A stretch of 64,000 bases of DNA from Pseudooceanicola nanhaiensis (GTDB taxonomy: Bacteria > Pseudomonadota > Alphaproteobacteria > Rhodobacterales > Rhodobacteraceae), in assembly GCF_020171315.1 (NCBI RefSeq), contig NZ_JAIUZP010000001.1, forward strand, positions 434,001-498,000, written 5' to 3'. Below are positions 1-64,000 of this stretch, one piece after another. The notes under the pieces are model-generated. The model ran no database searches. It saw only the letters and a program-made list of their open reading frames with translations, and was not told the DNA's origin. Both the position numbers and the translations under genes were made by a program. Every line of letters begins with the position of its first letter. The stretch's first letter is position 1.

Positions 1-58
1 ACGTAACACGGGCGGCACGGGTGGAATACGACGCAGGGGGGCCGCGCGGTCTGCCACG

Positions 59-88
59 AAAAAGGGCCGCCCTGTGCGGGCGGCCCTT
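59..88 (-). terminator. Rho-independent terminator of lpdA
   Basis: On the minus strand an inverted repeat (AAGGGCCGCC with GGCGGCCCTT) is followed by a run of T (AAAAA at 59-63 on the plus strand). It lies about 40 bases past the lpdA stop and should end the long suc-lpd transcript. Confidence 0.8.
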
Positions 89-126
89 CTGAACTTCGGT
101 GCCGGGGATGTCCCCGGGCCGGGCGA

Positions 127-1521
127 TCAGACGTGGATCGCGCCGTCGCCGCAGGCCAGTGCTGCCTCGCGCACCGCTTCCGAATAGGTCGGGTGGGCGT
201 GGCAGGTCAGGGCGACGTCCTGCGCCGAGGCGCCGAATTCCATCGCCACGCAGATCTCGTGGATCATGTCGCCGGCCGCCGGGCCGATGATGTGGGCGCC
301 GAGCACGCGGTCGGTGTCCTTGTCCGCGATGATCTTCACGAAGCCCTCGGAGGCGAAGACGGCCTTGGCGCGGGCGTTGCCCATGAAGGGGAACTTGCCG
401 ACCTTGTAGGCGCGGCCCTCGGCCTTCAGGCTCTCCTCGGTGGCGCCGACAGAGGCGACCTCGGGGTGGGTGTAGATCACGCCGGGGATGACCGAGTAGT
501 TCACGTGGCCATGCTTGCCGGCCAGAACTTCGGCGCAGGCCATGCCTTCGTCCTCGGCCTTGTGGGCGAGCATCGGGCCGGTGATCGCGTCACCGATGGC
601 ATAGATGCCCTTCACGCTGGTGGCCCAGTGGGCGTCGGTCTTGACCTGACCGCGGTCGGTCATCTCGACACCGAGGTCGGCAAGGCCGAGGCCGTCGGTA
701 TAGGCCTTGCGGCCGGTCGCCACGAGCACGCAATCGGCGTCGAGCGTGTGCTCGCTCTCGTCCTTGCGCAGCTTGTAGGTCAGCTTGGCCTTGGTCTTGG
801 TGGTCTCGACCGATTGCACGGCGGCGCCCAGAATGAACTCCATACCCTGCTTCTTGAGGATCTTCTGGAGGTTCTTCTGCACTTCACCGTCCATGCCGGG
901 GGTGATGTTGTCGAGGAATTCGACCACGGTCACCTCGGCGCCGAGACGCTTGTAGACCGAGCCCAGTTCGAGGCCGATCACACCGGCGCCGACGACGATC
1001 ATTTTCTTGGGGATCTTCGGCAGCGAGAGCGCGCCGGTGCTGTCCACCACGAGGCCGGCCTCGTTGTCCACGGTGATGCCGGGCAGCGCCGAGGGGATCG
1101 AGCCGGTGGCCACGATGATGTTCTTGGTCTCGTAGGTCTCGTCCCCGACCTTGACCTTGCCGGCGGCGGGGATCGAGCCCCAACCCTTCAGCCAGTCGAT
1201 CTTGTTCTTCTTGAACAGGAACTCGATGCCCTTGGTGTTCCCGTCCACGACCGACTGCTTGTACTCCTGCATGGTCGGCCAGTCGACGGAGGGCGCCTTG
1301 CCCTTGAGGCCCATGGTGGCGAAGTTGTGCTCTGCCTCGTGCAGCTGGTGCGTGGCGTGCAGCAGCGCCTTGGAGGGGATGCAGCCCACGTTCAGGCAGG
1401 TGCCGCCGAGGGTCTCGCGGCCTTCGACAACGGCGGTCTTGAGGCCGAGCTGTGCGCAGCGGATGGCAGCGACATAGCCGCCGGGGCCTGCGCCGATGAC
1501 GATGACGTCGTATTGGGCCAT
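127..1521 (-). CDS. lpdA: Dihydrolipoyl dehydrogenase (E3)
   Basis: This 464-residue flavoprotein reoxidises the dihydrolipoyl groups of the 2-oxoglutarate dehydrogenase complex with NAD. An FAD-binding GAGPGG motif lies at residues 10-15. The redox-active disulfide is [13 protein letters not shown] (Cys42, Cys47), an NAD-binding GAGVIG motif is central, and the C-terminal HAHPTYSE contains the catalytic His of the dimer partner. Length is full for the family. A GGAGA ribosome site precedes the ATG. It is the last gene of the suc block, separated from the MAPEG gene by a GC-rich repeat. Its place behind sucA/sucB says it is the E3 dedicated to that complex. Confidence 0.96.
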
Positions 1522-1580
1522 GAGAGGTCTCCTTTGTCTTTGCGGCGCCTCTGCGCCGGATCGGTCTGGTCTGGACCGGG

Positions 1581-1640
1581 GAGGGGGCGCTGCCCCCGCC
1601 GCGCATGGCGCGGCACCCCGGAGTATTTCGGGAAAGATGA
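1581..1640 (+). repeat. Tripartite GC-rich intergenic repeat, copy 1
   Basis: The structure is GGGGGCGCTGCCCCC (inverted repeat), then a second hairpin GCCGCGCATGGCGCGGC, then CCCCGGAGTATTTCGGGAAA. The same three-part layout occurs at 21226-21288 and, in the opposite orientation, at 60417-60478. This copy is the most diverged in its last block. It lies between the MAPEG gene and lpdA. Confidence 0.6.
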
Positions 1641-1645
1641 GGGCC

Positions 1646-2059
1646 CTAGAAGAGGGCCGCCATCAGCATGATCACGGTGGCCAGAAGGCCGAGCGCCCAG
1701 AGGTAGGACCTCCAGGGGGCCCAGCCAAAGGCATAGGCCGGAATATAGAGCACACGGGCAGCGAGGTAGAGCCAGCCCATGGTGACGGTGAGGGCGTTGG
1801 CCGCCTCGCCCAGCACCACGACGAGCGTGGCGATGGTGAAGAGGAGCAGCGCCTCGAAGTGGTTGTTCATCGCCCGGTGCAGCCGCCCGGTGCGGCGCGA
1901 CAGCAGCAGGTAGGGGTTGCCCTGCGGCACATCCTGCGGATCGCGCGGGCCCGTGGTGGCCTTGGTGCCCAGTTCGAGGTTCGCGGGCACCGCCATCAGG
2001 GCGATCTGTCCGACCTGCAGCAGGGCCGCGAGGGCGAGGATGGTGAGATGCGGCTCCAT
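1646..2059 (-). CDS. MAPEG family membrane protein (137 aa)
   Basis: This is a small, four-helix-type integral membrane protein of the MAPEG superfamily, which includes microsomal glutathione transferases and eicosanoid enzymes. Visible features are the hydrophobic N-terminus ([11 protein letters not shown]), a central [20 protein letters not shown]-like segment with the charged N-x-x-E pattern typical of MAPEG, and a final helix. The ATG at 2059 is chosen because it follows the upstream MAPEG gene's stop by a few bases. An earlier in-frame ATG would run into that gene. The two adjacent MAPEG genes look like a tandem duplication. Substrate is unknown; many bacterial members remain uncharacterised. 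Confidence 0.8.
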
Positions 2060-2066
2060 CGCGGCC

Positions 2067-2456
2067 TCAGAGCACCGCGGCGACATACATCGCCGCCGTC
2101 GCGAGGAAGCCCGCGGTGAAGATCATCGAGCGCCAGGGTGCCCAGCCGTACTTGTAGGCCGGGATGTAGAGCCCGCGAGCGATGACATAGATCGCGGCGC
2201 AGAGCGCGGTGAACCAGCTGGCGCTGTCGGAGAGCAGGACGCAGACCACCGCGCCGATGAAGAGCGGGAAGTTCTCGGTATGGTTGGCGAGCGCGCGGCG
2301 CAGGCGCATAGTGTCCTCGGCCAGCGGCGGCAGGGCATCGCGCGGACCGGCGTTGCCCTCCATGCCCACGTCACGGGTGAGGAGCGTCTGGGACCAGAAG
2401 ACGAGGACGGCATGTTCGACGGCCACGAGGGCAAGGGCGAGGAGTTCGGGTGGCAT
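2067..2456 (-). CDS. MAPEG family membrane protein (129 aa)
   Basis: This is a second MAPEG protein, starting MPPELLALALVAVEHAVLVFWSQ, with the motif RRALANHTENFPLFIGAVV and a C-terminal PAYKYGWAPWRS that parallels [12 protein letters not shown] in the following gene. The shared motif supports a duplication. The chosen ATG overlaps the stop of the upstream orf194 by one base (TAATG), so translation is probably coupled. Function in glutathione-dependent or other lipid/xenobiotic chemistry is only inferred from the superfamily. Confidence 0.8.
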   Translation of the reverse strand: MPPELLALALVAVEHAVLVFWSQTLLTRDVGMEGNAGPRDALPPLAEDTMRLRRALANHTENFPLFIGAVVCVLLSDSASWFTALCAAIYVIARGLYIPAYKYGWAPWRSMIFTAGFLATAAMYVAAVL

Positions 2457-3040
2457 TAATTCATCTCTGCCTTCGGGTAATGTTTGTCGAGCGCAAGGTC
2501 GATAGCCACGACTGCACTGTTCACTGACCATTTTAGAAGCTGAGCTGCACCGAACACAATCACACCAAGAATAAGGTTCTTGCCCCATGCGACAGGCGGG
2601 CGTTCTGGCAATGGAGGAATCTCGGGTGAGAAGTCAAACAGGTACGCGACTAAGAGAATAGCGGTAACAATTACTATAGCTCCGATTAGCCCAGAGGCGG
2701 CCTCGAATCTGATTGTCGCATCTCGCATCATCGCAGTTAGTTCAACGTTCTTGGCAGCACCAATTCGTGTGAGACGATCCACGCGGGTGGCTTCGTTGCC
2801 GAAGTTTGAGCTACCGAGAGACCCAAGAAAAACAGCTAGTCCGCCCATCAGTACTGATCCGAAAGCGAACAGAATACCTCTTATGACAACCCAAAGGGTG
2901 ATTTCTTCCGCGAAGAGCTTTGAATTAGGGTCGACACCATAAAGCAGCACGAGAACGATCGAGACGACCAGCACACCGCAACCCAAGCGAGTGAGTGTGC
3001 TGGTCAAGTTCCTCGACGCTACTGACATCGAGGAAAGCAT
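2456..3040 (-). CDS. Unrecognised multi-pass membrane protein (194 aa)
   Basis: I do not recognise a family. The protein has four hydrophobic segments: near residues 15-35 (GCGVLVVSIVLVLLYGV), 50-72, 115-135 and 150-170. A soluble stretch between the second and third segments is rich in Arg and Glu. It lies between sucB and the MAPEG pair, four bases after the sucB stop and overlapping the next start. Its DNA is visibly AT-richer than the neighbours: I count 45% GC in 2521-2580 and 50% in 2641-2700, while the flanking genes are well above 60%. That points to a more recent acquisition inserted into the operon. Confidence 0.65.
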   Translation of the reverse strand: MLSSMSVASRNLTSTLTRLGCGVLVVSIVLVLLYGVDPNSKLFAEEITLWVVIRGILFAFGSVLMGGLAVFLGSLGSSNFGNEATRVDRLTRIGAAKNVELTAMMRDATIRFEAASGLIGAIVIVTAILLVAYLFDFSPEIPPLPERPPVAWGKNLILGVIVFGAAQLLKWSVNSAVVAIDLALDKHYPKAEMN

Positions 3041-3044
3041 GATC

Positions 3045-4565
3045 TTACAGGTCCATCAGCAGGCGACGGGGATCTTCCAGCGCTTCCTTGACGCGCACGA
3101 GGAAGGTCACGGCGCCTTTGCCGTCGACGATGCGGTGATCGTAGGACAGGGCGAGGTACATCATCGGGCGGATTTCCACCTTGCCGTTGATGGCCATCGG
3201 ACGGTCCTGGATCTTGTGCATGCCGAGGATGCCGGACTGCGGGGGGTTCAGGATCGGCGAGGACATCAGCGAGCCGTAGACGCCGCCGTTCGAGATCGTG
3301 AAGGTGCCGCCCTGCATTTCCGCCATGGAGAGCTTGCCGTCACGGGCGCGGGCGCCCTTCTCGGCGATGGCCTTCTCGATGTCGGCAAACGACATGGCAT
3401 CGGCGTCACGGATGACGGGCACGACGAGACCGGTGGGCGTGCCTGCGGCGATGCCCATGTGCACGAAGTTCTTGTACACGATGTCGGTGCCGTCGATCTC
3501 CGCGTTGACCTCGGGGACCTCTTTCAGCGCGTGGCAGCAGGCCTTGGTGAAGAAGGACATGAAGCCGAGCTTCACGCCGTGTTTCTTCAGGAACAGGTCC
3601 TTGTACTCGTTGCGCAGCGCCATGACCTCGGTCATGTCCACCTCGTTGTAGGTGGTCAGCATGGCCGCGGTGTTCTGGCTGTCCTTCAGACGGCGGGCGA
3701 TGGTCTGACGCAGGCGGGTCATCTTGACGCGCTCTTCGCGGGCCGCATCGTCGGCTGCAACAGGCGCGCGCGGCGCGGAGGCCGGGGCGGGCGCTGCGGC
3801 GGCGGAGGTGCCGGCGGCGATGGCCTTGGCCACGTCTTCCTTCATGATGCGACCGTCACGGCCGGTGCCCGAGACCTGACCTGCCGAGAGGCCGGCCTCT
3901 GCCATGGCCTTCTTGGCCGAAGGTGCGTCCTCGACATCCTTGCCCGAAGCTGCGGGCGCGGAGGTGGTGGCGGCCGGAGCGGCAGCAGCGGCGGGGGCCG
4001 CGGCAGCAGCACCTGCGCCCGAGGAGATCACGGCCAGCTTGGCGGCGGCGTCGACGGTGGTGCCTTCGGGCGCCACGATCTCGGTCAGGGTGCCGGCTGC
4101 GGGCGAGGGCACTTCGACGGAGACCTTGTCGGTTTCCAGTTCGCAGAGCATCTCGTCCTGGGCGACGGTGTCGCCGACCTTCTTGAACCAGGTCGCCACG
4201 GTGGCTTCGGTCACGGATTCACCCAGCGTGGGCACCATGACGTCGACCGAGGCACCACCGGCGGCGGCGGGGGCCGCTGCGGCTTTCTCTTCTGCCTTGG
4301 GCTTCACTTCCTCGGGGCCGGCGTTGCCAGCTTCCGAGATGTTGCCCAGCAGGGCGTCAACGCCCACGGTCTCGCCTTCGGCGGCGACGATGTCGGCCAG
4401 CACGCCCGCGGCGGGGGAGGGGACCTCGACGGTCACCTTGTCGGTTTCCAGCTCGCAGAGCATTTCGTCCACGGCCACGGTGTCACCGGGTTTCTTGAAC
4501 CAGGTTGCCACCGTTGCTTCGGTGACGCTTTCACCCAGGGTGGGGACACGGATTTCGGTCGTCAT
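3045..4565 (-). CDS. sucB: 2-oxoglutarate dehydrogenase E2 (dihydrolipoyl succinyltransferase)
   Basis: This 506-residue E2 core transfers the succinyl group from the E1-bound intermediate to CoA. Two lipoyl domains are present, each with a lipoylated lysine in ELETDKV (Lys43 and Lys147), separated by Ala/Pro/Glu-rich linkers. A peripheral subunit-binding domain follows ([12 protein letters not shown]...GTGRDGRI), then the acyltransferase domain with the catalytic SYDHRIVDG near the C-terminus (His477). Many bacterial SucB proteins have one lipoyl domain, and the second explains the extra length. The gene follows sucA with a gap of 5 bases. Confidence 0.96.
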
Positions 4566-4570
4566 GCGTC

Positions 4571-7531
4571 TTAGTTCCCTTTGACTGTCAGCGCGTCGTC
4601 AACGAGCGCTGCTTGCTGTGCTTTGTGCTGTGCGGCCAGGCCCGTTGCGGGCGAAGCCGAGGCGGCGCGGCCGGCGTAGACGGGCCGCTTGTGCTTGGCA
4701 TCAATGCGGCCCAGCACCCATTCGATGTTGGGCTCGATGAAGGTCCAGGCGCCCTGGTTTTTGGGCTCTTCCTGGCACCAGACCATCTCTGCGCCCTTGA
4801 AGCGTTCCAGCTCCTTGACCAGCGAGATCGCCGGGAAGGGATAGAACTGCTCGATCCGCAGCAGGTAGACATCGTCGATCCCGCGGGCGTCACGCTCTTC
4901 CAGCAGGTCGTAGTAGACCTTGCCCGAGCACATGACGACGCGCTTGATCTTGTCGTCCGCGGCCAGCTTGGTGTCCGAGTTGCCGTACTGGGCGTCATCC
5001 CAGAGCACGCGGTGGAAGCTGGAGCCGGTGGTGAAGTCCTCGGCCTTGCTGACCGCCAGCTTGTGGCGCAGCAGCGACTTCGGCGTCATCAGCACCAGCG
5101 GCTTGCGGAAGTCGCGGTGCAGCTGGCGGCGCAGGATGTGGAAGTAGTTCGCGGGCGTCGAGCAGTTGGCAACGATCCAGTTGTCCTGGCCGCACATCTG
5201 CAGGAAGCGCTCGAGACGGGCGGAGGAGTGTTCCGGGCCCTGGCCTTCGTAGCCGTGGGGCAGGAGCATCACGAGGCCCGACATCCGCAGCCACTTCGAT
5301 TCACCCGAGGAGATGAACTGGTCGAACATGATCTGCGCGCCGTTGGCGAAGTCGCCGAACTGGGCTTCCCACATCACCAGCGCGTTGGGCTCGGCCAGCG
5401 AGTAGCCGTATTCGAAGCCCAGCACCGCGTATTCCGAGAGCATCGAGTCGATGACCTCGTAACGGGCCTGACCTTCGCGGATGTTGTTGAGCGGGTAGTA
5501 ACGCTCTTCCGTCTCCTGGTTGATCAGGGCCGAGTGGCGCTGCGAGAAGGTGCCGCGGGTCGAGTCCTGGCCGGCCAGGCGAACCGGGTAGCCCTCGGTC
5601 AGCAGCGAGCCGAAGGCCAGTGCCTCACCGGTCGCCCAGTCGAAGCCTTCGCCGGTTTCGAACATCTTGGCCTTGGCATCCAGCAGACGCTCCACCGTGC
5701 GGTGCAGCGGGTAGCCGGCGGGCGCTGTGGTCAGCGACTTGCCGATGTCCTGCATGGTTTCCGGCGCGATGGCGGTTTCGCCACGCTGGTACTCTTCCTT
5801 CTCGCGGTCGAGACCCGACCACTTGCCGTCCAGCCAGTCAGCCTTGTTGGGCTTGTATTCCTTGCCGGCCTCGAACTCTTCGTTGAGGTGGGCCTGGAAC
5901 GCGGCCTTCATGTCCTCGATCTCACCCTCGGGGATGAGGCCGTCTTTCACGAGGCGATCCGTATAGAGCGACAGGGTCGTCTTATGACCCTTGATGTTCT
6001 TGTACATGATCGGGTTGGTGAACATCGGTTCATCGCCTTCGTTGTGACCGAAGCGGCGATAGCAGAAGATGTCGATGACTACGTCCTTGTGGAACTTCTG
6101 GCGGAACTCGGTGGCCACCTTGGCGGCATGCACCACGGCTTCCGGATCGTCCCCGTTCACGTGGAAGATCGGCGCCTCGACCACCAGAGCGTTGTCGGTG
6201 GGGTAGGGCGACGAGCGCGAGAAGTGCGGCGCGGTGGTGAAACCGATCTGGTTGTTCACGACGATGTGGATCGTGCCGCCGGTGCGGTGCCCGACGAGGC
6301 CGGAGAGGCCGAAGCATTCCGCCACGACGCCCTGACCGGCGAAGGCCGCGTCGCCGTGCAGCAGGACCGGGATCACGCCGGTGCGATCAGCGTCGTTCAG
6401 CTGGGCCTGCTTGGCGCGGGCCTTGCCGAGAACCACCGGGTTCACCGCCTCGAGGTGCGAGGGGTTCGCCGTCAGAGAGAGGTGGACGGAGTTGCCGTCG
6501 AACTCACGGTCGCTGGACGCGCCGAGGTGGTATTTCACGTCGCCGGAGCCGTCCACGTCCTCGGGCTTGAAGGAGCCGCCCTGGAATTCGTTGAAGATCG
6601 CGCGGTAGGGCTTGGACATCACGTTGGCCAGCACCGAGAGGCGGCCGCGGTGGGGCATGCCGACCACGACCTCCTTGGCGCCGAGGTTGCCGCCCCGCTT
6701 GATGATCTGCTCCATCGCCGGGATCAGGGCTTCGCCGCCGTCGAGGCCGAAGCGCTTGGTGCCCATGTACTTGACGTGCAGGAACTTCTCGAAGCCTTCG
6801 GCCTCGACCAGCTTGTTCAGGATGGCGCGGCGGCCTTCACGGGTGAAGGTGATTTCCTTGCCGTAGCCCTCGATGCGCTCCTTCAGCCATGCCGATTGCT
6901 CGGGGTCCGAGATGTGCATGTACTGCAGGGCGAAGGTGCCGCAGTAGGTGCGCTTCACGATGTCCATGATCTGGCGCATCGTGGCGATCTGCAGGCCCAG
7001 CACGTTGTCGATGAAGATCGGGCGATCCATGTCGGCATCGGTGAAGCCGTAGGACTTCGGGTCGAGCTCGGGGTGGGGGGTCTTGTCACGCATCCCCAGC
7101 GGGTCGATGTCGGCGATGAGGTGGCCGCGAATCCGGTAGGCCCGGATGATCATCAGGGCGCGGATCGAATCCAGCACGGCGCGTTTCACCGCGTCGTCGG
7201 AGACCTCGACACCCTTGGCGGCGGCCTGTTCCTTGATCTTCTTGCCGGCGCCCTTGGCTTCCGCGGGCGCGGGCCACATGCCGTCAAGCGCGGCGGTCAG
7301 GTCGTCGTTTGGGGTCGGCGGCCAGTCGGCGCGCTGCCAGGAGGCACCGGCAGCCTCTTTCTTCACATCGGTCCCGTCGTCACCGAGCGAGCTGAAGAAG
7401 GCCTGCCAGGCTTCGTCCACCGACGCGGGGTCGGTGGCGTAGCGGGCATAGAGCTGTTCGAGGTATTCGGCGTTCTGCCCCTGCATGAAGCTGGAAGCAT
7501 GGAAAATGTCGTTTGGAGACTGCTCGGTCAT
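4571..7531 (-). CDS. sucA: 2-oxoglutarate dehydrogenase E1
   Basis: This is a 986-residue thiamine-diphosphate enzyme that decarboxylates 2-oxoglutarate and passes the succinyl group to SucB lipoate. Recognisable parts are the N-terminal [22 protein letters not shown] segment that binds E2, the [13 protein letters not shown] and [11 protein letters not shown] motifs, and the TDP region followed by the transketolase-like pyrimidine domain ([13 protein letters not shown]). The ATG at 7531 ([10 protein letters not shown]) is preferred over an upstream in-frame ATG. It overlaps the DUF805 stop as ATGA and has a GAGGAGA-type site just upstream. Confidence 0.96.
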
Positions 7532-8028
7532 GAGGAGACCTCTTTGGGATTGGCACCATATTGGTTGGCGCCGGGTTGCGACGGGCGGGTAAGCCACCAC
7601 AGGACGATCAGCGGTGACAGGATGAGAACGATCACGGCAAAGATCATCACGATGCCGAGGAGGCCGGTGAACAGGCCTTCGAAATTGCCGGTCGAGAGCG
7701 CATCGGCGGCGCCCATCATGGCGGCAAAGCTGATCACGCCCACGAGGGCGATCAGCGGGTAGAATAGGTAGAGACCGGAGCGACCGGTGTCATGCATCCG
7801 CCGGAAGCCCGCGGCGAGCATCGGCAGGAAGATGAAAAGCGACGTCAGAAGGCTGGCGGGGCCGTCGCTGTCGGACGAGACGCCGAAGACGGCGCTGTCG
7901 ATGATGCTGGCAGCGAGTCCCAGCAGCAGCGTGAAGAGAAAGAAATACCAATACTCCGGCCGCGAGGCGCGTCCGGAGAACGTCACATACTTGCGCAGGC
8001 AGGTTCTGATGGCGTCAGAAAAGCTCAT
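7528..8028 (-). CDS. DUF805 family membrane protein
   Basis: This 166-residue protein has the DUF805 signature: FSDAIRTCLRKYVTFSGRASRPEYWYFFLF at the N-terminus, then a GFRRMHDTGRSGLYLF loop and hydrophobic helices. It ends in a polar tail (LTRPSQPGANQYGANP) typical of the family. About four transmembrane segments are expected. The function of DUF805 proteins is unknown. The gene overlaps both neighbours by four bases (ATGA with the sulfotransferase and with sucA), so it is firmly part of the suc operon although it is not a TCA enzyme. Confidence 0.88.
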   Translation of the reverse strand: MSFSDAIRTCLRKYVTFSGRASRPEYWYFFLFTLLLGLAASIIDSAVFGVSSDSDGPASLLTSLFIFLPMLAAGFRRMHDTGRSGLYLFYPLIALVGVISFAAMMGAADALSTGNFEGLFTGLLGIVMIFAVIVLILSPLIVLWWLTRPSQPGANQYGANPKEVSS

Positions 8029-8777
8029 GCTGCCCCCCGGTTCGCAACTGCGTCACGCGGAAGGTCAAGATCGTAGCCGCCGAGATCGAACATCCAGGCG
8101 AACCCGTTCCGTACGATGTCTGCCGTGGCTGCGTCGTAATAGTCGGCCACCGCCAAGTCGTTCGAGGGCCTGATGCCCGCCTTTGCTTGTGGCAGTGGGA
8201 GCGCGGTGCCGTCGAAGCCCAAACGCTGGCCAAGGGCAATGAGATCTTCGTTCAGTGTTTCCTGATGAAGAACGCCGTCCAGCACGAGCGTGCCGTCGAT
8301 GTGGGACACGTGCCAGTCTATGTTCCGCTCGGAGCGGAAATAGTTCTTCTCGGCCCGCAGCGCGATGAACTTCCGAAAGCGCTTGATTAGCTGATCACCT
8401 TCCAGGACCTGCAGCGTATGGGCAGGATTTCCCTTTACCGCCGTATGACTGCGGAAGCGGTGATAGTGGAACCAAGATACGGCCTTGTCGAAGGGGTTCC
8501 TGACGGTTGCGACCTTCATGTAGCGGTCGAAGACGTCTGGGCCCAGCATTTCACGTACCGCGACGGCTGGCATATGCGAGGTCCAGCCAGTGCTATCGGT
8601 CTGACGGTTGGTCCCTCGGGAGGCGACAATGCCTTCCGCAGAAACCTTTGCGTCACAGTGCTCGACGGCCACATGCCCGGTAGGGGCGCAAAGCTGCTCC
8701 AGCGCCATTTCCGCAGAGGTTCCGCCCGTCTTGTGGGTCTTGAGGAAGATGAAGTTGTGGAGATGGCTCACCAGCAT
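8025..8777 (-). CDS. Sulfotransferase family protein
   Basis: This predicted 250-residue enzyme would transfer sulfate from PAPS to an acceptor. The N-terminal FLKTHKTGGTSAEMAL is the 5'-phosphosulfate-binding P-loop of the family-2 sulfotransferases (K-T-x-G-T-S). A later VRNPFDKAVSWFHYHRF matches the 3'-phosphate-binding motif with its conserved Arg and Ser. The ATG at 8777 puts the P-loop about 14 residues from the start, as usual; a longer start would add 11 residues. It sits inside the suc operon between sucD and DUF805, behind a hairpin. The acceptor is unknown. Confidence 0.85.
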   Translation of the reverse strand: MLVSHLHNFIFLKTHKTGGTSAEMALEQLCAPTGHVAVEHCDAKVSAEGIVASRGTNRQTDSTGWTSHMPAVAVREMLGPDVFDRYMKVATVRNPFDKAVSWFHYHRFRSHTAVKGNPAHTLQVLEGDQLIKRFRKFIALRAEKNYFRSERNIDWHVSHIDGTLVLDGVLHQETLNEDLIALGQRLGFDGTALPLPQAKAGIRPSNDLAVADYYDAATADIVRNGFAWMFDLGGYDLDLPRDAVANRGAA

Positions 8778-8819
8778 CACAGCACCCCGTTGCAGGGCAA
8801 CACGCAGCACGGGCCCGTG

Positions 8820-8843
8820 CAGCCGAGGGGTGCCCCCCGGCTG
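8820..8843 (-). promoter_or_regulatory. Hairpin between sucD and the sulfotransferase
   Basis: A strong stem (CAGCCG plus GGGG with CCCC plus CGGCTG, each arm carrying one bulge) has no U-run after it. It looks like an attenuator or mRNA-processing structure that could lower expression downstream of sucCD rather than a full terminator. Confidence 0.45.
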
Positions 8844-8897
8844 ACGGACCGCGCGATGCGCTTTATGTGGCTGGATTTCTCCACAACTTCACCTTGT

Positions 8898-9779
8898 TCA
8901 GCCGATGGCTTTCAGCACGGCTTCGCCCAGCGTGGCGGGGCTGTCGGCAACGACGATCCCGGCCGACTTCATGGCCTCGATCTTCGATTCCGCGTCACCC
9001 TTGCCGCCGGCGACGATCGCACCGGCGTGGCCCATGCGACGGCCCGGAGGGGCGGTGCGGCCCGCGATGAAACCGGCGGTCGGCTTCCAGCGGCCCTTCT
9101 TCTTCTCGTCCGCGAGGAACTGTGCGGCTTCCTCTTCGGCCGAGCCACCGATCTCGCCGATCATGATGATCGACTCGGTTTCCGGGTCCTTGAGGAACAT
9201 TTCCAGCACTTCGAGGTGCTCGGTGCCCTTGATCGGGTCACCGCCGATGCCGACGGCCGAGGACTGGCCCAGACCGATGTCGGAGGTCTGCTTGACCGCC
9301 TCGTAGGTCAGGGTGCCCGAGCGCGACACGACGCCGACCGAACCACGCTTGTGGATGTGGCCGGGCATGATGCCGATCTTGCAGGCGCCGGGGGTGATGA
9401 CACCGGGGCAGTTCGGGCCGATCAGGCGCGAGTTCGAGGTGCGCAGCGCGGCTTTCACCTTCATCATGTCCAGCACCGGGATACCTTCGGTGATGCAGAC
9501 GATGAGCGGGATTTCCGCGTCGATGGCCTCGAGGATCGAGTCGGCCGCGAAGGGCGGCGGAACGTAGATCACGGTGGCATTCGCGCCGGTCTTCTCGACC
9601 GCCTCGGCCACGCCGTCGAAGACGGGCAGGCCCAGGTGTTCCATGCCGCCTTTGCCGGGGGTCACGCCGCCGACCATCTTGGTGCCGTAAGCGATCGCCT
9701 GTTCGGAGTGGAAGGTGCCTTGCGAGCCGGTGAAGCCCTGGCAGATCACCTTGGTGTTTTCATCAACGAGAACTGCCAT
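8898..9779 (-). CDS. sucD: Succinyl-CoA synthetase alpha subunit
   Basis: This 293-residue subunit carries the CoA-binding Rossmann domain ([18 protein letters not shown]) and the phosphohistidine loop RMGHAGAIV (His251) that is phosphorylated during catalysis. With SucC it interconverts succinyl-CoA and succinate with ATP or GTP formation. It starts four bases after the sucC stop. The full-length sequence is intact and typical of alphaproteobacteria. Confidence 0.96.
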
Positions 9780-9783
9780 GGGT

Positions 9784-10977
9784 TCAGCCTTTCACTGCTT
9801 TGACGATTTTTTCGGCGCCGTCGGACAGGTTGTCTGCCGCGATCACGTTGAGGCCGGAGTTGGAGATGATCTCCTTGCCGAGCTCGACGTTGGTGCCTTC
9901 GAGGCGTACGACCAGCGGAACCTGCAGGCCGACCTCTTTCACCGCGGCGATCACGCCTTCGGCGATGACGTCGCAGCGCATGATGCCGCCGAAGATGTTC
10001 ACCAGGATGCCCTTCACGTTCGGGTCCGAGGTGATGATCTTGAACGCTTCGGTCACTTTCTCCTTGGTGGCGCCGCCACCAACGTCGAGGAAGTTCGCGG
10101 GCTCTGCACCGTAGAGCTTGATGATGTCCATCGTTGCCATGGCCAGGCCTGCGCCGTTCACCATGCAGCCGATCTCACCGTCGAGCGCGATGTAGTTCAG
10201 GTCGTACTTGGAGGCCGCCAGTTCCTTGGCGTCTTCCTCGGTCTCGTCGCGCAGGGCGGCGATGTCGGCGTGGCGGTAGATCGCGTTGCCGTCGAAACCG
10301 ACCTTGGCGTCCAGCACCTTGAGGTTGCCATCGGGCATGACGATCAGCGGGTTGATTTCCAGCTGCTCCATGTCCTTCTCCATGAAGGCCTTGTAGAGCT
10401 GGCCGATCAGCTTCACGCACTGCTTCATCGCCTGGCCTTCGAGGCCCAGCGAGAAGGCGACCTTGCGGCCGTGGAACGGCTGGTAGCCGGTGGCGGTGTT
10501 GATCGAGAAGGAGAGGATTTTCTCCGGGGTCGACGCGGCGACTTCCTCGATGTCCATGCCGCCCTCGGTGGAGCAGACAACAGACACGGACGAGGTCTGA
10601 CGGTCCACCAGCAGCGCGAGGTACAGCTCGCGCTCGATGTCCGAACCCGCTTCGATGTAGATGCGGTTGACCTGCTTGCCGGCCGGACCGGTCTGGTGCG
10701 TCACCAGCGTGCGGCCGAGCATTTTCTTGGCTTCTTCGGCAGCTTCTTCCACCGATTTGGCAAGGCGGACACCGCCTTTTTCGCCCGCGTCGGCTTCCTT
10801 GAAGTGGCCCTTGCCGCGACCGCCGGCGTGGATTTGCGCCTTGACCACCCAGAGCGGGCCGTCGAGCTCGCCTGCGGCCGTCTTGGCCTCCTCCGCCTTC
10901 AGTACTGCACGCCCGTCGGACACCGGCGCGCCGTATTCGCGAAGCAGCGCCTTCGCCTGATATTCATGGATGTTCAT
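9784..10977 (-). CDS. sucC: Succinyl-CoA synthetase beta subunit
   Basis: This is a 397-residue ATP-grasp subunit. It begins [19 protein letters not shown], has the nucleotide-binding [19 protein letters not shown], the EINPL motif and the C-terminal [12 protein letters not shown] loop that closes on the alpha subunit. It is the first gene of the suc-lpd block. The only sizeable untranslated region upstream holds the paired TGTGATCACA palindromes, 109 bases from the start codon, so the operon promoter is expected between them. Confidence 0.96.
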
Positions 10978-11085
10978 GAACTCCGTCCCTCGTTGCTACG
11001 ATTGCACCCGGTATAGCCACATCCTTGACGGGGGATGAACGGTTTTTTCCGCTCTACCGGGGAATTTCGCCGATTTTTCCGGGTT

Positions 11086-11116
11086 TGTGATCACACGCGA
11101 AAATGGTGTGATCACA
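11086..11116. promoter_or_regulatory. Paired TGTGATCACA operator upstream of sucC
   Basis: Two perfect 10-bp palindromes TGTGATCACA lie at 11086-11095 and 11107-11116, start to start 21 bp. Each extends to TTGTGATCACAC-like flanks that together form a larger inverted repeat. The same pair with the same 21-bp spacing precedes sdhC at 17190-17220. The layout suits two dimers of one regulator on the same face of the helix. The regulator is not identified. Confidence 0.75.
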
Positions 11117-11175
11117 AATGTCGTGGCGTCTCACCGTGGCGTGAGCGCCTGTGTCGAAATGGTGGGCAAATCACC

Positions 11176-11460
11176 CTAGCGCCGCGAGTCGGCGCCCGAG
11201 TCGGGCACCGGCGCCCGCGACGGGCCCGTGGCCGCATCGGAACCGGCCCAGTGATAGACCCGCCCCCTGTCGCCCTTCCGGCCGGTGTCGGACACACCGG
11301 GCAGCTGGCCTGCGCGTACCGCGTCAAGGAAGGCATGGCCCGACTGGACCTTCTCCCCGAGCGGCAGCCCGGTCCAGTCCGGGCGCAGGTCGGCGTAGTG
11401 GAACGGGCCGGGCGCGCGGCTGTCGAGGCGCCTGAGGACCTGTGCGAACCTTTCCTCCAT
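11176..11460 (-). CDS. Small conserved-looking hypothetical protein (94 aa)
   Basis: I do not recognise a named domain. The start at 11460 (MEERFAQVLRRLDSRAPG) is chosen because a strong GAGGAG site lies 5-6 bases upstream on the minus strand, and longer in-frame starts lack one. The middle (YADLRPDWTGLPLGEKVQSG, then FLDAVRAG) looks like a compact globular or winged-helix-like fold. The C-terminus is Arg/Ser/Asp rich. It lies between mdh and sucC on the same strand; whether it reads from the mdh promoter is unclear because a terminator follows mdh. Confidence 0.6.
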   Translation of the reverse strand: MEERFAQVLRRLDSRAPGPFHYADLRPDWTGLPLGEKVQSGHAFLDAVRAGQLPGVSDTGRKGDRGRVYHWAGSDAATGPSRAPVPDSGADSRR

Positions 11461-11654
11461 TCCGTCTCCTCTCTCCGTGACCAGACCCCAGGCCTGCACG
11501 CGTGCGGGCTGGGGTGAAGCGGCTTCGAAAGTCGCCAAGACCCTCGCAAATCAAGGGTGCGATGTCACCACCGGATTTGGAGAGGCAGCCATGAGGGGAG
11601 GGCATGGACCGGGACAGGGCGGCCGGATGAGGCCGGACAGGCGTTTGGCACACG

Positions 11655-11682
11655 AAAAAAAGGCGCCGGAAAACCGGCGCCT
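11655..11682 (-). terminator. Rho-independent terminator of mdh
   Basis: The perfect stem AGGCGCCGG/CCGGCGCCT with a four-base loop is followed on the minus strand by a T-run (complement of AAAAAAA at 11655-11661). It separates mdh from the small ORF and the suc operon. Confidence 0.88.
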
Positions 11683-11708
11683 TTCCCTGTCGGACTGTGG
11701 CCCCTGGC

Positions 11709-12677
<969 letters not shown>

Positions 12678-12845
12678 TCATCTCCGGTCCGGTTGAAAAT
12701 CGCGGCAAGGCGTAGTCCCTTCCCCCTTGGTGCGCAAGGGTTTCACGCGGACGTTACGGCAGGAACCACCCTCGACCACCCCCACCGTTAGCGCTAGATC
12801 CGCGCTATTGCCCTGAAACGCGCCGTCCGGAGGCCCGCTTTTTTC

Positions 12846-13604
12846 ATGCTCGACCTGACCCCGGCCTTCTTCGCCTTCGCGATTCCCGCTGTCATCTTTT
12901 CGGGCATGTCGAAGGGGGGATTCGGCGGCGGCGCTGCTTTTGCCGCCTCTGCGATTCTGGCGCTGTACCTGCCGCCGCCGGTGGCGCTGGGGCTGATGCT
13001 GCCGCTCTTGATGCTGATGGATGTGACCGCGCTGCCGGGCTACTGGCGGCGCTGGAGCTGGGGGGACGCGGCCCCAATGCTCATGGGGGCGCTGCCCGGT
13101 GTCCTGTTGGGCGCGGTGCTGATGAAACACGCCGATCCCGATCTCTTCCGCCTGCTGATCGGGGTGATCTGCATCGCCTTCGTGGCGTGGCGGCTGGCGC
13201 AGGGCGCGGGGCTGATCCGGCTGGCGCGGATCGACCGTCCGCACAGGGGTTTCGCCGGGGCCTCGGGGATGGCGGTGGGCTTCACCTCTTTCATCAGCCA
13301 CGCGGGCGGGCCGCCGGCGGCGGTCTACCTGCTGTCCCGCGGTCTCGACAAGATGACCTACCAGGCCACGACGGTGCTGCTTTTCTGGGCGGTGAACCTG
13401 ATGAAGGTCGGCTTCTACGCCGGGGCCGGGGTCTTCAGCCTGTCGACCCTGACGGCCGACCTGATCCTCGCCCCGGTGGCGATGCTGGGCGTGGTGATCG
13501 GCATCAAGGCCCACAAGGTGGTGTCCGAAAAGCTCTTCTTCGGCATCACCTACACGCTGCTGACCTTCACCGGCATCCGGTTGATCTGGGTCGCGTTGGC
13601 CTAG
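12846..13604 (+). CDS. TauE/SafE family anion exporter
   Basis: This 252-residue membrane protein has about seven to eight hydrophobic helices. It shows the paired family motifs: GMSKGGFGGGAAFAASAILA in the first half and GFTSFISHAGGPPAAVYLLSRG in the second. Members export sulfite, sulfoacetate or other organic anions across the inner membrane. The substrate cannot be told here, since no sulfonate-degradation gene is adjacent. It is divergent from mdh and convergent with the secreted protein gene, with only a 10-base gap. Confidence 0.85.
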   Translation: MLDLTPAFFAFAIPAVIFSGMSKGGFGGGAAFAASAILALYLPPPVALGLMLPLLMLMDVTALPGYWRRWSWGDAAPMLMGALPGVLLGAVLMKHADPDLFRLLIGVICIAFVAWRLAQGAGLIRLARIDRPHRGFAGASGMAVGFTSFISHAGGPPAAVYLLSRGLDKMTYQATTVLLFWAVNLMKVGFYAGAGVFSLSTLTADLILAPVAMLGVVIGIKAHKVVSEKLFFGITYTLLTFTGIRLIWVALA

Positions 13605-13614
13605 GGCCGTCTGC

Positions 13615-13926
13615 TTAGGTGTCCTCGTCCTGCATGGGCAGTGCCTCTGCCAGCGTCTCATAGGATTCGCCGCTCGCCACGAGGCAGGTGAGGCCGGAGG
13701 TCATCGTCACCGTGATCGTCCATGTCCCGCTGTCGTCGGAGGCAAAGACCTCCATCACGCCGTTGTTGGAGCCGAGGCCGATCGCGCGCCGCGTCTCTCC
13801 ATACGTCGTGGCCAGACGGTCGAGCACCATGTCGCGGGGGCCGCAGTTGCGGGCCTGGGCCACGGCAGGCGCTGCCATGAGAAGAAGGAGACAGGCGCCG
13901 AGCCCGCCGGGAATGCAGAGTTTCAT
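13615..13926 (-). CDS. Small secreted hypothetical protein (103 aa)
   Basis: A clear signal peptide (MKLCIPGGLGACLLLLMAAPAVAQA) is followed by about 78 mature residues with two cysteines (NCGPRD near the mature start and LTCLV later) that could form a disulfide. The start at 13926 is fixed by an AAGGA site 8 bases upstream. I recognise the type as common in Rhodobacteraceae but know no function. It is a periplasmic or secreted single gene, convergent with the exporter. Confidence 0.75.
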   Translation of the reverse strand: MKLCIPGGLGACLLLLMAAPAVAQARNCGPRDMVLDRLATTYGETRRAIGLGSNNGVMEVFASDDSGTWTITVTMTSGLTCLVASGESYETLAEALPMQDEDT

Positions 13927-14249
13927 CGTCAGTCCTTTCCGGTCCTGAAGTGCGGGCCTTTGCAGGAGCAGGCGGGACGTCCGGCCTGCCGCAAAGCGCG
14001 GCGACGACCTGCCTCCTCGACGGGGAGGGCCGGGCCGCGATTGTTCCGGGGGCCGGGCGGGCGGCGGGGCCCTCCAATCCTTGCAAGCCTGCCTGACAAG
14101 AGACGAAGACAGGGTTAATGTCCGGGGCGTTGCTGCGCGTGCCGTCGAATTTCTCTGCGCTGCGGCAGAATTTCTCTTGAACAATTGAGTTAAAAAGTGC
14201 CAAACCCGCGCAAGATTATTGCCGAGCCATGGCAATCCAGGAGGAACCG
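13927..14249. other. Intergenic region upstream of mcl2
   Basis: This 323-base spacer separates the divergent secreted-protein and mcl2 genes. No convincing ORF is visible. It contains a direct repeat of GAATTTCTCT at 14147-14156 and 14168-14177, again 21 bp apart, with a TGCGCTGCGGCA block between them, and an AT-rich stretch (TTGAACAATTGAGTTAAAAA) that probably holds the mcl2 promoter. Confidence 0.5.
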
Positions 14250-15110
14250 ATGACATCTGACGCCACGACCCGTCCCTACCGCTCCGTGCTCTACATCCCC
14301 GGCTCGAAGGAGCGGGCGCTCGACAAGGCGCGCTCCCTGCCGGTGGATGCGATCATCTTCGATCTGGAGGATGCGGTGACCCCCGATGCCAAGGCCGAGG
14401 CGCGCGAAACGCTGAAGACGGCGCTGGCTGAAGGGGGCTATGGCGCCAAGGCACAGATCATCCGCATCAACGGGCTGGACACCGACTGGGGCGCGGCCGA
14501 CGTGGCCGCGCTGAAGGACAGCGGGGCGGATGCCTTCCTGCTGCCCAAGGTGAATTCCGCCGCCGACATTCAGGCGCTCTCGGACATCCTCGGGGCCGAC
14601 ACGCCGATCTGGGCGATGATCGAGACGCCGCTTGGCGTGCTGAACGCGCTGGAAATCGCGGCCCATCCGCAGCTGACCGGCTTCGTCGCGGGGACCAATG
14701 ACCTCGCCAAGGAGCTCAACTGCCGTGGCCGCGCCGACCGCCTGCCGATGATGTTCGCGCTGCAGCAGATGCTGCTGGCCGCCCGCGCCCATGGGGTGAT
14801 CGCGGTGGATGGCGTCTACAACCAGTTCAAGGACGAGGAAGGCCTGCGCATCGAATGCGATCAGGGCCGCGACCTCGGCTTCGACGGCAAGACCCTGATC
14901 CACCCGGCGCAGGTCGAAGTGGCGAATGCCGCCTTCGCCCCCTCCGACGCCGAGGTGGATCTGGCGAAACGCCAGATCGCCGCCTTCGAGGAGACCGAGA
15001 AGGCCGGGCAGGGCGTGGCCGTTGTGGATGGCAAGATCGTCGAGAACCTGCACGTGGAAACCGCCCGCAAGACGCTGGCCAAGGCCGAGGCGATTGCACA
15101 GTTGGGCTGA
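14250..15110 (+). CDS. mcl2: (3S)-malyl-CoA thioesterase, HpcH/HpaI-CitE family
   Basis: This 286-residue CoA-ester lyase family protein has the CitE signature: RSVLYIPGSKERALDKA, IIFDLEDAV, AQIIRINGLDT, WAMIETPLGVLNA and GFDGKTLIHPAQV. In Rhodobacter sphaeroides the paralogue Mcl2 hydrolyses (3S)-malyl-CoA to malate. It is encoded close to mch and the sdh genes, and the same arrangement occurs here, which favours Mcl2 over the lyase Mcl1. The ATG at 14250 has a GGAGG site 8 bases upstream; the earlier ATG at 14229 does not. An alternative is another CitE-type lyase. Confidence 0.85.
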   Translation: MTSDATTRPYRSVLYIPGSKERALDKARSLPVDAIIFDLEDAVTPDAKAEARETLKTALAEGGYGAKAQIIRINGLDTDWGAADVAALKDSGADAFLLPKVNSAADIQALSDILGADTPIWAMIETPLGVLNALEIAAHPQLTGFVAGTNDLAKELNCRGRADRLPMMFALQQMLLAARAHGVIAVDGVYNQFKDEEGLRIECDQGRDLGFDGKTLIHPAQVEVANAAFAPSDAEVDLAKRQIAAFEETEKAGQGVAVVDGKIVENLHVETARKTLAKAEAIAQLG

Positions 15111-15177
15111 GACCGTCAGGGTGGGCGCGAGCGCGGGCTGAGCCCCGCCGCAACCCCTCTGGCAGCAGGTGCTCCTC

Positions 15178-15723
15178 ATGATCCTCCTCATCCTCGGTAT
15201 CCTTCTCTGGGTCTTCGCCCACCTCTTCAAACGCATCGCCCCCGCGAAACGGGCCGCGATGGGCGCGAAGGGGCGCGGGCCCGTGGCCATCGGCATCGGG
15301 GTGGGGCTGATCTGCATCATCCTGGGCTACCGCTGGGCGCCCTTCATCAATGTCTGGTATCCGCCCGCCTTCTTCACCCACATCAACAACCTGCTGATGC
15401 TGCTGGCGGTTTTCGCCTTCGCCATCAGCGAATCGAAGGGCGCGCTGAAGGCAAAGTTCCGCCATCCCCAGCTGGGCGCCGTGATCCTCTGGGGGATCGC
15501 GCACCTGATGGTGAACGGCGATCTGGCCTCGATCCTGCTCTTCGGCTCGATGCTTCTCTGGGCCGTGGTGGAGATCGTGCTGATCAACCGCGCGGGCCCG
15601 TGGGAGCGCCCCGTCGCAGGGTCGCCCAAGCGCGACCTGATCACCCTGGCCGCGACGATCGTGGCCTTCGTCATCATCACGCTGATCCACGGCTGGATCG
15701 GCCCGTCACCTTTCCCTGGATAA
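15178..15723 (+). CDS. NnrU family membrane protein
   Basis: This protein of about 181 residues has six probable transmembrane helices. It contains the NnrU-type core: GYRWAPFINVWYPPAFFTHINNLLMLLAVF, and RHPQLGAVILWGIAHLMVNGDLASILLFG with the conserved HP and HL-N-GD residues. NnrU was first noted near nitrite/nitric-oxide reductase genes, but most copies have no proven role. A GTG at 15169 is an alternative start. The gene lies between mcl2 and DUF1737 in a tight plus-strand run ending in mch, and this gene order is shared with relatives. Confidence 0.85.
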   Translation: MILLILGILLWVFAHLFKRIAPAKRAAMGAKGRGPVAIGIGVGLICIILGYRWAPFINVWYPPAFFTHINNLLMLLAVFAFAISESKGALKAKFRHPQLGAVILWGIAHLMVNGDLASILLFGSMLLWAVVEIVLINRAGPWERPVAGSPKRDLITLAATIVAFVIITLIHGWIGPSPFPG

Positions 15724-15727
15724 CGCC

Positions 15728-15931
15728 ATGAAAGCCTATCGACTGCTCACCGAGGACGATACGTCCGCCTTCTGCCACAAGGTGTCCGAGGCCCTCTCGA
15801 AGGGCTGGGAGCTTCACGGCTCGCCCGCCTATGCCTTCGACGCCGCGACCGGTAAGATGCGCTGCGCGCAGGCGGTGACCAAGGACGTGGAGGCGGAGTA
15901 TTCGCCCGACATCAAGCTGGGACAACTGTGA
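15728..15931 (+). CDS. DUF1737 domain protein (67 aa)
   Basis: This short soluble protein has the DUF1737 pattern: MKAYRLLTEDDTSAFCHKV at the N-terminus, then SKGWELHGSPAYAFD and MRCAQAVTKD. It probably folds as one small alpha/beta domain. Function is unknown. It starts four bases after nnrU, and its TGA shares a base with the mch ATG (TGATG), which implies translational coupling with mesaconyl-CoA hydratase. Confidence 0.85.
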   Translation: MKAYRLLTEDDTSAFCHKVSEALSKGWELHGSPAYAFDAATGKMRCAQAVTKDVEAEYSPDIKLGQL

Positions 15932-16962
15932 TGAGCAAGACGAACCCGGGACGTTTCTTCGAGGATTACGCCGTCGGTCAGGTCATCGACCACGCGGTGC
16001 CGCGGACCGTGGGGCAGGGGGAGCGGGCGCTCTATCACGCGCTCTACCCGGCACGCCATGCGCTCTATTCCTCCGATGCCTTCGCGCAATCCTGCGGCCT
16101 GCCGGCCTCGCCGCTGGATGACCTCGCCGCCTTCCACGTGGTCTTCGGCAAGACCGTGCCGGATGTCTCGCTCAACGCGGTGGCGAACCTCGGTTACGCC
16201 GAGGGCCGCTGGCTGAAGCCGGTCTGGCCCGGCGACACGCTGCGCTCCCGATCCGAGGTGATCGGGCTCAAGCAGAACTCGAACGGCAAGTCGGGCGTGG
16301 TCTACGTCCGCACCTCCGGCCTGAACCAGCACGGCGAGACCGTGATGGACTATGTCCGCTGGGTCATGGTGCGCAAAGGCGACCTCGACGCGCCCGCGCC
16401 CGAGGCGGTGCTGCCGGAGCTGAAGCCGGTTCTGGCGGCGGAGGACCTCGTGATCCCCGAGGGGCTCGACTTCACGGGCTACGATTTCACGCTGGCCGGT
16501 GAGCCGCACCGCTGGGGCGATTACGAGGTGGGCGAGGTGATCGACCACGTCGATGGCGTCACCATTGAGGAGGCCGAGCACATGATCGCCACGCGCCTCT
16601 GGCAGAACACCGCCAAGGTGCATTTCGACGCGACCTTCCGGCCCGACGGGCAGCGGCTGATCTATGGCGGGCACATCATCTCGATGGCGCGCGCCCTGTC
16701 CTTCAACGGGCTGGCGAATGCGCAGATGATCGTCGGCCTGAACGGCGGCGCCCATGCAAACCCTTGTTTTTCCGGCTTGACCGTCAAGGCCTGGTCCGAG
16801 GTGCTGGACAAGGCAGAGACCCCGGCCCCCGGCGTGGGCGCCCTGCGCCTGCGGCTGGTGGCGACCACCGGGGCCCCCGCCGGTGCCCTGAAGGGCGCGG
16901 ACGGGAAGTACCTGCCCGAGGTGCTGCTGGACCTCGATTACTGGGCGCTGATCCCCCTGTGA
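15931..16962 (+). CDS. mch: Mesaconyl-C1-CoA hydratase (beta-methylmalyl-CoA dehydratase)
   Basis: This 343-residue double hot-dog enzyme of the MaoC type interconverts mesaconyl-CoA and beta-methylmalyl-CoA in the ethylmalonyl-CoA pathway for acetyl-CoA assimilation. It starts MSKTNPGRFFEDYAVGQVIDH. A MaoC-like half holds YSSDAFAQSCGLPASPLDDL and NLGYAEGRW, and a second half starts WGDYEVGEVIDHVDGVTIEE. Length matches the characterised alphaproteobacterial enzyme. The ATG overlaps the DUF1737 stop. The stop codon lies inside the first unit of an 11-bp tandem repeat. Confidence 0.92.
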   Translation: MSKTNPGRFFEDYAVGQVIDHAVPRTVGQGERALYHALYPARHALYSSDAFAQSCGLPASPLDDLAAFHVVFGKTVPDVSLNAVANLGYAEGRWLKPVWPGDTLRSRSEVIGLKQNSNGKSGVVYVRTSGLNQHGETVMDYVRWVMVRKGDLDAPAPEAVLPELKPVLAAEDLVIPEGLDFTGYDFTLAGEPHRWGDYEVGEVIDHVDGVTIEEAEHMIATRLWQNTAKVHFDATFRPDGQRLIYGGHIISMARALSFNGLANAQMIVGLNGGAHANPCFSGLTVKAWSEVLDKAETPAPGVGALRLRLVATTGAPAGALKGADGKYLPEVLLDLDYWALIPL

Positions 16963-17000
16963 TCCCGCTGCGATCCCGCTGTAATCCGGCTGTGATCGCG
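16957..17000. repeat. Four-copy 11-bp tandem repeat over the mch stop
   Basis: The consecutive units are CTGTGATCCCG, CTGCGATCCCG, CTGTAATCCGG and CTGTGATCGCG. The first contains the mch TGA. The array runs directly into the sdhC upstream region. Confidence 0.75.
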
Positions 17001-17339
17001 CCCAGTCCCGGCGCGTCGATAGTGACTGTGGAGGGGCGGCCCGGGGCCGCCCGCCATCGGCGCCGGACCGCCCCGGATGCGCGTGGCGCTTGCGGCAAGG
17101 GCCGCCAGCCGGTCAAATGAGCGCAAGAATCAATACGCAAAACCTAGCAAATCACTCGGAATACATCGTCTCCGATTTGTTGCACATTTTGTGATCACAC
17201 ACGTAAAATCTGTGATCACAACTCGAAATTTATTTATGTGCCACTGTCAAATTCTTGGGACTGCGACCCCCGGAGAGGATGACAAGCGGGGCCGCTTCTG
17301 CGTAAACCAGCGCCGAGGGAAATACGGAAAGGACATCTC
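16963..17339. other. Intergenic region between mch and sdhC
   Basis: This 377-base gap has no plausible gene. From left to right it holds the 11-bp tandem repeat, a GGGCGGCC/GGCCGCCC hairpin at 17034-17052 that may end the mch transcript (no T-run), an AT-richer segment, the paired TGTGATCACA sites, and about 120 bases of untranslated leader before sdhC. Confidence 0.6.
17190..17220. promoter_or_regulatory. Paired TGTGATCACA operator upstream of sdhC
   Basis: Perfect TGTGATCACA palindromes lie at 17190-17199 and 17211-17220, 21 bp apart start to start. They sit 120 bases before the sdhC ATG. This matches the sucC pair in motif, spacing and distance to the start codon. Confidence 0.75.
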
Positions 17340-17729
17340 ATGGCTGATGTGAACCGTGGCAATCGCCCACTCTCCCCTTTCATGATCGGGCAGTACTACC
17401 GCCCCCAGATGACGTCGATCTCGTCCATCACGGTCCGCATTACCGGCATCGCGACGCTTGGCTTCGCGTTCCTGCTGGTCTGCTGGTTCCTTGCTGCGGC
17501 TAGCTCGCCGGAAGCTTTTGCGGTCGTGGACGGCCTGCTGACCAGCTGGTTCGGTGACCTGCTGATGCTGCTGGCGACCTGGGCCATCTGGTACCACATG
17601 CTTGGCCGTCTGCGTCACGTGATCTGGGACCTCGGATACTGCATCGAGATCCCCGTGGCCGAAAAGATGGGCTGGGGCATGTTCATCGGCGCCACCGTTC
17701 TGACGCTCTTCACGATCATCGTGGTGTAA
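17340..17729 (+). CDS. sdhC: Succinate dehydrogenase cytochrome b556 subunit
   Basis: This 129-residue membrane anchor has three helices. It shows the family motifs RPLSPFMIGQYYRPQMTSISSITVRITG (quinone-site Ser/Arg region) and WYHMLGRLRHVIWDLG, where the HxxxGxRH pattern supplies a haem b ligand. It anchors SdhAB to the inner membrane and takes part in ubiquinone reduction. It is the first gene of the sdhCDAB operon and lies behind the paired operator. The ATG is preceded by GGAAAGGA. Confidence 0.94.
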   Translation: MADVNRGNRPLSPFMIGQYYRPQMTSISSITVRITGIATLGFAFLLVCWFLAAASSPEAFAVVDGLLTSWFGDLLMLLATWAIWYHMLGRLRHVIWDLGYCIEIPVAEKMGWGMFIGATVLTLFTIIVV

Positions 17730-17740
17730 GGAGACAGTTC

Positions 17741-18112
17741 ATGCGATTTCTGACTGACCGCAAGCGCGCCCAGGGGCTGGGCTCCGGCCGCACCGGGACC
17801 GAACACCACTGGAAAGCGATGATCAGCTCGGCCGTTCTGGTCGTGCTCGTGCCGCTCTTCGTCTTCACCTTCGGCGCGGGCCTCGGCGGCAGCTACGAAG
17901 AGGTCCTCGCCTACTTCGGGCGCCCCTGTCCGGCGATCATCACCGCGCTGACCGCGATCGTGGTGATCCTGCACTGCAAGGGCGAAGCAGACGAGGCCAT
18001 CATCGACTACGTCCACGGCACCCCGGGCAAACTGCTGCTCGTCGCCGTGCAGGCGTTTTCCTACGCCATGATCGTCGCGGTGCTCTTCGCGCTGGTCAAA
18101 CTGGCACTCTAA
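17741..18112 (+). CDS. sdhD: Succinate dehydrogenase hydrophobic membrane anchor
   Basis: This is a 123-residue, three-helix anchor subunit. It starts [24 protein letters not shown], the N-terminal motif of alphaproteobacterial SdhD. It continues with [18 protein letters not shown], which matches the haem/quinone-proximal H-x-G-x-x-x-I-I-x-D-Y-x-H pattern. With SdhC it forms the quinone pocket and haem site of complex II. It begins 11 bases after sdhC. Confidence 0.93.
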
Positions 18113-18137
18113 TTCGCGGGTTGAAGGAAAAGATAAC

Positions 18138-19946
18138 ATGACGGCAGCTTACCAATACGAGACGCATGAATATGACGTCGTGGTCGTCGGGGCTGGCGGT
18201 GCAGGGCTGCGCGCGACCCTCGGCATGGCCGAACAGGGCCTGCGCACGGCCTGCGTGACCAAGGTCTTCCCGACTCGATCCCACACCGTCGCCGCACAGG
18301 GCGGCATCGCCGCGTCGCTGTCCAACATGGGCCCCGACAACTGGCAGTGGCACATGTACGACACCGTGAAGGGCTCCGACTGGCTCGGCGACACCGACGC
18401 GATGGAATACCTCGCCCGCGAGGCGCCCAAGGCGGTCTACGAGCTGGAGCACTACGGTGTGCCCTTCAGCCGGACCGAAGAAGGCAAGATCTACCAGCGT
18501 CCCTTCGGTGGCCACACCACCGAGTTCGGTGAAGGCCCGCCCGTGCAGCGCACCTGCGCCGCGGCAGACCGCACCGGCCACGCCATCCTGCACACGCTCT
18601 ACGGCCAGTCGCTGAAGAACAACGCAGAGTTCTACATCGAGTATTTCGCGATCGACCTGATCATGTCGGACGACGGCGTCTGCCAGGGTGTGGTCTGCTG
18701 GAAGCTCGACGACGGCACGATGCACGTCTTCTCGGCCAAGATGGTCGTCCTCGCCACCGGCGGTTACGGCCGGGCCTACTTCTCGGCCACCTCGGCGCAC
18801 ACCTGCACCGGTGACGGCGGCGGCATGGTGGCCCGTGCGGGCCTCGCGCTGCAGGACATGGAATTCGTCCAGTTCCACCCGACCGGCATTTACGGTTCGG
18901 GCTGCCTCATCACCGAGGGTGCCCGCGGTGAAGGCGGTTACCTGACCAACTCGGAAGGCGAACGGTTCATGGAGCGCTATGCGCCCCAGTACAAGGACCT
19001 CGCGCCCCGCGACTACGTCTCGCGCTCCATGACCATGGAGATCCGCGAAGGCCGTGGCGTGGGCGAGCATGGCGACCACATCCACCTGAACCTCTCGCAC
19101 CTGCCTGCCGAGGCACTCGCCGAGCGTCTGCCGGGCATTTCCGAGAGCGCGAAGATCTTCGCCGGTGTGGACGTGACCAAGGAGCCGATCCCGGTTCTGC
19201 CGACCGTGCACTACAACATGGGCGGCATCCCGACCAACTACTGGGGTGAGGTTCTGAATCCCACCGCCGAGAACCCGACCGCGATCGTGCCCGGCCTGAT
19301 GGCCGCGGGCGAGGCGGGCTGTGCCTCGGTCCACGGTGCGAACCGTCTCGGCTCCAACTCGCTGATCGACCTCGTGGTCTTCGGTCGGGCCGCCTCGATC
19401 CGCGCCGGCCAGATCGTCGATCCGTCCAAGCCGAACCCGACGCTCAACAAGGCGTCGATCGACAAGGCCTTCGACCGGTTCGACTACTTCCGCAACGCCA
19501 AGGGGGGCGTCACCACCGCAGAACTGCGGCTGGAGATGCAGCGCACCATGCAGGCGGACGCGGCGGTGTTCCGCACCGACAAGACGCTGAAGGAAGGCGT
19601 CGCGAAGATGACCGAGATCGCCAAGAAGCTGCCGGACCTCGCCGTGACGGACCGGTCGCTGATCTGGAACTCGGACCTGATGGAAACGCTGGAACTCACC
19701 AACCTGATGCCCAACGCGATGGCCACCATCGTGGGCGCAGAGGCGCGCAAGGAAAGCCGCGGGGCACATGCCCACGAGGATTACCCGACCCGCGACGACG
19801 AGAACTGGCGCATCCACTCGGTTGCCCATGTGGATGGGGCCGACGTCACGCTGAGCTTCCGCCCGGTGATCGTCGATCCGCTGACCACCGAAGCCGAAGG
19901 CGGCATCTCGCTCAAGAAAATCGCGCCCAAGGCGCGGACGTTCTAA
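18138..19946 (+). CDS. sdhA: Succinate dehydrogenase flavoprotein subunit
   Basis: This 602-residue subunit oxidises succinate to fumarate using covalently bound FAD. The GAGGAGL FAD loop is near residue 18. The FAD-attachment histidine is in [12 protein letters not shown] (His49). HPTGIYGSG and [21 protein letters not shown] are intact, and the C-terminal region [14 protein letters not shown] is typical. A GAAGGA site precedes the ATG. Sequence and length are ordinary for the family. Confidence 0.97.
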
Positions 19947-19956
19947 GGAGGACGAT

Positions 19957-20736
19957 ATGGTACAATTCTCGCTCCCCAAGAACTCGAAGCTGAAGACCGG
20001 CAAGACCTGGCCCAAGCCCGAGGGTGCCACCAATGTCCGCAAGTTCCAGGTCTATCGCTGGAGCCCGGACGACGGTGAAAACCCCCGTGTCGACACCTAT
20101 TTCCTCGACATGGACAAGTGCGGCCCGATGGTTCTGGACGCGCTGATCAAGATCAAGAACGAGATCGACCCGACGCTCACCTTCCGGCGCTCCTGCCGGG
20201 AGGGGATCTGCGGCTCCTGCGCGATGAACATCGACGGGATCAACACGCTGGCCTGCATCTACGGTCTCGACGAGATCAAGGGCGACGTGCGGATCTACCC
20301 GCTGCCGCACATGGCGGTGGTCAAGGACCTGATCCCCGACTTGACGCATTTCTACGCGCAGCACGCGTCGATCATGCCCTGGCTGGAGACCAAGACCAAC
20401 CGCCCCGCCAAGGAGTGGCGCCAGTCGATCGAGGATCGCAAGAAACTCGACGGTCTCTACGAGTGCGTCATGTGCGCCTCCTGCTCGACCTCGTGCCCTT
20501 CGTACTGGTGGAACTCCGACCGCTACCTCGGCCCGGCCGCGCTGCTCCATGCCTACCGCTGGATCATCGACAGCCGCGACGAGGCCACCGGCGAGCGTCT
20601 GGATGAGCTGGAAGACCCCTTCAAGCTCTACCGCTGCCACACGATCATGAACTGCGCGAAGACCTGCCCGAAGGGTCTGAACCCGGCAAAAGCGATCGCG
20701 TCGATCAAGCAAATGATGGTGGAACGCGCGGTCTGA
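19957..20736 (+). CDS. sdhB: Succinate dehydrogenase iron-sulfur subunit
   Basis: This 259-residue subunit carries three clusters. The [2Fe-2S] ligands are in [15 protein letters not shown] plus a later Cys. The [4Fe-4S] ligands are in [17 protein letters not shown], and the [3Fe-4S] region is [17 protein letters not shown]. It passes electrons from SdhA flavin to the quinone site. It is the last gene of the operon, with a GGAGG site before the ATG and a strong terminator 30 bases after the stop. Confidence 0.97.
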
Positions 20737-20765
20737 TCCGCGTTGATCCCCTTGTAAAACACGGT

Positions 20766-20790
20766 AAAGCCCCGCAATCGCGGGGCTTTT
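20766..20790 (+). terminator. Rho-independent terminator of sdhCDAB
   Basis: A perfect ten-base stem AAAGCCCCGC/GCGGGGCTTT with a four-base loop ends in TTTT. It ends the sdh transcript. Confidence 0.9.
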
Positions 20791-20918
20791 CTGCATCTGC
20801 GAGATACCTTTGCACCTGCAGCATAACGGCTTTGAAAGATTGGCCGATGTCAGGAGCGGTTTTCCGGCGCATATACCCCGGCAGGGAGGGGGCCGATGAT
20901 AGACCTGAGGCACCCGAT

Positions 20919-21065
20919 ATGGACGCACAGAAATACACCCCCGCCGAGGCTCTGGCCATCCTGGAAGATGCCTTCGCCTACTACACCCCGGAAGCGCCGG
21001 TCCTGACTGCACAGGACGAAGCGCCTGCCGAGGACGCCTACGTGGATTACGCGAACGCCGCCTGA
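20919..21065 (+). CDS. Small acidic hypothetical protein (48 aa)
   Basis: The peptide MDAQKYTPAEALAILEDAFAY is followed by an acidic, Ala-rich tail ending YVDYANAA. It has the look of a real small protein: a helical N-terminal half and its own terminator just downstream. I know of similar short ORFs near sdhB in related genomes but no function. The start is uncertain because only a weak GAGG precedes it, and a longer in-frame start at 20832 exists. Confidence 0.5.
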   Translation: MDAQKYTPAEALAILEDAFAYYTPEAPVLTAQDEAPAEDAYVDYANAA

Positions 21066-21090
21066 GCGCGCCCCGTTTCCCGGTTTCGAA

Positions 21091-21118
21091 AAGCCCTGCC
21101 GTTCGGCAGGGTTTTTTC
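21091..21118 (+). terminator. Rho-independent terminator after the 48-aa gene
   Basis: CCCTGCC/GGCAGGG with a GTTC loop is followed by TTTTTT. It is a classic terminator 25 bases past the stop of the small gene, which supports that gene being transcribed. Confidence 0.88.
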
Positions 21119-21120
21119 GT

Positions 21121-21507
21121 TTGTGCGGGGCGATCCGGGGCGTGGGCCTGAGGCGGGGGGGAGCGTCGGCGGCGGTCGTGAGTGCGCCTGCGACGGCAGG
21201 GGACTGCGCCTGCGGCGGGCGGGGAGGGGGGCTGTCTGCCCCCCGTCGCTGACGCTCCTCCCCCCGAGGATATTTGGGAACAGTGGATGATGGGGCTGCC
21301 CGGTTATTGGGCGGGACGTGGGGGTGTGGCGGAATTTTGGGCGATCCGGATCGGGGGGAGGTCTCCGGCCCCGGGAGAGGCTTGGCGGTGTTTGTCGGGC
21401 GGGCTTTAGTGACGGGGACGCTTTGAGAACCGTAAGATCGGGTCAAGCACCGCACCTCCGGGGAAACCCGGCGCGATCCTTCAGAACCCCGTTTCCGGAG
21501 CCCGTCC
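21121..21507. other. Intergenic region before the catabolic cluster
   Basis: This 387-base spacer has very G-rich DNA and no convincing ORF. It holds copy 2 of the tripartite repeat and about 220 further bases in which the promoter of the flavoprotein gene at 21508 must lie. I could not identify a specific promoter or operator. Confidence 0.5.
21226..21288 (+). repeat. Tripartite GC-rich intergenic repeat, copy 2
   Basis: GGGGGGCTGTCTGCCCCCC is followed by a short spacer (GTCGCTGACGCTCCT) and CCCCCCGAGGATATTTGGGAA. The first and last blocks are nearly identical to the inverted copy at 60417-60478. Confidence 0.7.
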
Positions 21508-22962
21508 ATGTCCTCTGCCCAGCTGGATGCCCTGTCTGCACGGGCGCGCGAAGACCTCGCGCGGCTGAGCTATCCTGCGCGGCCGTGGGTGCCCGCGCGG
21601 AGGGTGGACGGTCGGGCCGTGCGCGACGTGGTGATCGTGGGCGGCGGGCAGAGCGGGATGACGATCGCCTTCGGGCTGGCCCGGGAGGCGGTGCACAATG
21701 TGGAGGTGCTGGACCGCAACCCGGCGGGCGCTGAGGGCGTCTGGCGGCGCTTCGCCCGGATGGAGACGCTGCGCACCCCGAAGCATGTGATCGGCCCGGA
21801 CCTGGGCGTGCCCTCTCTGCTGCCGCAGGCCTGGTACGAGGCGCGCTTCGGTGCCGGAAGCTGGGAGGGGGTCGAGAAGATCCCGCGGCCGCTCTGGCAT
21901 GATTACCTGCTCTGGCTGCGCTCCGTGCTGGACCTGCCGATCCGCAACGGGGTCAGCGTGGAGGATATCGCGCCCTTCGGGGAGGACCTGCTGGAAGTGA
22001 CCACGCGCGACGCCGGGGGGGTGACGAAAGTCCTGACGCGGTCGGTCGTGCTGGCCAGCGGGATCGAGGGGGCGGGCGTCTGGACCGTGCCGGACATGAT
22101 CGCGGCCGAACTGCCGCGGGGGCTTTATGCCCATACCTCCGAACCGATTGATTTTGCCGCCCTGAAGGGCCGCCGGGTGGCGGTGCTGGGGGCCGGGGCC
22201 TCGGCCTTCGACAATGCGGCGGAGGCGCTGGCGGCCGGGGCGGCCTCGGTCGATCTCTTCGCGCGGCGCAGCCGGTTGCCCGCCGTGAACCCCTACCGCT
22301 GGATGGAGTTCTCGGGCTTCCTGCGCCATTTCGGCGAACTGCCCGATGCGCTGAAGTGGCGCTTCATGCGGCGCATCTTCACCATGAACCAGCCGCCGCC
22401 GCAGCCGACCTATGACCGCTGCGCCGCCCACGGCGGCTTTCGGGTGCACCTGGGGTGCCCCTTCCTGTCGGTCCGCGAAGGGCCGGGGGGGATCGCCATC
22501 GAGACGCCGAAGGGCGTGGTGGAGGCGGATTTCCTCATCGTCGGCACCGGCCTGCGGGTCGATTTCGCCGCCCGGCCCGAACTGGCGCGGATGGCGCCGC
22601 ATGTGGCGCTCTGGGGCGACCGTTTCGATGCGCCCGCGGGCGAGGCGGACCCGGTGCTGGAGAGCTTCCCCTATCTCGGCCGCGCCTTCGCCCTGCAGGA
22701 GAAGGTGCCGGGCCGCGCGCCCTGGGTCAGCCGGGTGCATTGCTACACTTTCGCCGCCATGCCGAGCCTCGCAGGCTCTGCCGGGATCTCGGCGCTGAAA
22801 TTCGGGGCCGAGCGTCTGGTGCGCGGCCTGACAGAGAGATTGTTCCTCGAGGATGCGGAGGCCCACCTCGCCAGCCTTGAGGCCTATGATGAACCCGAAC
22901 TGAACGAGGCCGCGGCCCGGGGCGAGACCCGCGCGCTGGCCGGGGAGGACCGCAGATGCTGA
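21508..22962 (+). CDS. FAD/NAD(P)-dependent oxidoreductase, flavin monooxygenase-like
   Basis: This 484-residue flavoprotein has two dinucleotide-binding folds: VVIVGGGQSGMTIAFGLA near residue 45, for FAD, and VAVLGAGASAFDNAAEAL near residue 230, for NAD(P)H. Between them lies a YHDYL-like IPRPLWHDYLLWLR region, as in single-component FMO/Baeyer-Villiger-type monooxygenases. A later LIVGTGLRVDF matches the ATG-type hinge motif. The FxGxxxHxxxW fingerprint was not seen in its standard form. It opens the plus-strand catabolic cluster with a GGAG site 7 bases before the ATG, and its end overlaps the next gene. Likely role: oxidation of the imported compound or an intermediate; substrate unknown. 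Confidence 0.8.
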   Translation: MSSAQLDALSARAREDLARLSYPARPWVPARRVDGRAVRDVVIVGGGQSGMTIAFGLAREAVHNVEVLDRNPAGAEGVWRRFARMETLRTPKHVIGPDLGVPSLLPQAWYEARFGAGSWEGVEKIPRPLWHDYLLWLRSVLDLPIRNGVSVEDIAPFGEDLLEVTTRDAGGVTKVLTRSVVLASGIEGAGVWTVPDMIAAELPRGLYAHTSEPIDFAALKGRRVAVLGAGASAFDNAAEALAAGAASVDLFARRSRLPAVNPYRWMEFSGFLRHFGELPDALKWRFMRRIFTMNQPPPQPTYDRCAAHGGFRVHLGCPFLSVREGPGGIAIETPKGVVEADFLIVGTGLRVDFAARPELARMAPHVALWGDRFDAPAGEADPVLESFPYLGRAFALQEKVPGRAPWVSRVHCYTFAAMPSLAGSAGISALKFGAERLVRGLTERLFLEDAEAHLASLEAYDEPELNEAAARGETRALAGEDRRC

Positions 22963-23978
22963 ACACTGTCACCACCGATGACCGCGAGACCCGGATCACC
23001 GAGAGCCGCGAGAAGATCCAGGCGCCCTTCGAGCTGGATCCGACGCTCTGCCTCTACTCGCCGCAGGACAATGTCGACAGCCTCGAACATCCGCGCATCG
23101 CCCATTGGATCGACTACATCCTGCACCGCTACGAGCCCGCGCTGCCGCAGGCCGAGAAGCGCGTGCTGCTGATGATGCCCTGCACCAAGACCAAGCCCTA
23201 TCCCTTCTCCTCCGAGCATCAGGCGATCAACAGCCGCCTGCTGGCGGAAGGCTTTGCGCCGGTGGGGCAGACCTATCTGCCCGAGGAACTGCAGGACCGG
23301 CTGGAGCCGCCGTTTCCGCGCGACGTGCTGAACCTTTCGGTTCTGTCGAACGGCAAGGGGACCGTGATCCACCGCGCCGTGATCTCGGAGCCGATGGCGC
23401 TGGTGCCCTACGAGGATATCGCGGAGTACGAGGATCGCCCGTCGCCTGCCACCGCCTATGACGATCCCGGCCTCTTCGAGAAGCGCGGTAACGCCGTGGC
23501 GCCCTGGCGGGCCGATTCGACCGCGACGCGGGTCTCGGCCACGCGCTGGAAGTGGGGCGAGGAGGAGAAGCGCGCCTATGTGCTGATGCACAACGAGATG
23601 GCGCGGATCCTTGCCGACAGCCTGAAGCGGATCGGCGGCTATTACACCGACCGGATCGCCTGGGTCGCGCCGGGGCTGACGCACCGCTCCTTCGTGCTGG
23701 GCCGCGAGGAACGCAGCGCCCACAACGTGCCCGCCTACCGCAAGGTGGGCGACGCGCGGCTCGATCTGGTTGGGGCAAACGACCATCTGCCCGAGGGGCT
23801 GAAGATCGAGGCCCTGCCCACCACCGATCATTGCAAGGACGCGATCCGCCGGCTGGCGGCGCGGCTGGGCACCGACGAGTCGAAGGTCGGCGGTGTCTAT
23901 TCCCGCGGCGGAGCCAATGCCACGCCGCTTGCCCTGCCGGAATTGCTGGACGTTCTGGTCCGGCGCGTGTCTGGTTGA
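22956..23978 (+). CDS. DUF5591 (archaeosine-synthase-like domain) protein
   Basis: This 340-residue protein contains VLLMMPCTKTKPYPFSSEH, the PCxxxKPY..S.H motif of the DUF5591 domain found in archaeal TGT-like archaeosine synthase ArcS. The TGT catalytic barrel itself is absent. A second conserved-looking block is GGYYTDRIAWVAPGLTHRSF, and the C-terminus is basic. The gene overlaps the flavoprotein by 7 bases, and an ABC importer follows. Its link to small-molecule catabolism, not tRNA modification, is inferred from context only. Family assignment rests on one motif. Confidence 0.6.
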   Translation: MLNTVTTDDRETRITESREKIQAPFELDPTLCLYSPQDNVDSLEHPRIAHWIDYILHRYEPALPQAEKRVLLMMPCTKTKPYPFSSEHQAINSRLLAEGFAPVGQTYLPEELQDRLEPPFPRDVLNLSVLSNGKGTVIHRAVISEPMALVPYEDIAEYEDRPSPATAYDDPGLFEKRGNAVAPWRADSTATRVSATRWKWGEEEKRAYVLMHNEMARILADSLKRIGGYYTDRIAWVAPGLTHRSFVLGREERSAHNVPAYRKVGDARLDLVGANDHLPEGLKIEALPTTDHCKDAIRRLAARLGTDESKVGGVYSRGGANATPLALPELLDVLVRRVSG

Positions 23979-24077
23979 TTCACGCAAGGTGGGGATACCC
24001 TCGCCTGCATCCGAACCGGGGGGCACAATCCCGGACGGCAAACGACTGATGTCAAAGACAACATGGAGACAAACAAG

Positions 24078-25115
24078 ATGATGATTTCGCGCCTTTCCCG
24101 CGCTGTTCGCACCGCTGCCGGTGCGGCGCTTGGCCTTGGGCTTGCCCTGAGTGCCGGGATGGCCTCGGCCCAGACGCCGATCAAGTTCTCGCTGGACTGG
24201 AACTTCGAAGGACCTGCCGCGCCCTTCCTCGTCGCACTGGACAAGGGCTACTTCAAGGAAGAGGGCCTCGACGTCACCATCGACACCGGCGCGGGCTCGG
24301 TCGAGCCGCTGAACCGTCTGGCCTCGGGCACCTATGACATGGCTTTCGGCGACATCAACTCGCTGATCAAGTTCCTCGATGCCAACCCCGGGACCCCGAT
24401 CAAGGCGGTCTACATGCTCTACAACAACCCGCCCTTCTCGGTGGTGGGTCGCAAGAGCCTTGGCGTGACCACGCCGAAGGACCTCGAAGGCAAGACGCTG
24501 GGCGCGCCCGCGCCTGACGGGGCCTATGCCCAGTGGCCGATCTTCGTGGCCGAGAACGACATCGACGCCTCCAAGGTCACCATCGAGAACGTCGGCTTCC
24601 CGGTGCGTGAACCGATGCTGGTCTCGGGCCAGGTGGACGCGATCACCGGCTTCGCCTTCTCGACCTACCTCTCGGTGCGCCGCAACGTGGAAGACCCCGA
24701 GGACGTGACCGTCTTCCTGATGTCGGACTACGGCGTCGATCTCTACGGCAACACCATCATGGTGACCCCGGCCTTCGCCGAGGAGAACCCTGAAGCGGTC
24801 AAAGGCTTCCTGCGCGCCTTCACCAAGGGCCTGAAGGACGTGGTTGCCGATCCCGAGGGCTCGCTCGAATCCGTGCTCTCGCGGAACCCGGTTGCCAAGA
24901 AGGACATGGAGCTGGAGCGCCTGACCTACGCGCTGGAAAACAACATCGTCACCGATGAAGTGAAGGCCAACGGCTTCGGCAAGGTCGACATGGACCGCCT
25001 GACGCATTCGATCGAACAGCTGGGCCTGACCTACGATTTCAAGGCCACCCCGGAAGCGTCTGCGATCTTCGACAGCTCCTTCCTGCCCTCGGACGAGGTT
25101 CTGGCCGTCGAATAA
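24078..25115 (+). CDS. ABC transporter substrate-binding protein (NMT1/ThiY/SsuA-like)
   Basis: This periplasmic binding protein has a signal peptide (MMISRLSRAVRTAAGAALGL, then LALSAGMASAQ) and the type-2 fold pattern of the NMT1/SsuA family. It shows IKFSLDWNFEGPAAPFLVAL, GYFKEEGLDVTIDTGAGS, YDMAFGDINSLIKF and a later GKTLGAPAPDGAYAQWP. Relatives bind formylaminopyrimidine, taurine, nitrate or riboflavin-like molecules, so a small N-heterocycle is a reasonable guess. The ATG at 24078 is preferred: GGAG lies 9 bases upstream. It is followed by a stable hairpin, then the ATPase and permease. Confidence 0.88.
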   Translation: MMISRLSRAVRTAAGAALGLGLALSAGMASAQTPIKFSLDWNFEGPAAPFLVALDKGYFKEEGLDVTIDTGAGSVEPLNRLASGTYDMAFGDINSLIKFLDANPGTPIKAVYMLYNNPPFSVVGRKSLGVTTPKDLEGKTLGAPAPDGAYAQWPIFVAENDIDASKVTIENVGFPVREPMLVSGQVDAITGFAFSTYLSVRRNVEDPEDVTVFLMSDYGVDLYGNTIMVTPAFAEENPEAVKGFLRAFTKGLKDVVADPEGSLESVLSRNPVAKKDMELERLTYALENNIVTDEVKANGFGKVDMDRLTHSIEQLGLTYDFKATPEASAIFDSSFLPSDEVLAVE

Positions 25116-25139
25116 TCCCCGATCGGGACGCAAGACCTC

Positions 25140-25166
25140 TCGGGGGGCCGCCAGTCGGCCCCCCGA
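25140..25166 (+). promoter_or_regulatory. Intercistronic hairpin after the binding-protein gene
   Basis: A perfect 11-bp stem TCGGGGGGCCG/CGGCCCCCCGA with a five-base loop has no T-run. Such structures often protect the binding-protein mRNA so that it is made in excess over the membrane components. Confidence 0.65.
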
Positions 25167-25198
25167 TGCAAGACCGGCACCGACTACAGGGGGACAGG

Positions 25199-25978
25199 GT
25201 GCAACCTTTTATCGAATTCGATGGTGTTGATCACGGCTATGGCGCCGAGGGGCCGCTGGCTGTTCAGGACCTGCATGTGTCCATCGGCGAAGGGGAGTTC
25301 GCCGCCGTCGTGGGGCCTTCGGGCTGTGGCAAATCCACCTTCATGAAACTGACCACCGGGCTTCAGTTCCCCCGTGCCGGCACGATCACCGTGGCGGGCG
25401 AGCGCGTGACGAAGCCCGTGCGCATGGCGGGCATGGCGTTTCAGGCGCCGAACCTGCTGCCGTGGCGCACGACGATGGAAAACATCCTGCTGCCGCTGGA
25501 AATCGTGCCGCCGCACCGGCAGCAGTTCCGCGCCAAGAAACAGGAATACCGCGAACGGGCCGAGGCGCTGCTGGCCCGCGTCGGGCTGGAGGGGGCGGGC
25601 GAGAAGCACCCGTGGGAGCTGTCGGGCGGGATGCAGATGCGCGCCGCGCTCTGCCGTGCGCTGATCCACCAGCCCAAGCTCCTGATGCTGGACGAACCCT
25701 TTGGCGCGCTGGATGCCTTCACGCGCGAGGAACTGTGGTGCGTGATCCGCGACCTGCATGCCGAGACCGGCGTGACCGTGATCCTCGTCACCCATGACCT
25801 GCGCGAGGCGGTCTTCCTTGCGGATCGTGTCTTTGCCATGTCGGCCCGTCCCGGCCGCATCCTTGCCGAGCGGCGGATCGAGCTGGAGCGCCCGCGCGAC
25901 CTCGAACTGACCTATACGGCGGAGTTCCAGTCCCTCGTGCACGAGCTGCGCGAACATATCGTGACGGCGCGCAAATGA
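25199..25978 (+). CDS. ABC transporter ATP-binding protein
   Basis: This ATPase of about 259 residues belongs to the nitrate/sulfonate/taurine importer class. It has Walker A GPSGCGKST, signature LSGGMQMRAALCRALI, Walker B LLMLDEPFGALD and the H-loop THD. A GTG start at 25199 is chosen because AGGGGGA stands 6-7 bases upstream; the ATG at 25166 falls inside the hairpin. The stop overlaps the permease start (ATGA). It drives uptake with the 24078 binding protein. Confidence 0.93.
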   Translation: MQPFIEFDGVDHGYGAEGPLAVQDLHVSIGEGEFAAVVGPSGCGKSTFMKLTTGLQFPRAGTITVAGERVTKPVRMAGMAFQAPNLLPWRTTMENILLPLEIVPPHRQQFRAKKQEYRERAEALLARVGLEGAGEKHPWELSGGMQMRAALCRALIHQPKLLMLDEPFGALDAFTREELWCVIRDLHAETGVTVILVTHDLREAVFLADRVFAMSARPGRILAERRIELERPRDLELTYTAEFQSLVHELREHIVTARK

Positions 25979-26745
25979 ACCGACAGAGCCTCTTCCTCCG
26001 CATCTCGCCCATTGCCTCGCTGATCATCGTGCTGGCGCTCTGGGAACTCATCGTCATCGTCTTCAACATTCCCGGCTACCTGCTGCCGAAGCCCTCGACC
26101 ATCTTCGCGGCCATCGTGGAATACTGGCCCGCGATCATGCGCGAGAGCACCTATACGCTGGTCACCACCATGATCGGCTTCGGCCTCGCGGTGGTCTTCG
26201 GCCTCGCGCTGGGGCTGCTGGTGGGCTACTCGGCCACGATCTATGCCGGGCTCTATCCGCTGATGGTCGCCTTCAACGCCATCCCCAAGGTCGCGGTGGT
26301 GCCGATCCTCGTGCTGTGGTTCGGCATCGGCGCGGTGCCGGCGGCGCTGACGGCCTTCCTGATCTCCTTCTTCCCGATCGTGGTGAACGTGGCCACCGGC
26401 CTCGCCACCATCGAGAGCGAGCTGGAAGACGTGCTCAAGGCGCTGGGCGCCTCCAAGCTGGATATCATGCGCAAGGTCGGCATTCCGCGTGCGCTGCCCT
26501 ATTTCTTCGGCTCGCTGAAGATCGCCATCACGCTGGCCTTCGTGGGCTCGGTCCTGTCGGAAAGCGTCGCCTCGAACCACGGCATCGGCAAGTTCATGAT
26601 GATGGCGCAGGCGCAGTTCCAGGTGCCGCTGATTTTCGCCGGTCTCTTCGTCCTCGGGTTCATGGGCATCGCGATGTACCTCGTGATGGCCTGGATCGAG
26701 AAGCGGATGACCGGCTGGGCCCACCGCTCGGGCTTCTCGAACTAA
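25975..26745 (+). CDS. ABC transporter permease
   Basis: This 256-residue inner-membrane permease of the SsuC/TauC/ThiX class has about six helices. It contains the EAA loop LEDVLKALGASKLDIMRKVGIPRALPYFFGSLK, recognisable by ALGAS...I..P. It overlaps the ATPase by four bases and precedes the decarboxylase-like gene by 9 bases. Only one permease is present, so it probably works as a homodimer. Confidence 0.93.
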   Translation: MNRQSLFLRISPIASLIIVLALWELIVIVFNIPGYLLPKPSTIFAAIVEYWPAIMRESTYTLVTTMIGFGLAVVFGLALGLLVGYSATIYAGLYPLMVAFNAIPKVAVVPILVLWFGIGAVPAALTAFLISFFPIVVNVATGLATIESELEDVLKALGASKLDIMRKVGIPRALPYFFGSLKIAITLAFVGSVLSESVASNHGIGKFMMMAQAQFQVPLIFAGLFVLGFMGIAMYLVMAWIEKRMTGWAHRSGFSN

Positions 26746-26754
26746 GGGAATGAC

Positions 26755-27729
26755 ATGACGATCAAACTCACCTTCGGCGTCAGTGAAAGCGACCGCATGG
26801 GCCCGCTCGTGGATGGCACCGTGCCCATCGAGGGGGTCGAGGCCACGTGGAACGTCCACGGGGTGCAGGCGCTCTTCAACAAGCAGCTGTCGGACCATGA
26901 ATACGACGCCTGCGAATTCCCGCTGGGCACCTACCTGCGCGACATGGAAGGGGCGCGGCGTTACCTCGCCGTGCCGGTTTTCCCCTCGCGCCATTTCCGC
27001 CTGTCCTGCGTCTTTACCCACCGCGAGGCCGGGATCACCAAGCCTGCCGACCTTGCGGGCAAGCGCATCGGCATCCCCGTCTGGGACATGGCCGCCGCCG
27101 TCTGGCTGCGCGGGATGTTCCAGGATTACTATGACCTGCCGCGCGCGGCCCCGATCTATGTCACCAACGGGCTGGAAGAGGCCCGCACCGGGGACGAACA
27201 CCCGCAGTTCTATCCCGACGGCTTCCAGATCGAGCATTCCCATGCCGAGGGCGGCCTGGCCGGAATGCTGGCGCGGGGCGAGATCGACGCGCTCTACACC
27301 GCCCGCGCGCCCTCGACCTATGTCGAGGGGGGCAGCGTGACCCGGCTCTTCGATGATCCCATGTCTGCCGACATGGCCTATTACGAGATGACGGGCATCT
27401 ATCCCCCGATGCATGTGCTCTGCGTGAAGCGTGAGATCGCCGAGGCCAATCCCGGCCTGACCCGCGCGCTCTTCGATGCCTTCACCAAGGCGCAGGAGGA
27501 GGCACGCGCCCGGCTCTATGACAGTGCCGCGCTCAGCGTCATGCTGCCCTGGGCGCTGGAGCATCTGACCATGACCGAGCGCAAGCTGGGCAAGGATTAC
27601 TGGTCGACCGGGCTGGAGCGGAACCGCGACACGCTCGACACGATCATCCGCTACACGCGCGAGGACGGGCTGATCGAAGGCGCCTTCAGCGCGGCGGACC
27701 TCTTCGACACGGATATGGCTGACACCTGA
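26755..27729 (+). CDS. 4,5-dihydroxyphthalate decarboxylase-like / NMT1-like protein
   Basis: This 324-residue protein resembles the family of 4,5-dihydroxyphthalate decarboxylase, which shares the type-2 periplasmic-binding-protein fold. Features are [56 protein letters not shown] and [22 protein letters not shown]. There is no signal peptide, so it should be cytoplasmic and enzymatic, or an unusual ligand-binding protein. It is co-transcribed with the importer. Which reaction it catalyses cannot be told; decarboxylation of a cyclic acid is one possibility. Confidence 0.75.
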
Positions 27730-27745
27730 GGAAGGAGAACGACCC

Positions 27746-28627
27746 ATGGCGAAGGAGATACTGGTAGGGTTCGGCGTTGACGTCGACGCGGTGGCGGGCT
27801 GGCTTGGCTCCTACGGCGGCGAGGACAGCCCGGACGACATCTCGCGCGGGCTCTTCGCGGGCGAAGTGGGCGTACCCCGCCTGCTGAAGCTGTTTGAGCG
27901 CGAGGGGATCAAGACCACATGGTTCATCCCCGGCCATTCGGTCGAGACCTTCCCGGAACAGACCGCCGCCGTGGTCGCCGCGGGCCACGAGATCGGGATG
28001 CATGGCTATAGCCACGAGAACCCGATCGCCATGACACCCGAGCAGGAAGAGGCCGTCCTCGACAAGTGTATCGCCCTGATCACCGAGGTCTCGGGCAAGT
28101 CGCCGCGCGGCTACGTTGCGCCGTGGTGGGAGTTTTCGAACGTCACCAACGAGCTGCTGCTGAAGAAGGGCATCAAGTACGACCACTCGCTGATGCATGA
28201 CGACCACACGCCCTACTACGTGCGCGTCGGCGACAAGTGGACCAAGATCGACTACACCGCGCAGCCCGAGACGTGGATGAAACCGCTGGAGCGCGGCGAG
28301 GAGACCGACCTGATCGAGATCCCGGCCTCGTGGTATCTCGACGATCTGCCGCCGATGATGTTCATCAAGGGTTCGCCCAACAGCCACGGTTTCGTCAATC
28401 CGCGCGATATCGAGCAGCTCTGGACCGACCAGTTCGACTGGGTCTACCGCGAGATGGATTATGCCGTCTTCCCGATCACCATCCATCCGGATGTCGCGGG
28501 GCGGCCGCAGGTGCTGATGATGCTGGAACGGCTGATCAAGCACATCAAGAGCCACGAGGGCGTGCGCTTCGTCACCATGGAAGAGATGGCCGACGACTTC
28601 GCCAAGCGCTGTCCGCGGAAGGGCTGA
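27746..28627 (+). CDS. Polysaccharide-deacetylase-fold hydrolase, HpPgdA-like
   Basis: This 293-residue CE4-fold enzyme is strikingly like Helicobacter pylori HP0310 (PgdA) as I recall it: start [20 protein letters not shown], then [32 protein letters not shown], and [23 protein letters not shown]. The metal triad is Asp14, His86 and His90. The Helicobacter protein was annotated as a peptidoglycan deacetylase, but its fold also resembles cyclic imidases and allantoinase PuuE. No signal peptide is present, so here a cytoplasmic cyclic-amide hydrolase is more likely than a wall enzyme. Context supports ring opening of an N-heterocycle. Confidence 0.82.
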
Positions 28628-28947
28628 TGTGCGCGCTCTGCGGCATCCTCGGCTGTGACGATCACTGGACGGCCGCGGTGGCGCGGGAGGGCGTCTATTC
28701 GCGCCTGACCTCGCCACAGGCCCACCGGGCCGAGGCCGCCGCCCGCGCGCGGGTCGTGAACCGGGCGCTGGCGCCTTTGCGGATCACCTTCGGGGATTGG
28801 CAGAAGCGCTCCTACGTGCTGCGCGGGCCCACCGGCAAGACGGCGATCTTCGAGGGGCTCAACCACCTCTGGGCCGAGGCAGAGGCGCTGGCCGGGCGCG
28901 AGATCGACCCGCTCGATCCCGCGTACCTCGACCGCCTCGAAGGCTGA
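28627..28947 (+). CDS. Small Cys/His-containing protein (106 aa)
   Basis: I do not recognise a named family. The N-terminus [14 protein letters not shown] has three closely spaced cysteines and a histidine that could bind a metal. The rest is basic, helical-looking sequence (RLTSPQAHRAEAAARARVVN and ITFGDWQKRSYVLRGPTGKT). The start overlaps the hydrolase stop (TGATG), and the CobW-type GTPase begins 7 bases after it. This order suggests a metal-handling or adaptor role for the neighbouring hydrolase. Confidence 0.65.
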   Translation: MCALCGILGCDDHWTAAVAREGVYSRLTSPQAHRAEAAARARVVNRALAPLRITFGDWQKRSYVLRGPTGKTAIFEGLNHLWAEAEALAGREIDPLDPAYLDRLEG

Positions 28948-28954
28948 TCTTCCG

Positions 28955-29914
28955 ATGATCCCGGTGACCCTGCTGACCGGCTTCCTCGGCTCCGGCAAGA
29001 CGACGCTGTTGCAGCGCATGCTGGGCGATCCCGCCATGGCGGGCACCGCCGTGCTGATCAACGAATACGGCGAGGTGGCGCTGGATCATCACCTGCTGGA
29101 GCGGATCGACGAGACCGTGATGCTGATGAAGTCCGGCTGCATCTGCTGTACGGTGCGGGGCGAGGTGGCCCAATCCATTCTCGACCTGATCGCGCTGCGG
29201 GGGCAGGGGCGGGCCGCCTTCGACCGGATCGTGATCGAGACGACGGGGCTGGCGGACCCATGGCCCGTGCTCTCGACCCTGCGCGCCCATCCGGTGCTGC
29301 AAAGCCAGGTCAGGGCCGGGGGCGTCATTACCACCGTGGACGCGGTGAACGCGCCTGCCATGCTCTCGGGCAGCACCCGGCGCGAGGCGCTGCGCCAGAT
29401 CGCGGCGGCGGATGTGCTGGCGCTGACCAAGACGGATCTTGCCTCCGCGCCCGGCCTGCCGCTGCAACTGGCCGCGCTGAACCCCACCGCCCGGATGCTG
29501 GATGCCCGCACCGACTCGGTGGCCGAGATCGCGCTGGCCGCCCGCGAGGGCCGGCAGGTGCCGCCGCTGGAGGCGCACCACGACCACGGGGCTGGCATGA
29601 CCTCGACCACCATGGTCTTCGAGGAGGAGATCGACTGGACCGCCTTCGGCGTCTGGCTGACCCTCTTGCTCAATCGTCACGGGGACCGCATCCTGAGGGT
29701 GAAGGGTATCCTGAACCTGAAGGGCGAAGAGCGCCCGGTCGCCATCCACGGGGTGCAGCGTCTGGTCCACCCGCCGCACCACATGACAGCCTGGCCCGAT
29801 CAGGACCGCCGTTCGCGCCTTGTTTTCATCATGGAGGGGATCGACCCTTCCCTCTTGCGCCGATCCTTCGATCTGTTCCAGAAGATCGGCCAAAGACAGG
29901 AGACGACATCATGA
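28955..29914 (+). CDS. CobW/COG0523 family GTPase, putative metal chaperone
   Basis: This 319-residue G3E GTPase has Walker A GFLGSGKTTLL, the metal-binding CxCC motif GCICCTVRG (Cys62, Cys64, Cys65), the G-domain motif ALTKTD, and a His-rich stretch EAHHDHG. A CobW C-terminal domain follows (RILRVKGILNLKGEERPVAIHGVQ). The family inserts Zn, Co or Fe into client enzymes. Likely clients here are the metal-dependent CE4-fold hydrolases or the amidohydrolase in the same cluster. Its end overlaps the asparaginase start as ATGA. Confidence 0.88.
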   Translation: MIPVTLLTGFLGSGKTTLLQRMLGDPAMAGTAVLINEYGEVALDHHLLERIDETVMLMKSGCICCTVRGEVAQSILDLIALRGQGRAAFDRIVIETTGLADPWPVLSTLRAHPVLQSQVRAGGVITTVDAVNAPAMLSGSTRREALRQIAAADVLALTKTDLASAPGLPLQLAALNPTARMLDARTDSVAEIALAAREGRQVPPLEAHHDHGAGMTSTTMVFEEEIDWTAFGVWLTLLLNRHGDRILRVKGILNLKGEERPVAIHGVQRLVHPPHHMTAWPDQDRRSRLVFIMEGIDPSLLRRSFDLFQKIGQRQETTS

Positions 29915-30900
29915 AACGCGTGGTCTGGATTTCGACCGGCGGCACCATCGCCAGCAAGGCCCAATCCCCCGGCGGCCCCGTGTCCGCCGCAATGGACGGC
30001 GCCGCCCTGATGGAGATGCTGCACGAACGCCCCGAGGGCATCGAGGTGGAGCTGGTGAACTTCCCCTCCGTGGGCTCCGGCGCGCTGACCATCCCCGACG
30101 TGACGGCGATCTGCCGCGCGATCTCGCAGGCGGTCGGGCGCTCGGACGTGCACGGGGTGATCGTCACCCATGGCACCGACACGATGGAGGAAAGCGTCTT
30201 CCTCGCCGAGACGCTGGTGGGCGGTGAGAAGCCGGTGGTCTTCACCGGGGCGCAGCGCCACGCGGGCGATCCCGACACCGACGGGCCGCGCAACATCGCC
30301 GACGCCCTGCGGGTGGCCGCCAGCGATCGTGCCATGGGGCTGGGGGCGGTGATCCTCTTCGAGGGCGACATCCACGCCGCCGCCACGGTGACCAAGGTCC
30401 ATGCCTCGCGCACTGATACCTTCCGCTCGCCGGGCCTCGGCAAGCTGGGCGAGGTGGATCAGGGCCGCGTGCACATCTATCGCAAGCCCGCCCATCGGCA
30501 CCGGGTGGCGCTGGCCGCCGACCAGCAGCCGGAAGAGCGCGTGGATTACGTGCGCCTCGCCCTCGGCATGACGCCCGATATCCTCGACTGGTTCGCGCAA
30601 CGCGGCACCCGCGGCGTGGTGATCGATGCCTTCGGTCGCGGCAATGGCCCGCGGGGCTGGGGCGCGGCGGTCAAGCGTCTGACCGAGAAGGGCGTGCCCG
30701 TGCTGATCTGCTCGCGCTGCGCCGAAGGCCAGACCGGCGCGATCTATGGCGAGGACGGCGGCGCCGTCACCTTCGTCAAGAACGGGGCGATCCTTGCCGG
30801 TGCCCTGCCGGGCGTGAAGGCGCGGCTGCTGCTCTCGGCCCTGCTGGGCCGCGGCGCCACCAAGATCGAGATCGAACAGGCCATCGGCGCCTACCAGTAA
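29911..30900 (+). CDS. L-asparaginase/glutaminase family amidohydrolase
   Basis: This 329-residue protein has the family motifs VVWISTGGTIASKAQ (first catalytic Thr) and VIVTHGTDTMEESVFL (second Thr-Asp), plus the conserved FTGAQRHAGDPDTDGPRN. No signal peptide is seen, so it acts in the cytoplasm. In this cluster it may hydrolyse an open-chain amide intermediate instead of asparagine; that is inference. It ends the first transcription unit, which closes with a terminator. Confidence 0.9.
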   Translation: MKRVVWISTGGTIASKAQSPGGPVSAAMDGAALMEMLHERPEGIEVELVNFPSVGSGALTIPDVTAICRAISQAVGRSDVHGVIVTHGTDTMEESVFLAETLVGGEKPVVFTGAQRHAGDPDTDGPRNIADALRVAASDRAMGLGAVILFEGDIHAAATVTKVHASRTDTFRSPGLGKLGEVDQGRVHIYRKPAHRHRVALAADQQPEERVDYVRLALGMTPDILDWFAQRGTRGVVIDAFGRGNGPRGWGAAVKRLTEKGVPVLICSRCAEGQTGAIYGEDGGAVTFVKNGAILAGALPGVKARLLLSALLGRGATKIEIEQAIGAYQ

Positions 30901-30928
30901 GGCCGCGCCCCCCGGTCCACGTCACAGC

Positions 30929-30961
30929 AGGCGCTGCCCATTCCTTGGGCGGCGCCTTTTT
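30929..30961 (+). terminator. Rho-independent terminator after the asparaginase gene
   Basis: The stem AGGCGC.GCCCA/TGGGC.GCGCCT has one mismatch and is followed by TTTTT. It divides the catabolic cluster into two transcription units. About 200 bases follow before the next gene. Confidence 0.8.
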
Positions 30962-31163
30962 CCGTTCCGGGGCGGGTGGGGCGCTGCCTTGACCTCCGCC
31001 GCGCCCCGCCGATAGCGTGAGCGCAAGAGACGGGACCGGCACAGGTCTGACCCTAAGATGGGCAGCCGCCGGCCACCGGGTTTCAGACAGATACGTGACG
31101 GCAGGCTGCAAGGGGTCATCAGATCCGGCGCCGGTCTCAGACCCAGCTCTCGGAGTATCCGAC

Positions 31164-32645
31164 ATGACGAAGGACGGCGCGTCCCACCTTGCCTCGCTGC
31201 GCGACGGGCGGAGCATCTTCATCGACGGGAAGAAGGTGGAGGACGTCACCACCTCGCCCGCCTTCCGCAATGCCTGTGCCTCGGCCGCGCAGCTCTACGA
31301 CTACCAGGCCGCGCCGGAGAACATCGAGGCGATGACCTTTGCCTCGCCCAGGACCGGGGAGCGTGTGAACAAGTCGTGGATGCTGCCGCGCAGCCATGCG
31401 GAGCTGGTCGAACGGCGCAAGTCCATCGAGCTCTGGTCCGCCCAGACCTGCGGTATGCTGGGCCGCTCGCCCGATCACGTCGCCTCGACCTTCGTGGGCT
31501 TCCGCATGGGGCTGAACGTCTACAAGGAGAACGATCCGAAGCGGGCAGGCGCGCTGGAGAGCTACTTCGACTACATCCGCGACAACGATCATTTCCTGTC
31601 CTACGTGATCATCAACCCGCAGGCGGACAAGAACAAGACCGCCGGCGGGCAGGCCGATCCGCATCTCGTGGCCTCCATCGTGGACGAGGACAGCGAGGGC
31701 ATCACCATCCGCGGCGCCAAGATGCTGGCCACCTCGGGCGTGCTGGCGAACGAGATCATGGTCTCGGGCTTTCAGGCGATCCAGGCCGGGGACGAGGCCT
31801 ATGCCTTCACCTGCGCCATGCCGATCGGCACCAAGGGGCTGCGGATGCTGTCCCGCCGCTCCTACGAGGCCGAGGCGACATCGACCTTCGACTACCCGCT
31901 GTCCTCGCGCTTCGACGAGAACGATGCGGTGGTGCATTTCGATGATGTGAAGGTGCCATGGGACCGTGTCTTCGTGCACAAGGACCTGAAGATGGCGCAG
32001 GCGCAGTGGCATGACACCCGCGCCCACGTCATGCAGAACTACCAGTGCATGATCCGCCTCAAGGTGAAGCTGAAGTTCCTCCTCGGCCTTGCCCGCAAGA
32101 TCGCTGAGCTGAACAACATCATCAACTTCCCGCAGGTGCGCGAGACGATGGGGCACCTGGCGGCCAAGGTCTCCAACATCGACGCGCTGATCATCGCCAT
32201 GGAGGCGCAGGGCGAGCACTACAACGGCTACTACGTGCCCGACCGGTCGATCCTGTGCACCGCGCAGGTGATCGCCCAGACGACCTATCCTGAGGTGGTG
32301 GAGCAGATCCGCGTGCTCTCGGGCGGGGGCATGATCATGGTGCCGTCCTCCTACGCCGACTTCGAGAACCCCGAGACGGCAGCGATCATCGGCAAGACCC
32401 AGCGGTCCCCTATCGCCAACAGCGAGGAGCGGGTGAAGCTGATGAAACTGGCATGGGACGCCGTGGGCTCCGAATTCGGCTCGCGCCACCTGCAGTACGA
32501 GATGTTCTATTCCGGCGCGACCTTCGTGACCCGGGGCAATTCCTACCGCTTCTTCGACTGGGGCGAGGTGAAGGACTTCGTCGACGGCTTCATGGGCACC
32601 TATGGTCTTCCGGGCGAGAATGCCCTGAGTTCCGCGGCGGAGTGA
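31164..32645 (+). CDS. HpaB-type flavin-dependent monooxygenase, oxygenase component
   Basis: This 493-residue member of the 4-hydroxyphenylacetate 3-hydroxylase family uses FADH2 supplied by a separate reductase. It shows the family regions LRDGRSIFIDGKKVEDVT, an N-terminal helical domain, RGAKMLATSGVLANEIMV, and FDDVKVPWDRVFVHKD. The C-terminal helix bundle contains LSGGGMIMVPSSYADF. The partner reductase is encoded at 36208. GGAG lies 8 bases before the ATG. Relatives hydroxylate phenols and also pyrrole-2-carboxylate-type heterocycles, so ring hydroxylation is the likely reaction. Confidence 0.9.
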   Translation: MTKDGASHLASLRDGRSIFIDGKKVEDVTTSPAFRNACASAAQLYDYQAAPENIEAMTFASPRTGERVNKSWMLPRSHAELVERRKSIELWSAQTCGMLGRSPDHVASTFVGFRMGLNVYKENDPKRAGALESYFDYIRDNDHFLSYVIINPQADKNKTAGGQADPHLVASIVDEDSEGITIRGAKMLATSGVLANEIMVSGFQAIQAGDEAYAFTCAMPIGTKGLRMLSRRSYEAEATSTFDYPLSSRFDENDAVVHFDDVKVPWDRVFVHKDLKMAQAQWHDTRAHVMQNYQCMIRLKVKLKFLLGLARKIAELNNIINFPQVRETMGHLAAKVSNIDALIIAMEAQGEHYNGYYVPDRSILCTAQVIAQTTYPEVVEQIRVLSGGGMIMVPSSYADFENPETAAIIGKTQRSPIANSEERVKLMKLAWDAVGSEFGSRHLQYEMFYSGATFVTRGNSYRFFDWGEVKDFVDGFMGTYGLPGENALSSAAE

Positions 32646-32649
32646 GGCA

Positions 32650-33825
32650 ATGAAGGACATCGACCACATCCGCCAGCAGGCCTTCGTCGACCATGGGCCC
32701 GCGCCCTTCCGCATGACGCAGACCGGGGCGCTCTCGGACCTCAGCTTCGCGGTGAAGGACCTCTTCGACATCGCGGGCACCGTCACCGCCTGCGGCAACC
32801 CTGACCGGCTGGAGGGCACGCCTGCGGTGGCCACTGCGCCCTCGGTCCTCGCGGTGCTGGCGCAGGGGGCGGAGTGCATCGGCAAGACCCACACCGACGA
32901 GGTCGCCTGCGGCATGTTCGGCACCAACGAGTTCTTCGGCACGCCGGTGAACCCTGCCGCGCCCGACCGGGTGCCGGGGGGCTCCTCCTCGGGCTCCGTC
33001 TCGGCGGTTGCGGCGGGTTTGTGCGATTTCGCGCTGGGCTCGGACACCGGCGGGTCGGTCCGGGTGCCGGCCAGCTTCTGCGGGGTCATGGGCCTGCGCA
33101 CGACCTATGGCCGGATCACCACGGCTGGCGTCATGGCCATGGCGCCCAGCTTCGACACCGTGGGCTGGTTCGCCCGCGACGCGGAGGTCCTCAAACGCGT
33201 GGGCACCGCCTATTTCGGAGAGATCGCCGAGGCGACGGGCACCCGTCTGCTGCTGGCGCGCGATGCCTTCGACATTCCCCGGGCCGATATCGGCGCGGCC
33301 CTGCTGCCCAAGGCCCGCGCACTGGGGCCCGAGGCGGAGGTGACGCTCTACCAACAGGGCATCCAGCACTGGCTGGCCACCTTCCGTCCGCTGCAACTGG
33401 GCGACCTCTGGGCGACCCTTGGCGACTGGTCCGAGGTGCCGGGCCGCCGGGTGAGCGAAAGCATCGCCGAGCGCATGGCACTGGCGAAATCCATCCCCGC
33501 CGAGGCGATTGCCGCCGCGATCCCGCAGCGCGAGGCGCTGACCGCCTACCTGACGGACCTGCTGGGCGAGGATGGTGTGATCATGATCCCCACCGCCCAT
33601 GACCTGCCCCCGGTGCGGCAGGCCCCGCTGGAGGCGCTGATCGAGTTCCGCGAGAAGACGCTGGCCCTGACCTGCGTCGCCAGCCTCTGCCGCCTGCCGC
33701 AGCTGAACCTGCCCGCCACCACGGTGGAGGGCGTGCCCGTGGGCCTCAGCTTCATCGCCGGGCCGCGTGGGGACGAACGGCTGCTCTCCATGGCGGCGCA
33801 TTGGGCCAAGGGCCTTGCCGCATGA
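32650..33825 (+). CDS. Amidase signature family protein
   Basis: This 391-residue Ser-cisSer-Lys amidase has catalytic Lys36 (FAVKDLFD), Ser112 within GGSSSGS, and the nucleophile Ser136 in SDTGGSVRVPA. It is shorter than many family members, which usually have 450-500 residues. It probably cleaves an amide released by ring opening. It follows the monooxygenase by 4 bases and overlaps the next gene by four bases. Confidence 0.9.
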   Translation: MKDIDHIRQQAFVDHGPAPFRMTQTGALSDLSFAVKDLFDIAGTVTACGNPDRLEGTPAVATAPSVLAVLAQGAECIGKTHTDEVACGMFGTNEFFGTPVNPAAPDRVPGGSSSGSVSAVAAGLCDFALGSDTGGSVRVPASFCGVMGLRTTYGRITTAGVMAMAPSFDTVGWFARDAEVLKRVGTAYFGEIAEATGTRLLLARDAFDIPRADIGAALLPKARALGPEAEVTLYQQGIQHWLATFRPLQLGDLWATLGDWSEVPGRRVSESIAERMALAKSIPAEAIAAAIPQREALTAYLTDLLGEDGVIMIPTAHDLPPVRQAPLEALIEFREKTLALTCVASLCRLPQLNLPATTVEGVPVGLSFIAGPRGDERLLSMAAHWAKGLAA

Positions 33826-34736
33826 GCGGGCCGACGCGCGACTTCGCCGGCTACGGGCAGCACCCGCCGGTGACCCATTGGCCGGGCGGCAAGCGGCTGG
33901 CGCTGGTGGTGGTGGTGAACTTCGAGGAGGGGGCAGAGCCCTCGATCCCCGACGGCGACCCGGCCACCGAACTGGCCCTGACCGACGGCATCCCCGGCGA
34001 GGTGCCCGCAGGCACCCGCGACCTCGTGGCGGAGAGCCTCTTCGAATACGGCTCCCGCGTGGGGTTCTGGCGGCTCTACGAGATGTTCCGCGAGACCGGC
34101 GTGCCGCCGACCATGGGCCTGTGCGCGCAGGCCATGCGCCGCAACCCGGAGGCGGCGGAGGCCATCGCGGCGGCGGGCTATGACATCTGCTGTCACGGCG
34201 ACCGCTTCGCCCGGCACTTCCTGATGGAAGAGGCCGAGGAGGCCGCCACCATCGCCCGCGCCATCGACGGGCTGACGCAGATCATGGGCCGCGCGCCTTC
34301 CGGCTGGCAGAGCCGCTATGCCCCCTCGATCCACACCCGCCGCCTGCTGATGGCGCATCCCTCGATCCTCTACGATGCGGACAGCTATGCCGACGATCTG
34401 CCCTATTGGGTGGACTGCGAGGGCACCGACCGGCTGGTGGTGCCCCATACCTTCACGCTCAACGACAACCGCCTGCCGTCCGGCAAGCTGGGCACGGCGG
34501 AGGATTTCCTTGATCACCTCTCGGCGGCCTTCCGGGTGCTGCACGCGGAAAGCGCGCGTATCCCGCGCCTGATGACGATCAGCCTGCACAACCGGATCAG
34601 CGGCCAGCCCGCGCGTTTCGACGCGATCCGGCGGTTCCTCGACCACGCGCTCTCGCACGAGGATGTCTGGTTCGCCTCGCGCGGGGAGGTCGCCCGCCAC
34701 TGGGCCGCGCATCACCCGCCGGAGGGCGCGGCATGA
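33822..34736 (+). CDS. PuuE-like polysaccharide-deacetylase-fold hydrolase (cyclic amidase type)
   Basis: This 304-residue enzyme resembles the metal-independent allantoinase PuuE and related cyclic-amide hydrolases. It has LALVVVVNFEEGAEPSIPDG near the N-terminus, EYGSRVGFWRLYEMF, CHGDRFARHF with the conserved HG, and SLHNRISGQPARF at the end. No secretion signal is present. It is a second CE4-fold protein in the cluster but clearly different from the HpPgdA-like one. The start at 33822 overlaps the amidase stop (ATGA). Ring opening of an imide or lactam is the inferred role. Confidence 0.83.
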   Translation: MSGPTRDFAGYGQHPPVTHWPGGKRLALVVVVNFEEGAEPSIPDGDPATELALTDGIPGEVPAGTRDLVAESLFEYGSRVGFWRLYEMFRETGVPPTMGLCAQAMRRNPEAAEAIAAAGYDICCHGDRFARHFLMEEAEEAATIARAIDGLTQIMGRAPSGWQSRYAPSIHTRRLLMAHPSILYDADSYADDLPYWVDCEGTDRLVVPHTFTLNDNRLPSGKLGTAEDFLDHLSAAFRVLHAESARIPRLMTISLHNRISGQPARFDAIRRFLDHALSHEDVWFASRGEVARHWAAHHPPEGAA

Positions 34737-36211
34737 GCGCGCTGCTTGTCCGGGGCGGGCTGGTCTGCACCGCGGGCGAGGCCCCGCGCCGCGCCGATAT
34801 CCTGATCGCCCATGGCCGCATCCTGCGGGTGGCCCCCGACATCGACGCGCCCGAGGCGCAGGTGATCGACGCCAGCGACCGGATCGTCATGCCCGGCCTC
34901 GTGAACAGCCACACCCACGGCCATGCCAACCTCGCCAAGGGCGCGGCGGACCGCTGGACGCTGGAGGCCTCACTGACTAACGGCCCGTGGATGGGCGGTG
35001 CGCGGGACGAGGAGACGGTCTATCTCTCCACGCTGCTCGGCGCGGCGGACATGCTGTCGAAGGGCTGCACCGCCTGTTTCGATCTCGTTTACCTGCTGCC
35101 GGGGCTGGAACCCTCGCATCTGGCCGCCGTGGCCCGCGCCTATGCCGACGCGGGCATGCGCGCCGTGCTGGCGCCGATGGTGGCCGACCGCAGCTTCGTC
35201 GAGTCCATTCCCGGCCTGATGCAGGCGCTGCCCGCCGACCTTCAGGCAGAGCTGACCGGCGCGCCGCCGCAGGCTGAGGGCATGCTGGCCCGGCTGAAGG
35301 CGCTCCTCTCCGAGCCGCTGCCAGAGGGGATTTCCTATGCCGTGGCCCCCACGATCCCGCACCAGTGTTCCGACCGGCTGATCACCGGCTGCGCCGAACT
35401 GGCGGCGGGCCATGACATCCCGCTGCACATGCATATCGCGGAATCGCGCCTTCAGGCCGAGGTCGCGCGGCAGGTCTACGGCGTCTCACCGATCGCGCAT
35501 CTCGACGATCTCGGCGTGCTGGGGCCCTCCTTCGTGGCGGCCCATGCGATCTGGCTCGACGGCGATGACCTCGACCGACTGGCCCGGGCTGAGGCGGCGG
35601 TGGCCCATATCCCGGCCTCGAACTTCCGGCTGGGCACCGGCATCGCGCCGCTGGGGCAGATGCTGGACCGCGAGATGCGGGTGGGTCTGGCGACGGACGG
35701 GGCCAATTCCTCCGACGCGCTCAACATGTTCGAGGCGATGCGCCTTGCCTCCGACGCCTCGCGCGTCTGGGGCACGCCGCGCGCCGACTGGCTCTCCTGC
35801 GCCGAGGCCTTCCGGCTGGGGACCGAGGGCGGGGCCGATGTGCTGGGCCTGACCAACGCGGGCCGGATCGCCGCCGGGGAGGATGCGGACCTCGTGCTGC
35901 TGAACCTCGGCTCTGTCAACTTCCTGCCGCTGACGGACCCGGTGGCGCAGCTTGTGACGGCCGAGAACGGCGCCTCTGTCACCGACGTGATCGCGGCGGG
36001 CCGGGTGGTGATGCGCGAGGGCCGGCTGACGACCATCGACATGGCCGACCTGCGCGCCCGGATCGAGGACAAGCTGCCCGCGTGGCATGCGGCCACCGCC
36101 GGGGCCCGGGCGCTCTCTGCCCGGATGGAGCCGCTGATCGTGGCCCATTTGGAGGGGCGGGCACAACCCGACCTCGGCTTCACCCGCATGGTGGGGGAGG
36201 GGCCGCGATGA
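34733..36211 (+). CDS. Amidohydrolase superfamily deaminase/chlorohydrolase-type enzyme
   Basis: This 492-residue metal-dependent hydrolase shows the HxH ligand pair in NSHTHGHAN (His60, His62), a third His in LHMHIAES, a fourth in AHAIWL and the Asp in ATDGANSSD. That order is typical of the AtzA/TrzA/cytosine-guanine deaminase subgroup. Composite beta-sandwich segments flank the barrel at both ends. It overlaps both neighbours by four bases. It likely removes ammonia or another leaving group from a ring or amidine; the substrate is unknown. Confidence 0.87.
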   Translation: MSALLVRGGLVCTAGEAPRRADILIAHGRILRVAPDIDAPEAQVIDASDRIVMPGLVNSHTHGHANLAKGAADRWTLEASLTNGPWMGGARDEETVYLSTLLGAADMLSKGCTACFDLVYLLPGLEPSHLAAVARAYADAGMRAVLAPMVADRSFVESIPGLMQALPADLQAELTGAPPQAEGMLARLKALLSEPLPEGISYAVAPTIPHQCSDRLITGCAELAAGHDIPLHMHIAESRLQAEVARQVYGVSPIAHLDDLGVLGPSFVAAHAIWLDGDDLDRLARAEAAVAHIPASNFRLGTGIAPLGQMLDREMRVGLATDGANSSDALNMFEAMRLASDASRVWGTPRADWLSCAEAFRLGTEGGADVLGLTNAGRIAAGEDADLVLLNLGSVNFLPLTDPVAQLVTAENGASVTDVIAAGRVVMREGRLTTIDMADLRARIEDKLPAWHAATAGARALSARMEPLIVAHLEGRAQPDLGFTRMVGEGPR

Positions 36212-36732
36212 GCGCGATCACCCCGCAGGATTTCCGCACCGCCTGTTCGCGCTTTGCCACCGGGGTGACGATCATCACCACCACCGACGGGGCGACTCGC
36301 GCGGGGCTGACGGCGAACAGCTTCTCCTCCGTCTCGGTCGAGCCGCCGCTGGTGCTCTGGTCGCTGCGGCTGCAGTCCCGCGCCCGCGACGTCTTCGAAC
36401 GGGCCGGGCGGTTCGCCGTCAACGTGCTGGCGGCAGAGCAGGCGGAGCTTGCCCGCCATTTCGCGCGCGGCCATGACGATCCGTTCCATGGTCTCGCCCT
36501 CGAAGGCCCGGCCAAGGCCATCGCGGGGGATGCGGCGCAGCTGCCGCTGATCCCCGGGGCGCTCGCGCAGCTCATCTGCCGCACGGACCAGATCGTGACG
36601 GCGGGTGATCACCTGATCTTCATCGGCGAGGTCGAGGCGCTCACCCAGCGGGTCGGCGCGCCGCTTCTCTTCTACGCGGGCGGCATGGCCGACGGTGCCC
36701 CCGCCCTCTGTCAGCCGGACCCCGGCGCCTGA
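36208..36732 (+). CDS. Flavin reductase (HpaC-like)
   Basis: This 174-residue FMN/FAD reductase domain protein begins MSAITPQDFRTACSRFATGV. The flavin-binding stretch GLTANSFSSVSVEPPLVLWSL and FAVNVLAAEQAELARHFA follow. It provides reduced flavin for the HpaB-type oxygenase encoded five kilobases upstream in the same operon. The start overlaps the amidohydrolase stop as ATGA. Confidence 0.92.
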   Translation: MSAITPQDFRTACSRFATGVTIITTTDGATRAGLTANSFSSVSVEPPLVLWSLRLQSRARDVFERAGRFAVNVLAAEQAELARHFARGHDDPFHGLALEGPAKAIAGDAAQLPLIPGALAQLICRTDQIVTAGDHLIFIGEVEALTQRVGAPLLFYAGGMADGAPALCQPDPGA

Positions 36733-36750
36733 CCAGCCATAGAGACCCCC

Positions 36751-37497
36751 ATGACGCTTCCCTATCCTTACCCCGATCCCGCCACGCTGCTGCGCGTGGG
36801 CCATATCATGCCCTCCTCGAACACCTGGGCCGAGCCGCTGACCTACGCGATGAACATGCCTGTGGCGGATCGCGTCTCGCAGCATTTCAGCCGGACCGAG
36901 GTGCAGACGCTGGCCCTGAATGACGCCTCCAATGCGCATTTCCAGAACGCCCCGATGGTGGCGGCGGCCAAGCTGCTGGCGGATGCGCCCTTGAATTCGT
37001 TGGTCTGGAACGGCACCTCGGCCAGCTGGCGCGGGCTGGAGACGGACCAGGTGCTCTGCGAGGCGCTGACCGAGGCGACCGGCGTGCCCGCCACCACCGC
37101 CACGCTGGGCTTCTACGAGACCTATCGCCGCTTCGGCTTCAAGGACATTGCCCTGGCGCTGCCCTATACCGCCGACGTGTCGGAGCAGATCGTGGCGGAA
37201 TACCAGCGGCAGGGCTACAGCGTGCCCAAGGCGGCCTACCTCGGCATCGCCCGCAACGTCGAGATCGGCAACACGCCCGCCGACCGGATGCGGGCGCTGC
37301 TGCGCGAGGCGGCCGAGAAGGGCGGCGACTGCATCGCGGTGGTCTGCACCAACTTCCCGGCCACCGCACTGGTGGAAGAGATGGAGGACGAGCTGGGCCT
37401 GCCCATCGTCGACTCGATCGCCGTGACCTTCCTCGAGGCGTGCCGCGTTGCGGGCTTCACGCCGAGTTGTCCGGGCTGGGGCAAAATCCTCGCCTGA
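36751..37497 (+). CDS. Maleate isomerase / Asp-Glu racemase superfamily enzyme
   Basis: This 248-residue protein resembles maleate cis-trans isomerase and arylmalonate decarboxylase. It has LLRVGHIMPSSNTWAEPLTY at the N-terminus, a Trp-Asn-Gly-Thr segment (LVWNGTSASW) where a catalytic Cys is often found, and a second half with DCIAVVCTNFPATALVEEM that keeps a Cys. The first site lacks the usual Cys (WNGTS), which may mean a one-Cys decarboxylase-like or altered mechanism. As the last gene it would act on the linear product, for example maleate or maleamate to fumarate, which could feed the TCA cycle. Confidence 0.78.
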   Translation: MTLPYPYPDPATLLRVGHIMPSSNTWAEPLTYAMNMPVADRVSQHFSRTEVQTLALNDASNAHFQNAPMVAAAKLLADAPLNSLVWNGTSASWRGLETDQVLCEALTEATGVPATTATLGFYETYRRFGFKDIALALPYTADVSEQIVAEYQRQGYSVPKAAYLGIARNVEIGNTPADRMRALLREAAEKGGDCIAVVCTNFPATALVEEMEDELGLPIVDSIAVTFLEACRVAGFTPSCPGWGKILA

Positions 37498-37614
37498 GCG
37501 CCTTGCTCGCCGCAATGCAGCATGACAGATCCGGGGCATGACGACACTGCCCTCACATGACCCCGCAGACCGGGCTGACCGCAGGACCGGACGCGATGGC
37601 GGACAGGGGGTGCG

Positions 37615-37815
37615 ATGCTCTTCGTGATCCTCATCCCCATCGTCTTTGTGCTGCTGGCGATCTACGCCAAGCGCGAGACCCGCGATTGCCGCTGGCGTGC
37701 CGACCGCACCCGGGACACCGACGAAGGGGCGCTCTACCACTGCATCTACTGCGGGGCGGAGACGCGGACCGCTGATGGAAAACCGCCACAGGTCTGCAAC
37801 CAGCCCGAGGCCTGA
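37615..37815 (+). CDS. Small membrane protein with Zn-ribbon-like motif (66 aa)
   Basis: An N-terminal transmembrane helix (MLFVILIPIVFVLLAIYA) is followed by a basic linker and HCIYCGAET plus a later VCNQPEA. That gives a CxxC and one more Cys/His set that could bind zinc. An AGGGGG site lies about 6 bases before the ATG. No named family is recognised. It lies alone between the catabolic cluster and the ornithine-decarboxylase gene. Confidence 0.6.
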   Translation: MLFVILIPIVFVLLAIYAKRETRDCRWRADRTRDTDEGALYHCIYCGAETRTADGKPPQVCNQPEA

Positions 37816-37929
37816 GGTGGGCCGGAATGTGAGCGATAACAACCCTTTGTTCACAGGGGTGTCCCGGCTGCAGGGCGGGTGCGAAAAAAATCGTATCGCG
37901 GGTGAAAATACCCTCTTGAAGTGAATCGG

Positions 37930-38062
37930 CAAAAGCCCGATATGCGCGCTCAAGACGCCAACGCACGCGCCTCTGGCGAGAGGGCATCAGCCCTGCGGTT
38001 TACGTAGCGACGGTAACGTCTCCCTTGGAACTGAGCGGTCATATATGGCCGGGTCTATTGGA
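37930..38062 (+). ncRNA. Candidate structured leader of the decarboxylase gene
   Basis: The leader contains CCTCT-GGCG-AGAGG and, overlapping it, AGGGC-ATCA-GCCCT. These two could be alternative hairpins. A third stem, CGGTCAT/ATGGCCG at 38036-38051, lies just before the ribosome site. A speF leader motif has been described upstream of alphaproteobacterial ornithine decarboxylase genes. I cannot confirm that this sequence fits that model. Confidence 0.35.
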
Positions 38063-38069
38063 GATGACC

Positions 38070-39239
38070 ATGAACGCTTACGTCGCCGAATTCTCGGCCC
38101 GCGCACCCGTGTACGCATCGCGCGTCGAATCCTTCATCCGTTCGACCACCTTCGACCGCCCGACGCTGGTGCTCGACGTGGATCGCGTGGCCGATCAGTA
38201 CCACGCGCTCAAGGCAGGCCTCGGCCGTGCCCGCATCCACTACGCCGTGAAGGCCAACCCGACCCGCGAGATCGTGGAGCGTCTGGTCGAGGTCGGCTCG
38301 GGCTTCGATGCTGCCTCGCGTGCCGAGATCGAGCTCTGCCTCTCGCTCGGCGCCCGTCCGGATCACATCTCCTTCGGCAACACCGTGAAGAAGCCGCGCG
38401 ATATCGAATTCGCCTTCCACGCCGGTGTGACCCTCTTTGCCGCTGACGCCGAAGAGGAGCTGGAGAAGATCGCGGCCCACGCGCCCGGCACCTCGGTCTA
38501 CATCCGCCTGATCGTCGATGCGTCGGAGGCTGACTGGCCGCTGTCGCGCAAGTTCGGCTGCGCCCGCGAAAAGGCCATCGCCCTGATGGACATGGCGCGT
38601 GACCTCGGCCTCAAGCCGGTGGGCCTGTCGTTCCACGTCGGCTCGCAGACCAAGCGCGCCACCATGTGGACCACCACGCTCGATCAGGTGGCGGCCGTCT
38701 GGCACGCCGCCCGCGACGCCGGCCATGACCTCACGCTGCTGAACATCGGCGGCGGCTTCCCCGCCTACTACGGCGAGGAGATCGAAGGCCCGACGCCCTA
38801 TGCCGCCAAGGTGATGTCGCTCATCACCGAGCGCTTCGGCGACGTGCCCGACGTGATGGCAGAGCCGGGCCGGGGCCTCGTGGCCGAGGCCGGCATGATC
38901 GCCGCCGAGGTGCTGCTGGTCTCGCGCAAGTCGGACAACGACCTGCACCGCTGGGTTTACCTCGACATCGGCAAGTTCTCGGGCCTTGCCGAGACGATGG
39001 AAGAGGCGATCCGCTACCAGTTCGCCACGGACCGCGACGGCGATCCGATGGGGGCCTGCATCCTTGCCGGTCCCTCCTGCGACAGCGCCGACGTGCTTTA
39101 TGAAAAGCGCCCGGTCGAACTGCCGCTGACGCTGAAGGCCGGGGATCGCTTCCTTATCCGCAACTGCGGGGCCTACACGTCCTCCTATGCCTCGGTCGGT
39201 TTCAACGGCTTCCCGCCGTTGGACGTGGTCGTCATCTGA
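38070..39239 (+). CDS. Ornithine (or lysine/ornithine) decarboxylase, fold type III
   Basis: This PLP enzyme of about 389 residues makes putrescine (or cadaverine) for polyamines. The cofactor lysine is Lys61 in HYAVKANPT. SFHVGSQ, NIGGGFP and the EPGRGLVAEAG phosphate-binding loop follow. AGPSCDSADVLYE carries the catalytic Cys from the other subunit, and CGAYTSSYASVGFNGF is near the end. The ATG at 38070 has GGAG 6 bases upstream and is preferred over one at 38064. Substrate choice between ornithine and lysine cannot be read from the sequence by eye. Confidence 0.9.
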   Translation: MNAYVAEFSARAPVYASRVESFIRSTTFDRPTLVLDVDRVADQYHALKAGLGRARIHYAVKANPTREIVERLVEVGSGFDAASRAEIELCLSLGARPDHISFGNTVKKPRDIEFAFHAGVTLFAADAEEELEKIAAHAPGTSVYIRLIVDASEADWPLSRKFGCAREKAIALMDMARDLGLKPVGLSFHVGSQTKRATMWTTTLDQVAAVWHAARDAGHDLTLLNIGGGFPAYYGEEIEGPTPYAAKVMSLITERFGDVPDVMAEPGRGLVAEAGMIAAEVLLVSRKSDNDLHRWVYLDIGKFSGLAETMEEAIRYQFATDRDGDPMGACILAGPSCDSADVLYEKRPVELPLTLKAGDRFLIRNCGAYTSSYASVGFNGFPPLDVVVI

Positions 39240-39334
39240 CATCAACAGGCCAGGGGCCTCGGCGGACATGCGCGCCGGGGCACCGGACCGCGCTGACCGG
39301 TCCGACCCTGGGATGCGACCCGACCTTGTAGGCC

Positions 39335-39369
39335 GGGCGCGGAGGTCGTGGGGCCTCCGCGCCCAATTT
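39335..39369 (+). terminator. Candidate terminator after the decarboxylase gene
   Basis: An 11-bp perfect stem GGGCGCGGAGG/CCTCCGCGCCC with an 8-base loop is followed by AATTTG. The T-run is weak, so termination may be partial. Confidence 0.55.
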
Positions 39370-39502
39370 GCATCACGGGCCCCTCTGAGGGTGGCCCCGT
39401 GTTCCATGTCAATGACAGCAGGGCTTTACGGGGGCGAAGATAGCCGCCAGATTACCCTGCACTCAGACATGATGACTGCCCGCGAGGCAGCAGGACGGCA
39501 CG

Positions 39503-40435
39503 ATGTTTCGGCTCTATTCCCTGATCTGGCGGCTGACCGGGCCGCGTCAGATGATCCTGATTGTCCTGTCCTTCCTGATCGCCGCACTGGCCGCCGCGCC
39601 GCTGAAGTTCCAGCAGGAAATCATCAACATGCTGACCGACGGCACCGGCGATCTGGACCGGCTGCTGCTGAACGGCGCGGGCATGATGTCGGTGATCCTG
39701 CTCAGCCTCGGCCTCAAGTGGGTGCTGGGCTACAGCTCGGGCGTGCTGGGGGAGGACGTGATCCGCACGATCCGCAAGCGGCTGCTGCAATCCGCCAGCG
39801 AGCACGAGGCAGAGCCGCACCACGTCTCGGCCGGGACGCTGTCCACCGCCATCTCCGCCGAGGCGGAGGAACTGGGCAGCTTCATCGGCGGGGCCTTTTC
39901 CGAACCGGTGATGCAGATCGGCACGCTGATCAGCGTGATCGGCTTCGTGACGGCAACCCAGCCACGGCTGGGTCTGGTGGCGCTGGCCATGGTGATCCCG
40001 CAGGTGGTGATCGTCCTCATCACCCAGAAACAGGTGAACCGCCTCGTGGGGGAGCGTGTCTGCACCCTGCGCGGCGCGACCGACAAGCTGACCGCGGAAC
40101 TGCTGGAGGAGGTGGAGGAGGCGGTCATGGCCGACTTCGACCGGATCTACGGCTTCCGGCAGCGCATCTTCGTCTGGAAGCTCTCGACCAAGTTCCTGCT
40201 GAGCACGATCAGCGGCGTGGCCACGGTGGCCGTCATCGTGCTGGGCGGCTGGCTGGTGCTGGAGGGGCGCAGTGACGTGGGGACGCTGGTGGCGGCGGTG
40301 GCGGCGCTTGGCCGGCTTCAGGGCCCGACCAGCGTGCTGATCACCTTCTTCCGGCAACTCAGCGTGAACCGCGTGAAATTCGACCTGCTGCATTCGCTCA
40401 TGGGGCCTGCGCGGCAGGCACCGCCTGTGGCCTGA
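39503..40435 (+). CDS. Orphan ABC transporter transmembrane domain protein
   Basis: This 310-residue protein looks like the membrane half of an ABC exporter. It begins MFRLYSLIWRLTGPRQMILI and has hydrophobic helices with long cytoplasmic-loop segments (VLGEDVIRTIRKRLLQSASE; VGERVCTLRGATDKLTAELL). The exporter-type last helix is followed by LGRLQGPTSVLITFFRQLSVNR, but the protein stops where an ATPase domain would begin. No Walker motif follows in any frame up to the MscS gene. It may pair with an ATPase encoded elsewhere or have a different job. About 260 bases upstream hold a terminator and presumably its promoter. Confidence 0.78.
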   Translation: MFRLYSLIWRLTGPRQMILIVLSFLIAALAAAPLKFQQEIINMLTDGTGDLDRLLLNGAGMMSVILLSLGLKWVLGYSSGVLGEDVIRTIRKRLLQSASEHEAEPHHVSAGTLSTAISAEAEELGSFIGGAFSEPVMQIGTLISVIGFVTATQPRLGLVALAMVIPQVVIVLITQKQVNRLVGERVCTLRGATDKLTAELLEEVEEAVMADFDRIYGFRQRIFVWKLSTKFLLSTISGVATVAVIVLGGWLVLEGRSDVGTLVAAVAALGRLQGPTSVLITFFRQLSVNRVKFDLLHSLMGPARQAPPVA

Positions 40436-40582
40436 CGACACGGAACGAAATCTCCGTGAAGTCAGGAGATTGACCGCTTCGCCCCGCTCGCTAGGCTGAC
40501 GGAACGGAAAGCCCGAAACGCCGCCGACCGGCGGCAGGTGATGTGGGATCACGCGCCGTGATCCGCTGTGGAGGACACCCGA

Positions 40583-42994
40583 GTGTTGATGCGTTGTGTA
40601 GCGGTTCTGCTGGCCCTGTGCCTGGCAATCGGGGTCGGGTCCGGGGCGGTGCAGGCCCAGGCCCAGTTGATCGTCGATACCTCCGGTAGCGACGCTGCGG
40701 ATGCCGAGGGCACGACCGGTGGCGTGAAGGTCATCCTGATCGACGAAAACGGCGACGTGTCGGTCATGCAGAAGGGTGAGACGATCACCCCGACGACCCG
40801 GACGCCGGGGCAGGGCGGGGGCCGCGGACGCAACTCGGACGAGATGGGCTCCATGCTGATGGATGCCCAGACCGGGGCGAATGTCTTCTGGAAGACGGTG
40901 AAGCAGCGGCTCGGCGATCTGCCGGTGGCCTATAACGAGGTGATCTACATCCTGCGGGCGTCCTCGCCCGATGGCACGCTCTGGGCCTTTGCCCGCATCT
41001 TCCTGCTGGCCACCGTCGTGCTGATCCTCGGCATCCTCTTCGAGCATCAGATCTTCGGCAAGCTCTTTGCCCGGCGACTTGTGGTGTCACGGGTGCGGCA
41101 GGCGCCGGAGGGCTATCTCCAGAAGATGCCCTTCCTCGTCTACCGCTTCGCCATGGGGGCGCTCGGCACGGCGGTGTCGATGATCGTGGGCTTCGTCGCG
41201 GGTGTCCTGCTGTTCGGGCGGGCGGAAGACAGCGCCGCGCAGTTCACCGTGACCGTGATCTTCGTGGCCTATTTCATCTTCCGCATGGTCACGCTGCTGT
41301 GGCGCATGGTGCTGTCGCCCTTCCTCAGCCAGTACCGCATCCCGCAGTTCTCGGACCGGGACGCCAAGCGGCTGTTCTACTGGCTGACCTTCGGCGCCTT
41401 CCTGACGATCTTCACCCAGATGCTGGCGACATGGGTGCTTGAACTGGGGCTGAACGAGGACATCCACCTCGTCATGGTGATGATCTCGACGGTGAGCGTC
41501 AGCCTCTACAGCATCGTGCTGATCTTCGTGAACCTGCACCCGATCACCGAGGCGATCCGCGGCGGACGCCCGGTGACCGAAGTCAGCAAGAACATCAAGT
41601 GGGCCTCCTACCTCTGGGCACCGCTGGCGCTTGGCTACATCCTGCTGTCGCTGGTGAAGGGCGCGATCTACTCTGTCCGGGGCGAGGCGATCTCGGTCCC
41701 GCTGGTCTTTGGCGCCTATGCCACGATCCTGACCGCGCTGATCGTCTTCGGGATCTTCGCCTATTTCATCGAACGCTATTCGGCACGGGCCCGCGAACTG
41801 CGCCAGTTGCGCGACGCGGCCGAGGCGGCGGCTGCCGCCAACGCCCCCACCACCACGATGATCGACGGCATGGAGGTCGAGGTCACGGGCCCCGATCAGG
41901 CCGCCGCCGCGGCCGCGGCCCTGCGCCGCCAGTACGGGGTGCGCACCTTCGAGGGGCTGGCCTACCGGATGGCGGGGGTGATCGCGCTGATCGGCGGGCT
42001 CTGGGCCTGCCTCGTGATCTGGGGCGTGAACACCGATTTCACCCGCACGCCGCGGTTCGAGCGGCTGATGGACATCTCGGTCATCCTCTTCATCGGCTAT
42101 ATCGTCTACCAGACCTTCCGGGTCTGGATCGACAGCAAGATCGCGGCCGAACAGCCCGATCCGAGTGATGCCGAACTGGGGGACGAGGGCGGCCATGGCA
42201 GCGCCAGCCGTCTGGGCACGCTGCTGCCGCTGTTCCGCAACTTCATCCTGATCGTGATTGCCGTCTCGATCCTGCTCATCATCCTGATGGAACTGGGGAT
42301 CAACGTCAGCCCGCTCTTCGCCGGTGCTGGGATCGTCGGTCTGGCGGTGGGCTTCGGTGCGCAGGCTCTTGTCCGCGATATCTTCTCGGGCGCGTTCTTC
42401 CTGATCGACGATGCCTTCCGCAAGGGCGAGTACATCGACGTGGGCGACGTGAAGGGGACGGTCGAGACGGTCTCGGTCCGGTCGTTCCAGCTGCGTCACC
42501 ACCTCGGCGCGCTGCACACGATCCCCTATGGCGAGATCAAGTCGCTGACCAACTACTCCCGTGACTGGGTGATCATGAAGCTGAAGCTGCGCCTGACCTA
42601 CGACACCGATGTCGAGAAGGTGCGCAAGCTGGTCAAGAAGCTGGGCCTCGACCTGCTGGAGGATCCGGAACTGGGGCCCTGCTTCCTGCAACCGCTGAAA
42701 TCGCAGGGCGTGATCGAGATGCAGGATTCCGCGATGATCCTGCGGGTCAAGTTCATGACCAAGCCGGGCGACCAGTGGATCGTGCGCAAGCGCGTCTATC
42801 AGGAAATCCGCGAACTCTTCGCCCGCGAGGACATCCGCTTTGCCAACCGCGAGGTCACGGTGCACATCGCGGACTCGCGCTCCGACAAGAGCGTTCCGCT
42901 CACCGAAGAGCAGAAACGCCAGATCGCAGGCGCGGCGCTGGACATGGATGACGAAGGGGGCGAGGGCGGGATGCCGTCGGACGATGACCGCTGA
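40583..42994 (+). CDS. MscS-family mechanosensitive channel, large type
   Basis: This protein of about 803 residues has an N-terminal signal sequence and periplasmic part (to about residue 120). Eight or so hydrophobic helices follow, then an MscS core: pore-like helix GINVSPLFAGAGIVGLAVGFGAQALVRDIFSG, then the beta domain DVGDVKGTVETVSVRSFQLR and a C-terminal cytoplasmic alpha/beta domain. It would release solutes on hypo-osmotic shock. A GTG start at 40583 is chosen because GGAGG lies 8 bases upstream; earlier or later codons in frame are possible. An acidic tail (MDDEGGEGGMPSDDDR) ends the protein. It converges with the epimerase gene, 18 bases away. Confidence 0.9.
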   Translation: MLMRCVAVLLALCLAIGVGSGAVQAQAQLIVDTSGSDAADAEGTTGGVKVILIDENGDVSVMQKGETITPTTRTPGQGGGRGRNSDEMGSMLMDAQTGANVFWKTVKQRLGDLPVAYNEVIYILRASSPDGTLWAFARIFLLATVVLILGILFEHQIFGKLFARRLVVSRVRQAPEGYLQKMPFLVYRFAMGALGTAVSMIVGFVAGVLLFGRAEDSAAQFTVTVIFVAYFIFRMVTLLWRMVLSPFLSQYRIPQFSDRDAKRLFYWLTFGAFLTIFTQMLATWVLELGLNEDIHLVMVMISTVSVSLYSIVLIFVNLHPITEAIRGGRPVTEVSKNIKWASYLWAPLALGYILLSLVKGAIYSVRGEAISVPLVFGAYATILTALIVFGIFAYFIERYSARARELRQLRDAAEAAAAANAPTTTMIDGMEVEVTGPDQAAAAAAALRRQYGVRTFEGLAYRMAGVIALIGGLWACLVIWGVNTDFTRTPRFERLMDISVILFIGYIVYQTFRVWIDSKIAAEQPDPSDAELGDEGGHGSASRLGTLLPLFRNFILIVIAVSILLIILMELGINVSPLFAGAGIVGLAVGFGAQALVRDIFSGAFFLIDDAFRKGEYIDVGDVKGTVETVSVRSFQLRHHLGALHTIPYGEIKSLTNYSRDWVIMKLKLRLTYDTDVEKVRKLVKKLGLDLLEDPELGPCFLQPLKSQGVIEMQDSAMILRVKFMTKPGDQWIVRKRVYQEIRELFAREDIRFANREVTVHIADSRSDKSVPLTEEQKRQIAGAALDMDDEGGEGGMPSDDDR

Positions 42995-43012
42995 GGTGCA
43001 GACCCGCCCGGA

Positions 43013-44023
43013 TCAGAGCCCGTAGTACGCGCGATACCACTCCACGAAGGCGGCCACGCCTTCGGGCACGTCGGTGTCGGGGCGGTAGCCCGTGACCTGA
43101 TGCAGGAGCGTTGAATCCGCCCATGTGACCGGCACGTCGCCGGGCTGCATCGGCAGCAGGTTGCGCTGCGCCGTGCGTCCCGTGGCGGTCTCGATGGCCG
43201 CGATGAACTCGGTCAGGGGCACCGGCGCGGAATGCCCGATGTTGAGAACCCGGTAGGGGGCCACCGGCGACAGGCCGAGGCGCTCTGCCTCTGCCGCGTC
43301 GTCCAGACGGGCCGGGGGCAGGTCGATCAGCCGGCGCAGCGCCTCGCAGAGGTCCGCGATATAGGTGAAGTCGCGCCGCATCTCGCCGTTGTTGAACACG
43401 TCGATCGGCTCGCCGCGCAGGATCGCGCGGGTGAAGATCGACATGGCCATGTTGGGCCGGCCCCAGGGGCCATAGACGGTGAAGAAGCGGAACATGGTCA
43501 CCGGCAGGCCGAAGAGATGGGCATAGGAATGCGCCATGTTCTCGGTCGCCTTCTTGGTCGCGGCGTAGAAGGACATCTGCGTGTCCGTGCGCTCGCTCTC
43601 GCTATAGGGGATCTCGCTGTTCGCGCCGTAGACCGAGGAGGAGGAGGCCAGCAGCATATGCGCCGGCGGATGGGCGCGGGCGGCCTCCAGCAACTCGTAG
43701 GTGCCGATGATGTTCGCATCGAGATAGGACCGCGGGTCGCTGATCGACTGGCGCACCCCGGCCTGAGCGGCGAGGTGGATCACGATCTCGGGCTGTTCGC
43801 TGGCGAAGAGGTCCAGCAGCAGGCCCGGCGTCTCGATCTTGGCGCGCAGGCCCCGGTAGGCGGGATGCGCGCGCAGCTGCGCCTCGCGGTCGCGCTTCAG
43901 ATCGGCATCGCCCATGTCGGTATGGGCATCCACGCCCACGACGCGGAACCCCTCGTCGAGCAGGCGGCGGCTGATGTGGAAACCGATGAATCCGGCGGAC
44001 CCGGTAACGAGGACAGTGCGCAT
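43013..44023 (-). CDS. NAD-dependent sugar epimerase, UDP-glucuronate 4-epimerase-like
   Basis: This 336-residue extended short-chain dehydrogenase has the NAD loop VTGSAGFIGFHISRRLL, the SSSSVYG strand, the catalytic YAATKKATE (Tyr-x-x-x-Lys), and the FRFFTVYGPWGRPNMA motif found in UDP-glucuronate 4-epimerases. It probably makes UDP-galacturonate for surface polysaccharide. It stands alone on the minus strand. The glycosyltransferase operon 7 kb away could use its product, but no direct link is visible. Confidence 0.87.
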   Translation of the reverse strand: MRTVLVTGSAGFIGFHISRRLLDEGFRVVGVDAHTDMGDADLKRDREAQLRAHPAYRGLRAKIETPGLLLDLFASEQPEIVIHLAAQAGVRQSISDPRSYLDANIIGTYELLEAARAHPPAHMLLASSSSVYGANSEIPYSESERTDTQMSFYAATKKATENMAHSYAHLFGLPVTMFRFFTVYGPWGRPNMAMSIFTRAILRGEPIDVFNNGEMRRDFTYIADLCEALRRLIDLPPARLDDAAEAERLGLSPVAPYRVLNIGHSAPVPLTEFIAAIETATGRTAQRNLLPMQPGDVPVTWADSTLLHQVTGYRPDTDVPEGVAAFVEWYRAYYGL

Positions 44024-44141
44024 GAGGCCTCCGGACGTGTAACGGCGTTCGGGCTATACGCTGCGCCCCGGGGATGCAAGACGAAGCGCCCGCTGGCGGG
44101 GGGCGCCCGTCGCCGGGCGGCGGCGGGCAGGTTTTGCAGGC

Positions 44142-45296
44142 TCAGGTCTCGCTGGGGTCGAGCGCATCGCGCAGCCCGTCACCCATGAAGGAGAAGGCGA
44201 GGACGACAATGATGATCGGCAGCATCGGCAGCGCGGTCCAGGGGTAGATCTCGATCGACGACAGGTGCTGTGCGTCGTTCAGCATCACGCCCCAGCTGAC
44301 CGCCGGTGCGCGCAGCCCGAGGCCGAGGAAGGAGAGCGCCGTTTCCCCAAGGATCATCGAGGGGATCGAGAGCGCCGCCGAGGCGATCAGGTGGCTGCGG
44401 AAGTTCGGCAGCAGGTGACGCCGGATGATGCGCGAGGGCTTGGCCCCCATCATCTCGGCGGCCTGCACGAAGTCCTCTTCGCGCAGCGAGAAGAACTTGG
44501 CCCGCACGGCCCGCGCCAGCCCCGGCCAGTCCAGCAGGCCAAGGATGATCGAGATCGCGAAGAAGACGGAGACCGGCCCCCAGTGCGAAGGCACCGCCGC
44601 GGAGAGCGCAAGCCAGAGCGGCAGTTCGGGGATCGAGCGCAGGATCTCGATCAGGCGCTGGATCGCATAGTCGAGCCCGCCGCCGAAATAACCCGCGATG
44701 GCCCCGAAGAAGATGCCGAGGCCCATGGAAATCGCGATCCCCACGAGGCCCACGGTGAGCGAGAGCTGCGCCCCGTAGAGGATGCGCGAGAAGACGTCGC
44801 GGCCCAGCCGGTCGGAGCCCCAGAGGAAGACGGTCGTGTCGTCCGGGGCGCAGAAGAGGTGGGTCTGCGAGGGGATGAGGCCCGCCAGCTTGTAGGGATC
44901 GCCGGGGCAGAACCAGCGCAGGCTCTGCGGGGCGTCGGTGTCGGCGGTATAGTCCCAGCGGTATTCCGCGAGGTTCGCCTCGCCGCTGATCGGGTAGACG
45001 AAGGGCGCGTTCAGCCCGCCGTCGTGGAAGATGTGGATCAGCTGCGGCGGGGCAAAGATATGTTCGGCGTTGCGGGTGTTGGGCCCGTAGGGGGCGATGA
45101 AGCCCACGAGCGGCAGCAGCAGGTAGCAGGTCAGCAGGAAGATCGCCGAGATCATCGCCAGACGGTGACGGGCAAAGCGGCGCAGGGTCAGCCGGTGCAG
45201 CGACAGCCGGGCCTCGGGCGTATCGGCAAGGGTCGCGAATTCCTCCGGGCGGTCGTCTTCGGGCGCGACGTAGCGGCCATCGTCGAGGCGGATCAC
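44142..45296 (-). CDS. ABC transporter permease, OppC/DppC type
   Basis: This 384-residue permease has an unusual long insert between the first helix and the core: ANLAEYRWDYTADTDAPQSLRWF... RLGRDVFSRILYGAQLSLTVG. The EAA loop is AAEMMGAKPSRIIRRHLLPN. A GTG start at 45296 is chosen because it overlaps the OppB stop (GTGA); longer in-frame readings overlap the OppB gene and look like out-of-frame sequence. Such insert-bearing permeases are often found with large family-5 binding proteins for oligosaccharides or long peptides. Confidence 0.88.
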   Translation of the reverse strand: MIRLDDGRYVAPEDDRPEEFATLADTPEARLSLHRLTLRRFARHRLAMISAIFLLTCYLLLPLVGFIAPYGPNTRNAEHIFAPPQLIHIFHDGGLNAPFVYPISGEANLAEYRWDYTADTDAPQSLRWFCPGDPYKLAGLIPSQTHLFCAPDDTTVFLWGSDRLGRDVFSRILYGAQLSLTVGLVGIAISMGLGIFFGAIAGYFGGGLDYAIQRLIEILRSIPELPLWLALSAAVPSHWGPVSVFFAISIILGLLDWPGLARAVRAKFFSLREEDFVQAAEMMGAKPSRIIRRHLLPNFRSHLIASAALSIPSMILGETALSFLGLGLRAPAVSWGVMLNDAQHLSSIEIYPWTALPMLPIIIVVLAFSFMGDGLRDALDPSET

Positions 45297-46321
45297 TTGC
45301 GTTTCTCCCCGATGCGGATGCGCGGATCGAGCATCGCCAGCAGCACGTCCGAGACCAGCGTGCCGATCAGCGTCAGGAAGGCGACGAAGACGAGGATGAA
45401 GGCGGCGAGGAACTGGTCCTGCGTCTTCAGCGCGGTCAGCAGGGCCGGGCCGATGGTCTGGAGCCCCAGCACCACCGACACGAGGACCGAGCCGGAGATC
45501 ATCGCCGGCAGCAGCGTGCCGATGTCCGCCACGAAGGGGTTGAGCGCGGCGCGCAGCGGGTATTTCACCAGCATCCGCGCGGGCGGCATCCCCTTGGCAA
45601 TCGCCGTTTCCACGTAGGGGCGCGAGAGTTCGTCGAGCAGCGAGGCCCGGAGCCGCTGCATCATCGCCGCCGCCCCGGCGGTGCCCACCACGAAGGTCGG
45701 GATGATCAGGTGCGCGAGGATCGAACGCGCCTTCTCGAAGCTCATCGGTTCGTTCTCGAACTCGGGCGCCATCAGCCCGCCGATCGGCAGGTCGAGGTAC
45801 TTGTGCCCGTAGTAGAAGAGGATGAGCGCCAGCAGGAAGTTCGGCGTGGCCAGTCCGAGGTAGCCGATGAAGGCGGTGGTATAGTCGATCCACGACCGGG
45901 CCTTGACCGCGGCGATGACGCCGAGGGTCAGCGCCATGACGTAGACGAAGACGATGGTCGAGAGGTTCAGCAGGATCGTCAGCCAGAGCGCCTCGCCCAC
46001 GATCTCGCTCACGGGGGCGGAGAATTCGAAGGACCAGCCGAATTGCCCTTGCAGCAGCCCGTTGAACCCGTGCGGCCCCGGCGCGGCGCCGAGCCAGATC
46101 AGGTACTGCCGCCACAGCGGCTGGTCGAGCGCGTATTCATGGCGCAGGAATTCGGCCTTGGCGACGCCTGCCTCCTGTCCGGTGGCGCGCAGCTCTGCCA
46201 GCTGGTTGGTCAGGTAGTCGCCCGGCGGCAGGTTGATGATCAGGAAGATCAGCGCCGAGACCACCAAGAGGGTCAGCAGCATCGAGACCGTGCGCGAGCC
46301 GATGTAGAGCAGCAGTTTCAA
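45293..46321 (-). CDS. ABC transporter permease, OppB/DppB type
   Basis: This 342-residue inner-membrane protein has six helices and the OppB signatures RTVSMLLTLLVVSALIFLIINLPPGDYLT at the N-terminus and RPYVETAIAKGMPPARMLVKYPLRAALNP (EAA loop). It pairs with the OppC-type permease. It overlaps the binding-protein gene by four bases. Confidence 0.93.
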   Translation of the reverse strand: MKLLLYIGSRTVSMLLTLLVVSALIFLIINLPPGDYLTNQLAELRATGQEAGVAKAEFLRHEYALDQPLWRQYLIWLGAAPGPHGFNGLLQGQFGWSFEFSAPVSEIVGEALWLTILLNLSTIVFVYVMALTLGVIAAVKARSWIDYTTAFIGYLGLATPNFLLALILFYYGHKYLDLPIGGLMAPEFENEPMSFEKARSILAHLIIPTFVVGTAGAAAMMQRLRASLLDELSRPYVETAIAKGMPPARMLVKYPLRAALNPFVADIGTLLPAMISGSVLVSVVLGLQTIGPALLTALKTQDQFLAAFILVFVAFLTLIGTLVSDVLLAMLDPRIRIGEKRK

Positions 46322-48294
46322 TTCATCGCTCCTGCCGGGCCGGGCGCGAAGAAGAAGCTGTCAGGATGGTAGACACCGAAATGCGCCCCCGGGTCCCAGG
46401 CCCAGAGGCCCTCTTTCGGGACGTTGTGCAGGTCATGGTTCACCACGATCGGCTGCGGCGCGCGGGTGATCAGCCCGATGGCAAAGACCTGATCGGCATG
46501 GATGTCGACGATCTCCTGCCAGGCGGCGGCGCGCTCTTCGCGGGTGGCGGCGGTTTCCCAGATCGAGGCCAGGTCCATCAGGCGCTGCGCGGCGGGCATG
46601 TCGGGCGCTTCCCCGGCGGCGCCATGGGTCTGGAAGTACTGGCCCCACATCGGCCAGCTGAAGAATTCCTGTTGCTGCGGCACCGCGAAATCCGGCGGCG
46701 TGTCGGGCTGGGGCAGGCCGTTGTCCCAGCCGTACCAGACCGCCGCCATGGTCAGCCCGGCAAAGACCCGGTTGCGCAGGATGTCGCGATCCAGAGGGCG
46801 CTGGACCAGTTCGACACCGATGTCGCGCCAGGTGTCCGAAAGGATCTGCAGCGCGTCCTCCACCTCCGACCGCTCGCCCGCGGTTTCGATCACGATGCGC
46901 AGGGGCCGGCCATCGGGCAGCAGGCGGATGCCGTAGGGCGTGCGCCCGGTCAGCCCCATCTCGTCCAGCAGGGCATTGGCCTCGTCCGGGTCGAAGGTCG
47001 CCCACTTGGTCAGGTTCTCGGGGCGGTAGAAAGGGCTCTGCGGCAGGACGGTCATCCCGCCCTCGGCCGCGAGGCCGAAGTAGAGCGCTCGGTTCACCAT
47101 GTGCCGGTCGATCCCGAGGGACAGCGCCCGGCGGAAGCGCACGTCGCGCAGCAGGGTGCGGAAGGCCGGGTCGGCATAGTTCAGGTTCGGGTAGATCGCG
47201 ATCTGCGAGGCGGTGCCGTTCTCCCACAGGAGGGTGTCGTAGTTGCCGCCGTCCATCTCGCCCTTCTTGAGGACGGAGATATCCTTGAACGACAGGCCGC
47301 GCGCCTGCAGCTGGGTTTCGCCCGCGTTGGCCTTGGTCGCCACGAGGCCGCCGCTGGCCACCAGCATCTCGACCGTGTCGATATAGGGCAGCTGGTGGCC
47401 TTCGCTATCGACGCGGTGGAAGTAGGGGTTCCGCTCGAAGAGGAAGCGCGACTTGCCGCCCTCGGTCACCAGTTTCCACGGCTGGAGCGTGGGAATGGCC
47501 GGGTTGTCGCATTCGTACATGTTGTCGAACTTGTTGTGCAGCGCGGCCCAGCTGGCGACTTTGACCTCGGCCATCTCGGCCTGAAGGGTCGCGGGATCGG
47601 TGTAGCGGGCGTGGTACTGCTTCAGGTAATGCGCCGGGCGATAGATGAAGGGCGGGCGGGCCTGCGCAAGCGCTTCGAGGAAGCGCGGGTTGCGCACCGG
47701 CCAGTCGTAGACCACGGTTTCGGCATCGGGGAAGGTGACGGTGGGCAGTTCGCCCTGCGGCCTCAGGAAGGGCTCGGGCCCGGCCGGGGTCAGGTCGGGG
47801 TTGTTGACCACGTCCTCCCAGTAGTAGCGGAAATCCTCGGAGGTGAAGGGCACCCCGTCGGACCATTTGTGGCCCGGGCGCAGGTGCAGCGTGAAGCGGC
47901 GGCCGTCCTCCACGTCGACACCCTGAAGGATGTCTGGCTGAAGATTGTAGTCCGTGTCGTAGCCCATGAGCCTTGCATAGCCATAGACCGTCATCTGCCG
48001 GGTGTCCTTGCGGCGCCCGATCAGCGTGGTGGCGGTGCCGCCGTAGACCCCGGTCTCCTTGCCCGCCGCGGCCATGTCCACCACCAGTGGCACCGTTGGC
48101 AGGCGCTCCGCCATGGGGGGCAGCGTGCCGTCGGCGACCTTCTCGGCGAGGGCGGGGACGGGCTGGTAGGCGGCCTGTGCCGCGGCCTGGCCCGGCATGA
48201 GGGCGGGCAGGCCCGGCAGCAGGGCCAGGGCGAGGGTCCGCAGCGTACCGCGGACGCGGTGGGTGACGACCTGGGGGAGACGGGGGCTAGGCAT
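46318..48294 (-). CDS. ABC transporter substrate-binding protein, family 5
   Basis: This large (658-residue) periplasmic protein has a signal peptide (TLRTLALALLPGLPALMPGQ then AAAQA). The family-5 pattern follows: LHLRPGHKWSDGVPFTSEDFRYYWEDV and RFRRALSLGIDRHMVNRALYFG. The length is over 100 residues more than standard DppA/OppA and is like binding proteins for oligosaccharides or long peptides. The ligand is unknown. It overlaps the ATPase stop by 8 bases and the permease start by 4. Confidence 0.9.
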   Translation of the reverse strand: MPSPRLPQVVTHRVRGTLRTLALALLPGLPALMPGQAAAQAAYQPVPALAEKVADGTLPPMAERLPTVPLVVDMAAAGKETGVYGGTATTLIGRRKDTRQMTVYGYARLMGYDTDYNLQPDILQGVDVEDGRRFTLHLRPGHKWSDGVPFTSEDFRYYWEDVVNNPDLTPAGPEPFLRPQGELPTVTFPDAETVVYDWPVRNPRFLEALAQARPPFIYRPAHYLKQYHARYTDPATLQAEMAEVKVASWAALHNKFDNMYECDNPAIPTLQPWKLVTEGGKSRFLFERNPYFHRVDSEGHQLPYIDTVEMLVASGGLVATKANAGETQLQARGLSFKDISVLKKGEMDGGNYDTLLWENGTASQIAIYPNLNYADPAFRTLLRDVRFRRALSLGIDRHMVNRALYFGLAAEGGMTVLPQSPFYRPENLTKWATFDPDEANALLDEMGLTGRTPYGIRLLPDGRPLRIVIETAGERSEVEDALQILSDTWRDIGVELVQRPLDRDILRNRVFAGLTMAAVWYGWDNGLPQPDTPPDFAVPQQQEFFSWPMWGQYFQTHGAAGEAPDMPAAQRLMDLASIWETAATREERAAAWQEIVDIHADQVFAIGLITRAPQPIVVNHDLHNVPKEGLWAWDPGAHFGVYHPDSFFFAPGPAGAMN

Positions 48295-50083
48295 GGGCGC
48301 GCACCCTGTGAGGGCCCTCGACCGCGCGCAGCGGCGGCAGGGCGTTGTCGGTCAGCCGGTAGGCCGCGGGCCATTCGGCGGGATCACCGGCCCCGCGCGC
48401 CACGGCGGCAAGGTCGATGGGGCGCTGCACGTCGGGCTCTGGCTGGGCCGCGATCAGCGCACGGGTATAGGGGTGCTGGGGGTTGTTGAAGAGCATGGCC
48501 GGCGGGCCCTGTTCCACGATCACCCCCTGCCGCATCACCGCCACCTCGTCCGCGATCTGCGCGATCACGGCCAGGTCGTGCGAGATGAAGAGGTAGGACA
48601 GGCCCAGCTTCTCCTGCAGCTCGGCCAGCAGGTCGAGGACCTGCGCCTGCACCGAGACATCGAGCGCCGAGGTCGGTTCGTCGCAGACGAGGAACTCGGG
48701 CCCGATCATCAGGGCGCGGGCGATGGACAGGCGCTGTCGCTGCCCGCCCGAGAAGGCATGGGGATAGCGGCCCAGCATGTCGCCCGACAGGCCGACCCAG
48801 CCCAGCACTTCCTCGGCGCGGGCCAGCCGCTCTGCCGGGGTGCCGATGCCGTGGATTTCCATCGGCTCGCACAGGGCCTCGCGGATGCGCATCCGGGGGT
48901 TCAGCGTGGAGTAGGGATCCTGGAACACCATCTGCGCCTGCCGCTGGAAGGCCGTCCGGGTCTGGGGTGTCAGCTCATGCACCGCGATCGGCTCGGCGTT
49001 GCGGGGCCGGTAGATGACCGAGCCGCCGGGATCGGGGGGCAGGGCGCCAAGCGCGATCCGCGCGCAGGTGGTTTTCCCCGAGCCGCTTTCGCCGGCGATG
49101 GCCACGGTGGCCCCGCGCGGGACGGTCAGGTTGAAATCACTCACCGCGGCAAAGGTCTGCGGCCGGGACCAGGGCAGCTTGCTGCGCAGGACAAAGCTGC
49201 GGGACACGTTGGTCATTTCCAGAAGCGGCCCGGGCTGCGTCTCCGGCGCGGCGACAGGCGGATCGGTGGGGATCTCGGGCGCGGCGGCGATCAGGCGCTT
49301 GGTATAGGAATGCCACGGGCTTCCGAGGATCAGATCGGCACGGCCGCTCTCGACCACGCGGCCCTTCTTCATGACGGCGACCTGATCGGCCATGTTGGCC
49401 ACCACGCCAAGGTCATGGGTCACGAGGATCAGGGCCGCGCCGGTTTCCGACTGGAGTTTCTTCAGCAGGCCAAGGACCATCGCCTGCGTGGTCACATCCA
49501 GCGCGGTGGTCGGTTCGTCCGCGATGATCAGGCGTGGCTTGCCGATGGTCGCCATGGCGATCATCGCCCGCTGGCGCATCCCGCCCGACAGCTCGAACGG
49601 GTAGGCGCCATAGACCCGCTCGGGATCGGTGAAGCCCACGGTCTCGAAGGTCCTGAGGACCGTGTCCTTGATCTCGCGGGCGGAGAGGTCGCTGTGCAGG
49701 CGCAGCACCTCGCCCACCTGATCCCCGGCGGTATGCATCATCGAGAAGGCGTGCATCGGCTGCTGGAAGATCATCGAGACCTTGTCGCCGCGGAAGGCCC
49801 TCAGCGCGCGGGGCGACAGGGTCAGCGGTTCGATCTCGCCCGTGGCGTCGCGGTAGAGGATGGAGCCGGACCGGATCTGCGCCGCCTTCGGCAGCAGCTT
49901 GAGAACGGCACGGCAGGAGAGCGTCTTGCCCGAGCCGCTTTCGCCGACGAGGGCCAGTGTTTCGCCGGGGCGCACATCGAAGCTGACGTCATGCAGCACG
50001 TTTTTGCCCGGCGCGAAGCCGACCGAAAGCCCCCTGACCTCTAGGATCGGGGCGGGCTGGGGCGCGTCCGTGATATTGGTCAT
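48287..50083 (-). CDS. Dual ABC ATPase (fused DppD-DppF type)
   Basis: This protein of about 598 residues contains two complete ATP-binding domains. The first has GESGSGKTLSC, LSGGMRQRAMIAMA and LIIADEPTTALD. The second has GESGSGKTTCARIA, FSGGQRQRLSIARAL and FLVCDEPTSALD. Fused ATPases like this (also in YejF) power peptide-type importers. It is the first gene of the minus-strand operon. No strong ribosome site precedes the ATG at 50083. The order ATPase-binding protein-permease-permease differs from yejABEF. Confidence 0.92.
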   Translation of the reverse strand: MTNITDAPQPAPILEVRGLSVGFAPGKNVLHDVSFDVRPGETLALVGESGSGKTLSCRAVLKLLPKAAQIRSGSILYRDATGEIEPLTLSPRALRAFRGDKVSMIFQQPMHAFSMMHTAGDQVGEVLRLHSDLSAREIKDTVLRTFETVGFTDPERVYGAYPFELSGGMRQRAMIAMATIGKPRLIIADEPTTALDVTTQAMVLGLLKKLQSETGAALILVTHDLGVVANMADQVAVMKKGRVVESGRADLILGSPWHSYTKRLIAAAPEIPTDPPVAAPETQPGPLLEMTNVSRSFVLRSKLPWSRPQTFAAVSDFNLTVPRGATVAIAGESGSGKTTCARIALGALPPDPGGSVIYRPRNAEPIAVHELTPQTRTAFQRQAQMVFQDPYSTLNPRMRIREALCEPMEIHGIGTPAERLARAEEVLGWVGLSGDMLGRYPHAFSGGQRQRLSIARALMIGPEFLVCDEPTSALDVSVQAQVLDLLAELQEKLGLSYLFISHDLAVIAQIADEVAVMRQGVIVEQGPPAMLFNNPQHPYTRALIAAQPEPDVQRPIDLAAVARGAGDPAEWPAAYRLTDNALPPLRAVEGPHRVRAHA

Positions 50084-50423
50084 GATGCTGGAAGCGGAAC
50101 AGGTTTTTCGGAAAGTGGCAAGATGTTTCAGCGCCGCGTTGCCGCACGCCGCAGCAGCTATGCGGTGCCTCCATCGTGCCCCGGCCGCGGGGGGCGGAGC
50201 GGGCGCAGGGGCCTTGTCCCCCTGCCGCGGCGCAGGGAGGCGGGGTTTGCGCAGGCGCGGGCCCCGCGGGCCGGTCCGGGCCGCCACGTGGGCGTGGGCG
50301 GATGACGCTGGGGAACCGTGGGCTGTCTGTCGCAGGTCACAAATTGCTGGGGGGCAGGGGTTTTCTGCATCTGCAGAAAGTGCATAGGATGCGCGGCAAT
50401 AGCCAGGGAACGGGGAGCCAGCC
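50084..50423. other. Intergenic region between the ABC operon and the methyltransferase gene
   Basis: This 340-base divergent spacer has no convincing ORF. It must contain promoters for both directions. The only distinct element I see is the TTTCTGCA-TC-TGCAGAAA palindrome at 50362-50379. Confidence 0.5.
50362..50379. promoter_or_regulatory. Perfect TTTCTGCA-TC-TGCAGAAA palindrome
   Basis: An 8-bp inverted repeat with a 2-base centre lies 45 bases before the methyltransferase ATG. Its core CTGCATCTGCAG also reads as CTGC-N4-GCAG, the pattern reported for the PHA regulator PhaR. A partial copy (TTTTCTGCATCTGC) follows the sdh terminator at 20787-20800. Confidence 0.5.
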
Positions 50424-50921
50424 ATGAGCCGTCTGGACAGATTCATCGAGCGGATGGTGTCGCAACGGGCCAGCATCGATTTCGCGCTGAAGGAAACCGC
50501 CGATCTGACCGGTCCCATTCTGGAACTGGGGCTTGGCAACGGGCGCACCTACGATCACCTGCGCGAAAAGGCCGGGGCCGAGAAGATCTATGTCTTCGAA
50601 CGGGCCGTGGCGGCCAATCCGCTGTCGACGCCGGACGAGGCGATGCTGATCCTCGGCGAGGTGACCGAGACGCTGCCGCAGGCCTTTGCCCGCTTCGGCG
50701 CGACGGCGCGGCTGATCCATTCCGATCTGGGCGCGGGCGACGCAAAGGAGAATCTGAAGTTTTCGCGCGCGATTTCCCCGCTGATCGAGCCGCTGGTGGC
50801 ACCGGGGGGGATCGTCATTGCGAACGACCCGATGTATTTCGACACGCTCGAAGAGCTGCCGCTGCCCGAAGGGGCGATCCAGGATCGCAGTTTCCTCTAT
50901 CGGCGTCCGACCCGCGCGTGA
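50424..50921 (+). CDS. Small class I SAM-dependent methyltransferase-like protein
   Basis: This 165-residue protein has the SAM-binding loop LTGPILELGLGNGRTYDHLRE and an acidic strand end (IYVFERAVAANP). It resembles the short family of S-adenosylmethionine methyltransferases seen in alphaproteobacteria (Methyltransf_17 type). The substrate is unknown. An upstream palindrome may regulate it. The nucleotide-sugar dehydrogenase gene follows after 67 bases. Confidence 0.75.
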   Translation: MSRLDRFIERMVSQRASIDFALKETADLTGPILELGLGNGRTYDHLREKAGAEKIYVFERAVAANPLSTPDEAMLILGEVTETLPQAFARFGATARLIHSDLGAGDAKENLKFSRAISPLIEPLVAPGGIVIANDPMYFDTLEELPLPEGAIQDRSFLYRRPTRA

Positions 50922-50988
50922 CTGACACCCGTCCCTGCGCCATCCCCCGTCCGGGGTGCGGCAGGGACACAGACGAACGAAGCAACGA

Positions 50989-52266
50989 ATGATGGTCAGT
51001 GTGAGTGATACAATCGCAGTGATCGGCATGGGGTATGTCGGTCTGCCGCTTGCGGCGGCTCTCGCGCGGTCAGGCGCGGATGTGGTCGGCTTCGACGTGA
51101 AGCGCAGCCATATCGAAAGCCTGCAGCGCGGCATCGACCCGAACGGCGAGGTCAGCACCGCCACGCTGGACGCGGCCGCGATGCGGTTCACCGACGATCC
51201 GGCGGATCTGGCGCAGGCCAGCATCTACATCATCGCGGTGCCGACCCCGGTGACCGAGGCCAAGGTGCCCGATCTGGGCCCGATCCGCGCCGCCTGTGCC
51301 GCCATCGCACCGAACCTGTCGCGGGGCGATCTGGTGGTGGTGGAAAGCACCGTCTACCCGGGCGTGACCGAGGATGTCTGCGGCGCCGAGCTGGAGGCCG
51401 GCTCGGGCCTGCGCAGCGGCACCGATTTCGTGCTGGGCTATTCGCCCGAGCGCATCAACCCGGGCGACGCGGAACATTCGCTGGAGAAGGTCGTCAAGAT
51501 CATCGCCGCGCAGGATGCCCCGACGCTGGACCGGATGGAGGCGCTCTATACACCCGTCGCGCGCGGCGGGCTCTACCGGGCCTCCACCATCCGCACCGCC
51601 GAGGCGGCCAAGATCATCGAGAACACGCAGCGCGACCTCAACATCGCGCTGGTCAACGAATTCTCGCTGATCTTCTCGCGCATGGGGCTCGACACGCTGG
51701 AGGTGCTGGAGGCGGCGGGGACGAAGTGGAACTTCCTGCCGTTCCGGCCCGGCCTCGTGGGCGGGCATTGCATCGGCGTCGATCCCTATTACCTGACCTA
51801 TGCCGCTGAAAGCCTCGGTTACCACCCAGAGGTGATCCTCTCGGGGCGGCGCATCAACGACCGGATGGGCCGTCACGTGGCGCGCAGCCTCGTGAAGGAG
51901 ATGCTGGCGCGCGGGATGCGCCCGGGCGAGGCGCGGGTGCTGGTGCTGGGGTTCACCTTCAAGGAAGACTGCGCCGACATCCGCAACACCCGCGTGGCCG
52001 ACATCGTCGACGAGTTGCAGGAATTCTCCGTCACGGCAGAGGTCTACGACCCCCGCGCCAGCGTCGAGGCGATCCGCGAATACTATGGCATCGAGGCGCT
52101 CGACGCCCTGCCGGAGGGCCCCTTCGATGCGGTCGTCCTTGCGGTTGCCCATGCCGAGTTCCGCGCGCTCGGGGCGCAGGGCGTTCGGGCGCTCCTCGGT
52201 GACAAGGGGCTTGTGTACGATGTGAAGGGCCTCTTTGATAGGTCCGAGGCAGAACTCCGGCTTTGA
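50989..52266 (+). CDS. Nucleotide-sugar 6-dehydrogenase (WbpA/TviB type)
   Basis: This protein of about 425 residues oxidises a UDP-N-acetylhexosamine or UDP-hexose to the uronic acid with NAD. It has the N-terminal AVIGMGYVGLPLAAALA, PTPVTEAKVPDLGPI, the VVVESTVYPGVTE segment, the catalytic Cys in GLVGGHCIGVDPYYL, and GFTFKEDCADIRNTR in the C-terminal domain. These fit the WbpA/TviB/UDP-GlcNAc dehydrogenase group better than UDP-glucose dehydrogenase. Start is uncertain (ATG at 50989, 50992 or GTG at 51001). It is the first gene of the glycan operon. Confidence 0.88.
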   Translation: MMVSVSDTIAVIGMGYVGLPLAAALARSGADVVGFDVKRSHIESLQRGIDPNGEVSTATLDAAAMRFTDDPADLAQASIYIIAVPTPVTEAKVPDLGPIRAACAAIAPNLSRGDLVVVESTVYPGVTEDVCGAELEAGSGLRSGTDFVLGYSPERINPGDAEHSLEKVVKIIAAQDAPTLDRMEALYTPVARGGLYRASTIRTAEAAKIIENTQRDLNIALVNEFSLIFSRMGLDTLEVLEAAGTKWNFLPFRPGLVGGHCIGVDPYYLTYAAESLGYHPEVILSGRRINDRMGRHVARSLVKEMLARGMRPGEARVLVLGFTFKEDCADIRNTRVADIVDELQEFSVTAEVYDPRASVEAIREYYGIEALDALPEGPFDAVVLAVAHAEFRALGAQGVRALLGDKGLVYDVKGLFDRSEAELRL

Positions 52267-53516
52267 GGACAGCGGCGTTGGTATTGAGGGACTTGAAGAT
52301 CGCGGACCGTCTGACTGCCTTCGCCGAAGGCGCGGGCGACGCGCCGCGCGTGTTGTTTTACAGCCATGACACCTTCGGACTGGGTCACCTGCGGCGCTCG
52401 CGGGCGTTGGCCACGGCGATCACGGCGGCCTATCCGTCGATCTCTTCGATCATCCTGACGGGGTCCCCGGTAGCGGGGCGGTTCACCTTCCCCGCAGGCG
52501 TGGACCACGTGCGCCTGCCCGGCGTGACCAAGAACAGCGAAGGCCAGTACATTTCGCAGACCGCGGGCCTCGACATTGATCAGGCGACGGAACTGCGCTC
52601 GGGCATCATCCGGTCCGTGACCGAGAATTACCGCCCCGACATGCTGATCGTGGACAAGGAGCCGACGGGGTTCCGCGGCGAACTGGTGCCCGCGCTGGAA
52701 TGGCTGCAGGAGAACACCCAGTGCAAGCGGGTCCTCGGGTTGCGCGACGTGCTCGACAGCCCCGAGACGCTACAGGCCGAATGGGCGCGCAAGGGCGCCA
52801 CGGAGGCAACCGAGCGGTTCTACGACGAGATCTGGGTCTATGGCCTGCAGGACATCTACGACCCGACCGAGGCGCTGCCGCTCTCGCCCGCCTGCCGGGC
52901 GCGGATGCACTGGACGGGCTACCTGCGCCGCGACACCGTGCCGGTGAGCGAGCCGGAGGGCGATCCCTACATCCTTGTCACCACCGGCGGGGGCGGGGAC
53001 GGCGCCAACCTCGTGGACATGGTGATCTCGGCCTATGAACAGGACCCGACGCTGGAGCCGCGCGCGGCGCTCGTCTATGGGCCCTTCCTCTCCGGTCCCG
53101 TGCGCGAAGGCTTCGAACAGCGCATCGCCCGGCTGAACGGGCGGGTGCGTACGGTCGGCTTCGAGAGCCAGATCGAAAGCCTCTATGCCGGGGCGCAGGG
53201 CGTCATCGCCATGGGCGGGTACAACACCTTCTGCGAGATCCTCTCCTTCGACAAACCGGCGGTCGTCGTGCCGCGCACCTTCCCCCGGATGGAGCAGTAC
53301 ATCCGCGCCAGCCGGGCCGAGGCGCTCTCGCTGATCCGGATGCTGGACGAGCGCCGCGATGGCTTCACCCCCGCGGCGATGATCTCGGCGATCCGGGGGC
53401 TGGCCACGCAGCCGCCGCCCTCGGCCGGGCATTACGAGGGGCTCCTCGGCGGGCTCGACTACGTGACGCGGCGCACGGGCGTCCTGCTGCCGCAACTTGC
53501 AAAGGCCGCCCCATGA
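52263..53516 (+). CDS. MurG-like (GT28-type) glycosyltransferase
   Basis: This protein of about 417 residues has a GT-B fold. The N-terminal RVLFYSHDTFGLGHLRRSRAL is the donor-side glycine-rich loop, and the C-terminal half has VTTGGGGDGANLV and MGGYNTFCEILSFDKPAVVVPR, as in MurG/UDP-glucuronosyl-type enzymes. The TTG start at 52263 would overlap the dehydrogenase stop as TTGA; a TTG at 52278 behind GAGG is an alternative. Acceptor and donor are unknown. Confidence 0.82.
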   Translation: MRTAALVLRDLKIADRLTAFAEGAGDAPRVLFYSHDTFGLGHLRRSRALATAITAAYPSISSIILTGSPVAGRFTFPAGVDHVRLPGVTKNSEGQYISQTAGLDIDQATELRSGIIRSVTENYRPDMLIVDKEPTGFRGELVPALEWLQENTQCKRVLGLRDVLDSPETLQAEWARKGATEATERFYDEIWVYGLQDIYDPTEALPLSPACRARMHWTGYLRRDTVPVSEPEGDPYILVTTGGGGDGANLVDMVISAYEQDPTLEPRAALVYGPFLSGPVREGFEQRIARLNGRVRTVGFESQIESLYAGAQGVIAMGGYNTFCEILSFDKPAVVVPRTFPRMEQYIRASRAEALSLIRMLDERRDGFTPAAMISAIRGLATQPPPSAGHYEGLLGGLDYVTRRTGVLLPQLAKAAP

Positions 53517-54850
53517 AGGACACTTCTCATGCTGCGGGCCACGCAGCAGGCCCCGGCGACAGGCCCGAGGGGCCGCGCCTTGCCGTCGTCGTGAAGGGCT
53601 GGCCGCGCCTGTCCGAGACCTTCATCGCGCAGGAACTGGTGGCATTGCAGGAGGCCGGGCTGGCCTTCGACATCTGGTCGCTGCGCCACCCGACGGACAC
53701 CAAGACCCACCCGCTGCACGACCGGATCACCGGCGCGCTGCGCTACCTACCGGAATACCTGCATCAGGAACCCGGGCGGGTGCTGCGCAGTGTCGGTGCC
53801 GCGCTGCGGATGCCGGGCTTTGGCCGGGCGCTGCGGCTGTGGCTGGCGGACCTGCGCCGCGATCCTACCCGCAACCGGGTGCGCCGCTTCGGGCAGGCCT
53901 GCGTCATGGCGCGCGAACTGCCGCCGGGGACCCGGGCGCTCTATGCCCATTTCCTGCACACGCCTGCCTCCGTCACCCGCTACGCGGCGGTGATGCGCGG
54001 GCTGCCCTGGGCCGTCTCGGCCCATGCCAAGGACATCTGGACCTCGCCCGAGTGGGAGAAGCGCGAGAAGCTGACCGCCGCCACTGCGGGGGCCGAGTTC
54101 CTCGCCACCTGCACCGGCGTTGGGGCCGAGCATCTTGCCGGGCTGGCCGACGATCCGGCCCGCGTGCGGCTGATCTACCACGGGCTCGACTTCGCGCGCT
54201 TCCCCGCGCCGCCGAAGCGGGACTGGGCCGCGCCCGGCCCCTGCCGCATCCTCTCCGTCGGGCGACTGGTGGAGAAGAAGGGCTTCGACCGGCTGATCGC
54301 CGCGCTTGCGCTGCTAGAGGACGCTCAGTGGGAGTGGCATCACATCGGCGGCGGCGCCCTGAAGGCGACGTTGCAGGCGCAGGCCGAGGCCGCCGGGATC
54401 GGCGACCGGATCGTCTGGCACGGGGCGCAGAACCAGCCCTTCGTGATCGAGGCGATGCGGCAGGCCGACATCTTTGCCCTGCCGAGCCGGATTGCCGAGG
54501 ACGGCGACCGCGACGGCCTGCCCAACGTGCTGATGGAGGCGGCCTCGCAGATGCTGCCGATCCTCTCGACGCCCGTCTCCGCCATCCCCGAGTTCATCGA
54601 CACCGGCGTCCATGGCGTGCTCAGCGATGACGCGCCCGAGGCGCTCGCCGCCGCGCTGCAGGAGATGATCGCCCACCCCGAACAGCGCCGGGCCTATGCC
54701 GAGGCCGCCTATGCGCGGCTCAAGGCAGAGTTCTCCATGGCGCCGGGGATCGCGGTTCTCTACACCCGCCTCGCCGCCATGACGGGGCAGGTGCAGGCGC
54801 AGGGCCATGCAGCAGCGGTGCGGGAGGCCGCGCCGGGCAGCCGCCCATGA
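53513..54850 (+). CDS. Glycosyltransferase family 4 protein
   Basis: This 445-residue GT-B enzyme has the N-terminal LAVVVKGWPRLSETFIAQEL, a motif seen in capsule/exopolysaccharide transferases. A central RILSVGRLVEKKGFDRLIAA begins the second domain, and the E-x7-E region lies in LPSRIAEDGDRDGLPNVLMEA. It overlaps its neighbours by four bases on both sides. It is expected to be retaining and cytoplasmic-membrane associated. Confidence 0.9.
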   Translation: MKDTSHAAGHAAGPGDRPEGPRLAVVVKGWPRLSETFIAQELVALQEAGLAFDIWSLRHPTDTKTHPLHDRITGALRYLPEYLHQEPGRVLRSVGAALRMPGFGRALRLWLADLRRDPTRNRVRRFGQACVMARELPPGTRALYAHFLHTPASVTRYAAVMRGLPWAVSAHAKDIWTSPEWEKREKLTAATAGAEFLATCTGVGAEHLAGLADDPARVRLIYHGLDFARFPAPPKRDWAAPGPCRILSVGRLVEKKGFDRLIAALALLEDAQWEWHHIGGGALKATLQAQAEAAGIGDRIVWHGAQNQPFVIEAMRQADIFALPSRIAEDGDRDGLPNVLMEAASQMLPILSTPVSAIPEFIDTGVHGVLSDDAPEALAAALQEMIAHPEQRRAYAEAAYARLKAEFSMAPGIAVLYTRLAAMTGQVQAQGHAAAVREAAPGSRP

Positions 54851-55932
54851 CTGCGATCGCCTTCTATGCGCCGATGAAATCGCCGCGCCACCCGGTGCCC
54901 TCGGGCGACCGGGAAATGGCGCGGGGTCTGCTGGCGGCGCTTGCGGGGCTGGGGCAGGGCGGCACGGCTCTGGTGTCGGAATTCCGCAGCTACGAGGGGC
55001 AGGGCGATCCCGCCGCGCAGGATCGGCTGCGCGCCGAGGCGCAGGCAGAGGCCGCCCGGCTGATCCAGCGGGGCCGGGCCGAGGGCTGGCGTCTCTGGGC
55101 CACCTATCACAATTACTACAAGGCGCCCGACCTGCTGGGCCCCGTCGTCTCCGAGGCGCTCGGCATTCCCTATGTCCTCTTCGAGGCGAGCCGCGCCGAC
55201 AAGCGGTTGACCGGCCCCTGGGCGGGCTTCGAACGGGCGGCGGGCGCGGCCTGCGACCGGGCGCAGGTGATCTACTGCCTGACGGCGCGGGACCGCGAGG
55301 CGCTCGCCGCGGCGCAGCCCCCGGGGCAGGCGCTGGTCCTGCTGCCGCCCTTCCTGAACCGCGAGGCGCTGCCACCGGCGGCCCGCCCGGTGTTGGGGCG
55401 GCTGATCACCGTGGCGATGATGCGCGCGGGCGACAAGCTGGCCTCCTATCGCCAGCTGGCCGCGGCGCTTGCCCTTGTACAAGGGGAGTGGAGCCTCGAC
55501 GTGATCGGCAGTGGCGCGGCAGAGGCCGAGGTGCGGGCGCTGCTCGCCCCCTTCGGCGCGCGGGTGCGTTTCCTCGGCGCCCTGCCGCCCGAGGGTGTTG
55601 CCGCGGCGCTCTCTGAAGCTGCGGTCTACGTCTGGCCGGGGGTGAACGAAGCCTTCGGCATGGCCTATCTCGAAGCGATGGCGGCGGGTGTCCCGGTGAT
55701 CGCCGAGGACCGTCCCGGCCTGCGGGAGATCGTGCCCGCGGCGGGTCTCGTGCCGCAGGGCGACGCCGCCGCCTTTGCCGCGCAGATCGCCGCATGGCTG
55801 GGCTGCGCACCCGACCGCGCCGCATTGGCCCAGGCCGCCCGCGTCGAGGTCGCCGCCCGCCACCTGCTGCCCGCCGCCCGCGCGGCGATCCGCGCGGCCC
55901 TGCCTGTCATGCAAGGGGAGGCGGGCGCATGA
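54847..55932 (+). CDS. Glycosyltransferase (GT4-like)
   Basis: This 361-residue protein starts MTAIAFYAPMKSPRHPVPSGDREMARGLLAAL and has a GT-B C-terminal half: TVAMMRAGDKLASYRQLA, FLGALPPEGVAAALSEAAVYVWPGVNEAFGMAYLEAMAAGVPVI. The E-x7-E pair (NEAFGMAYLE) is intact. It overlaps the previous and next genes by four bases. The donor sugar is unknown. Confidence 0.88.
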   Translation: MTAIAFYAPMKSPRHPVPSGDREMARGLLAALAGLGQGGTALVSEFRSYEGQGDPAAQDRLRAEAQAEAARLIQRGRAEGWRLWATYHNYYKAPDLLGPVVSEALGIPYVLFEASRADKRLTGPWAGFERAAGAACDRAQVIYCLTARDREALAAAQPPGQALVLLPPFLNREALPPAARPVLGRLITVAMMRAGDKLASYRQLAAALALVQGEWSLDVIGSGAAEAEVRALLAPFGARVRFLGALPPEGVAAALSEAAVYVWPGVNEAFGMAYLEAMAAGVPVIAEDRPGLREIVPAAGLVPQGDAAAFAAQIAAWLGCAPDRAALAQAARVEVAARHLLPAARAAIRAALPVMQGEAGA

Positions 55933-56516
55933 TCCGGCTGGGCCTGCTGCGTCACGGGCATACGGAGTGGAACCGCGCCGGGCGGATACAGGGTGCCTCG
56001 GACATCCCGCTCGACCCGGAAGCGCGGGCGCAACTGGCCGCGCAGCGCCTGCCCGCCGGGTGGGATGCTGCGACGCTCTATGCCAGCCCGCTGCAGCGCG
56101 CGGTCGAAACCGCTCAGCTGGTCGCGGACCGCACCCCGCAGATCGCCCCCGCGCTGCGCGAGATGAGTTGGGGCGACTGGGAGGGGCAGCGCGGGGCCGA
56201 GCTGCTGGAGGCCGCGACCACCCCGCGCTATCGCCATATCGAGGACTGGGGCTGGGACTACCGCCCGCCCGCCGGGGAAAGCCCCGCGGACCTGCGCGCG
56301 CGCCTTCTGCCATGGCTGGAAACGCTCACCGAAGACGCGGTCCTCGTGACCCATATCGGCGTGATGCGGGTGCTGCTGGCCCTCGCGCATGGCTGGGATT
56401 TCTCCGGCGCAGCACCCTTCGCGGTGAAGCGCAACCGGCTCTTCGTGCTGGACTACGAAGCGGGCGTGCTGCGCCCCGGAACGCCGCCCGTGGTGCGGCT
56501 GGAGGCCCGCGGATGA
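55929..56516 (+). CDS. Histidine phosphatase family protein
   Basis: This 195-residue phosphoglycerate-mutase-like phosphatase has the catalytic LLRHGHTEWN (Arg8-His9-Gly10), LYASPLQRAVETAQ with the second Arg, and VLVTHIGVMRVLL with the second His. It could dephosphorylate a sugar phosphate or nucleotide intermediate of the glycan pathway; the true substrate is unknown. The start at 55929 overlaps the upstream stop (ATGA). Confidence 0.9.
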   Translation: MIRLGLLRHGHTEWNRAGRIQGASDIPLDPEARAQLAAQRLPAGWDAATLYASPLQRAVETAQLVADRTPQIAPALREMSWGDWEGQRGAELLEAATTPRYRHIEDWGWDYRPPAGESPADLRARLLPWLETLTEDAVLVTHIGVMRVLLALAHGWDFSGAAPFAVKRNRLFVLDYEAGVLRPGTPPVVRLEARG

Positions 56517-57643
56517 AGATCCTGATCGCCGTCACTCACCTGCTTGGTGCCGGGCACCTGACCCGGGCTGCCGCCCTCGCGCGGGGCTTCGCCGGGGCCG
56601 GGCACCGCGTCGTCCTCGTCAGCGGCGGGATGCCGGCGGCTCATATCGCCCTCGACGGGCTGGAGGTGGTGCAACTGCCGCCGCTCCGCTCCGACGGGAC
56701 GGATTTCACCCGTCTGCTGACGCCCGAGGGGCCCGCCGATGCCGCCTACCTCGCCCGCCGCGGGGCGGCGATGGAAGAGGCGGCCCGTACCCTTGCCCCG
56801 GACGTGGTGATCACCGAGCTCTTCCCCTTCGGCCGCCGCAGCCTTGCCGCGGAATTCCGCGCCCTGATCGCAGCCGCCCGGCAGGCCAATCCGGCCATCC
56901 GGGTGCTCTGCTCGATCCGCGACATCCTCGCCCCGCCGTCGAGCCAGAAGAAGGCCGATCGCACCGCGGCCCTGCTGGCCGATCTCTACGACGCGGTGCT
57001 GGTGCATTCCGATCCCGCCATCGTGCCGCTCTCGCTCAGCTGGCCCGTCACGCCCGAGGTGGAGGCCAAGCTGCGTTACACCGGCTTCGTCGTGGCCGGG
57101 GCCGAGGCCCCCGCGCCGCAGGCGCGCGGCCGCGAGGTGCTGGTCAGCGCCGGGGGCGGCAGCGTCGGCCGTCCGGTCTTCGAGGCCGCCGTCGCCGCGG
57201 CGGGCCTTGCCCCCGATCTCGACTGGCACCTGCTGGTCGGCGGCGCGGATGCGGCGCAGGTCTGCGCGGGCCTTGCGCAGGACGCCCCCGCCAACCTGCG
57301 GGTGGAGCCCGCCCGGCCCGACTTCCGCACCCTGCTGGCCCGGGCCGGGGCCTCTGTCAGCCTCGCGGGCTACAACACCGCCATGGACCTGATCCTGACC
57401 GGCGTGCCCGCCGTGCTGGTGCCCTTCGACGCGGGCAGCGAGACCGAGCAGGGCCTGCGGGCCGAGGGCCTCGCACGGTTGCCCGGCTTTACGGTGCTGC
57501 GCGCGGCAGAGGTCACGCCCGAGGCGCTCGTCGCCTCCGTCCGTCAGGTGATGGCCGACACGCCCCGCCCGCGCGGCGGCTTCGCCCTCGACGGGGTGGG
57601 GGAGAGCCTGCGGATCGTCGCGCAGATGGGAGAAGCATCATGA
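56513..57643 (+). CDS. Second MurG-like glycosyltransferase
   Basis: This 376-residue GT28-type protein has the N-terminal ILIAVTHLLGAGHLTRAAAL and the C-terminal VSAGGGSVGRPVFEAAVAAAG and LAGYNTAMDLILTGVPAVLVPF. It resembles the 52263 protein in architecture (GLGHLRRSRAL versus GAGHLTRAAAL) and is probably a diverged paralogue. It overlaps both neighbours as ATGA. Confidence 0.85.
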   Translation: MKILIAVTHLLGAGHLTRAAALARGFAGAGHRVVLVSGGMPAAHIALDGLEVVQLPPLRSDGTDFTRLLTPEGPADAAYLARRGAAMEEAARTLAPDVVITELFPFGRRSLAAEFRALIAAARQANPAIRVLCSIRDILAPPSSQKKADRTAALLADLYDAVLVHSDPAIVPLSLSWPVTPEVEAKLRYTGFVVAGAEAPAPQARGREVLVSAGGGSVGRPVFEAAVAAAGLAPDLDWHLLVGGADAAQVCAGLAQDAPANLRVEPARPDFRTLLARAGASVSLAGYNTAMDLILTGVPAVLVPFDAGSETEQGLRAEGLARLPGFTVLRAAEVTPEALVASVRQVMADTPRPRGGFALDGVGESLRIVAQMGEAS

Positions 57644-58413
57644 GCCTCTGGTCCGCTGTCCGCGAGGAACTGGCGCTCTGGCGCGCCGACGGCCGTGTCC
57701 TGCCGGTCTGGTGGCGCGATGACGACGCGGTGGCCGCCACGCCCGAGCTGGACCGTCTGGCGCAGGAGGCGCGCGCTTACGGCCTGCGCGTCGATCTCGC
57801 CGTGATCCCCGGGCGGCTGGAGCCCTCGCTGGCGCCCGCACTCGCCGAGGGGCCGTTCAGCGCCCTCGTGCATGGGCTGCGTCATGAGAACCACGCGCCT
57901 GCCGACCACAAGAAGGCGGAGTTCGGCGACACCCGCCCGCTCTCCGACCGGCTGATCGAGGCGCATCAGGGCCTCGCCACCCTGCGCGCCCGGATCGGCG
58001 CGCCGCTGCTGCCGGTCTTCGTGCCGCCGTGGAACCGGATCGGCGCGGATATGGCCCCGGGGCTGGCGCAGATCGGCTATCGCGGCCTCTCGACCTTCCG
58101 CCCGCGCGCGGCGGTCGAGGCGGCGCCTGGCCTCGTGCAGCTGAACACCCATCTCGATCCGATCGACTGGCGCGGCACCCGCAGCGCCGTCGCGCCCGAG
58201 GCCTTCGCCGCCGAGACGCTACGCCTGCTGGAGGACCGCCGCAGGGGCCGCACCGATGCCGGGGAACCTCTGGGCCTGCTGACCCATCACCTCGTCCACG
58301 ACGCAGCGATCTGGTCGCTGGTCCGCGCGTTCTGGGAGGTGCTGCTGGAGGGGCCGGTGGAGCCGGTGGCGCTGGAGGATTATCTGCCGCAGGGGCGTGC
58401 GCCGGTGGCCTGA
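57640..58413 (+). CDS. Polysaccharide deacetylase-like protein
   Basis: This 257-residue protein has a CE4-like (NodB-type) core: VWWRDDDAVAATPELDRLAQ, LVHGLRHENHAP and FVPPWNRIGADM, with a final THHLVHDAAIWSL. The DD-x...H-x3-H pattern of the metal site can be traced. No signal peptide is visible, so it would deacetylate a lipid- or nucleotide-linked intermediate in the cytoplasm. It is the last gene of the overlapping glycan operon; a small GC-rich hairpin follows. Confidence 0.78.
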   Translation: MSLWSAVREELALWRADGRVLPVWWRDDDAVAATPELDRLAQEARAYGLRVDLAVIPGRLEPSLAPALAEGPFSALVHGLRHENHAPADHKKAEFGDTRPLSDRLIEAHQGLATLRARIGAPLLPVFVPPWNRIGADMAPGLAQIGYRGLSTFRPRAAVEAAPGLVQLNTHLDPIDWRGTRSAVAPEAFAAETLRLLEDRRRGRTDAGEPLGLLTHHLVHDAAIWSLVRAFWEVLLEGPVEPVALEDYLPQGRAPVA

Positions 58414-58450
58414 GATCGGTGGCGGGGGCGTCGCCCCCCGATCCGTGCCC

Positions 58451-59041
58451 TCACCCCGTGCCCAGCGGCTTGGTGATCAGGATCCACTCTGCCACCTCGC
58501 TCTCCCAGCCGTCCTTCTCGCAGGGCCGCCGTGCCACTTCGCCATAGCCGTGCCGGTCATAGAGCCGCCGCGCCCCGGTGTTGCTGTCCGCCACGATCAG
58601 GCTCATCAGCGCCAGCCCCTCGTTCCGGGCCAGTTCTTCCGCGATCCCCAGCAGGCCGCTTCCCAGCCCCCGGCCGCGGTGGCCCGGGTAGGTCGCCAGC
58701 ACGTTCACGTACCAGCTGTCCGGGGCGAGGTTCTCCAGCTCCTGCAAGGGGCGGAAGAGCGCAGGCATGTCGTCGGGGATCGGCTCGGGATCGGGGCCGA
58801 TGACATAGCCGGTGAGGCCCGCCACCGCATGTCCGTCGTGATCCGCCACGATGATCTCGCCTGCCATGGCCTTGGCGGCCTGCCGTCGGCGGCCGACCTC
58901 CCAGGGGTCCTCGCCGGGGCCTGCCAGCCCCTGCCAGACGACGAGAGGCAGCCCCTCGCCGGCAAAGAACACGAGGTCGGCCAGCTGGGCCGCATCCTCG
59001 GCGGTGGCGAGCCTGTAGGGCTCATGCAGGGTCAGGGTCAT
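58451..59041 (-). CDS. GNAT family N-acetyltransferase (196 aa)
   Basis: This is an acetyl-CoA-dependent acetyltransferase. The acetyl-CoA loop is in VLATYPGHRGRGLGSGLLGIAEELA, and the C-terminal LIVADSNTGARRLYDRHGYGEVAR is the N-x-x-A-x-x-x-Y region. The start at 59041 has GGAGG upstream. Substrate unknown. It is transcribed toward the glycan operon and lies 92 bases after the next GNAT gene on the same strand. Confidence 0.9.
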   Translation of the reverse strand: MTLTLHEPYRLATAEDAAQLADLVFFAGEGLPLVVWQGLAGPGEDPWEVGRRRQAAKAMAGEIIVADHDGHAVAGLTGYVIGPDPEPIPDDMPALFRPLQELENLAPDSWYVNVLATYPGHRGRGLGSGLLGIAEELARNEGLALMSLIVADSNTGARRLYDRHGYGEVARRPCEKDGWESEVAEWILITKPLGTG

Positions 59042-59133
59042 CTCCGGCTCTCCTCCCGGTCGCGACAGATACGCCGCCGGACCAGCATAGCAGGTTTCCC
59101 CCTCCGCCGCGCCTGCCGTGACGGGGCGGGCGG

Positions 59134-59427
59134 TCAACCGCCGTCGCGCACGTCCGCCCATTCGGGGTGCCGCCGGAACTGCGTCGCCGCGAAGGGGCAG
59201 AGCGGCAGGATCTTCCAGCCGCCCGCCCCGGCGTCCGCCACGGCCCGCAGCACGAGGGCCAGCCCGACGCCCTGCCCACGGAAGGCATCGGGCACTCCGG
59301 TGTGGTCGATGATGATCAGCCGCGCGCTGGCGCGGGAATAGGTCATCTCTGCCTCATCGCCGCCGTCGCGGTAGAGGTAGCGCCCCTTGCTGCCGGTCTC
59401 TTCCAGTTCGATGCGTTCGCTGTCCAT
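59134..59427 (-). CDS. Small GNAT-type acetyltransferase (97 aa)
   Basis: This is a short one-domain N-acetyltransferase of the YjdJ/Gcn5-like type. It shows YLYRDGGDEAEMTYSRAS, HTGVPDAFRGQGVGLALV as the acetyl-CoA loop, and the C-terminal LCPFAATQFRRHPEWADV, a motif typical of these 90-100-residue proteins. Function is unknown. Confidence 0.88.
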   Translation of the reverse strand: MDSERIELEETGSKGRYLYRDGGDEAEMTYSRASARLIIIDHTGVPDAFRGQGVGLALVLRAVADAGAGGWKILPLCPFAATQFRRHPEWADVRDGG

Positions 59428-59522
59428 GCTCGTCCTCCTGATCGCGCGGCCCCAGCCTGCGCGCCCGGCGCCGATGTCGCAATCTGCTTGATCGCACAGG
59501 CGCTGCGCGACATCTTTCCGCC

Positions 59523-60371
59523 ATGACCCAGACCCATGCCCCCCTCGATGCCGAGCTGCGCCGCGCCATCGCGCCGGTGATCTGCTATCCCACCAACAGC
59601 CTGCCGCAGCCGGACCTGCCGCTCTATGCCCGGGCCCGCGCCACCGCGACGAAGGCGGGCGAGACCCTCGTGCCCGCCCGCGACGGCGGCAACTTCGAGG
59701 TGCCCGCCGGCAGCTTCTTCCGGATCACCTGCACCGGTGGCCCGCAGGTGGGCGATCTCAACCTCTGGAATGCCCATGACCTCTCCGAGGGGTTCTACTC
59801 CGGCAAGACCCGCGCCCTGCACGGCACCCATCTGACGGTCGGAGACCGGCTCTGGTCGCGTTTCCCGCACCTGCGCCCGATGGCGACGATCACGGCGGAC
59901 ACGCTCGACTGGTACGGCACCGATCCCCACGGCGGCCGGGTGCACGACGTGATCGGCACCCGCTGCGATCCCCATACCAACCATCTGCTGACCGGCCAGC
60001 ACTACCACCACTGCTGCCAGTCCAACCTCACCCGCGCCCTGGCCGCGGCCCGCGGGCTGCCGCTGGCGGAGGCCGAGGTGACCACCCACGACGTGCTCAA
60101 TGTCTTCATGTGCACGGGCTTCACCCCTGAGGGGCGCTACTTCATGAAGGCCAGCCCCGTGCGCCCCGGCGACTACCTCGAGTTCTTCGCCGAGATCGAC
60201 CTGCTGGGCGCGCTCTCCGCCTGCCCGGGCGGGGATTGCAGCGCGGAACATTCCTCCGACGCCGCCCCCTGCCACCCGCTTCTGGTCGAGGTCTTCACCC
60301 CCGATCCCGCCAGCCTCGCCGGCTGGTCCATCCCCGCGCGCAACGGCTACGACGGCACCCACGGCACCTGA
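59523..60371 (+). CDS. DUF1989 (urea-carboxylase-associated) family protein
   Basis: This 282-residue protein has the DUF1989 hallmarks: GGNFEVPAGSFFRIT, GDLNLWNAHDLSE, GTRCDPHTN with metal-ligand-like Cys/His, CCQSNLTRAL, HDVLNVFMCTGF, and SPVRPGDYLEFFAEIDLLGALSACPGGDC. Related paired proteins are carboxyguanidine deiminases in guanidine metabolism; this is a longer single-chain version, and neither urea carboxylase nor allophanate hydrolase is adjacent. It probably acts on a small nitrogen compound. Confidence 0.82.
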   Translation: MTQTHAPLDAELRRAIAPVICYPTNSLPQPDLPLYARARATATKAGETLVPARDGGNFEVPAGSFFRITCTGGPQVGDLNLWNAHDLSEGFYSGKTRALHGTHLTVGDRLWSRFPHLRPMATITADTLDWYGTDPHGGRVHDVIGTRCDPHTNHLLTGQHYHHCCQSNLTRALAAARGLPLAEAEVTTHDVLNVFMCTGFTPEGRYFMKASPVRPGDYLEFFAEIDLLGALSACPGGDCSAEHSSDAAPCHPLLVEVFTPDPASLAGWSIPARNGYDGTHGT

Positions 60372-60416
60372 GGCCCCTGCACCGCGCGCAAGACAGGCCT
60401 CCACTGCGATTTCCGT

Positions 60417-60478
60417 TTCCCAAATATCCTCGGGGGGAATTGGCCCCGGAGGGGCCAAGGGGGGGCAGACAGCCCCCT
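60417..60478 (-). repeat. Tripartite GC-rich intergenic repeat, copy 3 (inverted)
   Basis: Read on the minus strand, GGGGGCTGTCTGCCCCCC is followed by the hairpin TTGGCCCCTCCGGGGCCAA and CCCCCCGAGGATATTTGGGAA. The outer blocks match copy 2; the inner hairpin differs in sequence but not in position. It fills much of the gap between the convergent DUF1989 and deoD genes. Confidence 0.72.
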
Positions 60479-60511
60479 AACCCGGCCGCCGCCCAAGCGG
60501 CACCACCGGGG

Positions 60512-61216
60512 TCAGGCGAAGGCCGCCTCCAGCGCGATCTCCACCATCTCGCCAAAGCTCGACTGCCGGTCCGCCGAGGGCAGCGCCTCGTGGCGCAGCA
60601 GGTGGTCCGAGACGGTCAACACGGCAAGCGCCCGGCAGCCGTAGCGCGCGGCGACCGTGTAGAGTTCCGCCGCTTCCATCTCCACGGCGAGGATGCCGTG
60701 GCGGGTCATCTGCTCGTTCAGGTCGGGGCGTTCGTCATAGAAGACATCGGCCGAGTAGATCCCGCCCGCGTGGACCCGCGTGCCCTTGGCCTGCGCCGAG
60801 GCCCAGGCTGCCTGCAGCAGACCGTAATCCGCGCAGGGGGCGAAGTTCAGCTCCTTGAAGAAGCCCTTCGACGGGGTCGAGATCGTGCTCGCCGTCATGG
60901 CGAGGATCACGTCGCGCAGCTGCACCGCCTCCTGCATCGCCCCGCAGGAGCCGATGCGGATCAGGGTCTTGGCGCCGAGATCGCGGATCAGCTCGTTGGC
61001 ATAGATCGAGAGCGACGGCATCCCCATGCCGGAGCCCTGGATCGTGACCCGGTTGCCCTTCCACGTGCCGGTGTAGCCCAGCATGCCGCGGACCTCGTTC
61101 ACCAGTTTCACGTCCTCGAGGAAGGTCTCCGCGGCCCAGCGGGCGCGGTAGGGGTCGCCGGGCATCAGGACGGTTTCGGCGATGTCCTGCGGTTCTGCGC
61201 CGATGTGGATGGTCAT
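60512..61216 (-). CDS. deoD: Purine-nucleoside phosphorylase, DeoD type
   Basis: This 234-residue phosphorylase cleaves purine (deoxy)nucleosides to base and (deoxy)ribose-1-phosphate. It has the N-terminal [23 protein letters not shown] phosphate/ribose motif, [22 protein letters not shown] and [12 protein letters not shown]. The typical C-terminal VSDHLL is present. The start overlaps the LysR stop (ATGA), so it depends on that transcript. Confidence 0.94.
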
Positions 61217-62331
61217 GAGGGGCTCTTCTCCGTGATCGTCGTGCGTGCGCCGGGATCATCGGCGGGCGCGGCGGCTTTGTCCATCCTCGCCCCGTCGTCA
61301 GGCTGGCCGTCCGCAGGGGCGTCCTGTCCCCCGTCGCGCGCGCCGCTGGCGCCATCCGCGACGGCGCCATGCAGGGTGACGCTGTCGGCCAGCACGGGGT
61401 GGGCGGCAAGCGCGGGGGCCAGCACTTCGCTTTCGAGCAGGGCGCGGGTTTCGGCGGCCAGCTCGGCGGGCAGATCGCCCAGAACCCCCTTGCGGGCCGA
61501 CAGCACGATGCGGCGTGAGAGCGGCGCGAAGGGCAGGGGGTGAATCTCGAGATCCGGCATCAGCCGCCGGGCCCGCATCAGGGCCAGCGGCGGCAGGATC
61601 GTCCAGCCCGCGCCGCGGGACACGATGGCGAGGATAGCGTGGTAGCTGTCCAGTTCGAAGCGATGCGACAGCGTCAGGTTCTGCTGCGCCAGATGGGTCT
61701 GGATCAGCCGGCCCATGTAGTGCCGCGTGGTATAGAGCACGAGCGGGCGGTCCTGCAGCTGCGGCAGCAGCGGGGCCTCCGCGTCGAGCGCCCCGCGCGC
61801 AGCGGCCACGACGAAGCCCTCGGTCAACAGCGGATGCCGTTCGGCCCAATCCTCGGTCCCGCCCATCTCGGCGGCGACCACGAGGTCGAGCGCCTCCGAT
61901 TCCATCTGGTCATGCAGGTAGTGGCTGGCCCCGGTTTCCAGCAGGAACTGGCAGCCGGTCAGCCTGTCGGCCATACGGGTCAGTAGGGCAGGGGTGACGT
62001 CGGCCTCGAGGTCCTCGATCATCCCCAGCCGCAGCCGGGTCAGGCGAAAGCGCCCGGCCTGCGCCAGTTCCGCGCGCGCCTGTGCGGCCTCATTCAGGAT
62101 GGATTGCGCCCGGCGGCGAAAGACCTCGCCCTCGGGCGTCAGCTCCAGCGGGCGCGCGGAGCGGATCATCAGCGTGACCCCGAGCGCCGCCTCGAGGTTG
62201 GTCAGCTGCTGGCTGACGGCCGAGGGACTGGCCCCCAGCCGCCGTGCGGCGACCGAGATGGATCGTTCCTCGACCGTGGCCACGAAGACCTCGATCCCCC
62301 ATAGGGTGATCCGTCCGGCGGGCGCGGTCAT
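61213..62331 (-). CDS. LysR family transcriptional regulator
   Basis: This protein of about 372 residues has an N-terminal helix-turn-helix ([34 protein letters not shown]) and a LysR effector domain. It is longer than the usual 300 residues because of an Asp/Ala/Gly-rich, low-complexity tail of roughly 60 residues after VLADSVTLH. The ATG at 62331 has AGAGGG 8 bases upstream and is preferred over a TTG at 62337. It lies upstream of deoD in the same direction with a 4-base overlap, unusual for a LysR gene, which normally diverges from its target. Confidence 0.88.
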
Positions 62332-62349
62332 GGGCAATCCCTCTCGGGG

Positions 62350-62895
62350 TTACTCGTCCATGTCGGACAGTTTCTTCTGCAGTTCGGCGAGCTGCTTCTT
62401 GATCGCGGAGAGGTCGTCCTTCTCCTCGGTCTTTTCTTCCTCGCGGCCGGGGCCGGACCAGTTGTTGGCAAAGCCCGTGGTCATCGCCTTCAGGAAGGCT
62501 TCCTGCTGGGCCTGCATGGCCTCGAACCCGGGCATCTTGGCGGCCATCGGGTTCATCTCCAGCATCTTGGACTGGCCGTCCCGCAGCATCTCGAAAGAGG
62601 CGGCAAGGAACTGCGGCACCACCGACTGGGCCTGGGTCGTGTAGCTGCGCACGAGGTCCGTCAGGACGGCGAGCGGCAGGACATTTTCGCCGCGGCTCTC
62701 ATGCTCTGCCACGATTTGCAGAAGGTATTGACGGGTCAGGTCGTCGCCGGATTTCAGATCGACGATCTGGACTTCGCGACCCTCGCGGATGAACCCCGCG
62801 ATGTCGTCGAGCGTAACGTAATCAGACGTCTCCGTATTATAGAGACGGCGCGAGGCATAACGCTTGATCAAAAGAGGCTTGCTGGTATCTGCCAC
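62350..62895 (-). CDS. phaR: PHA synthesis repressor PhaR
   Basis: This 181-residue DNA- and PHB-binding repressor has the N-terminal LLIKRYASRRLYNTETSDYV PHA-regulator domain. PHB-granule-binding helical sequence and a coiled-coil C-terminus (KKQLAELQKKLSDMDE) follow. It starts with GTG at 62895, preceded by GGGAGGG 6 bases upstream; the ATG at 62919 is too far from that site. PhaR senses PHB and represses phaP and itself. It is downstream of phaC-phaP. Confidence 0.93.
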   Translation of the reverse strand: MADTSKPLLIKRYASRRLYNTETSDYVTLDDIAGFIREGREVQIVDLKSGDDLTRQYLLQIVAEHESRGENVLPLAVLTDLVRSYTTQAQSVVPQFLAASFEMLRDGQSKMLEMNPMAAKMPGFEAMQAQQEAFLKAMTTGFANNWSGPGREEEKTEEKDDLSAIKKQLAELQKKLSDMDE

Positions 62896-62911
62896 GGAAA
62901 ACCCTCCCAAA

Positions 62912-62923
62912 TGCAGCACTGCA
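62912..62923. promoter_or_regulatory. TGCAG-CA-CTGCA palindrome upstream of phaR
   Basis: A TGC-rich inverted repeat lies about 17 bases before the GTG of phaR. PhaR is known to bind TGC-rich sites, so this may serve autoregulation. It is not the exact CTGC-N3-GCAG form. Confidence 0.45.
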
Positions 62924-62946
62924 GCGAAGCTTAAGTCAGCTTAGAT

Positions 62947-62977
62947 AAAAAAGAAAGGGCGGGCACGTGGCCCGCCC
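62947..62977 (-). terminator. Rho-independent terminator of phaP
   Basis: A perfect stem GGGCGGGC/GCCCGCCC with a five-base loop is followed on the minus strand by TTTCTTTTTTATC. It separates phaP from phaR. Confidence 0.88.
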
Positions 62978-63081
62978 AATCATCTGGCGCCCCTGATCAA
63001 GGGGGAGGAGCTACCGGGGCGCCGAGAGCGTTCCGGCCCTTCGCATCCGTATGGATCGGAAGGCCGGGGTGCTGTCGCGAC

Positions 63082-63525
63082 TTACTTCGCGGCCGCTTTC
63101 TTGGCGGCAGTCGTCACGTCCTTGGTTGCCTTCTGAACGGCAGCCGAGGCTTCCTCGGTCATGTCCTTGCCGGCAGCCATCATCAGTTCGACGGTTTCCG
63201 ACTGCAGCTTCTTTGCGATTTCTGCAAAGGCCGACATGTATTCCGAGGTTGCTTCGGCTTGGGCCGAGGCGAAATCGGTGATGGCTTTGGCGTAGTCTGC
63301 GGGCTCGGCCTTGGCTTTGGACAGGTCTGCCAGCTTGGTCAGGGTGTCCTTGGTCCATTTGGTCGAGACTTCGGTCGACTTGTCGGCGGCTTCCAGAGCG
63401 ACGGCCGACATCTTCTCACCCAGCGATGCTTGGGTTTTGAAGGCGTCATCCATGACCGACATGTCCACGGGGAAGGCCCCCATCATGTCTTTCATCATGG
63501 TGGTGAAATCTTGAGTCTTTGCCAT
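63082..63525 (-). CDS. phaP: Phasin (PHA granule protein)
   Basis: This 147-residue, almost wholly helical protein starts MAKTQDFTTMMKDMMGAFPVD. Amphipathic repeats (DKSTEVSTKWTKDTLTKLAD; ASAQAEATSEYMSAFAEIAK) and a Lys/Ala-rich end (TTAAKKAAAK) follow, typical of granule-coating phasins. The start at 63525 has AGAGGA upstream. The region before it carries two CTGC-N3-GCAG sites for PhaR control. It follows phaC on the same strand. Confidence 0.92.
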   Translation of the reverse strand: MAKTQDFTTMMKDMMGAFPVDMSVMDDAFKTQASLGEKMSAVALEAADKSTEVSTKWTKDTLTKLADLSKAKAEPADYAKAITDFASAQAEATSEYMSAFAEIAKKLQSETVELMMAAGKDMTEEASAAVQKATKDVTTAAKKAAAK

Positions 63526-63596
63526 TGGTCTTTCCTCTCTTCGCTGTCCGGGCGGGCGGTCCCGGGGGTCATTTGCTGTTGAGAGGAATATGAATG

Positions 63597-63636
63597 CTGC
63601 GCCGCAGAAAATCAAGTCTTTCTTGCTGCGACGCAG
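63597..63636. promoter_or_regulatory. Two PhaR-type operators upstream of phaP
   Basis: CTGCGCCGCAG at 63597-63607 and CTGCGACGCAG at 63626-63636 both match CTGC-N3-GCAG, the pattern reported for Paracoccus PhaR binding. They lie 29 bp apart, 72 and 101 bases before the phaP start codon. Confidence 0.8.
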
Positions 63637-63659
63637 AATATTTACACGGCCCGTCGGCG

Positions 63660-64000
63660 TCAGCTGGCCGCCATCATGGTCACGTATTTGCCCGGCGCGG
63701 GTCCGGTCGGGGGGTGGTTTTCATCGCCAGGTTCCCTTGCGGCAACCATTTTTCCCGATTTCTTGCCCAGCCATTCGGCCCAGCGGGGCCACCACGAACC
63801 CTCGTTGTAGGTCGCCCCGGCCAGCCAGCCATCGGCATCCTGCGACAGGTCCTCGTTGGTGTAGTGGCCGTATTTCTTCTTCGTGGGCGGGTTCACGATC
63901 CCCGCAACGTGCCCCGATTCGGAGACGATGAAGGTCCGGTCGCGCGACTTCGTCATCTGGTAGCCGCGGTAGCTGTCCTTCCACGCCGCGATGTGATCGC
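63660..64000 (-). CDS. phaC: Class I poly(3-hydroxyalkanoate) synthase, C-terminal part
   Basis: Only the last 112 or so codons lie in the window; the rest is past the right edge. The visible end reads DHIAAWKDSYRGYQ, then TFIVSESGHVAGIVNPP, and ends PGKYVTMMAAS. It includes the catalytic His region (SGHVAGIVNPP) of the alpha/beta-hydrolase core and the final WLG/E..R..P..G tail of class I PhaC. It polymerises 3-hydroxybutyryl-CoA on granules. The gene is upstream of phaP on the same strand. Confidence 0.9.
   Translation of the reverse strand, partial: DHIAAWKDSYRGYQMTKSRDRTFIVSESGHVAGIVNPPTKKKYGHYTNEDLSQDADGWLAGATYNEGSWWPRWAEWLGKKSGKMVAAREPGDENHPPTGPAPGKYVTMMAAS

Follow-up and report, generated by a model that had tools for sequence, protein, structure and literature searches.

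A two-locus gene set in Pseudooceanicola nanhaiensis, possibly for catabolism of a guanine-like N-heterocycle

The window analysed here is a 64,000-nucleotide stretch of the Pseudooceanicola nanhaiensis genome. Open reading frames and profile searches place 16 genes between positions 21508 and 37497, all on the plus strand and in two adjacent units. Twelve of the 15 gene junctions overlap or measure 18 nt or less, which bears out the original prediction of two tightly packed plus-strand units with the genes named in it. The three wider gaps separate the DUF5591 gene from the binding protein gene (84 nt), the binding protein gene from the ATPase gene (50 nt), and the asparaginase gene from that of HpaB (263 nt). 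A division into two transcription units fits the last of these gaps, which holds the longest terminator-like hairpin in our scan (30929..30957, +; 12 pairs, T-rich tail). The scan is weak evidence alone: it returned 12 terminator-like sites (6.1 expected) and no promoter-like ones (1.6 expected).

Comparison with other genomes defines a core, consisting of the genes for the FMO-like, DUF5591, Pht5-type, HpaB, amidase, PuuE-like, deaminase and arylmalonate-decarboxylase-like proteins. The same core is present in G017, another species of the genus, and, with changed gene order, on a plasmid of Rhizobium ACO-34A, so that its gene content is conserved across two orders.

Unit 1 opens with the core gene for the FMO-like flavoprotein (21508..22962, +, with 21604 as the other candidate start; Pfam Pyr_redox_3 55.9 bits, Lys_Orn_oxgnase 43.6), which is 56-57% identical in G017 and ACO-34A and has many further relatives at 46-54% in varied contexts. 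The DUF5591 protein (22956..23978, +) matches PF17884 at 27.7 bits (cut-off 26) over positions 1-43 of 150. It carries the sequence PC-x3-KPY-x2-S-x2-H, which we take to be the ArcS motif and which is kept in all six aligned relatives; the same pattern is visible in an alignment with AF0587 that is itself non-significant (E 0.92 and 0.51). Assignment as archaeosine synthase ArcS is not supported, with scores of 25.6 and 24.9 bits against NCBIfam cut-offs of 440 and 600 and a match confined to residues about 37-94. A fold search of PDB and BFVD with the predicted structure (pLDDT 77.6, pTM 0.81) gave no match at E 0.001. PHROGs yielded one weak match (residues 39-94, 23.6 bits), and a tblastn search of phage records three Sulfolobus virus matches within residues 40-114 (E 0.5-0.6). 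The protein has a short signature in common with enzymes acting on the tRNA-base precursor preQ0, to the nitrile of which ArcS adds lysine (PMC11298593). Elsewhere, DUF5591 genes lie beside nucleobase-type genes in G333, G801 and G411, in stretches where no core genes were found next to them; a PuuE-OHCU fusion and a xanthine permease are encoded in the G333 stretch. The comparison would place an ArcS-motif protein in bacterial catabolism.

The next three genes encode an NMT1-type periplasmic binding protein (24063..25115, +; PF09084 154.3 bits), an ABC ATPase (25166..25978, +; PF00005) and an ABC permease (25975..26745, +; PF00528). This importer had been predicted to belong to the cluster, and was rejected as a core part because it has no ortholog in the G017 and ACO-34A clusters, where the best matches reach 27-28% for the binding protein, 37-39% for the ATPase and 25-26% for the permease. 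The gene at 26755..27729 (+) returns to the core. By full-length homology (9jp7, E 2.8e-51, residues 3-319 of 324), its product is a member of the 4,5-dihydroxyphthalate decarboxylase (Pht5-type) family, and it is 60-61% identical in G017 and ACO-34A; the gene context of a 41% relative is varied and not decisive.

The remainder of unit 1 is accessory. It begins with a CE4-fold hydrolase of the HP0310 subfamily (27746..28627, +; 3qbu E 1.3e-156 over 1-292), which may be a cyclic imide hydrolase (imidase). In an ungapped alignment, all of the metal and cavity residues of HP0310 given in PMC3084791 (Asp12, Asp14, His86, His90, His247, Tyr23, Trp127, Trp196 and Leu201) are identical in the window protein; the same paper reports that HP0310 was inactive towards both allantoin and polysaccharides. 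It is followed by a small Cys-rich protein of 106 aa (refined to 28627..28947, +; no Pfam or NCBIfam match), a CobW-type GTPase (28955..29914, +; PF02492 141.2 bits, PF07683 78.2 bits) and an asparaginase-family amidohydrolase (29911..30900, +, with a refined start; PF00710 179.4 bits). The small protein has matches in 55 plasmid records, all below 60% identity. The CE4 hydrolase is 85% identical in G017 and 83% in ACO-34A, the asparaginase 35% and 44%, and in both genomes the CE4 gene and an asparaginase gene lie close to the core. The original prediction had counted the CE4 hydrolase, CobW and the small Cys-rich partner as part of one set; as judged from sequence comparison, they are a separate, widespread and exchangeable module, also found on Rhizobium and Thioclava plasmids.

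Unit 2 starts with an HpaB-type flavin-dependent monooxygenase (31164..32645, +; the start is probable), in which both HpaB Pfam domains were found (PF11794 292.2 bits, PF03241 203.5 bits) and which is 77% identical in G017 and 73% in ACO-34A. The specific assignment as 4-hydroxyphenylacetate 3-monooxygenase HpaB-1 is not supported (TIGR02309 335.9 bits, cut-off 480.2). The next-best HpaB of the class sample, at 61%, is in G203; a tblastn search of the stretch there gave matches for flavin reductase and amidase, and none for FMO, DUF5591, Pht5-type, PuuE-like or deaminase genes. The amidase of the window (32650..33825, +; PF01425; NCBIfam PRK08310 431.5 bits, cut-off 391) is 69% identical in G017 and 65% in ACO-34A. 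It is followed by a CE4-fold hydrolase (33822..34736, +; 69% and 67%) for which the original prediction pointed to the PuuE family; its score of 302.4 bits falls below the allantoinase cut-off of 424.6 (TIGR03212), which the G333 PuuE-OHCU fusion exceeds at 463.3 bits, and we call it PuuE-like. The HpaC-type flavin reductase (refined to 36208..36732, +; PF01613 129.1 bits) has a 48% counterpart in ACO-34A and no match within the G017 stretches examined.

Between the PuuE-like and flavin reductase genes lies that of a TRZ/ATZ-type amidohydrolase, the window deaminase (34733..36211, +; PF01979 184.4 bits), which is 52% identical in G017 and 51% in ACO-34A. His60, His62, His232, His234, Glu237, His271 and Asp322 are kept in a five-sequence alignment. 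The protein falls under every NCBIfam cut-off shown, including that for 8-oxoguanine deaminase (PRK08203 247.3 bits, cut-off 532). Its PDB matches include 2paj (E 6.7e-33), a chain with the name putative cytosine/guanine deaminase that is not the best match; this chain is presumably isoxanthopterin deaminase.

The last gene of unit 2 encodes an arylmalonate-decarboxylase/EutA-like protein (36751..37497, +; PF17645, the Pfam Amdase family, 73.3 bits, gathering 25.9), 58% identical in G017 and 59% in ACO-34A, with GTS at 88-90 and Cys199. Its nearest PDB chains are effectively tied, a putative maleate isomerase at E 5.4e-13 and an arylmalonate decarboxylase at E 7.1e-13, and it scores below the NCBIfam equivalog cut-offs for arylmalonate decarboxylase/EutA (64.9 against 225 and 77.9 against 318). 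The maleate isomerase family has two catalytic cysteines. The second is present here as Cys199, and no cysteine aligns with the first, so the earlier assignment to a maleate-isomerase-type enzyme was rejected, and with it the support for a C4 acid as end point is lost. Two genes further downstream, for a PLP decarboxylase (38064-39239) and an ABC-membrane protein (39503-40435), are present in G005; they were left out of the set because neither has a match in the G017 and ACO-34A stretches examined.

A large part of the gene set lies outside the window. In G017 and ACO-34A, the core adjoins a second locus, cluster II, that encodes an AraC regulator, an 8-oxoguanine-deaminase-family protein, a class III aminotransferase, an aldehyde dehydrogenase, an NMT1-type importer, an OYE and an AKR; in the window's own genome it is about 400 kb away (C1:868.8-881.5 kb). 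Across the three genomes, its nine proteins are 50-86% identical and the AraC regulators 58-70%. The AKR is not specific to the set: a 61-63% relative is present on 13 Roseomonas plasmids, in a sugar-type transporter operon in the one examined. The cluster II deaminase scores 612.9 bits against PRK08203, above the cut-off of 532. DUF5591, HpaB (at least 77%) and the aminotransferase (at least 69%) mark the same three of 60 relatives; since G000 and G005 are near-identical, co-occurrence amounts to about three independent cases. The original prediction had proposed looking for co-occurrence of the units in other genomes, and survives that comparison. Working from the window alone, it could not see the distant cluster II. 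On these comparisons, the gene set is a real inherited unit.

This bears on whether two or more independent pathways merely sit side by side, namely a cyclic-imide module (CE4, small Cys-rich protein, CobW and asparaginase) and an unrelated HpaB unit. The module does occur on its own with other transporters on plasmids, and HpaB relatives at 54-57% sit instead with cupin, amidase and DUF2848-type genes. Against this, the FMO, DUF5591 and Pht5-type genes of unit 1 cluster with unit 2 genes in both G017 and ACO-34A, each time with the closely similar CE4 gene and an asparaginase nearby, and we regard such an arrangement as rather unlikely.

A motif is common to the regions upstream of cluster II in three genomes and of HpaB in ACO-34A, and is absent 5' of both units in the window. 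The search covered 19 intergenic regions, 13 of them scored together. With 600 seeds per run, the real sequences scored 237 and six versions shuffled inside 20-base blocks 193-205; this is only indicative, given the common descent of orthologous regions and the small number of shuffles. No RNA control element scored above cut-off in 20.5-38.5 kb; the best match, RsmY-like at 26.3 bits, coincides with the terminator hairpin that follows sdhB.

If the substrate were instead a pyrimidine or pyridine of vitamin type (the thiamine pyrimidine or B6 vitamers), its catabolism by side-chain oxidation, decarboxylation and ring opening would draw on several of these genes; the side chain oxidised would be aminomethyl or hydroxymethyl. 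The NMT1/THI5-type binding proteins, the aminotransferase and aldehyde dehydrogenase, and the naming of the cluster II AKR as pyridoxal 4-dehydrogenase in the ACO-34A record would all suit this explanation. The equivalog-level match of the cluster II deaminase, the purine-type genes beside DUF5591 in G333 and the finding of no RNA switch (thiamine, B6 or other) above cut-off in 20.5-38.5 kb make a vitamin substrate quite improbable.

Our best explanation, to which we give an even chance, is a catabolic set at two loci, some two dozen genes in all, that acts on a substituted guanine-like (2-aminopyrimidinone-type) N-heterocycle. From the gene content and families, the co-inheritance and the physical proximity of both loci in other genomes, all observed directly, we infer the substrate class, every reaction and their order. 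The compound would be taken up through NMT1-type ABC importers. Its side chain would be oxidised or trimmed by the FMO, OYE and AKR, an aminomethyl group converted to a carboxylate by the class III aminotransferase and aldehyde dehydrogenase, and the carboxylate removed by the Pht5-type enzyme, with a nitrile or amidine branch possibly handled by the DUF5591 protein. Deamination by the cluster II and window deaminases may then be followed by ring hydroxylation by HpaB and the flavin reductase, after which the PuuE-like and HP0310-like hydrolases would open the ring; the amidase and asparaginase would hydrolyse amides, and the arylmalonate-decarboxylase-like enzyme would decarboxylate. That a nitrogenous ring compound is imported and catabolised, as originally predicted, fits these families; the maleate isomerase and C4 product of that prediction are not supported. 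Its remark that it knew of no described pathway with this exact set agrees with our search of a literature library, which listed no such publication, and the set is apparently undescribed. The explanation draws on the conserved core, the linkage to cluster II, the co-occurring markers, the 8-oxoguanine-deaminase-level score of the cluster II deaminase, the nucleobase-type neighbours of DUF5591, the full-length Pht5-type match and the shared motif. Speaking against it are the small number of independent cases, the missing motif upstream of the window's units, the low scores of the window deaminase, the lack of a flavin reductase match in the G017 stretches, the non-specific AKR, the varied contexts of FMO relatives and the DUF5591 genes apart from the core in G333, G801 and G411.

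Pterins have the same 2-amino-4-oxopyrimidine ring, and a pterin or folate fragment could be the substrate, a 6-substituted pterin being converted by oxidation into pterin-6-carboxylate, then decarboxylated, deaminated to a lumazine and opened. The decarboxylase, aldehyde dehydrogenase and deaminases would suit this route, as would the 2paj match, though not the best; it leaves the class III aminotransferase and the ArcS-type motif without a role and the literature library search listed no such cluster, and we consider it quite improbable. The boldest specific candidate within the guanine-like class is a pathway, at both loci, for 7-deazaguanines (queuine, preQ1 and preQ0), which we think unlikely. 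Queuine would lose its cyclopentenyl side chain through the action of the FMO, AKR and OYE, the aminotransferase and aldehyde dehydrogenase would convert preQ1 to 7-carboxy-7-deazaguanine, and the ArcS-motif protein would serve the preQ0 nitrile branch. Decarboxylation by the Pht5-type enzyme and deamination would lead to 7-deazaxanthine, the pyrrole of which would be oxidised by HpaB and the flavin reductase before the rings are opened and stripped by the amidases together with the hydrolases of the CE4 fold. We know of no described breakdown route for 7-deazaguanine bases, and the library search turned up no publication on one for queuine-type bases; a 7-deazaguanine substrate would open the question of how these are broken down.

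The limits of the set are now drawn as core, second locus and exchangeable module, which gives deletion and ligand tests defined targets. That a marine Maritimibacter and a Rhizobium of the rhizosphere carry the same set suggests that the compound occurs in both environments.

Several known systems resemble parts of the set. On Thioclava, Roseateles and Caballeronia plasmids, an HpaB at 55-57% is clustered with a flavin reductase and an amidase as well as with cupin and DUF2848 genes, a branched-chain-type ABC importer and a MarR regulator, and no FMO, DUF5591, Pht5-type, PuuE-like or deaminase counterpart is annotated beside their HpaB unit. The HP0310-type module of rhizobial and Thioclava plasmids has the window's gene order of CE4, small Cys-rich protein and CobW GTPase, with an asparaginase or amidase; there it is accompanied by other importers and SDRs, whereas in the window it has the Pht5-type gene on one side and the HpaB unit on the other. 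ArcS shares the DUF5591 motif stretch, while the rest of the window protein is unmatched and sits in bacterial catabolic clusters. Finally, purine and urate degradation (PuuE allantoinase, 8-oxoguanine deaminase and xanthine uptake) also features a PuuE relative, purine-type deaminases and NMT1-type uptake. The present cluster differs in having a PuuE relative below the PuuE cut-off and neither an OHCU decarboxylase nor a molybdenum hydroxylase, and it adds HpaB, the FMO, the aminotransferase, the Pht5-type decarboxylase and the arylmalonate-decarboxylase-like protein.

The gene set originally noted at 21508-37497 of the window is borne out; it comprises sixteen plus-strand genes (A to P). The first of two units encodes an FMO-like protein (A), a DUF5591 protein (B), an NMT1-type binding protein, ATPase and permease (C, D and E), a protein of the 4,5-dihydroxyphthalate decarboxylase (Pht5) type (F), a CE4 hydrolase (G), a small Cys-rich protein (H), a CobW GTPase (I) and an asparaginase (J), and the second encodes HpaB (K), an amidase (L), a PuuE-like protein (M), a TRZ/ATZ-type deaminase (N), a flavin reductase (O) and an arylmalonate-decarboxylase/EutA-like protein (P). 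Twelve of the 15 gene junctions overlap or span at most 18 nt; the remaining three measure 84, 50 and 263 nt, the longest containing a terminator-like hairpin of 12 pairs. Elsewhere in the window, an oligopeptide-type ABC importer (44142-50083, minus strand) comprises an OppC-like permease, a family 5 binding protein and an ATPase with two ABC domains, and a stretch of raised GC (up to 0.74; 51019-57643, plus strand) encodes a UDP-glucose/GDP-mannose dehydrogenase followed by several glycosyltransferases.

All 16 proteins are 93-100% identical to their counterparts in the closely related genome G005. The proposed search for co-occurrence in other genomes found a core of eight genes (A, B, F, K, L, M, N and P) together in another species of the genus (G017) and on a plasmid of Rhizobium sp. 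ACO-34A. In G017 these genes form a single block (C4, 139.5-130.1 kb; identity 52-77%), with G, H and I (85, 55 and 51%) and an adjoining asparaginase gene (35%) lying 12-14 kb away on the opposite strand; O has no match within the G017 stretches examined. On the ACO-34A plasmid, G and J are transcribed away from K-L-M-N-O-P, after which come an AraC regulator gene, A, B and F (44-83%); H and I have no match within the plasmid stretch examined. Best matches of the importer genes C, D and E reach only 25-39% in both. Relatives of the DUF5591 protein are rare. With the window's own genome counted, three genomes among the 60 relatives carry one, as do three among 385 from the class; of 390 genomes of the order, the window's own is the single carrier. 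They also occur in 3 of 24 genomes in the order of another genome, G333, and in 1 of 72,556 plasmid records. A pattern-based scan of an 84,980-species collection, whose reach is close relatives only, returned one locus.

In both G017 and ACO-34A the core is adjoined by genes for an 8-oxoguanine-deaminase-family protein, a class III aminotransferase, an aldehyde dehydrogenase, an NMT1-type ABC importer, an OYE-family protein, an AKR and a small glyoxalase-like protein (assigned by eye); in ACO-34A the AKR gene lies upstream of G and the AraC regulator gene within the core. The window's genome carries this set, with an AraC regulator, at a second locus (C1, 868.8-881.5 kb), separated from the window by about 400 kb. 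Its nine proteins share 50-86% identity across three genomes, and the AraC regulators 58-70%. Among 60 relatives, an aminotransferase of at least 69% identity is confined to the window's genome, G005 and G017 (two others have relatives at 50 and 53%), and HpaB of at least 77% to the same trio (one other at 59%). For two randomly placed genes, the probability of coinciding in one given trio of 60 would be 1 in 34,220; since the window's genome and G005 are near-identical, the co-occurrence really amounts to two cases plus ACO-34A. Among plasmids, identity above 60% to HpaB, to the Pht5-type gene or to the aminotransferase is seen in ACO-34A alone. The AKR is less specific, with a 61-63% relative on 13 Roseomonas plasmids, in a sugar-type operon in the one examined.

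A motif near GCGnCAAAACTTGnC lies between the deaminase and aminotransferase genes and between the permease and binding protein genes (6/6 regions, three genomes), the set scoring 237 against 193-205 in six shuffles, and recurs 137 bases before HpaB in ACO-34A. Scanning the window at 12 bits or above gave three sites, all outside the cluster. Joint control is indicated for ACO-34A and possible for the window.

The G-H-I genes (window 27746-29914) form a recurrent module of HP0310-type CE4 protein, small Cys-rich protein and CobW-type GTPase on Rhizobium and Thioclava plasmids (two examined: L022, 10001-12260; L023, 10001-14458). G is matched by 117 plasmid records and H by 55; H has no match in Pfam or NCBIfam. 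G retains the HP0310 metal and cavity residues listed in PMC3084791, which reports that HP0310 acted on neither typical polysaccharide substrates nor allantoin, and which favours a small molecule as its substrate. On plasmids of three genera, genes for a flavin reductase, HpaB, a cupin-type protein, an amidase and DUF2848 repeatedly cluster with those for a branched-chain-type ABC importer and a MarR regulator (L019, 6480-17379; L020, 11446-22658; L021, 9393-20676); the HpaB there is 55-57% identical to that of the window.

Among the other enzymes, F is a Pht5-family relative over its full length, with no signal peptide seen by eye at its start, and M is a PuuE relative scoring under the PuuE cut-off. 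P has GTS at the GTS position of arylmalonate decarboxylase and retains Cys199; the PDB chain matching it best is in name a putative maleate isomerase, in a virtual tie with arylmalonate decarboxylase.

The DUF5591 protein matches PF17884 at positions 1-43 of 150 (27.7 bits; cut-off 26), and models of archaeosine synthase (ArcS), which acts on preQ0, align to that stretch too, scoring about 25 bits and well short of their cut-offs. Its predicted structure (pLDDT 77.6, pTM 0.81) has no fold match at E 0.001 in PDB or BFVD. PC-x3-KPY-x2-S-x2-H, the ArcS-type motif, is kept in all six aligned DUF5591 proteins; six-frame translations of the loci examined gave 14 matches, several of them copies, all at DUF5591 loci and none outside them. 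The link to preQ0 chemistry is drawn from this one short motif. According to the available part of PMC11298593, in which the word "motif" does not appear, ArcS can attach lysine to preQ0 even when the latter is in nucleoside form. Apart from the core, the DUF5591 gene adjoins a molybdenum hydroxylase subunit gene in G801 and a cytidine-deaminase-fold gene in G411. In G333 it lies beside molybdenum hydroxylase subunit genes; the same stretch encodes a member of the cyanuric acid amidohydrolase family (548.1 bits; cut-off 360), one of the cytosine deaminase family, a xanthine permease and a PuuE-OHCU fusion. This large N-heterocycle stretch (C3, ~751-782 kb; L014/L015) also holds two Rieske-type genes (one by eye), isochorismatases, an M20 peptidase and a dihydroorotase-like gene.

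The purine-type deaminases, the aminotransferase with aldehyde dehydrogenase and the decarboxylase, together with the flavin monooxygenase pair, the two CE4-fold hydrolases and the two amidases, point to a probable substrate that is cyclic, with an amino group on the ring and a side chain of carbon. A literature search, covering few subscription journals, found no published account of such a pathway or gene set. Judged from gene content, a 2-aminopyrimidinone-fused ring is the candidate class that fits best. Pterins or vitamin-type pyrimidines would leave some core genes without a role, whereas 7-deazaguanines would give one to every core gene, the protein with the ArcS motif included.
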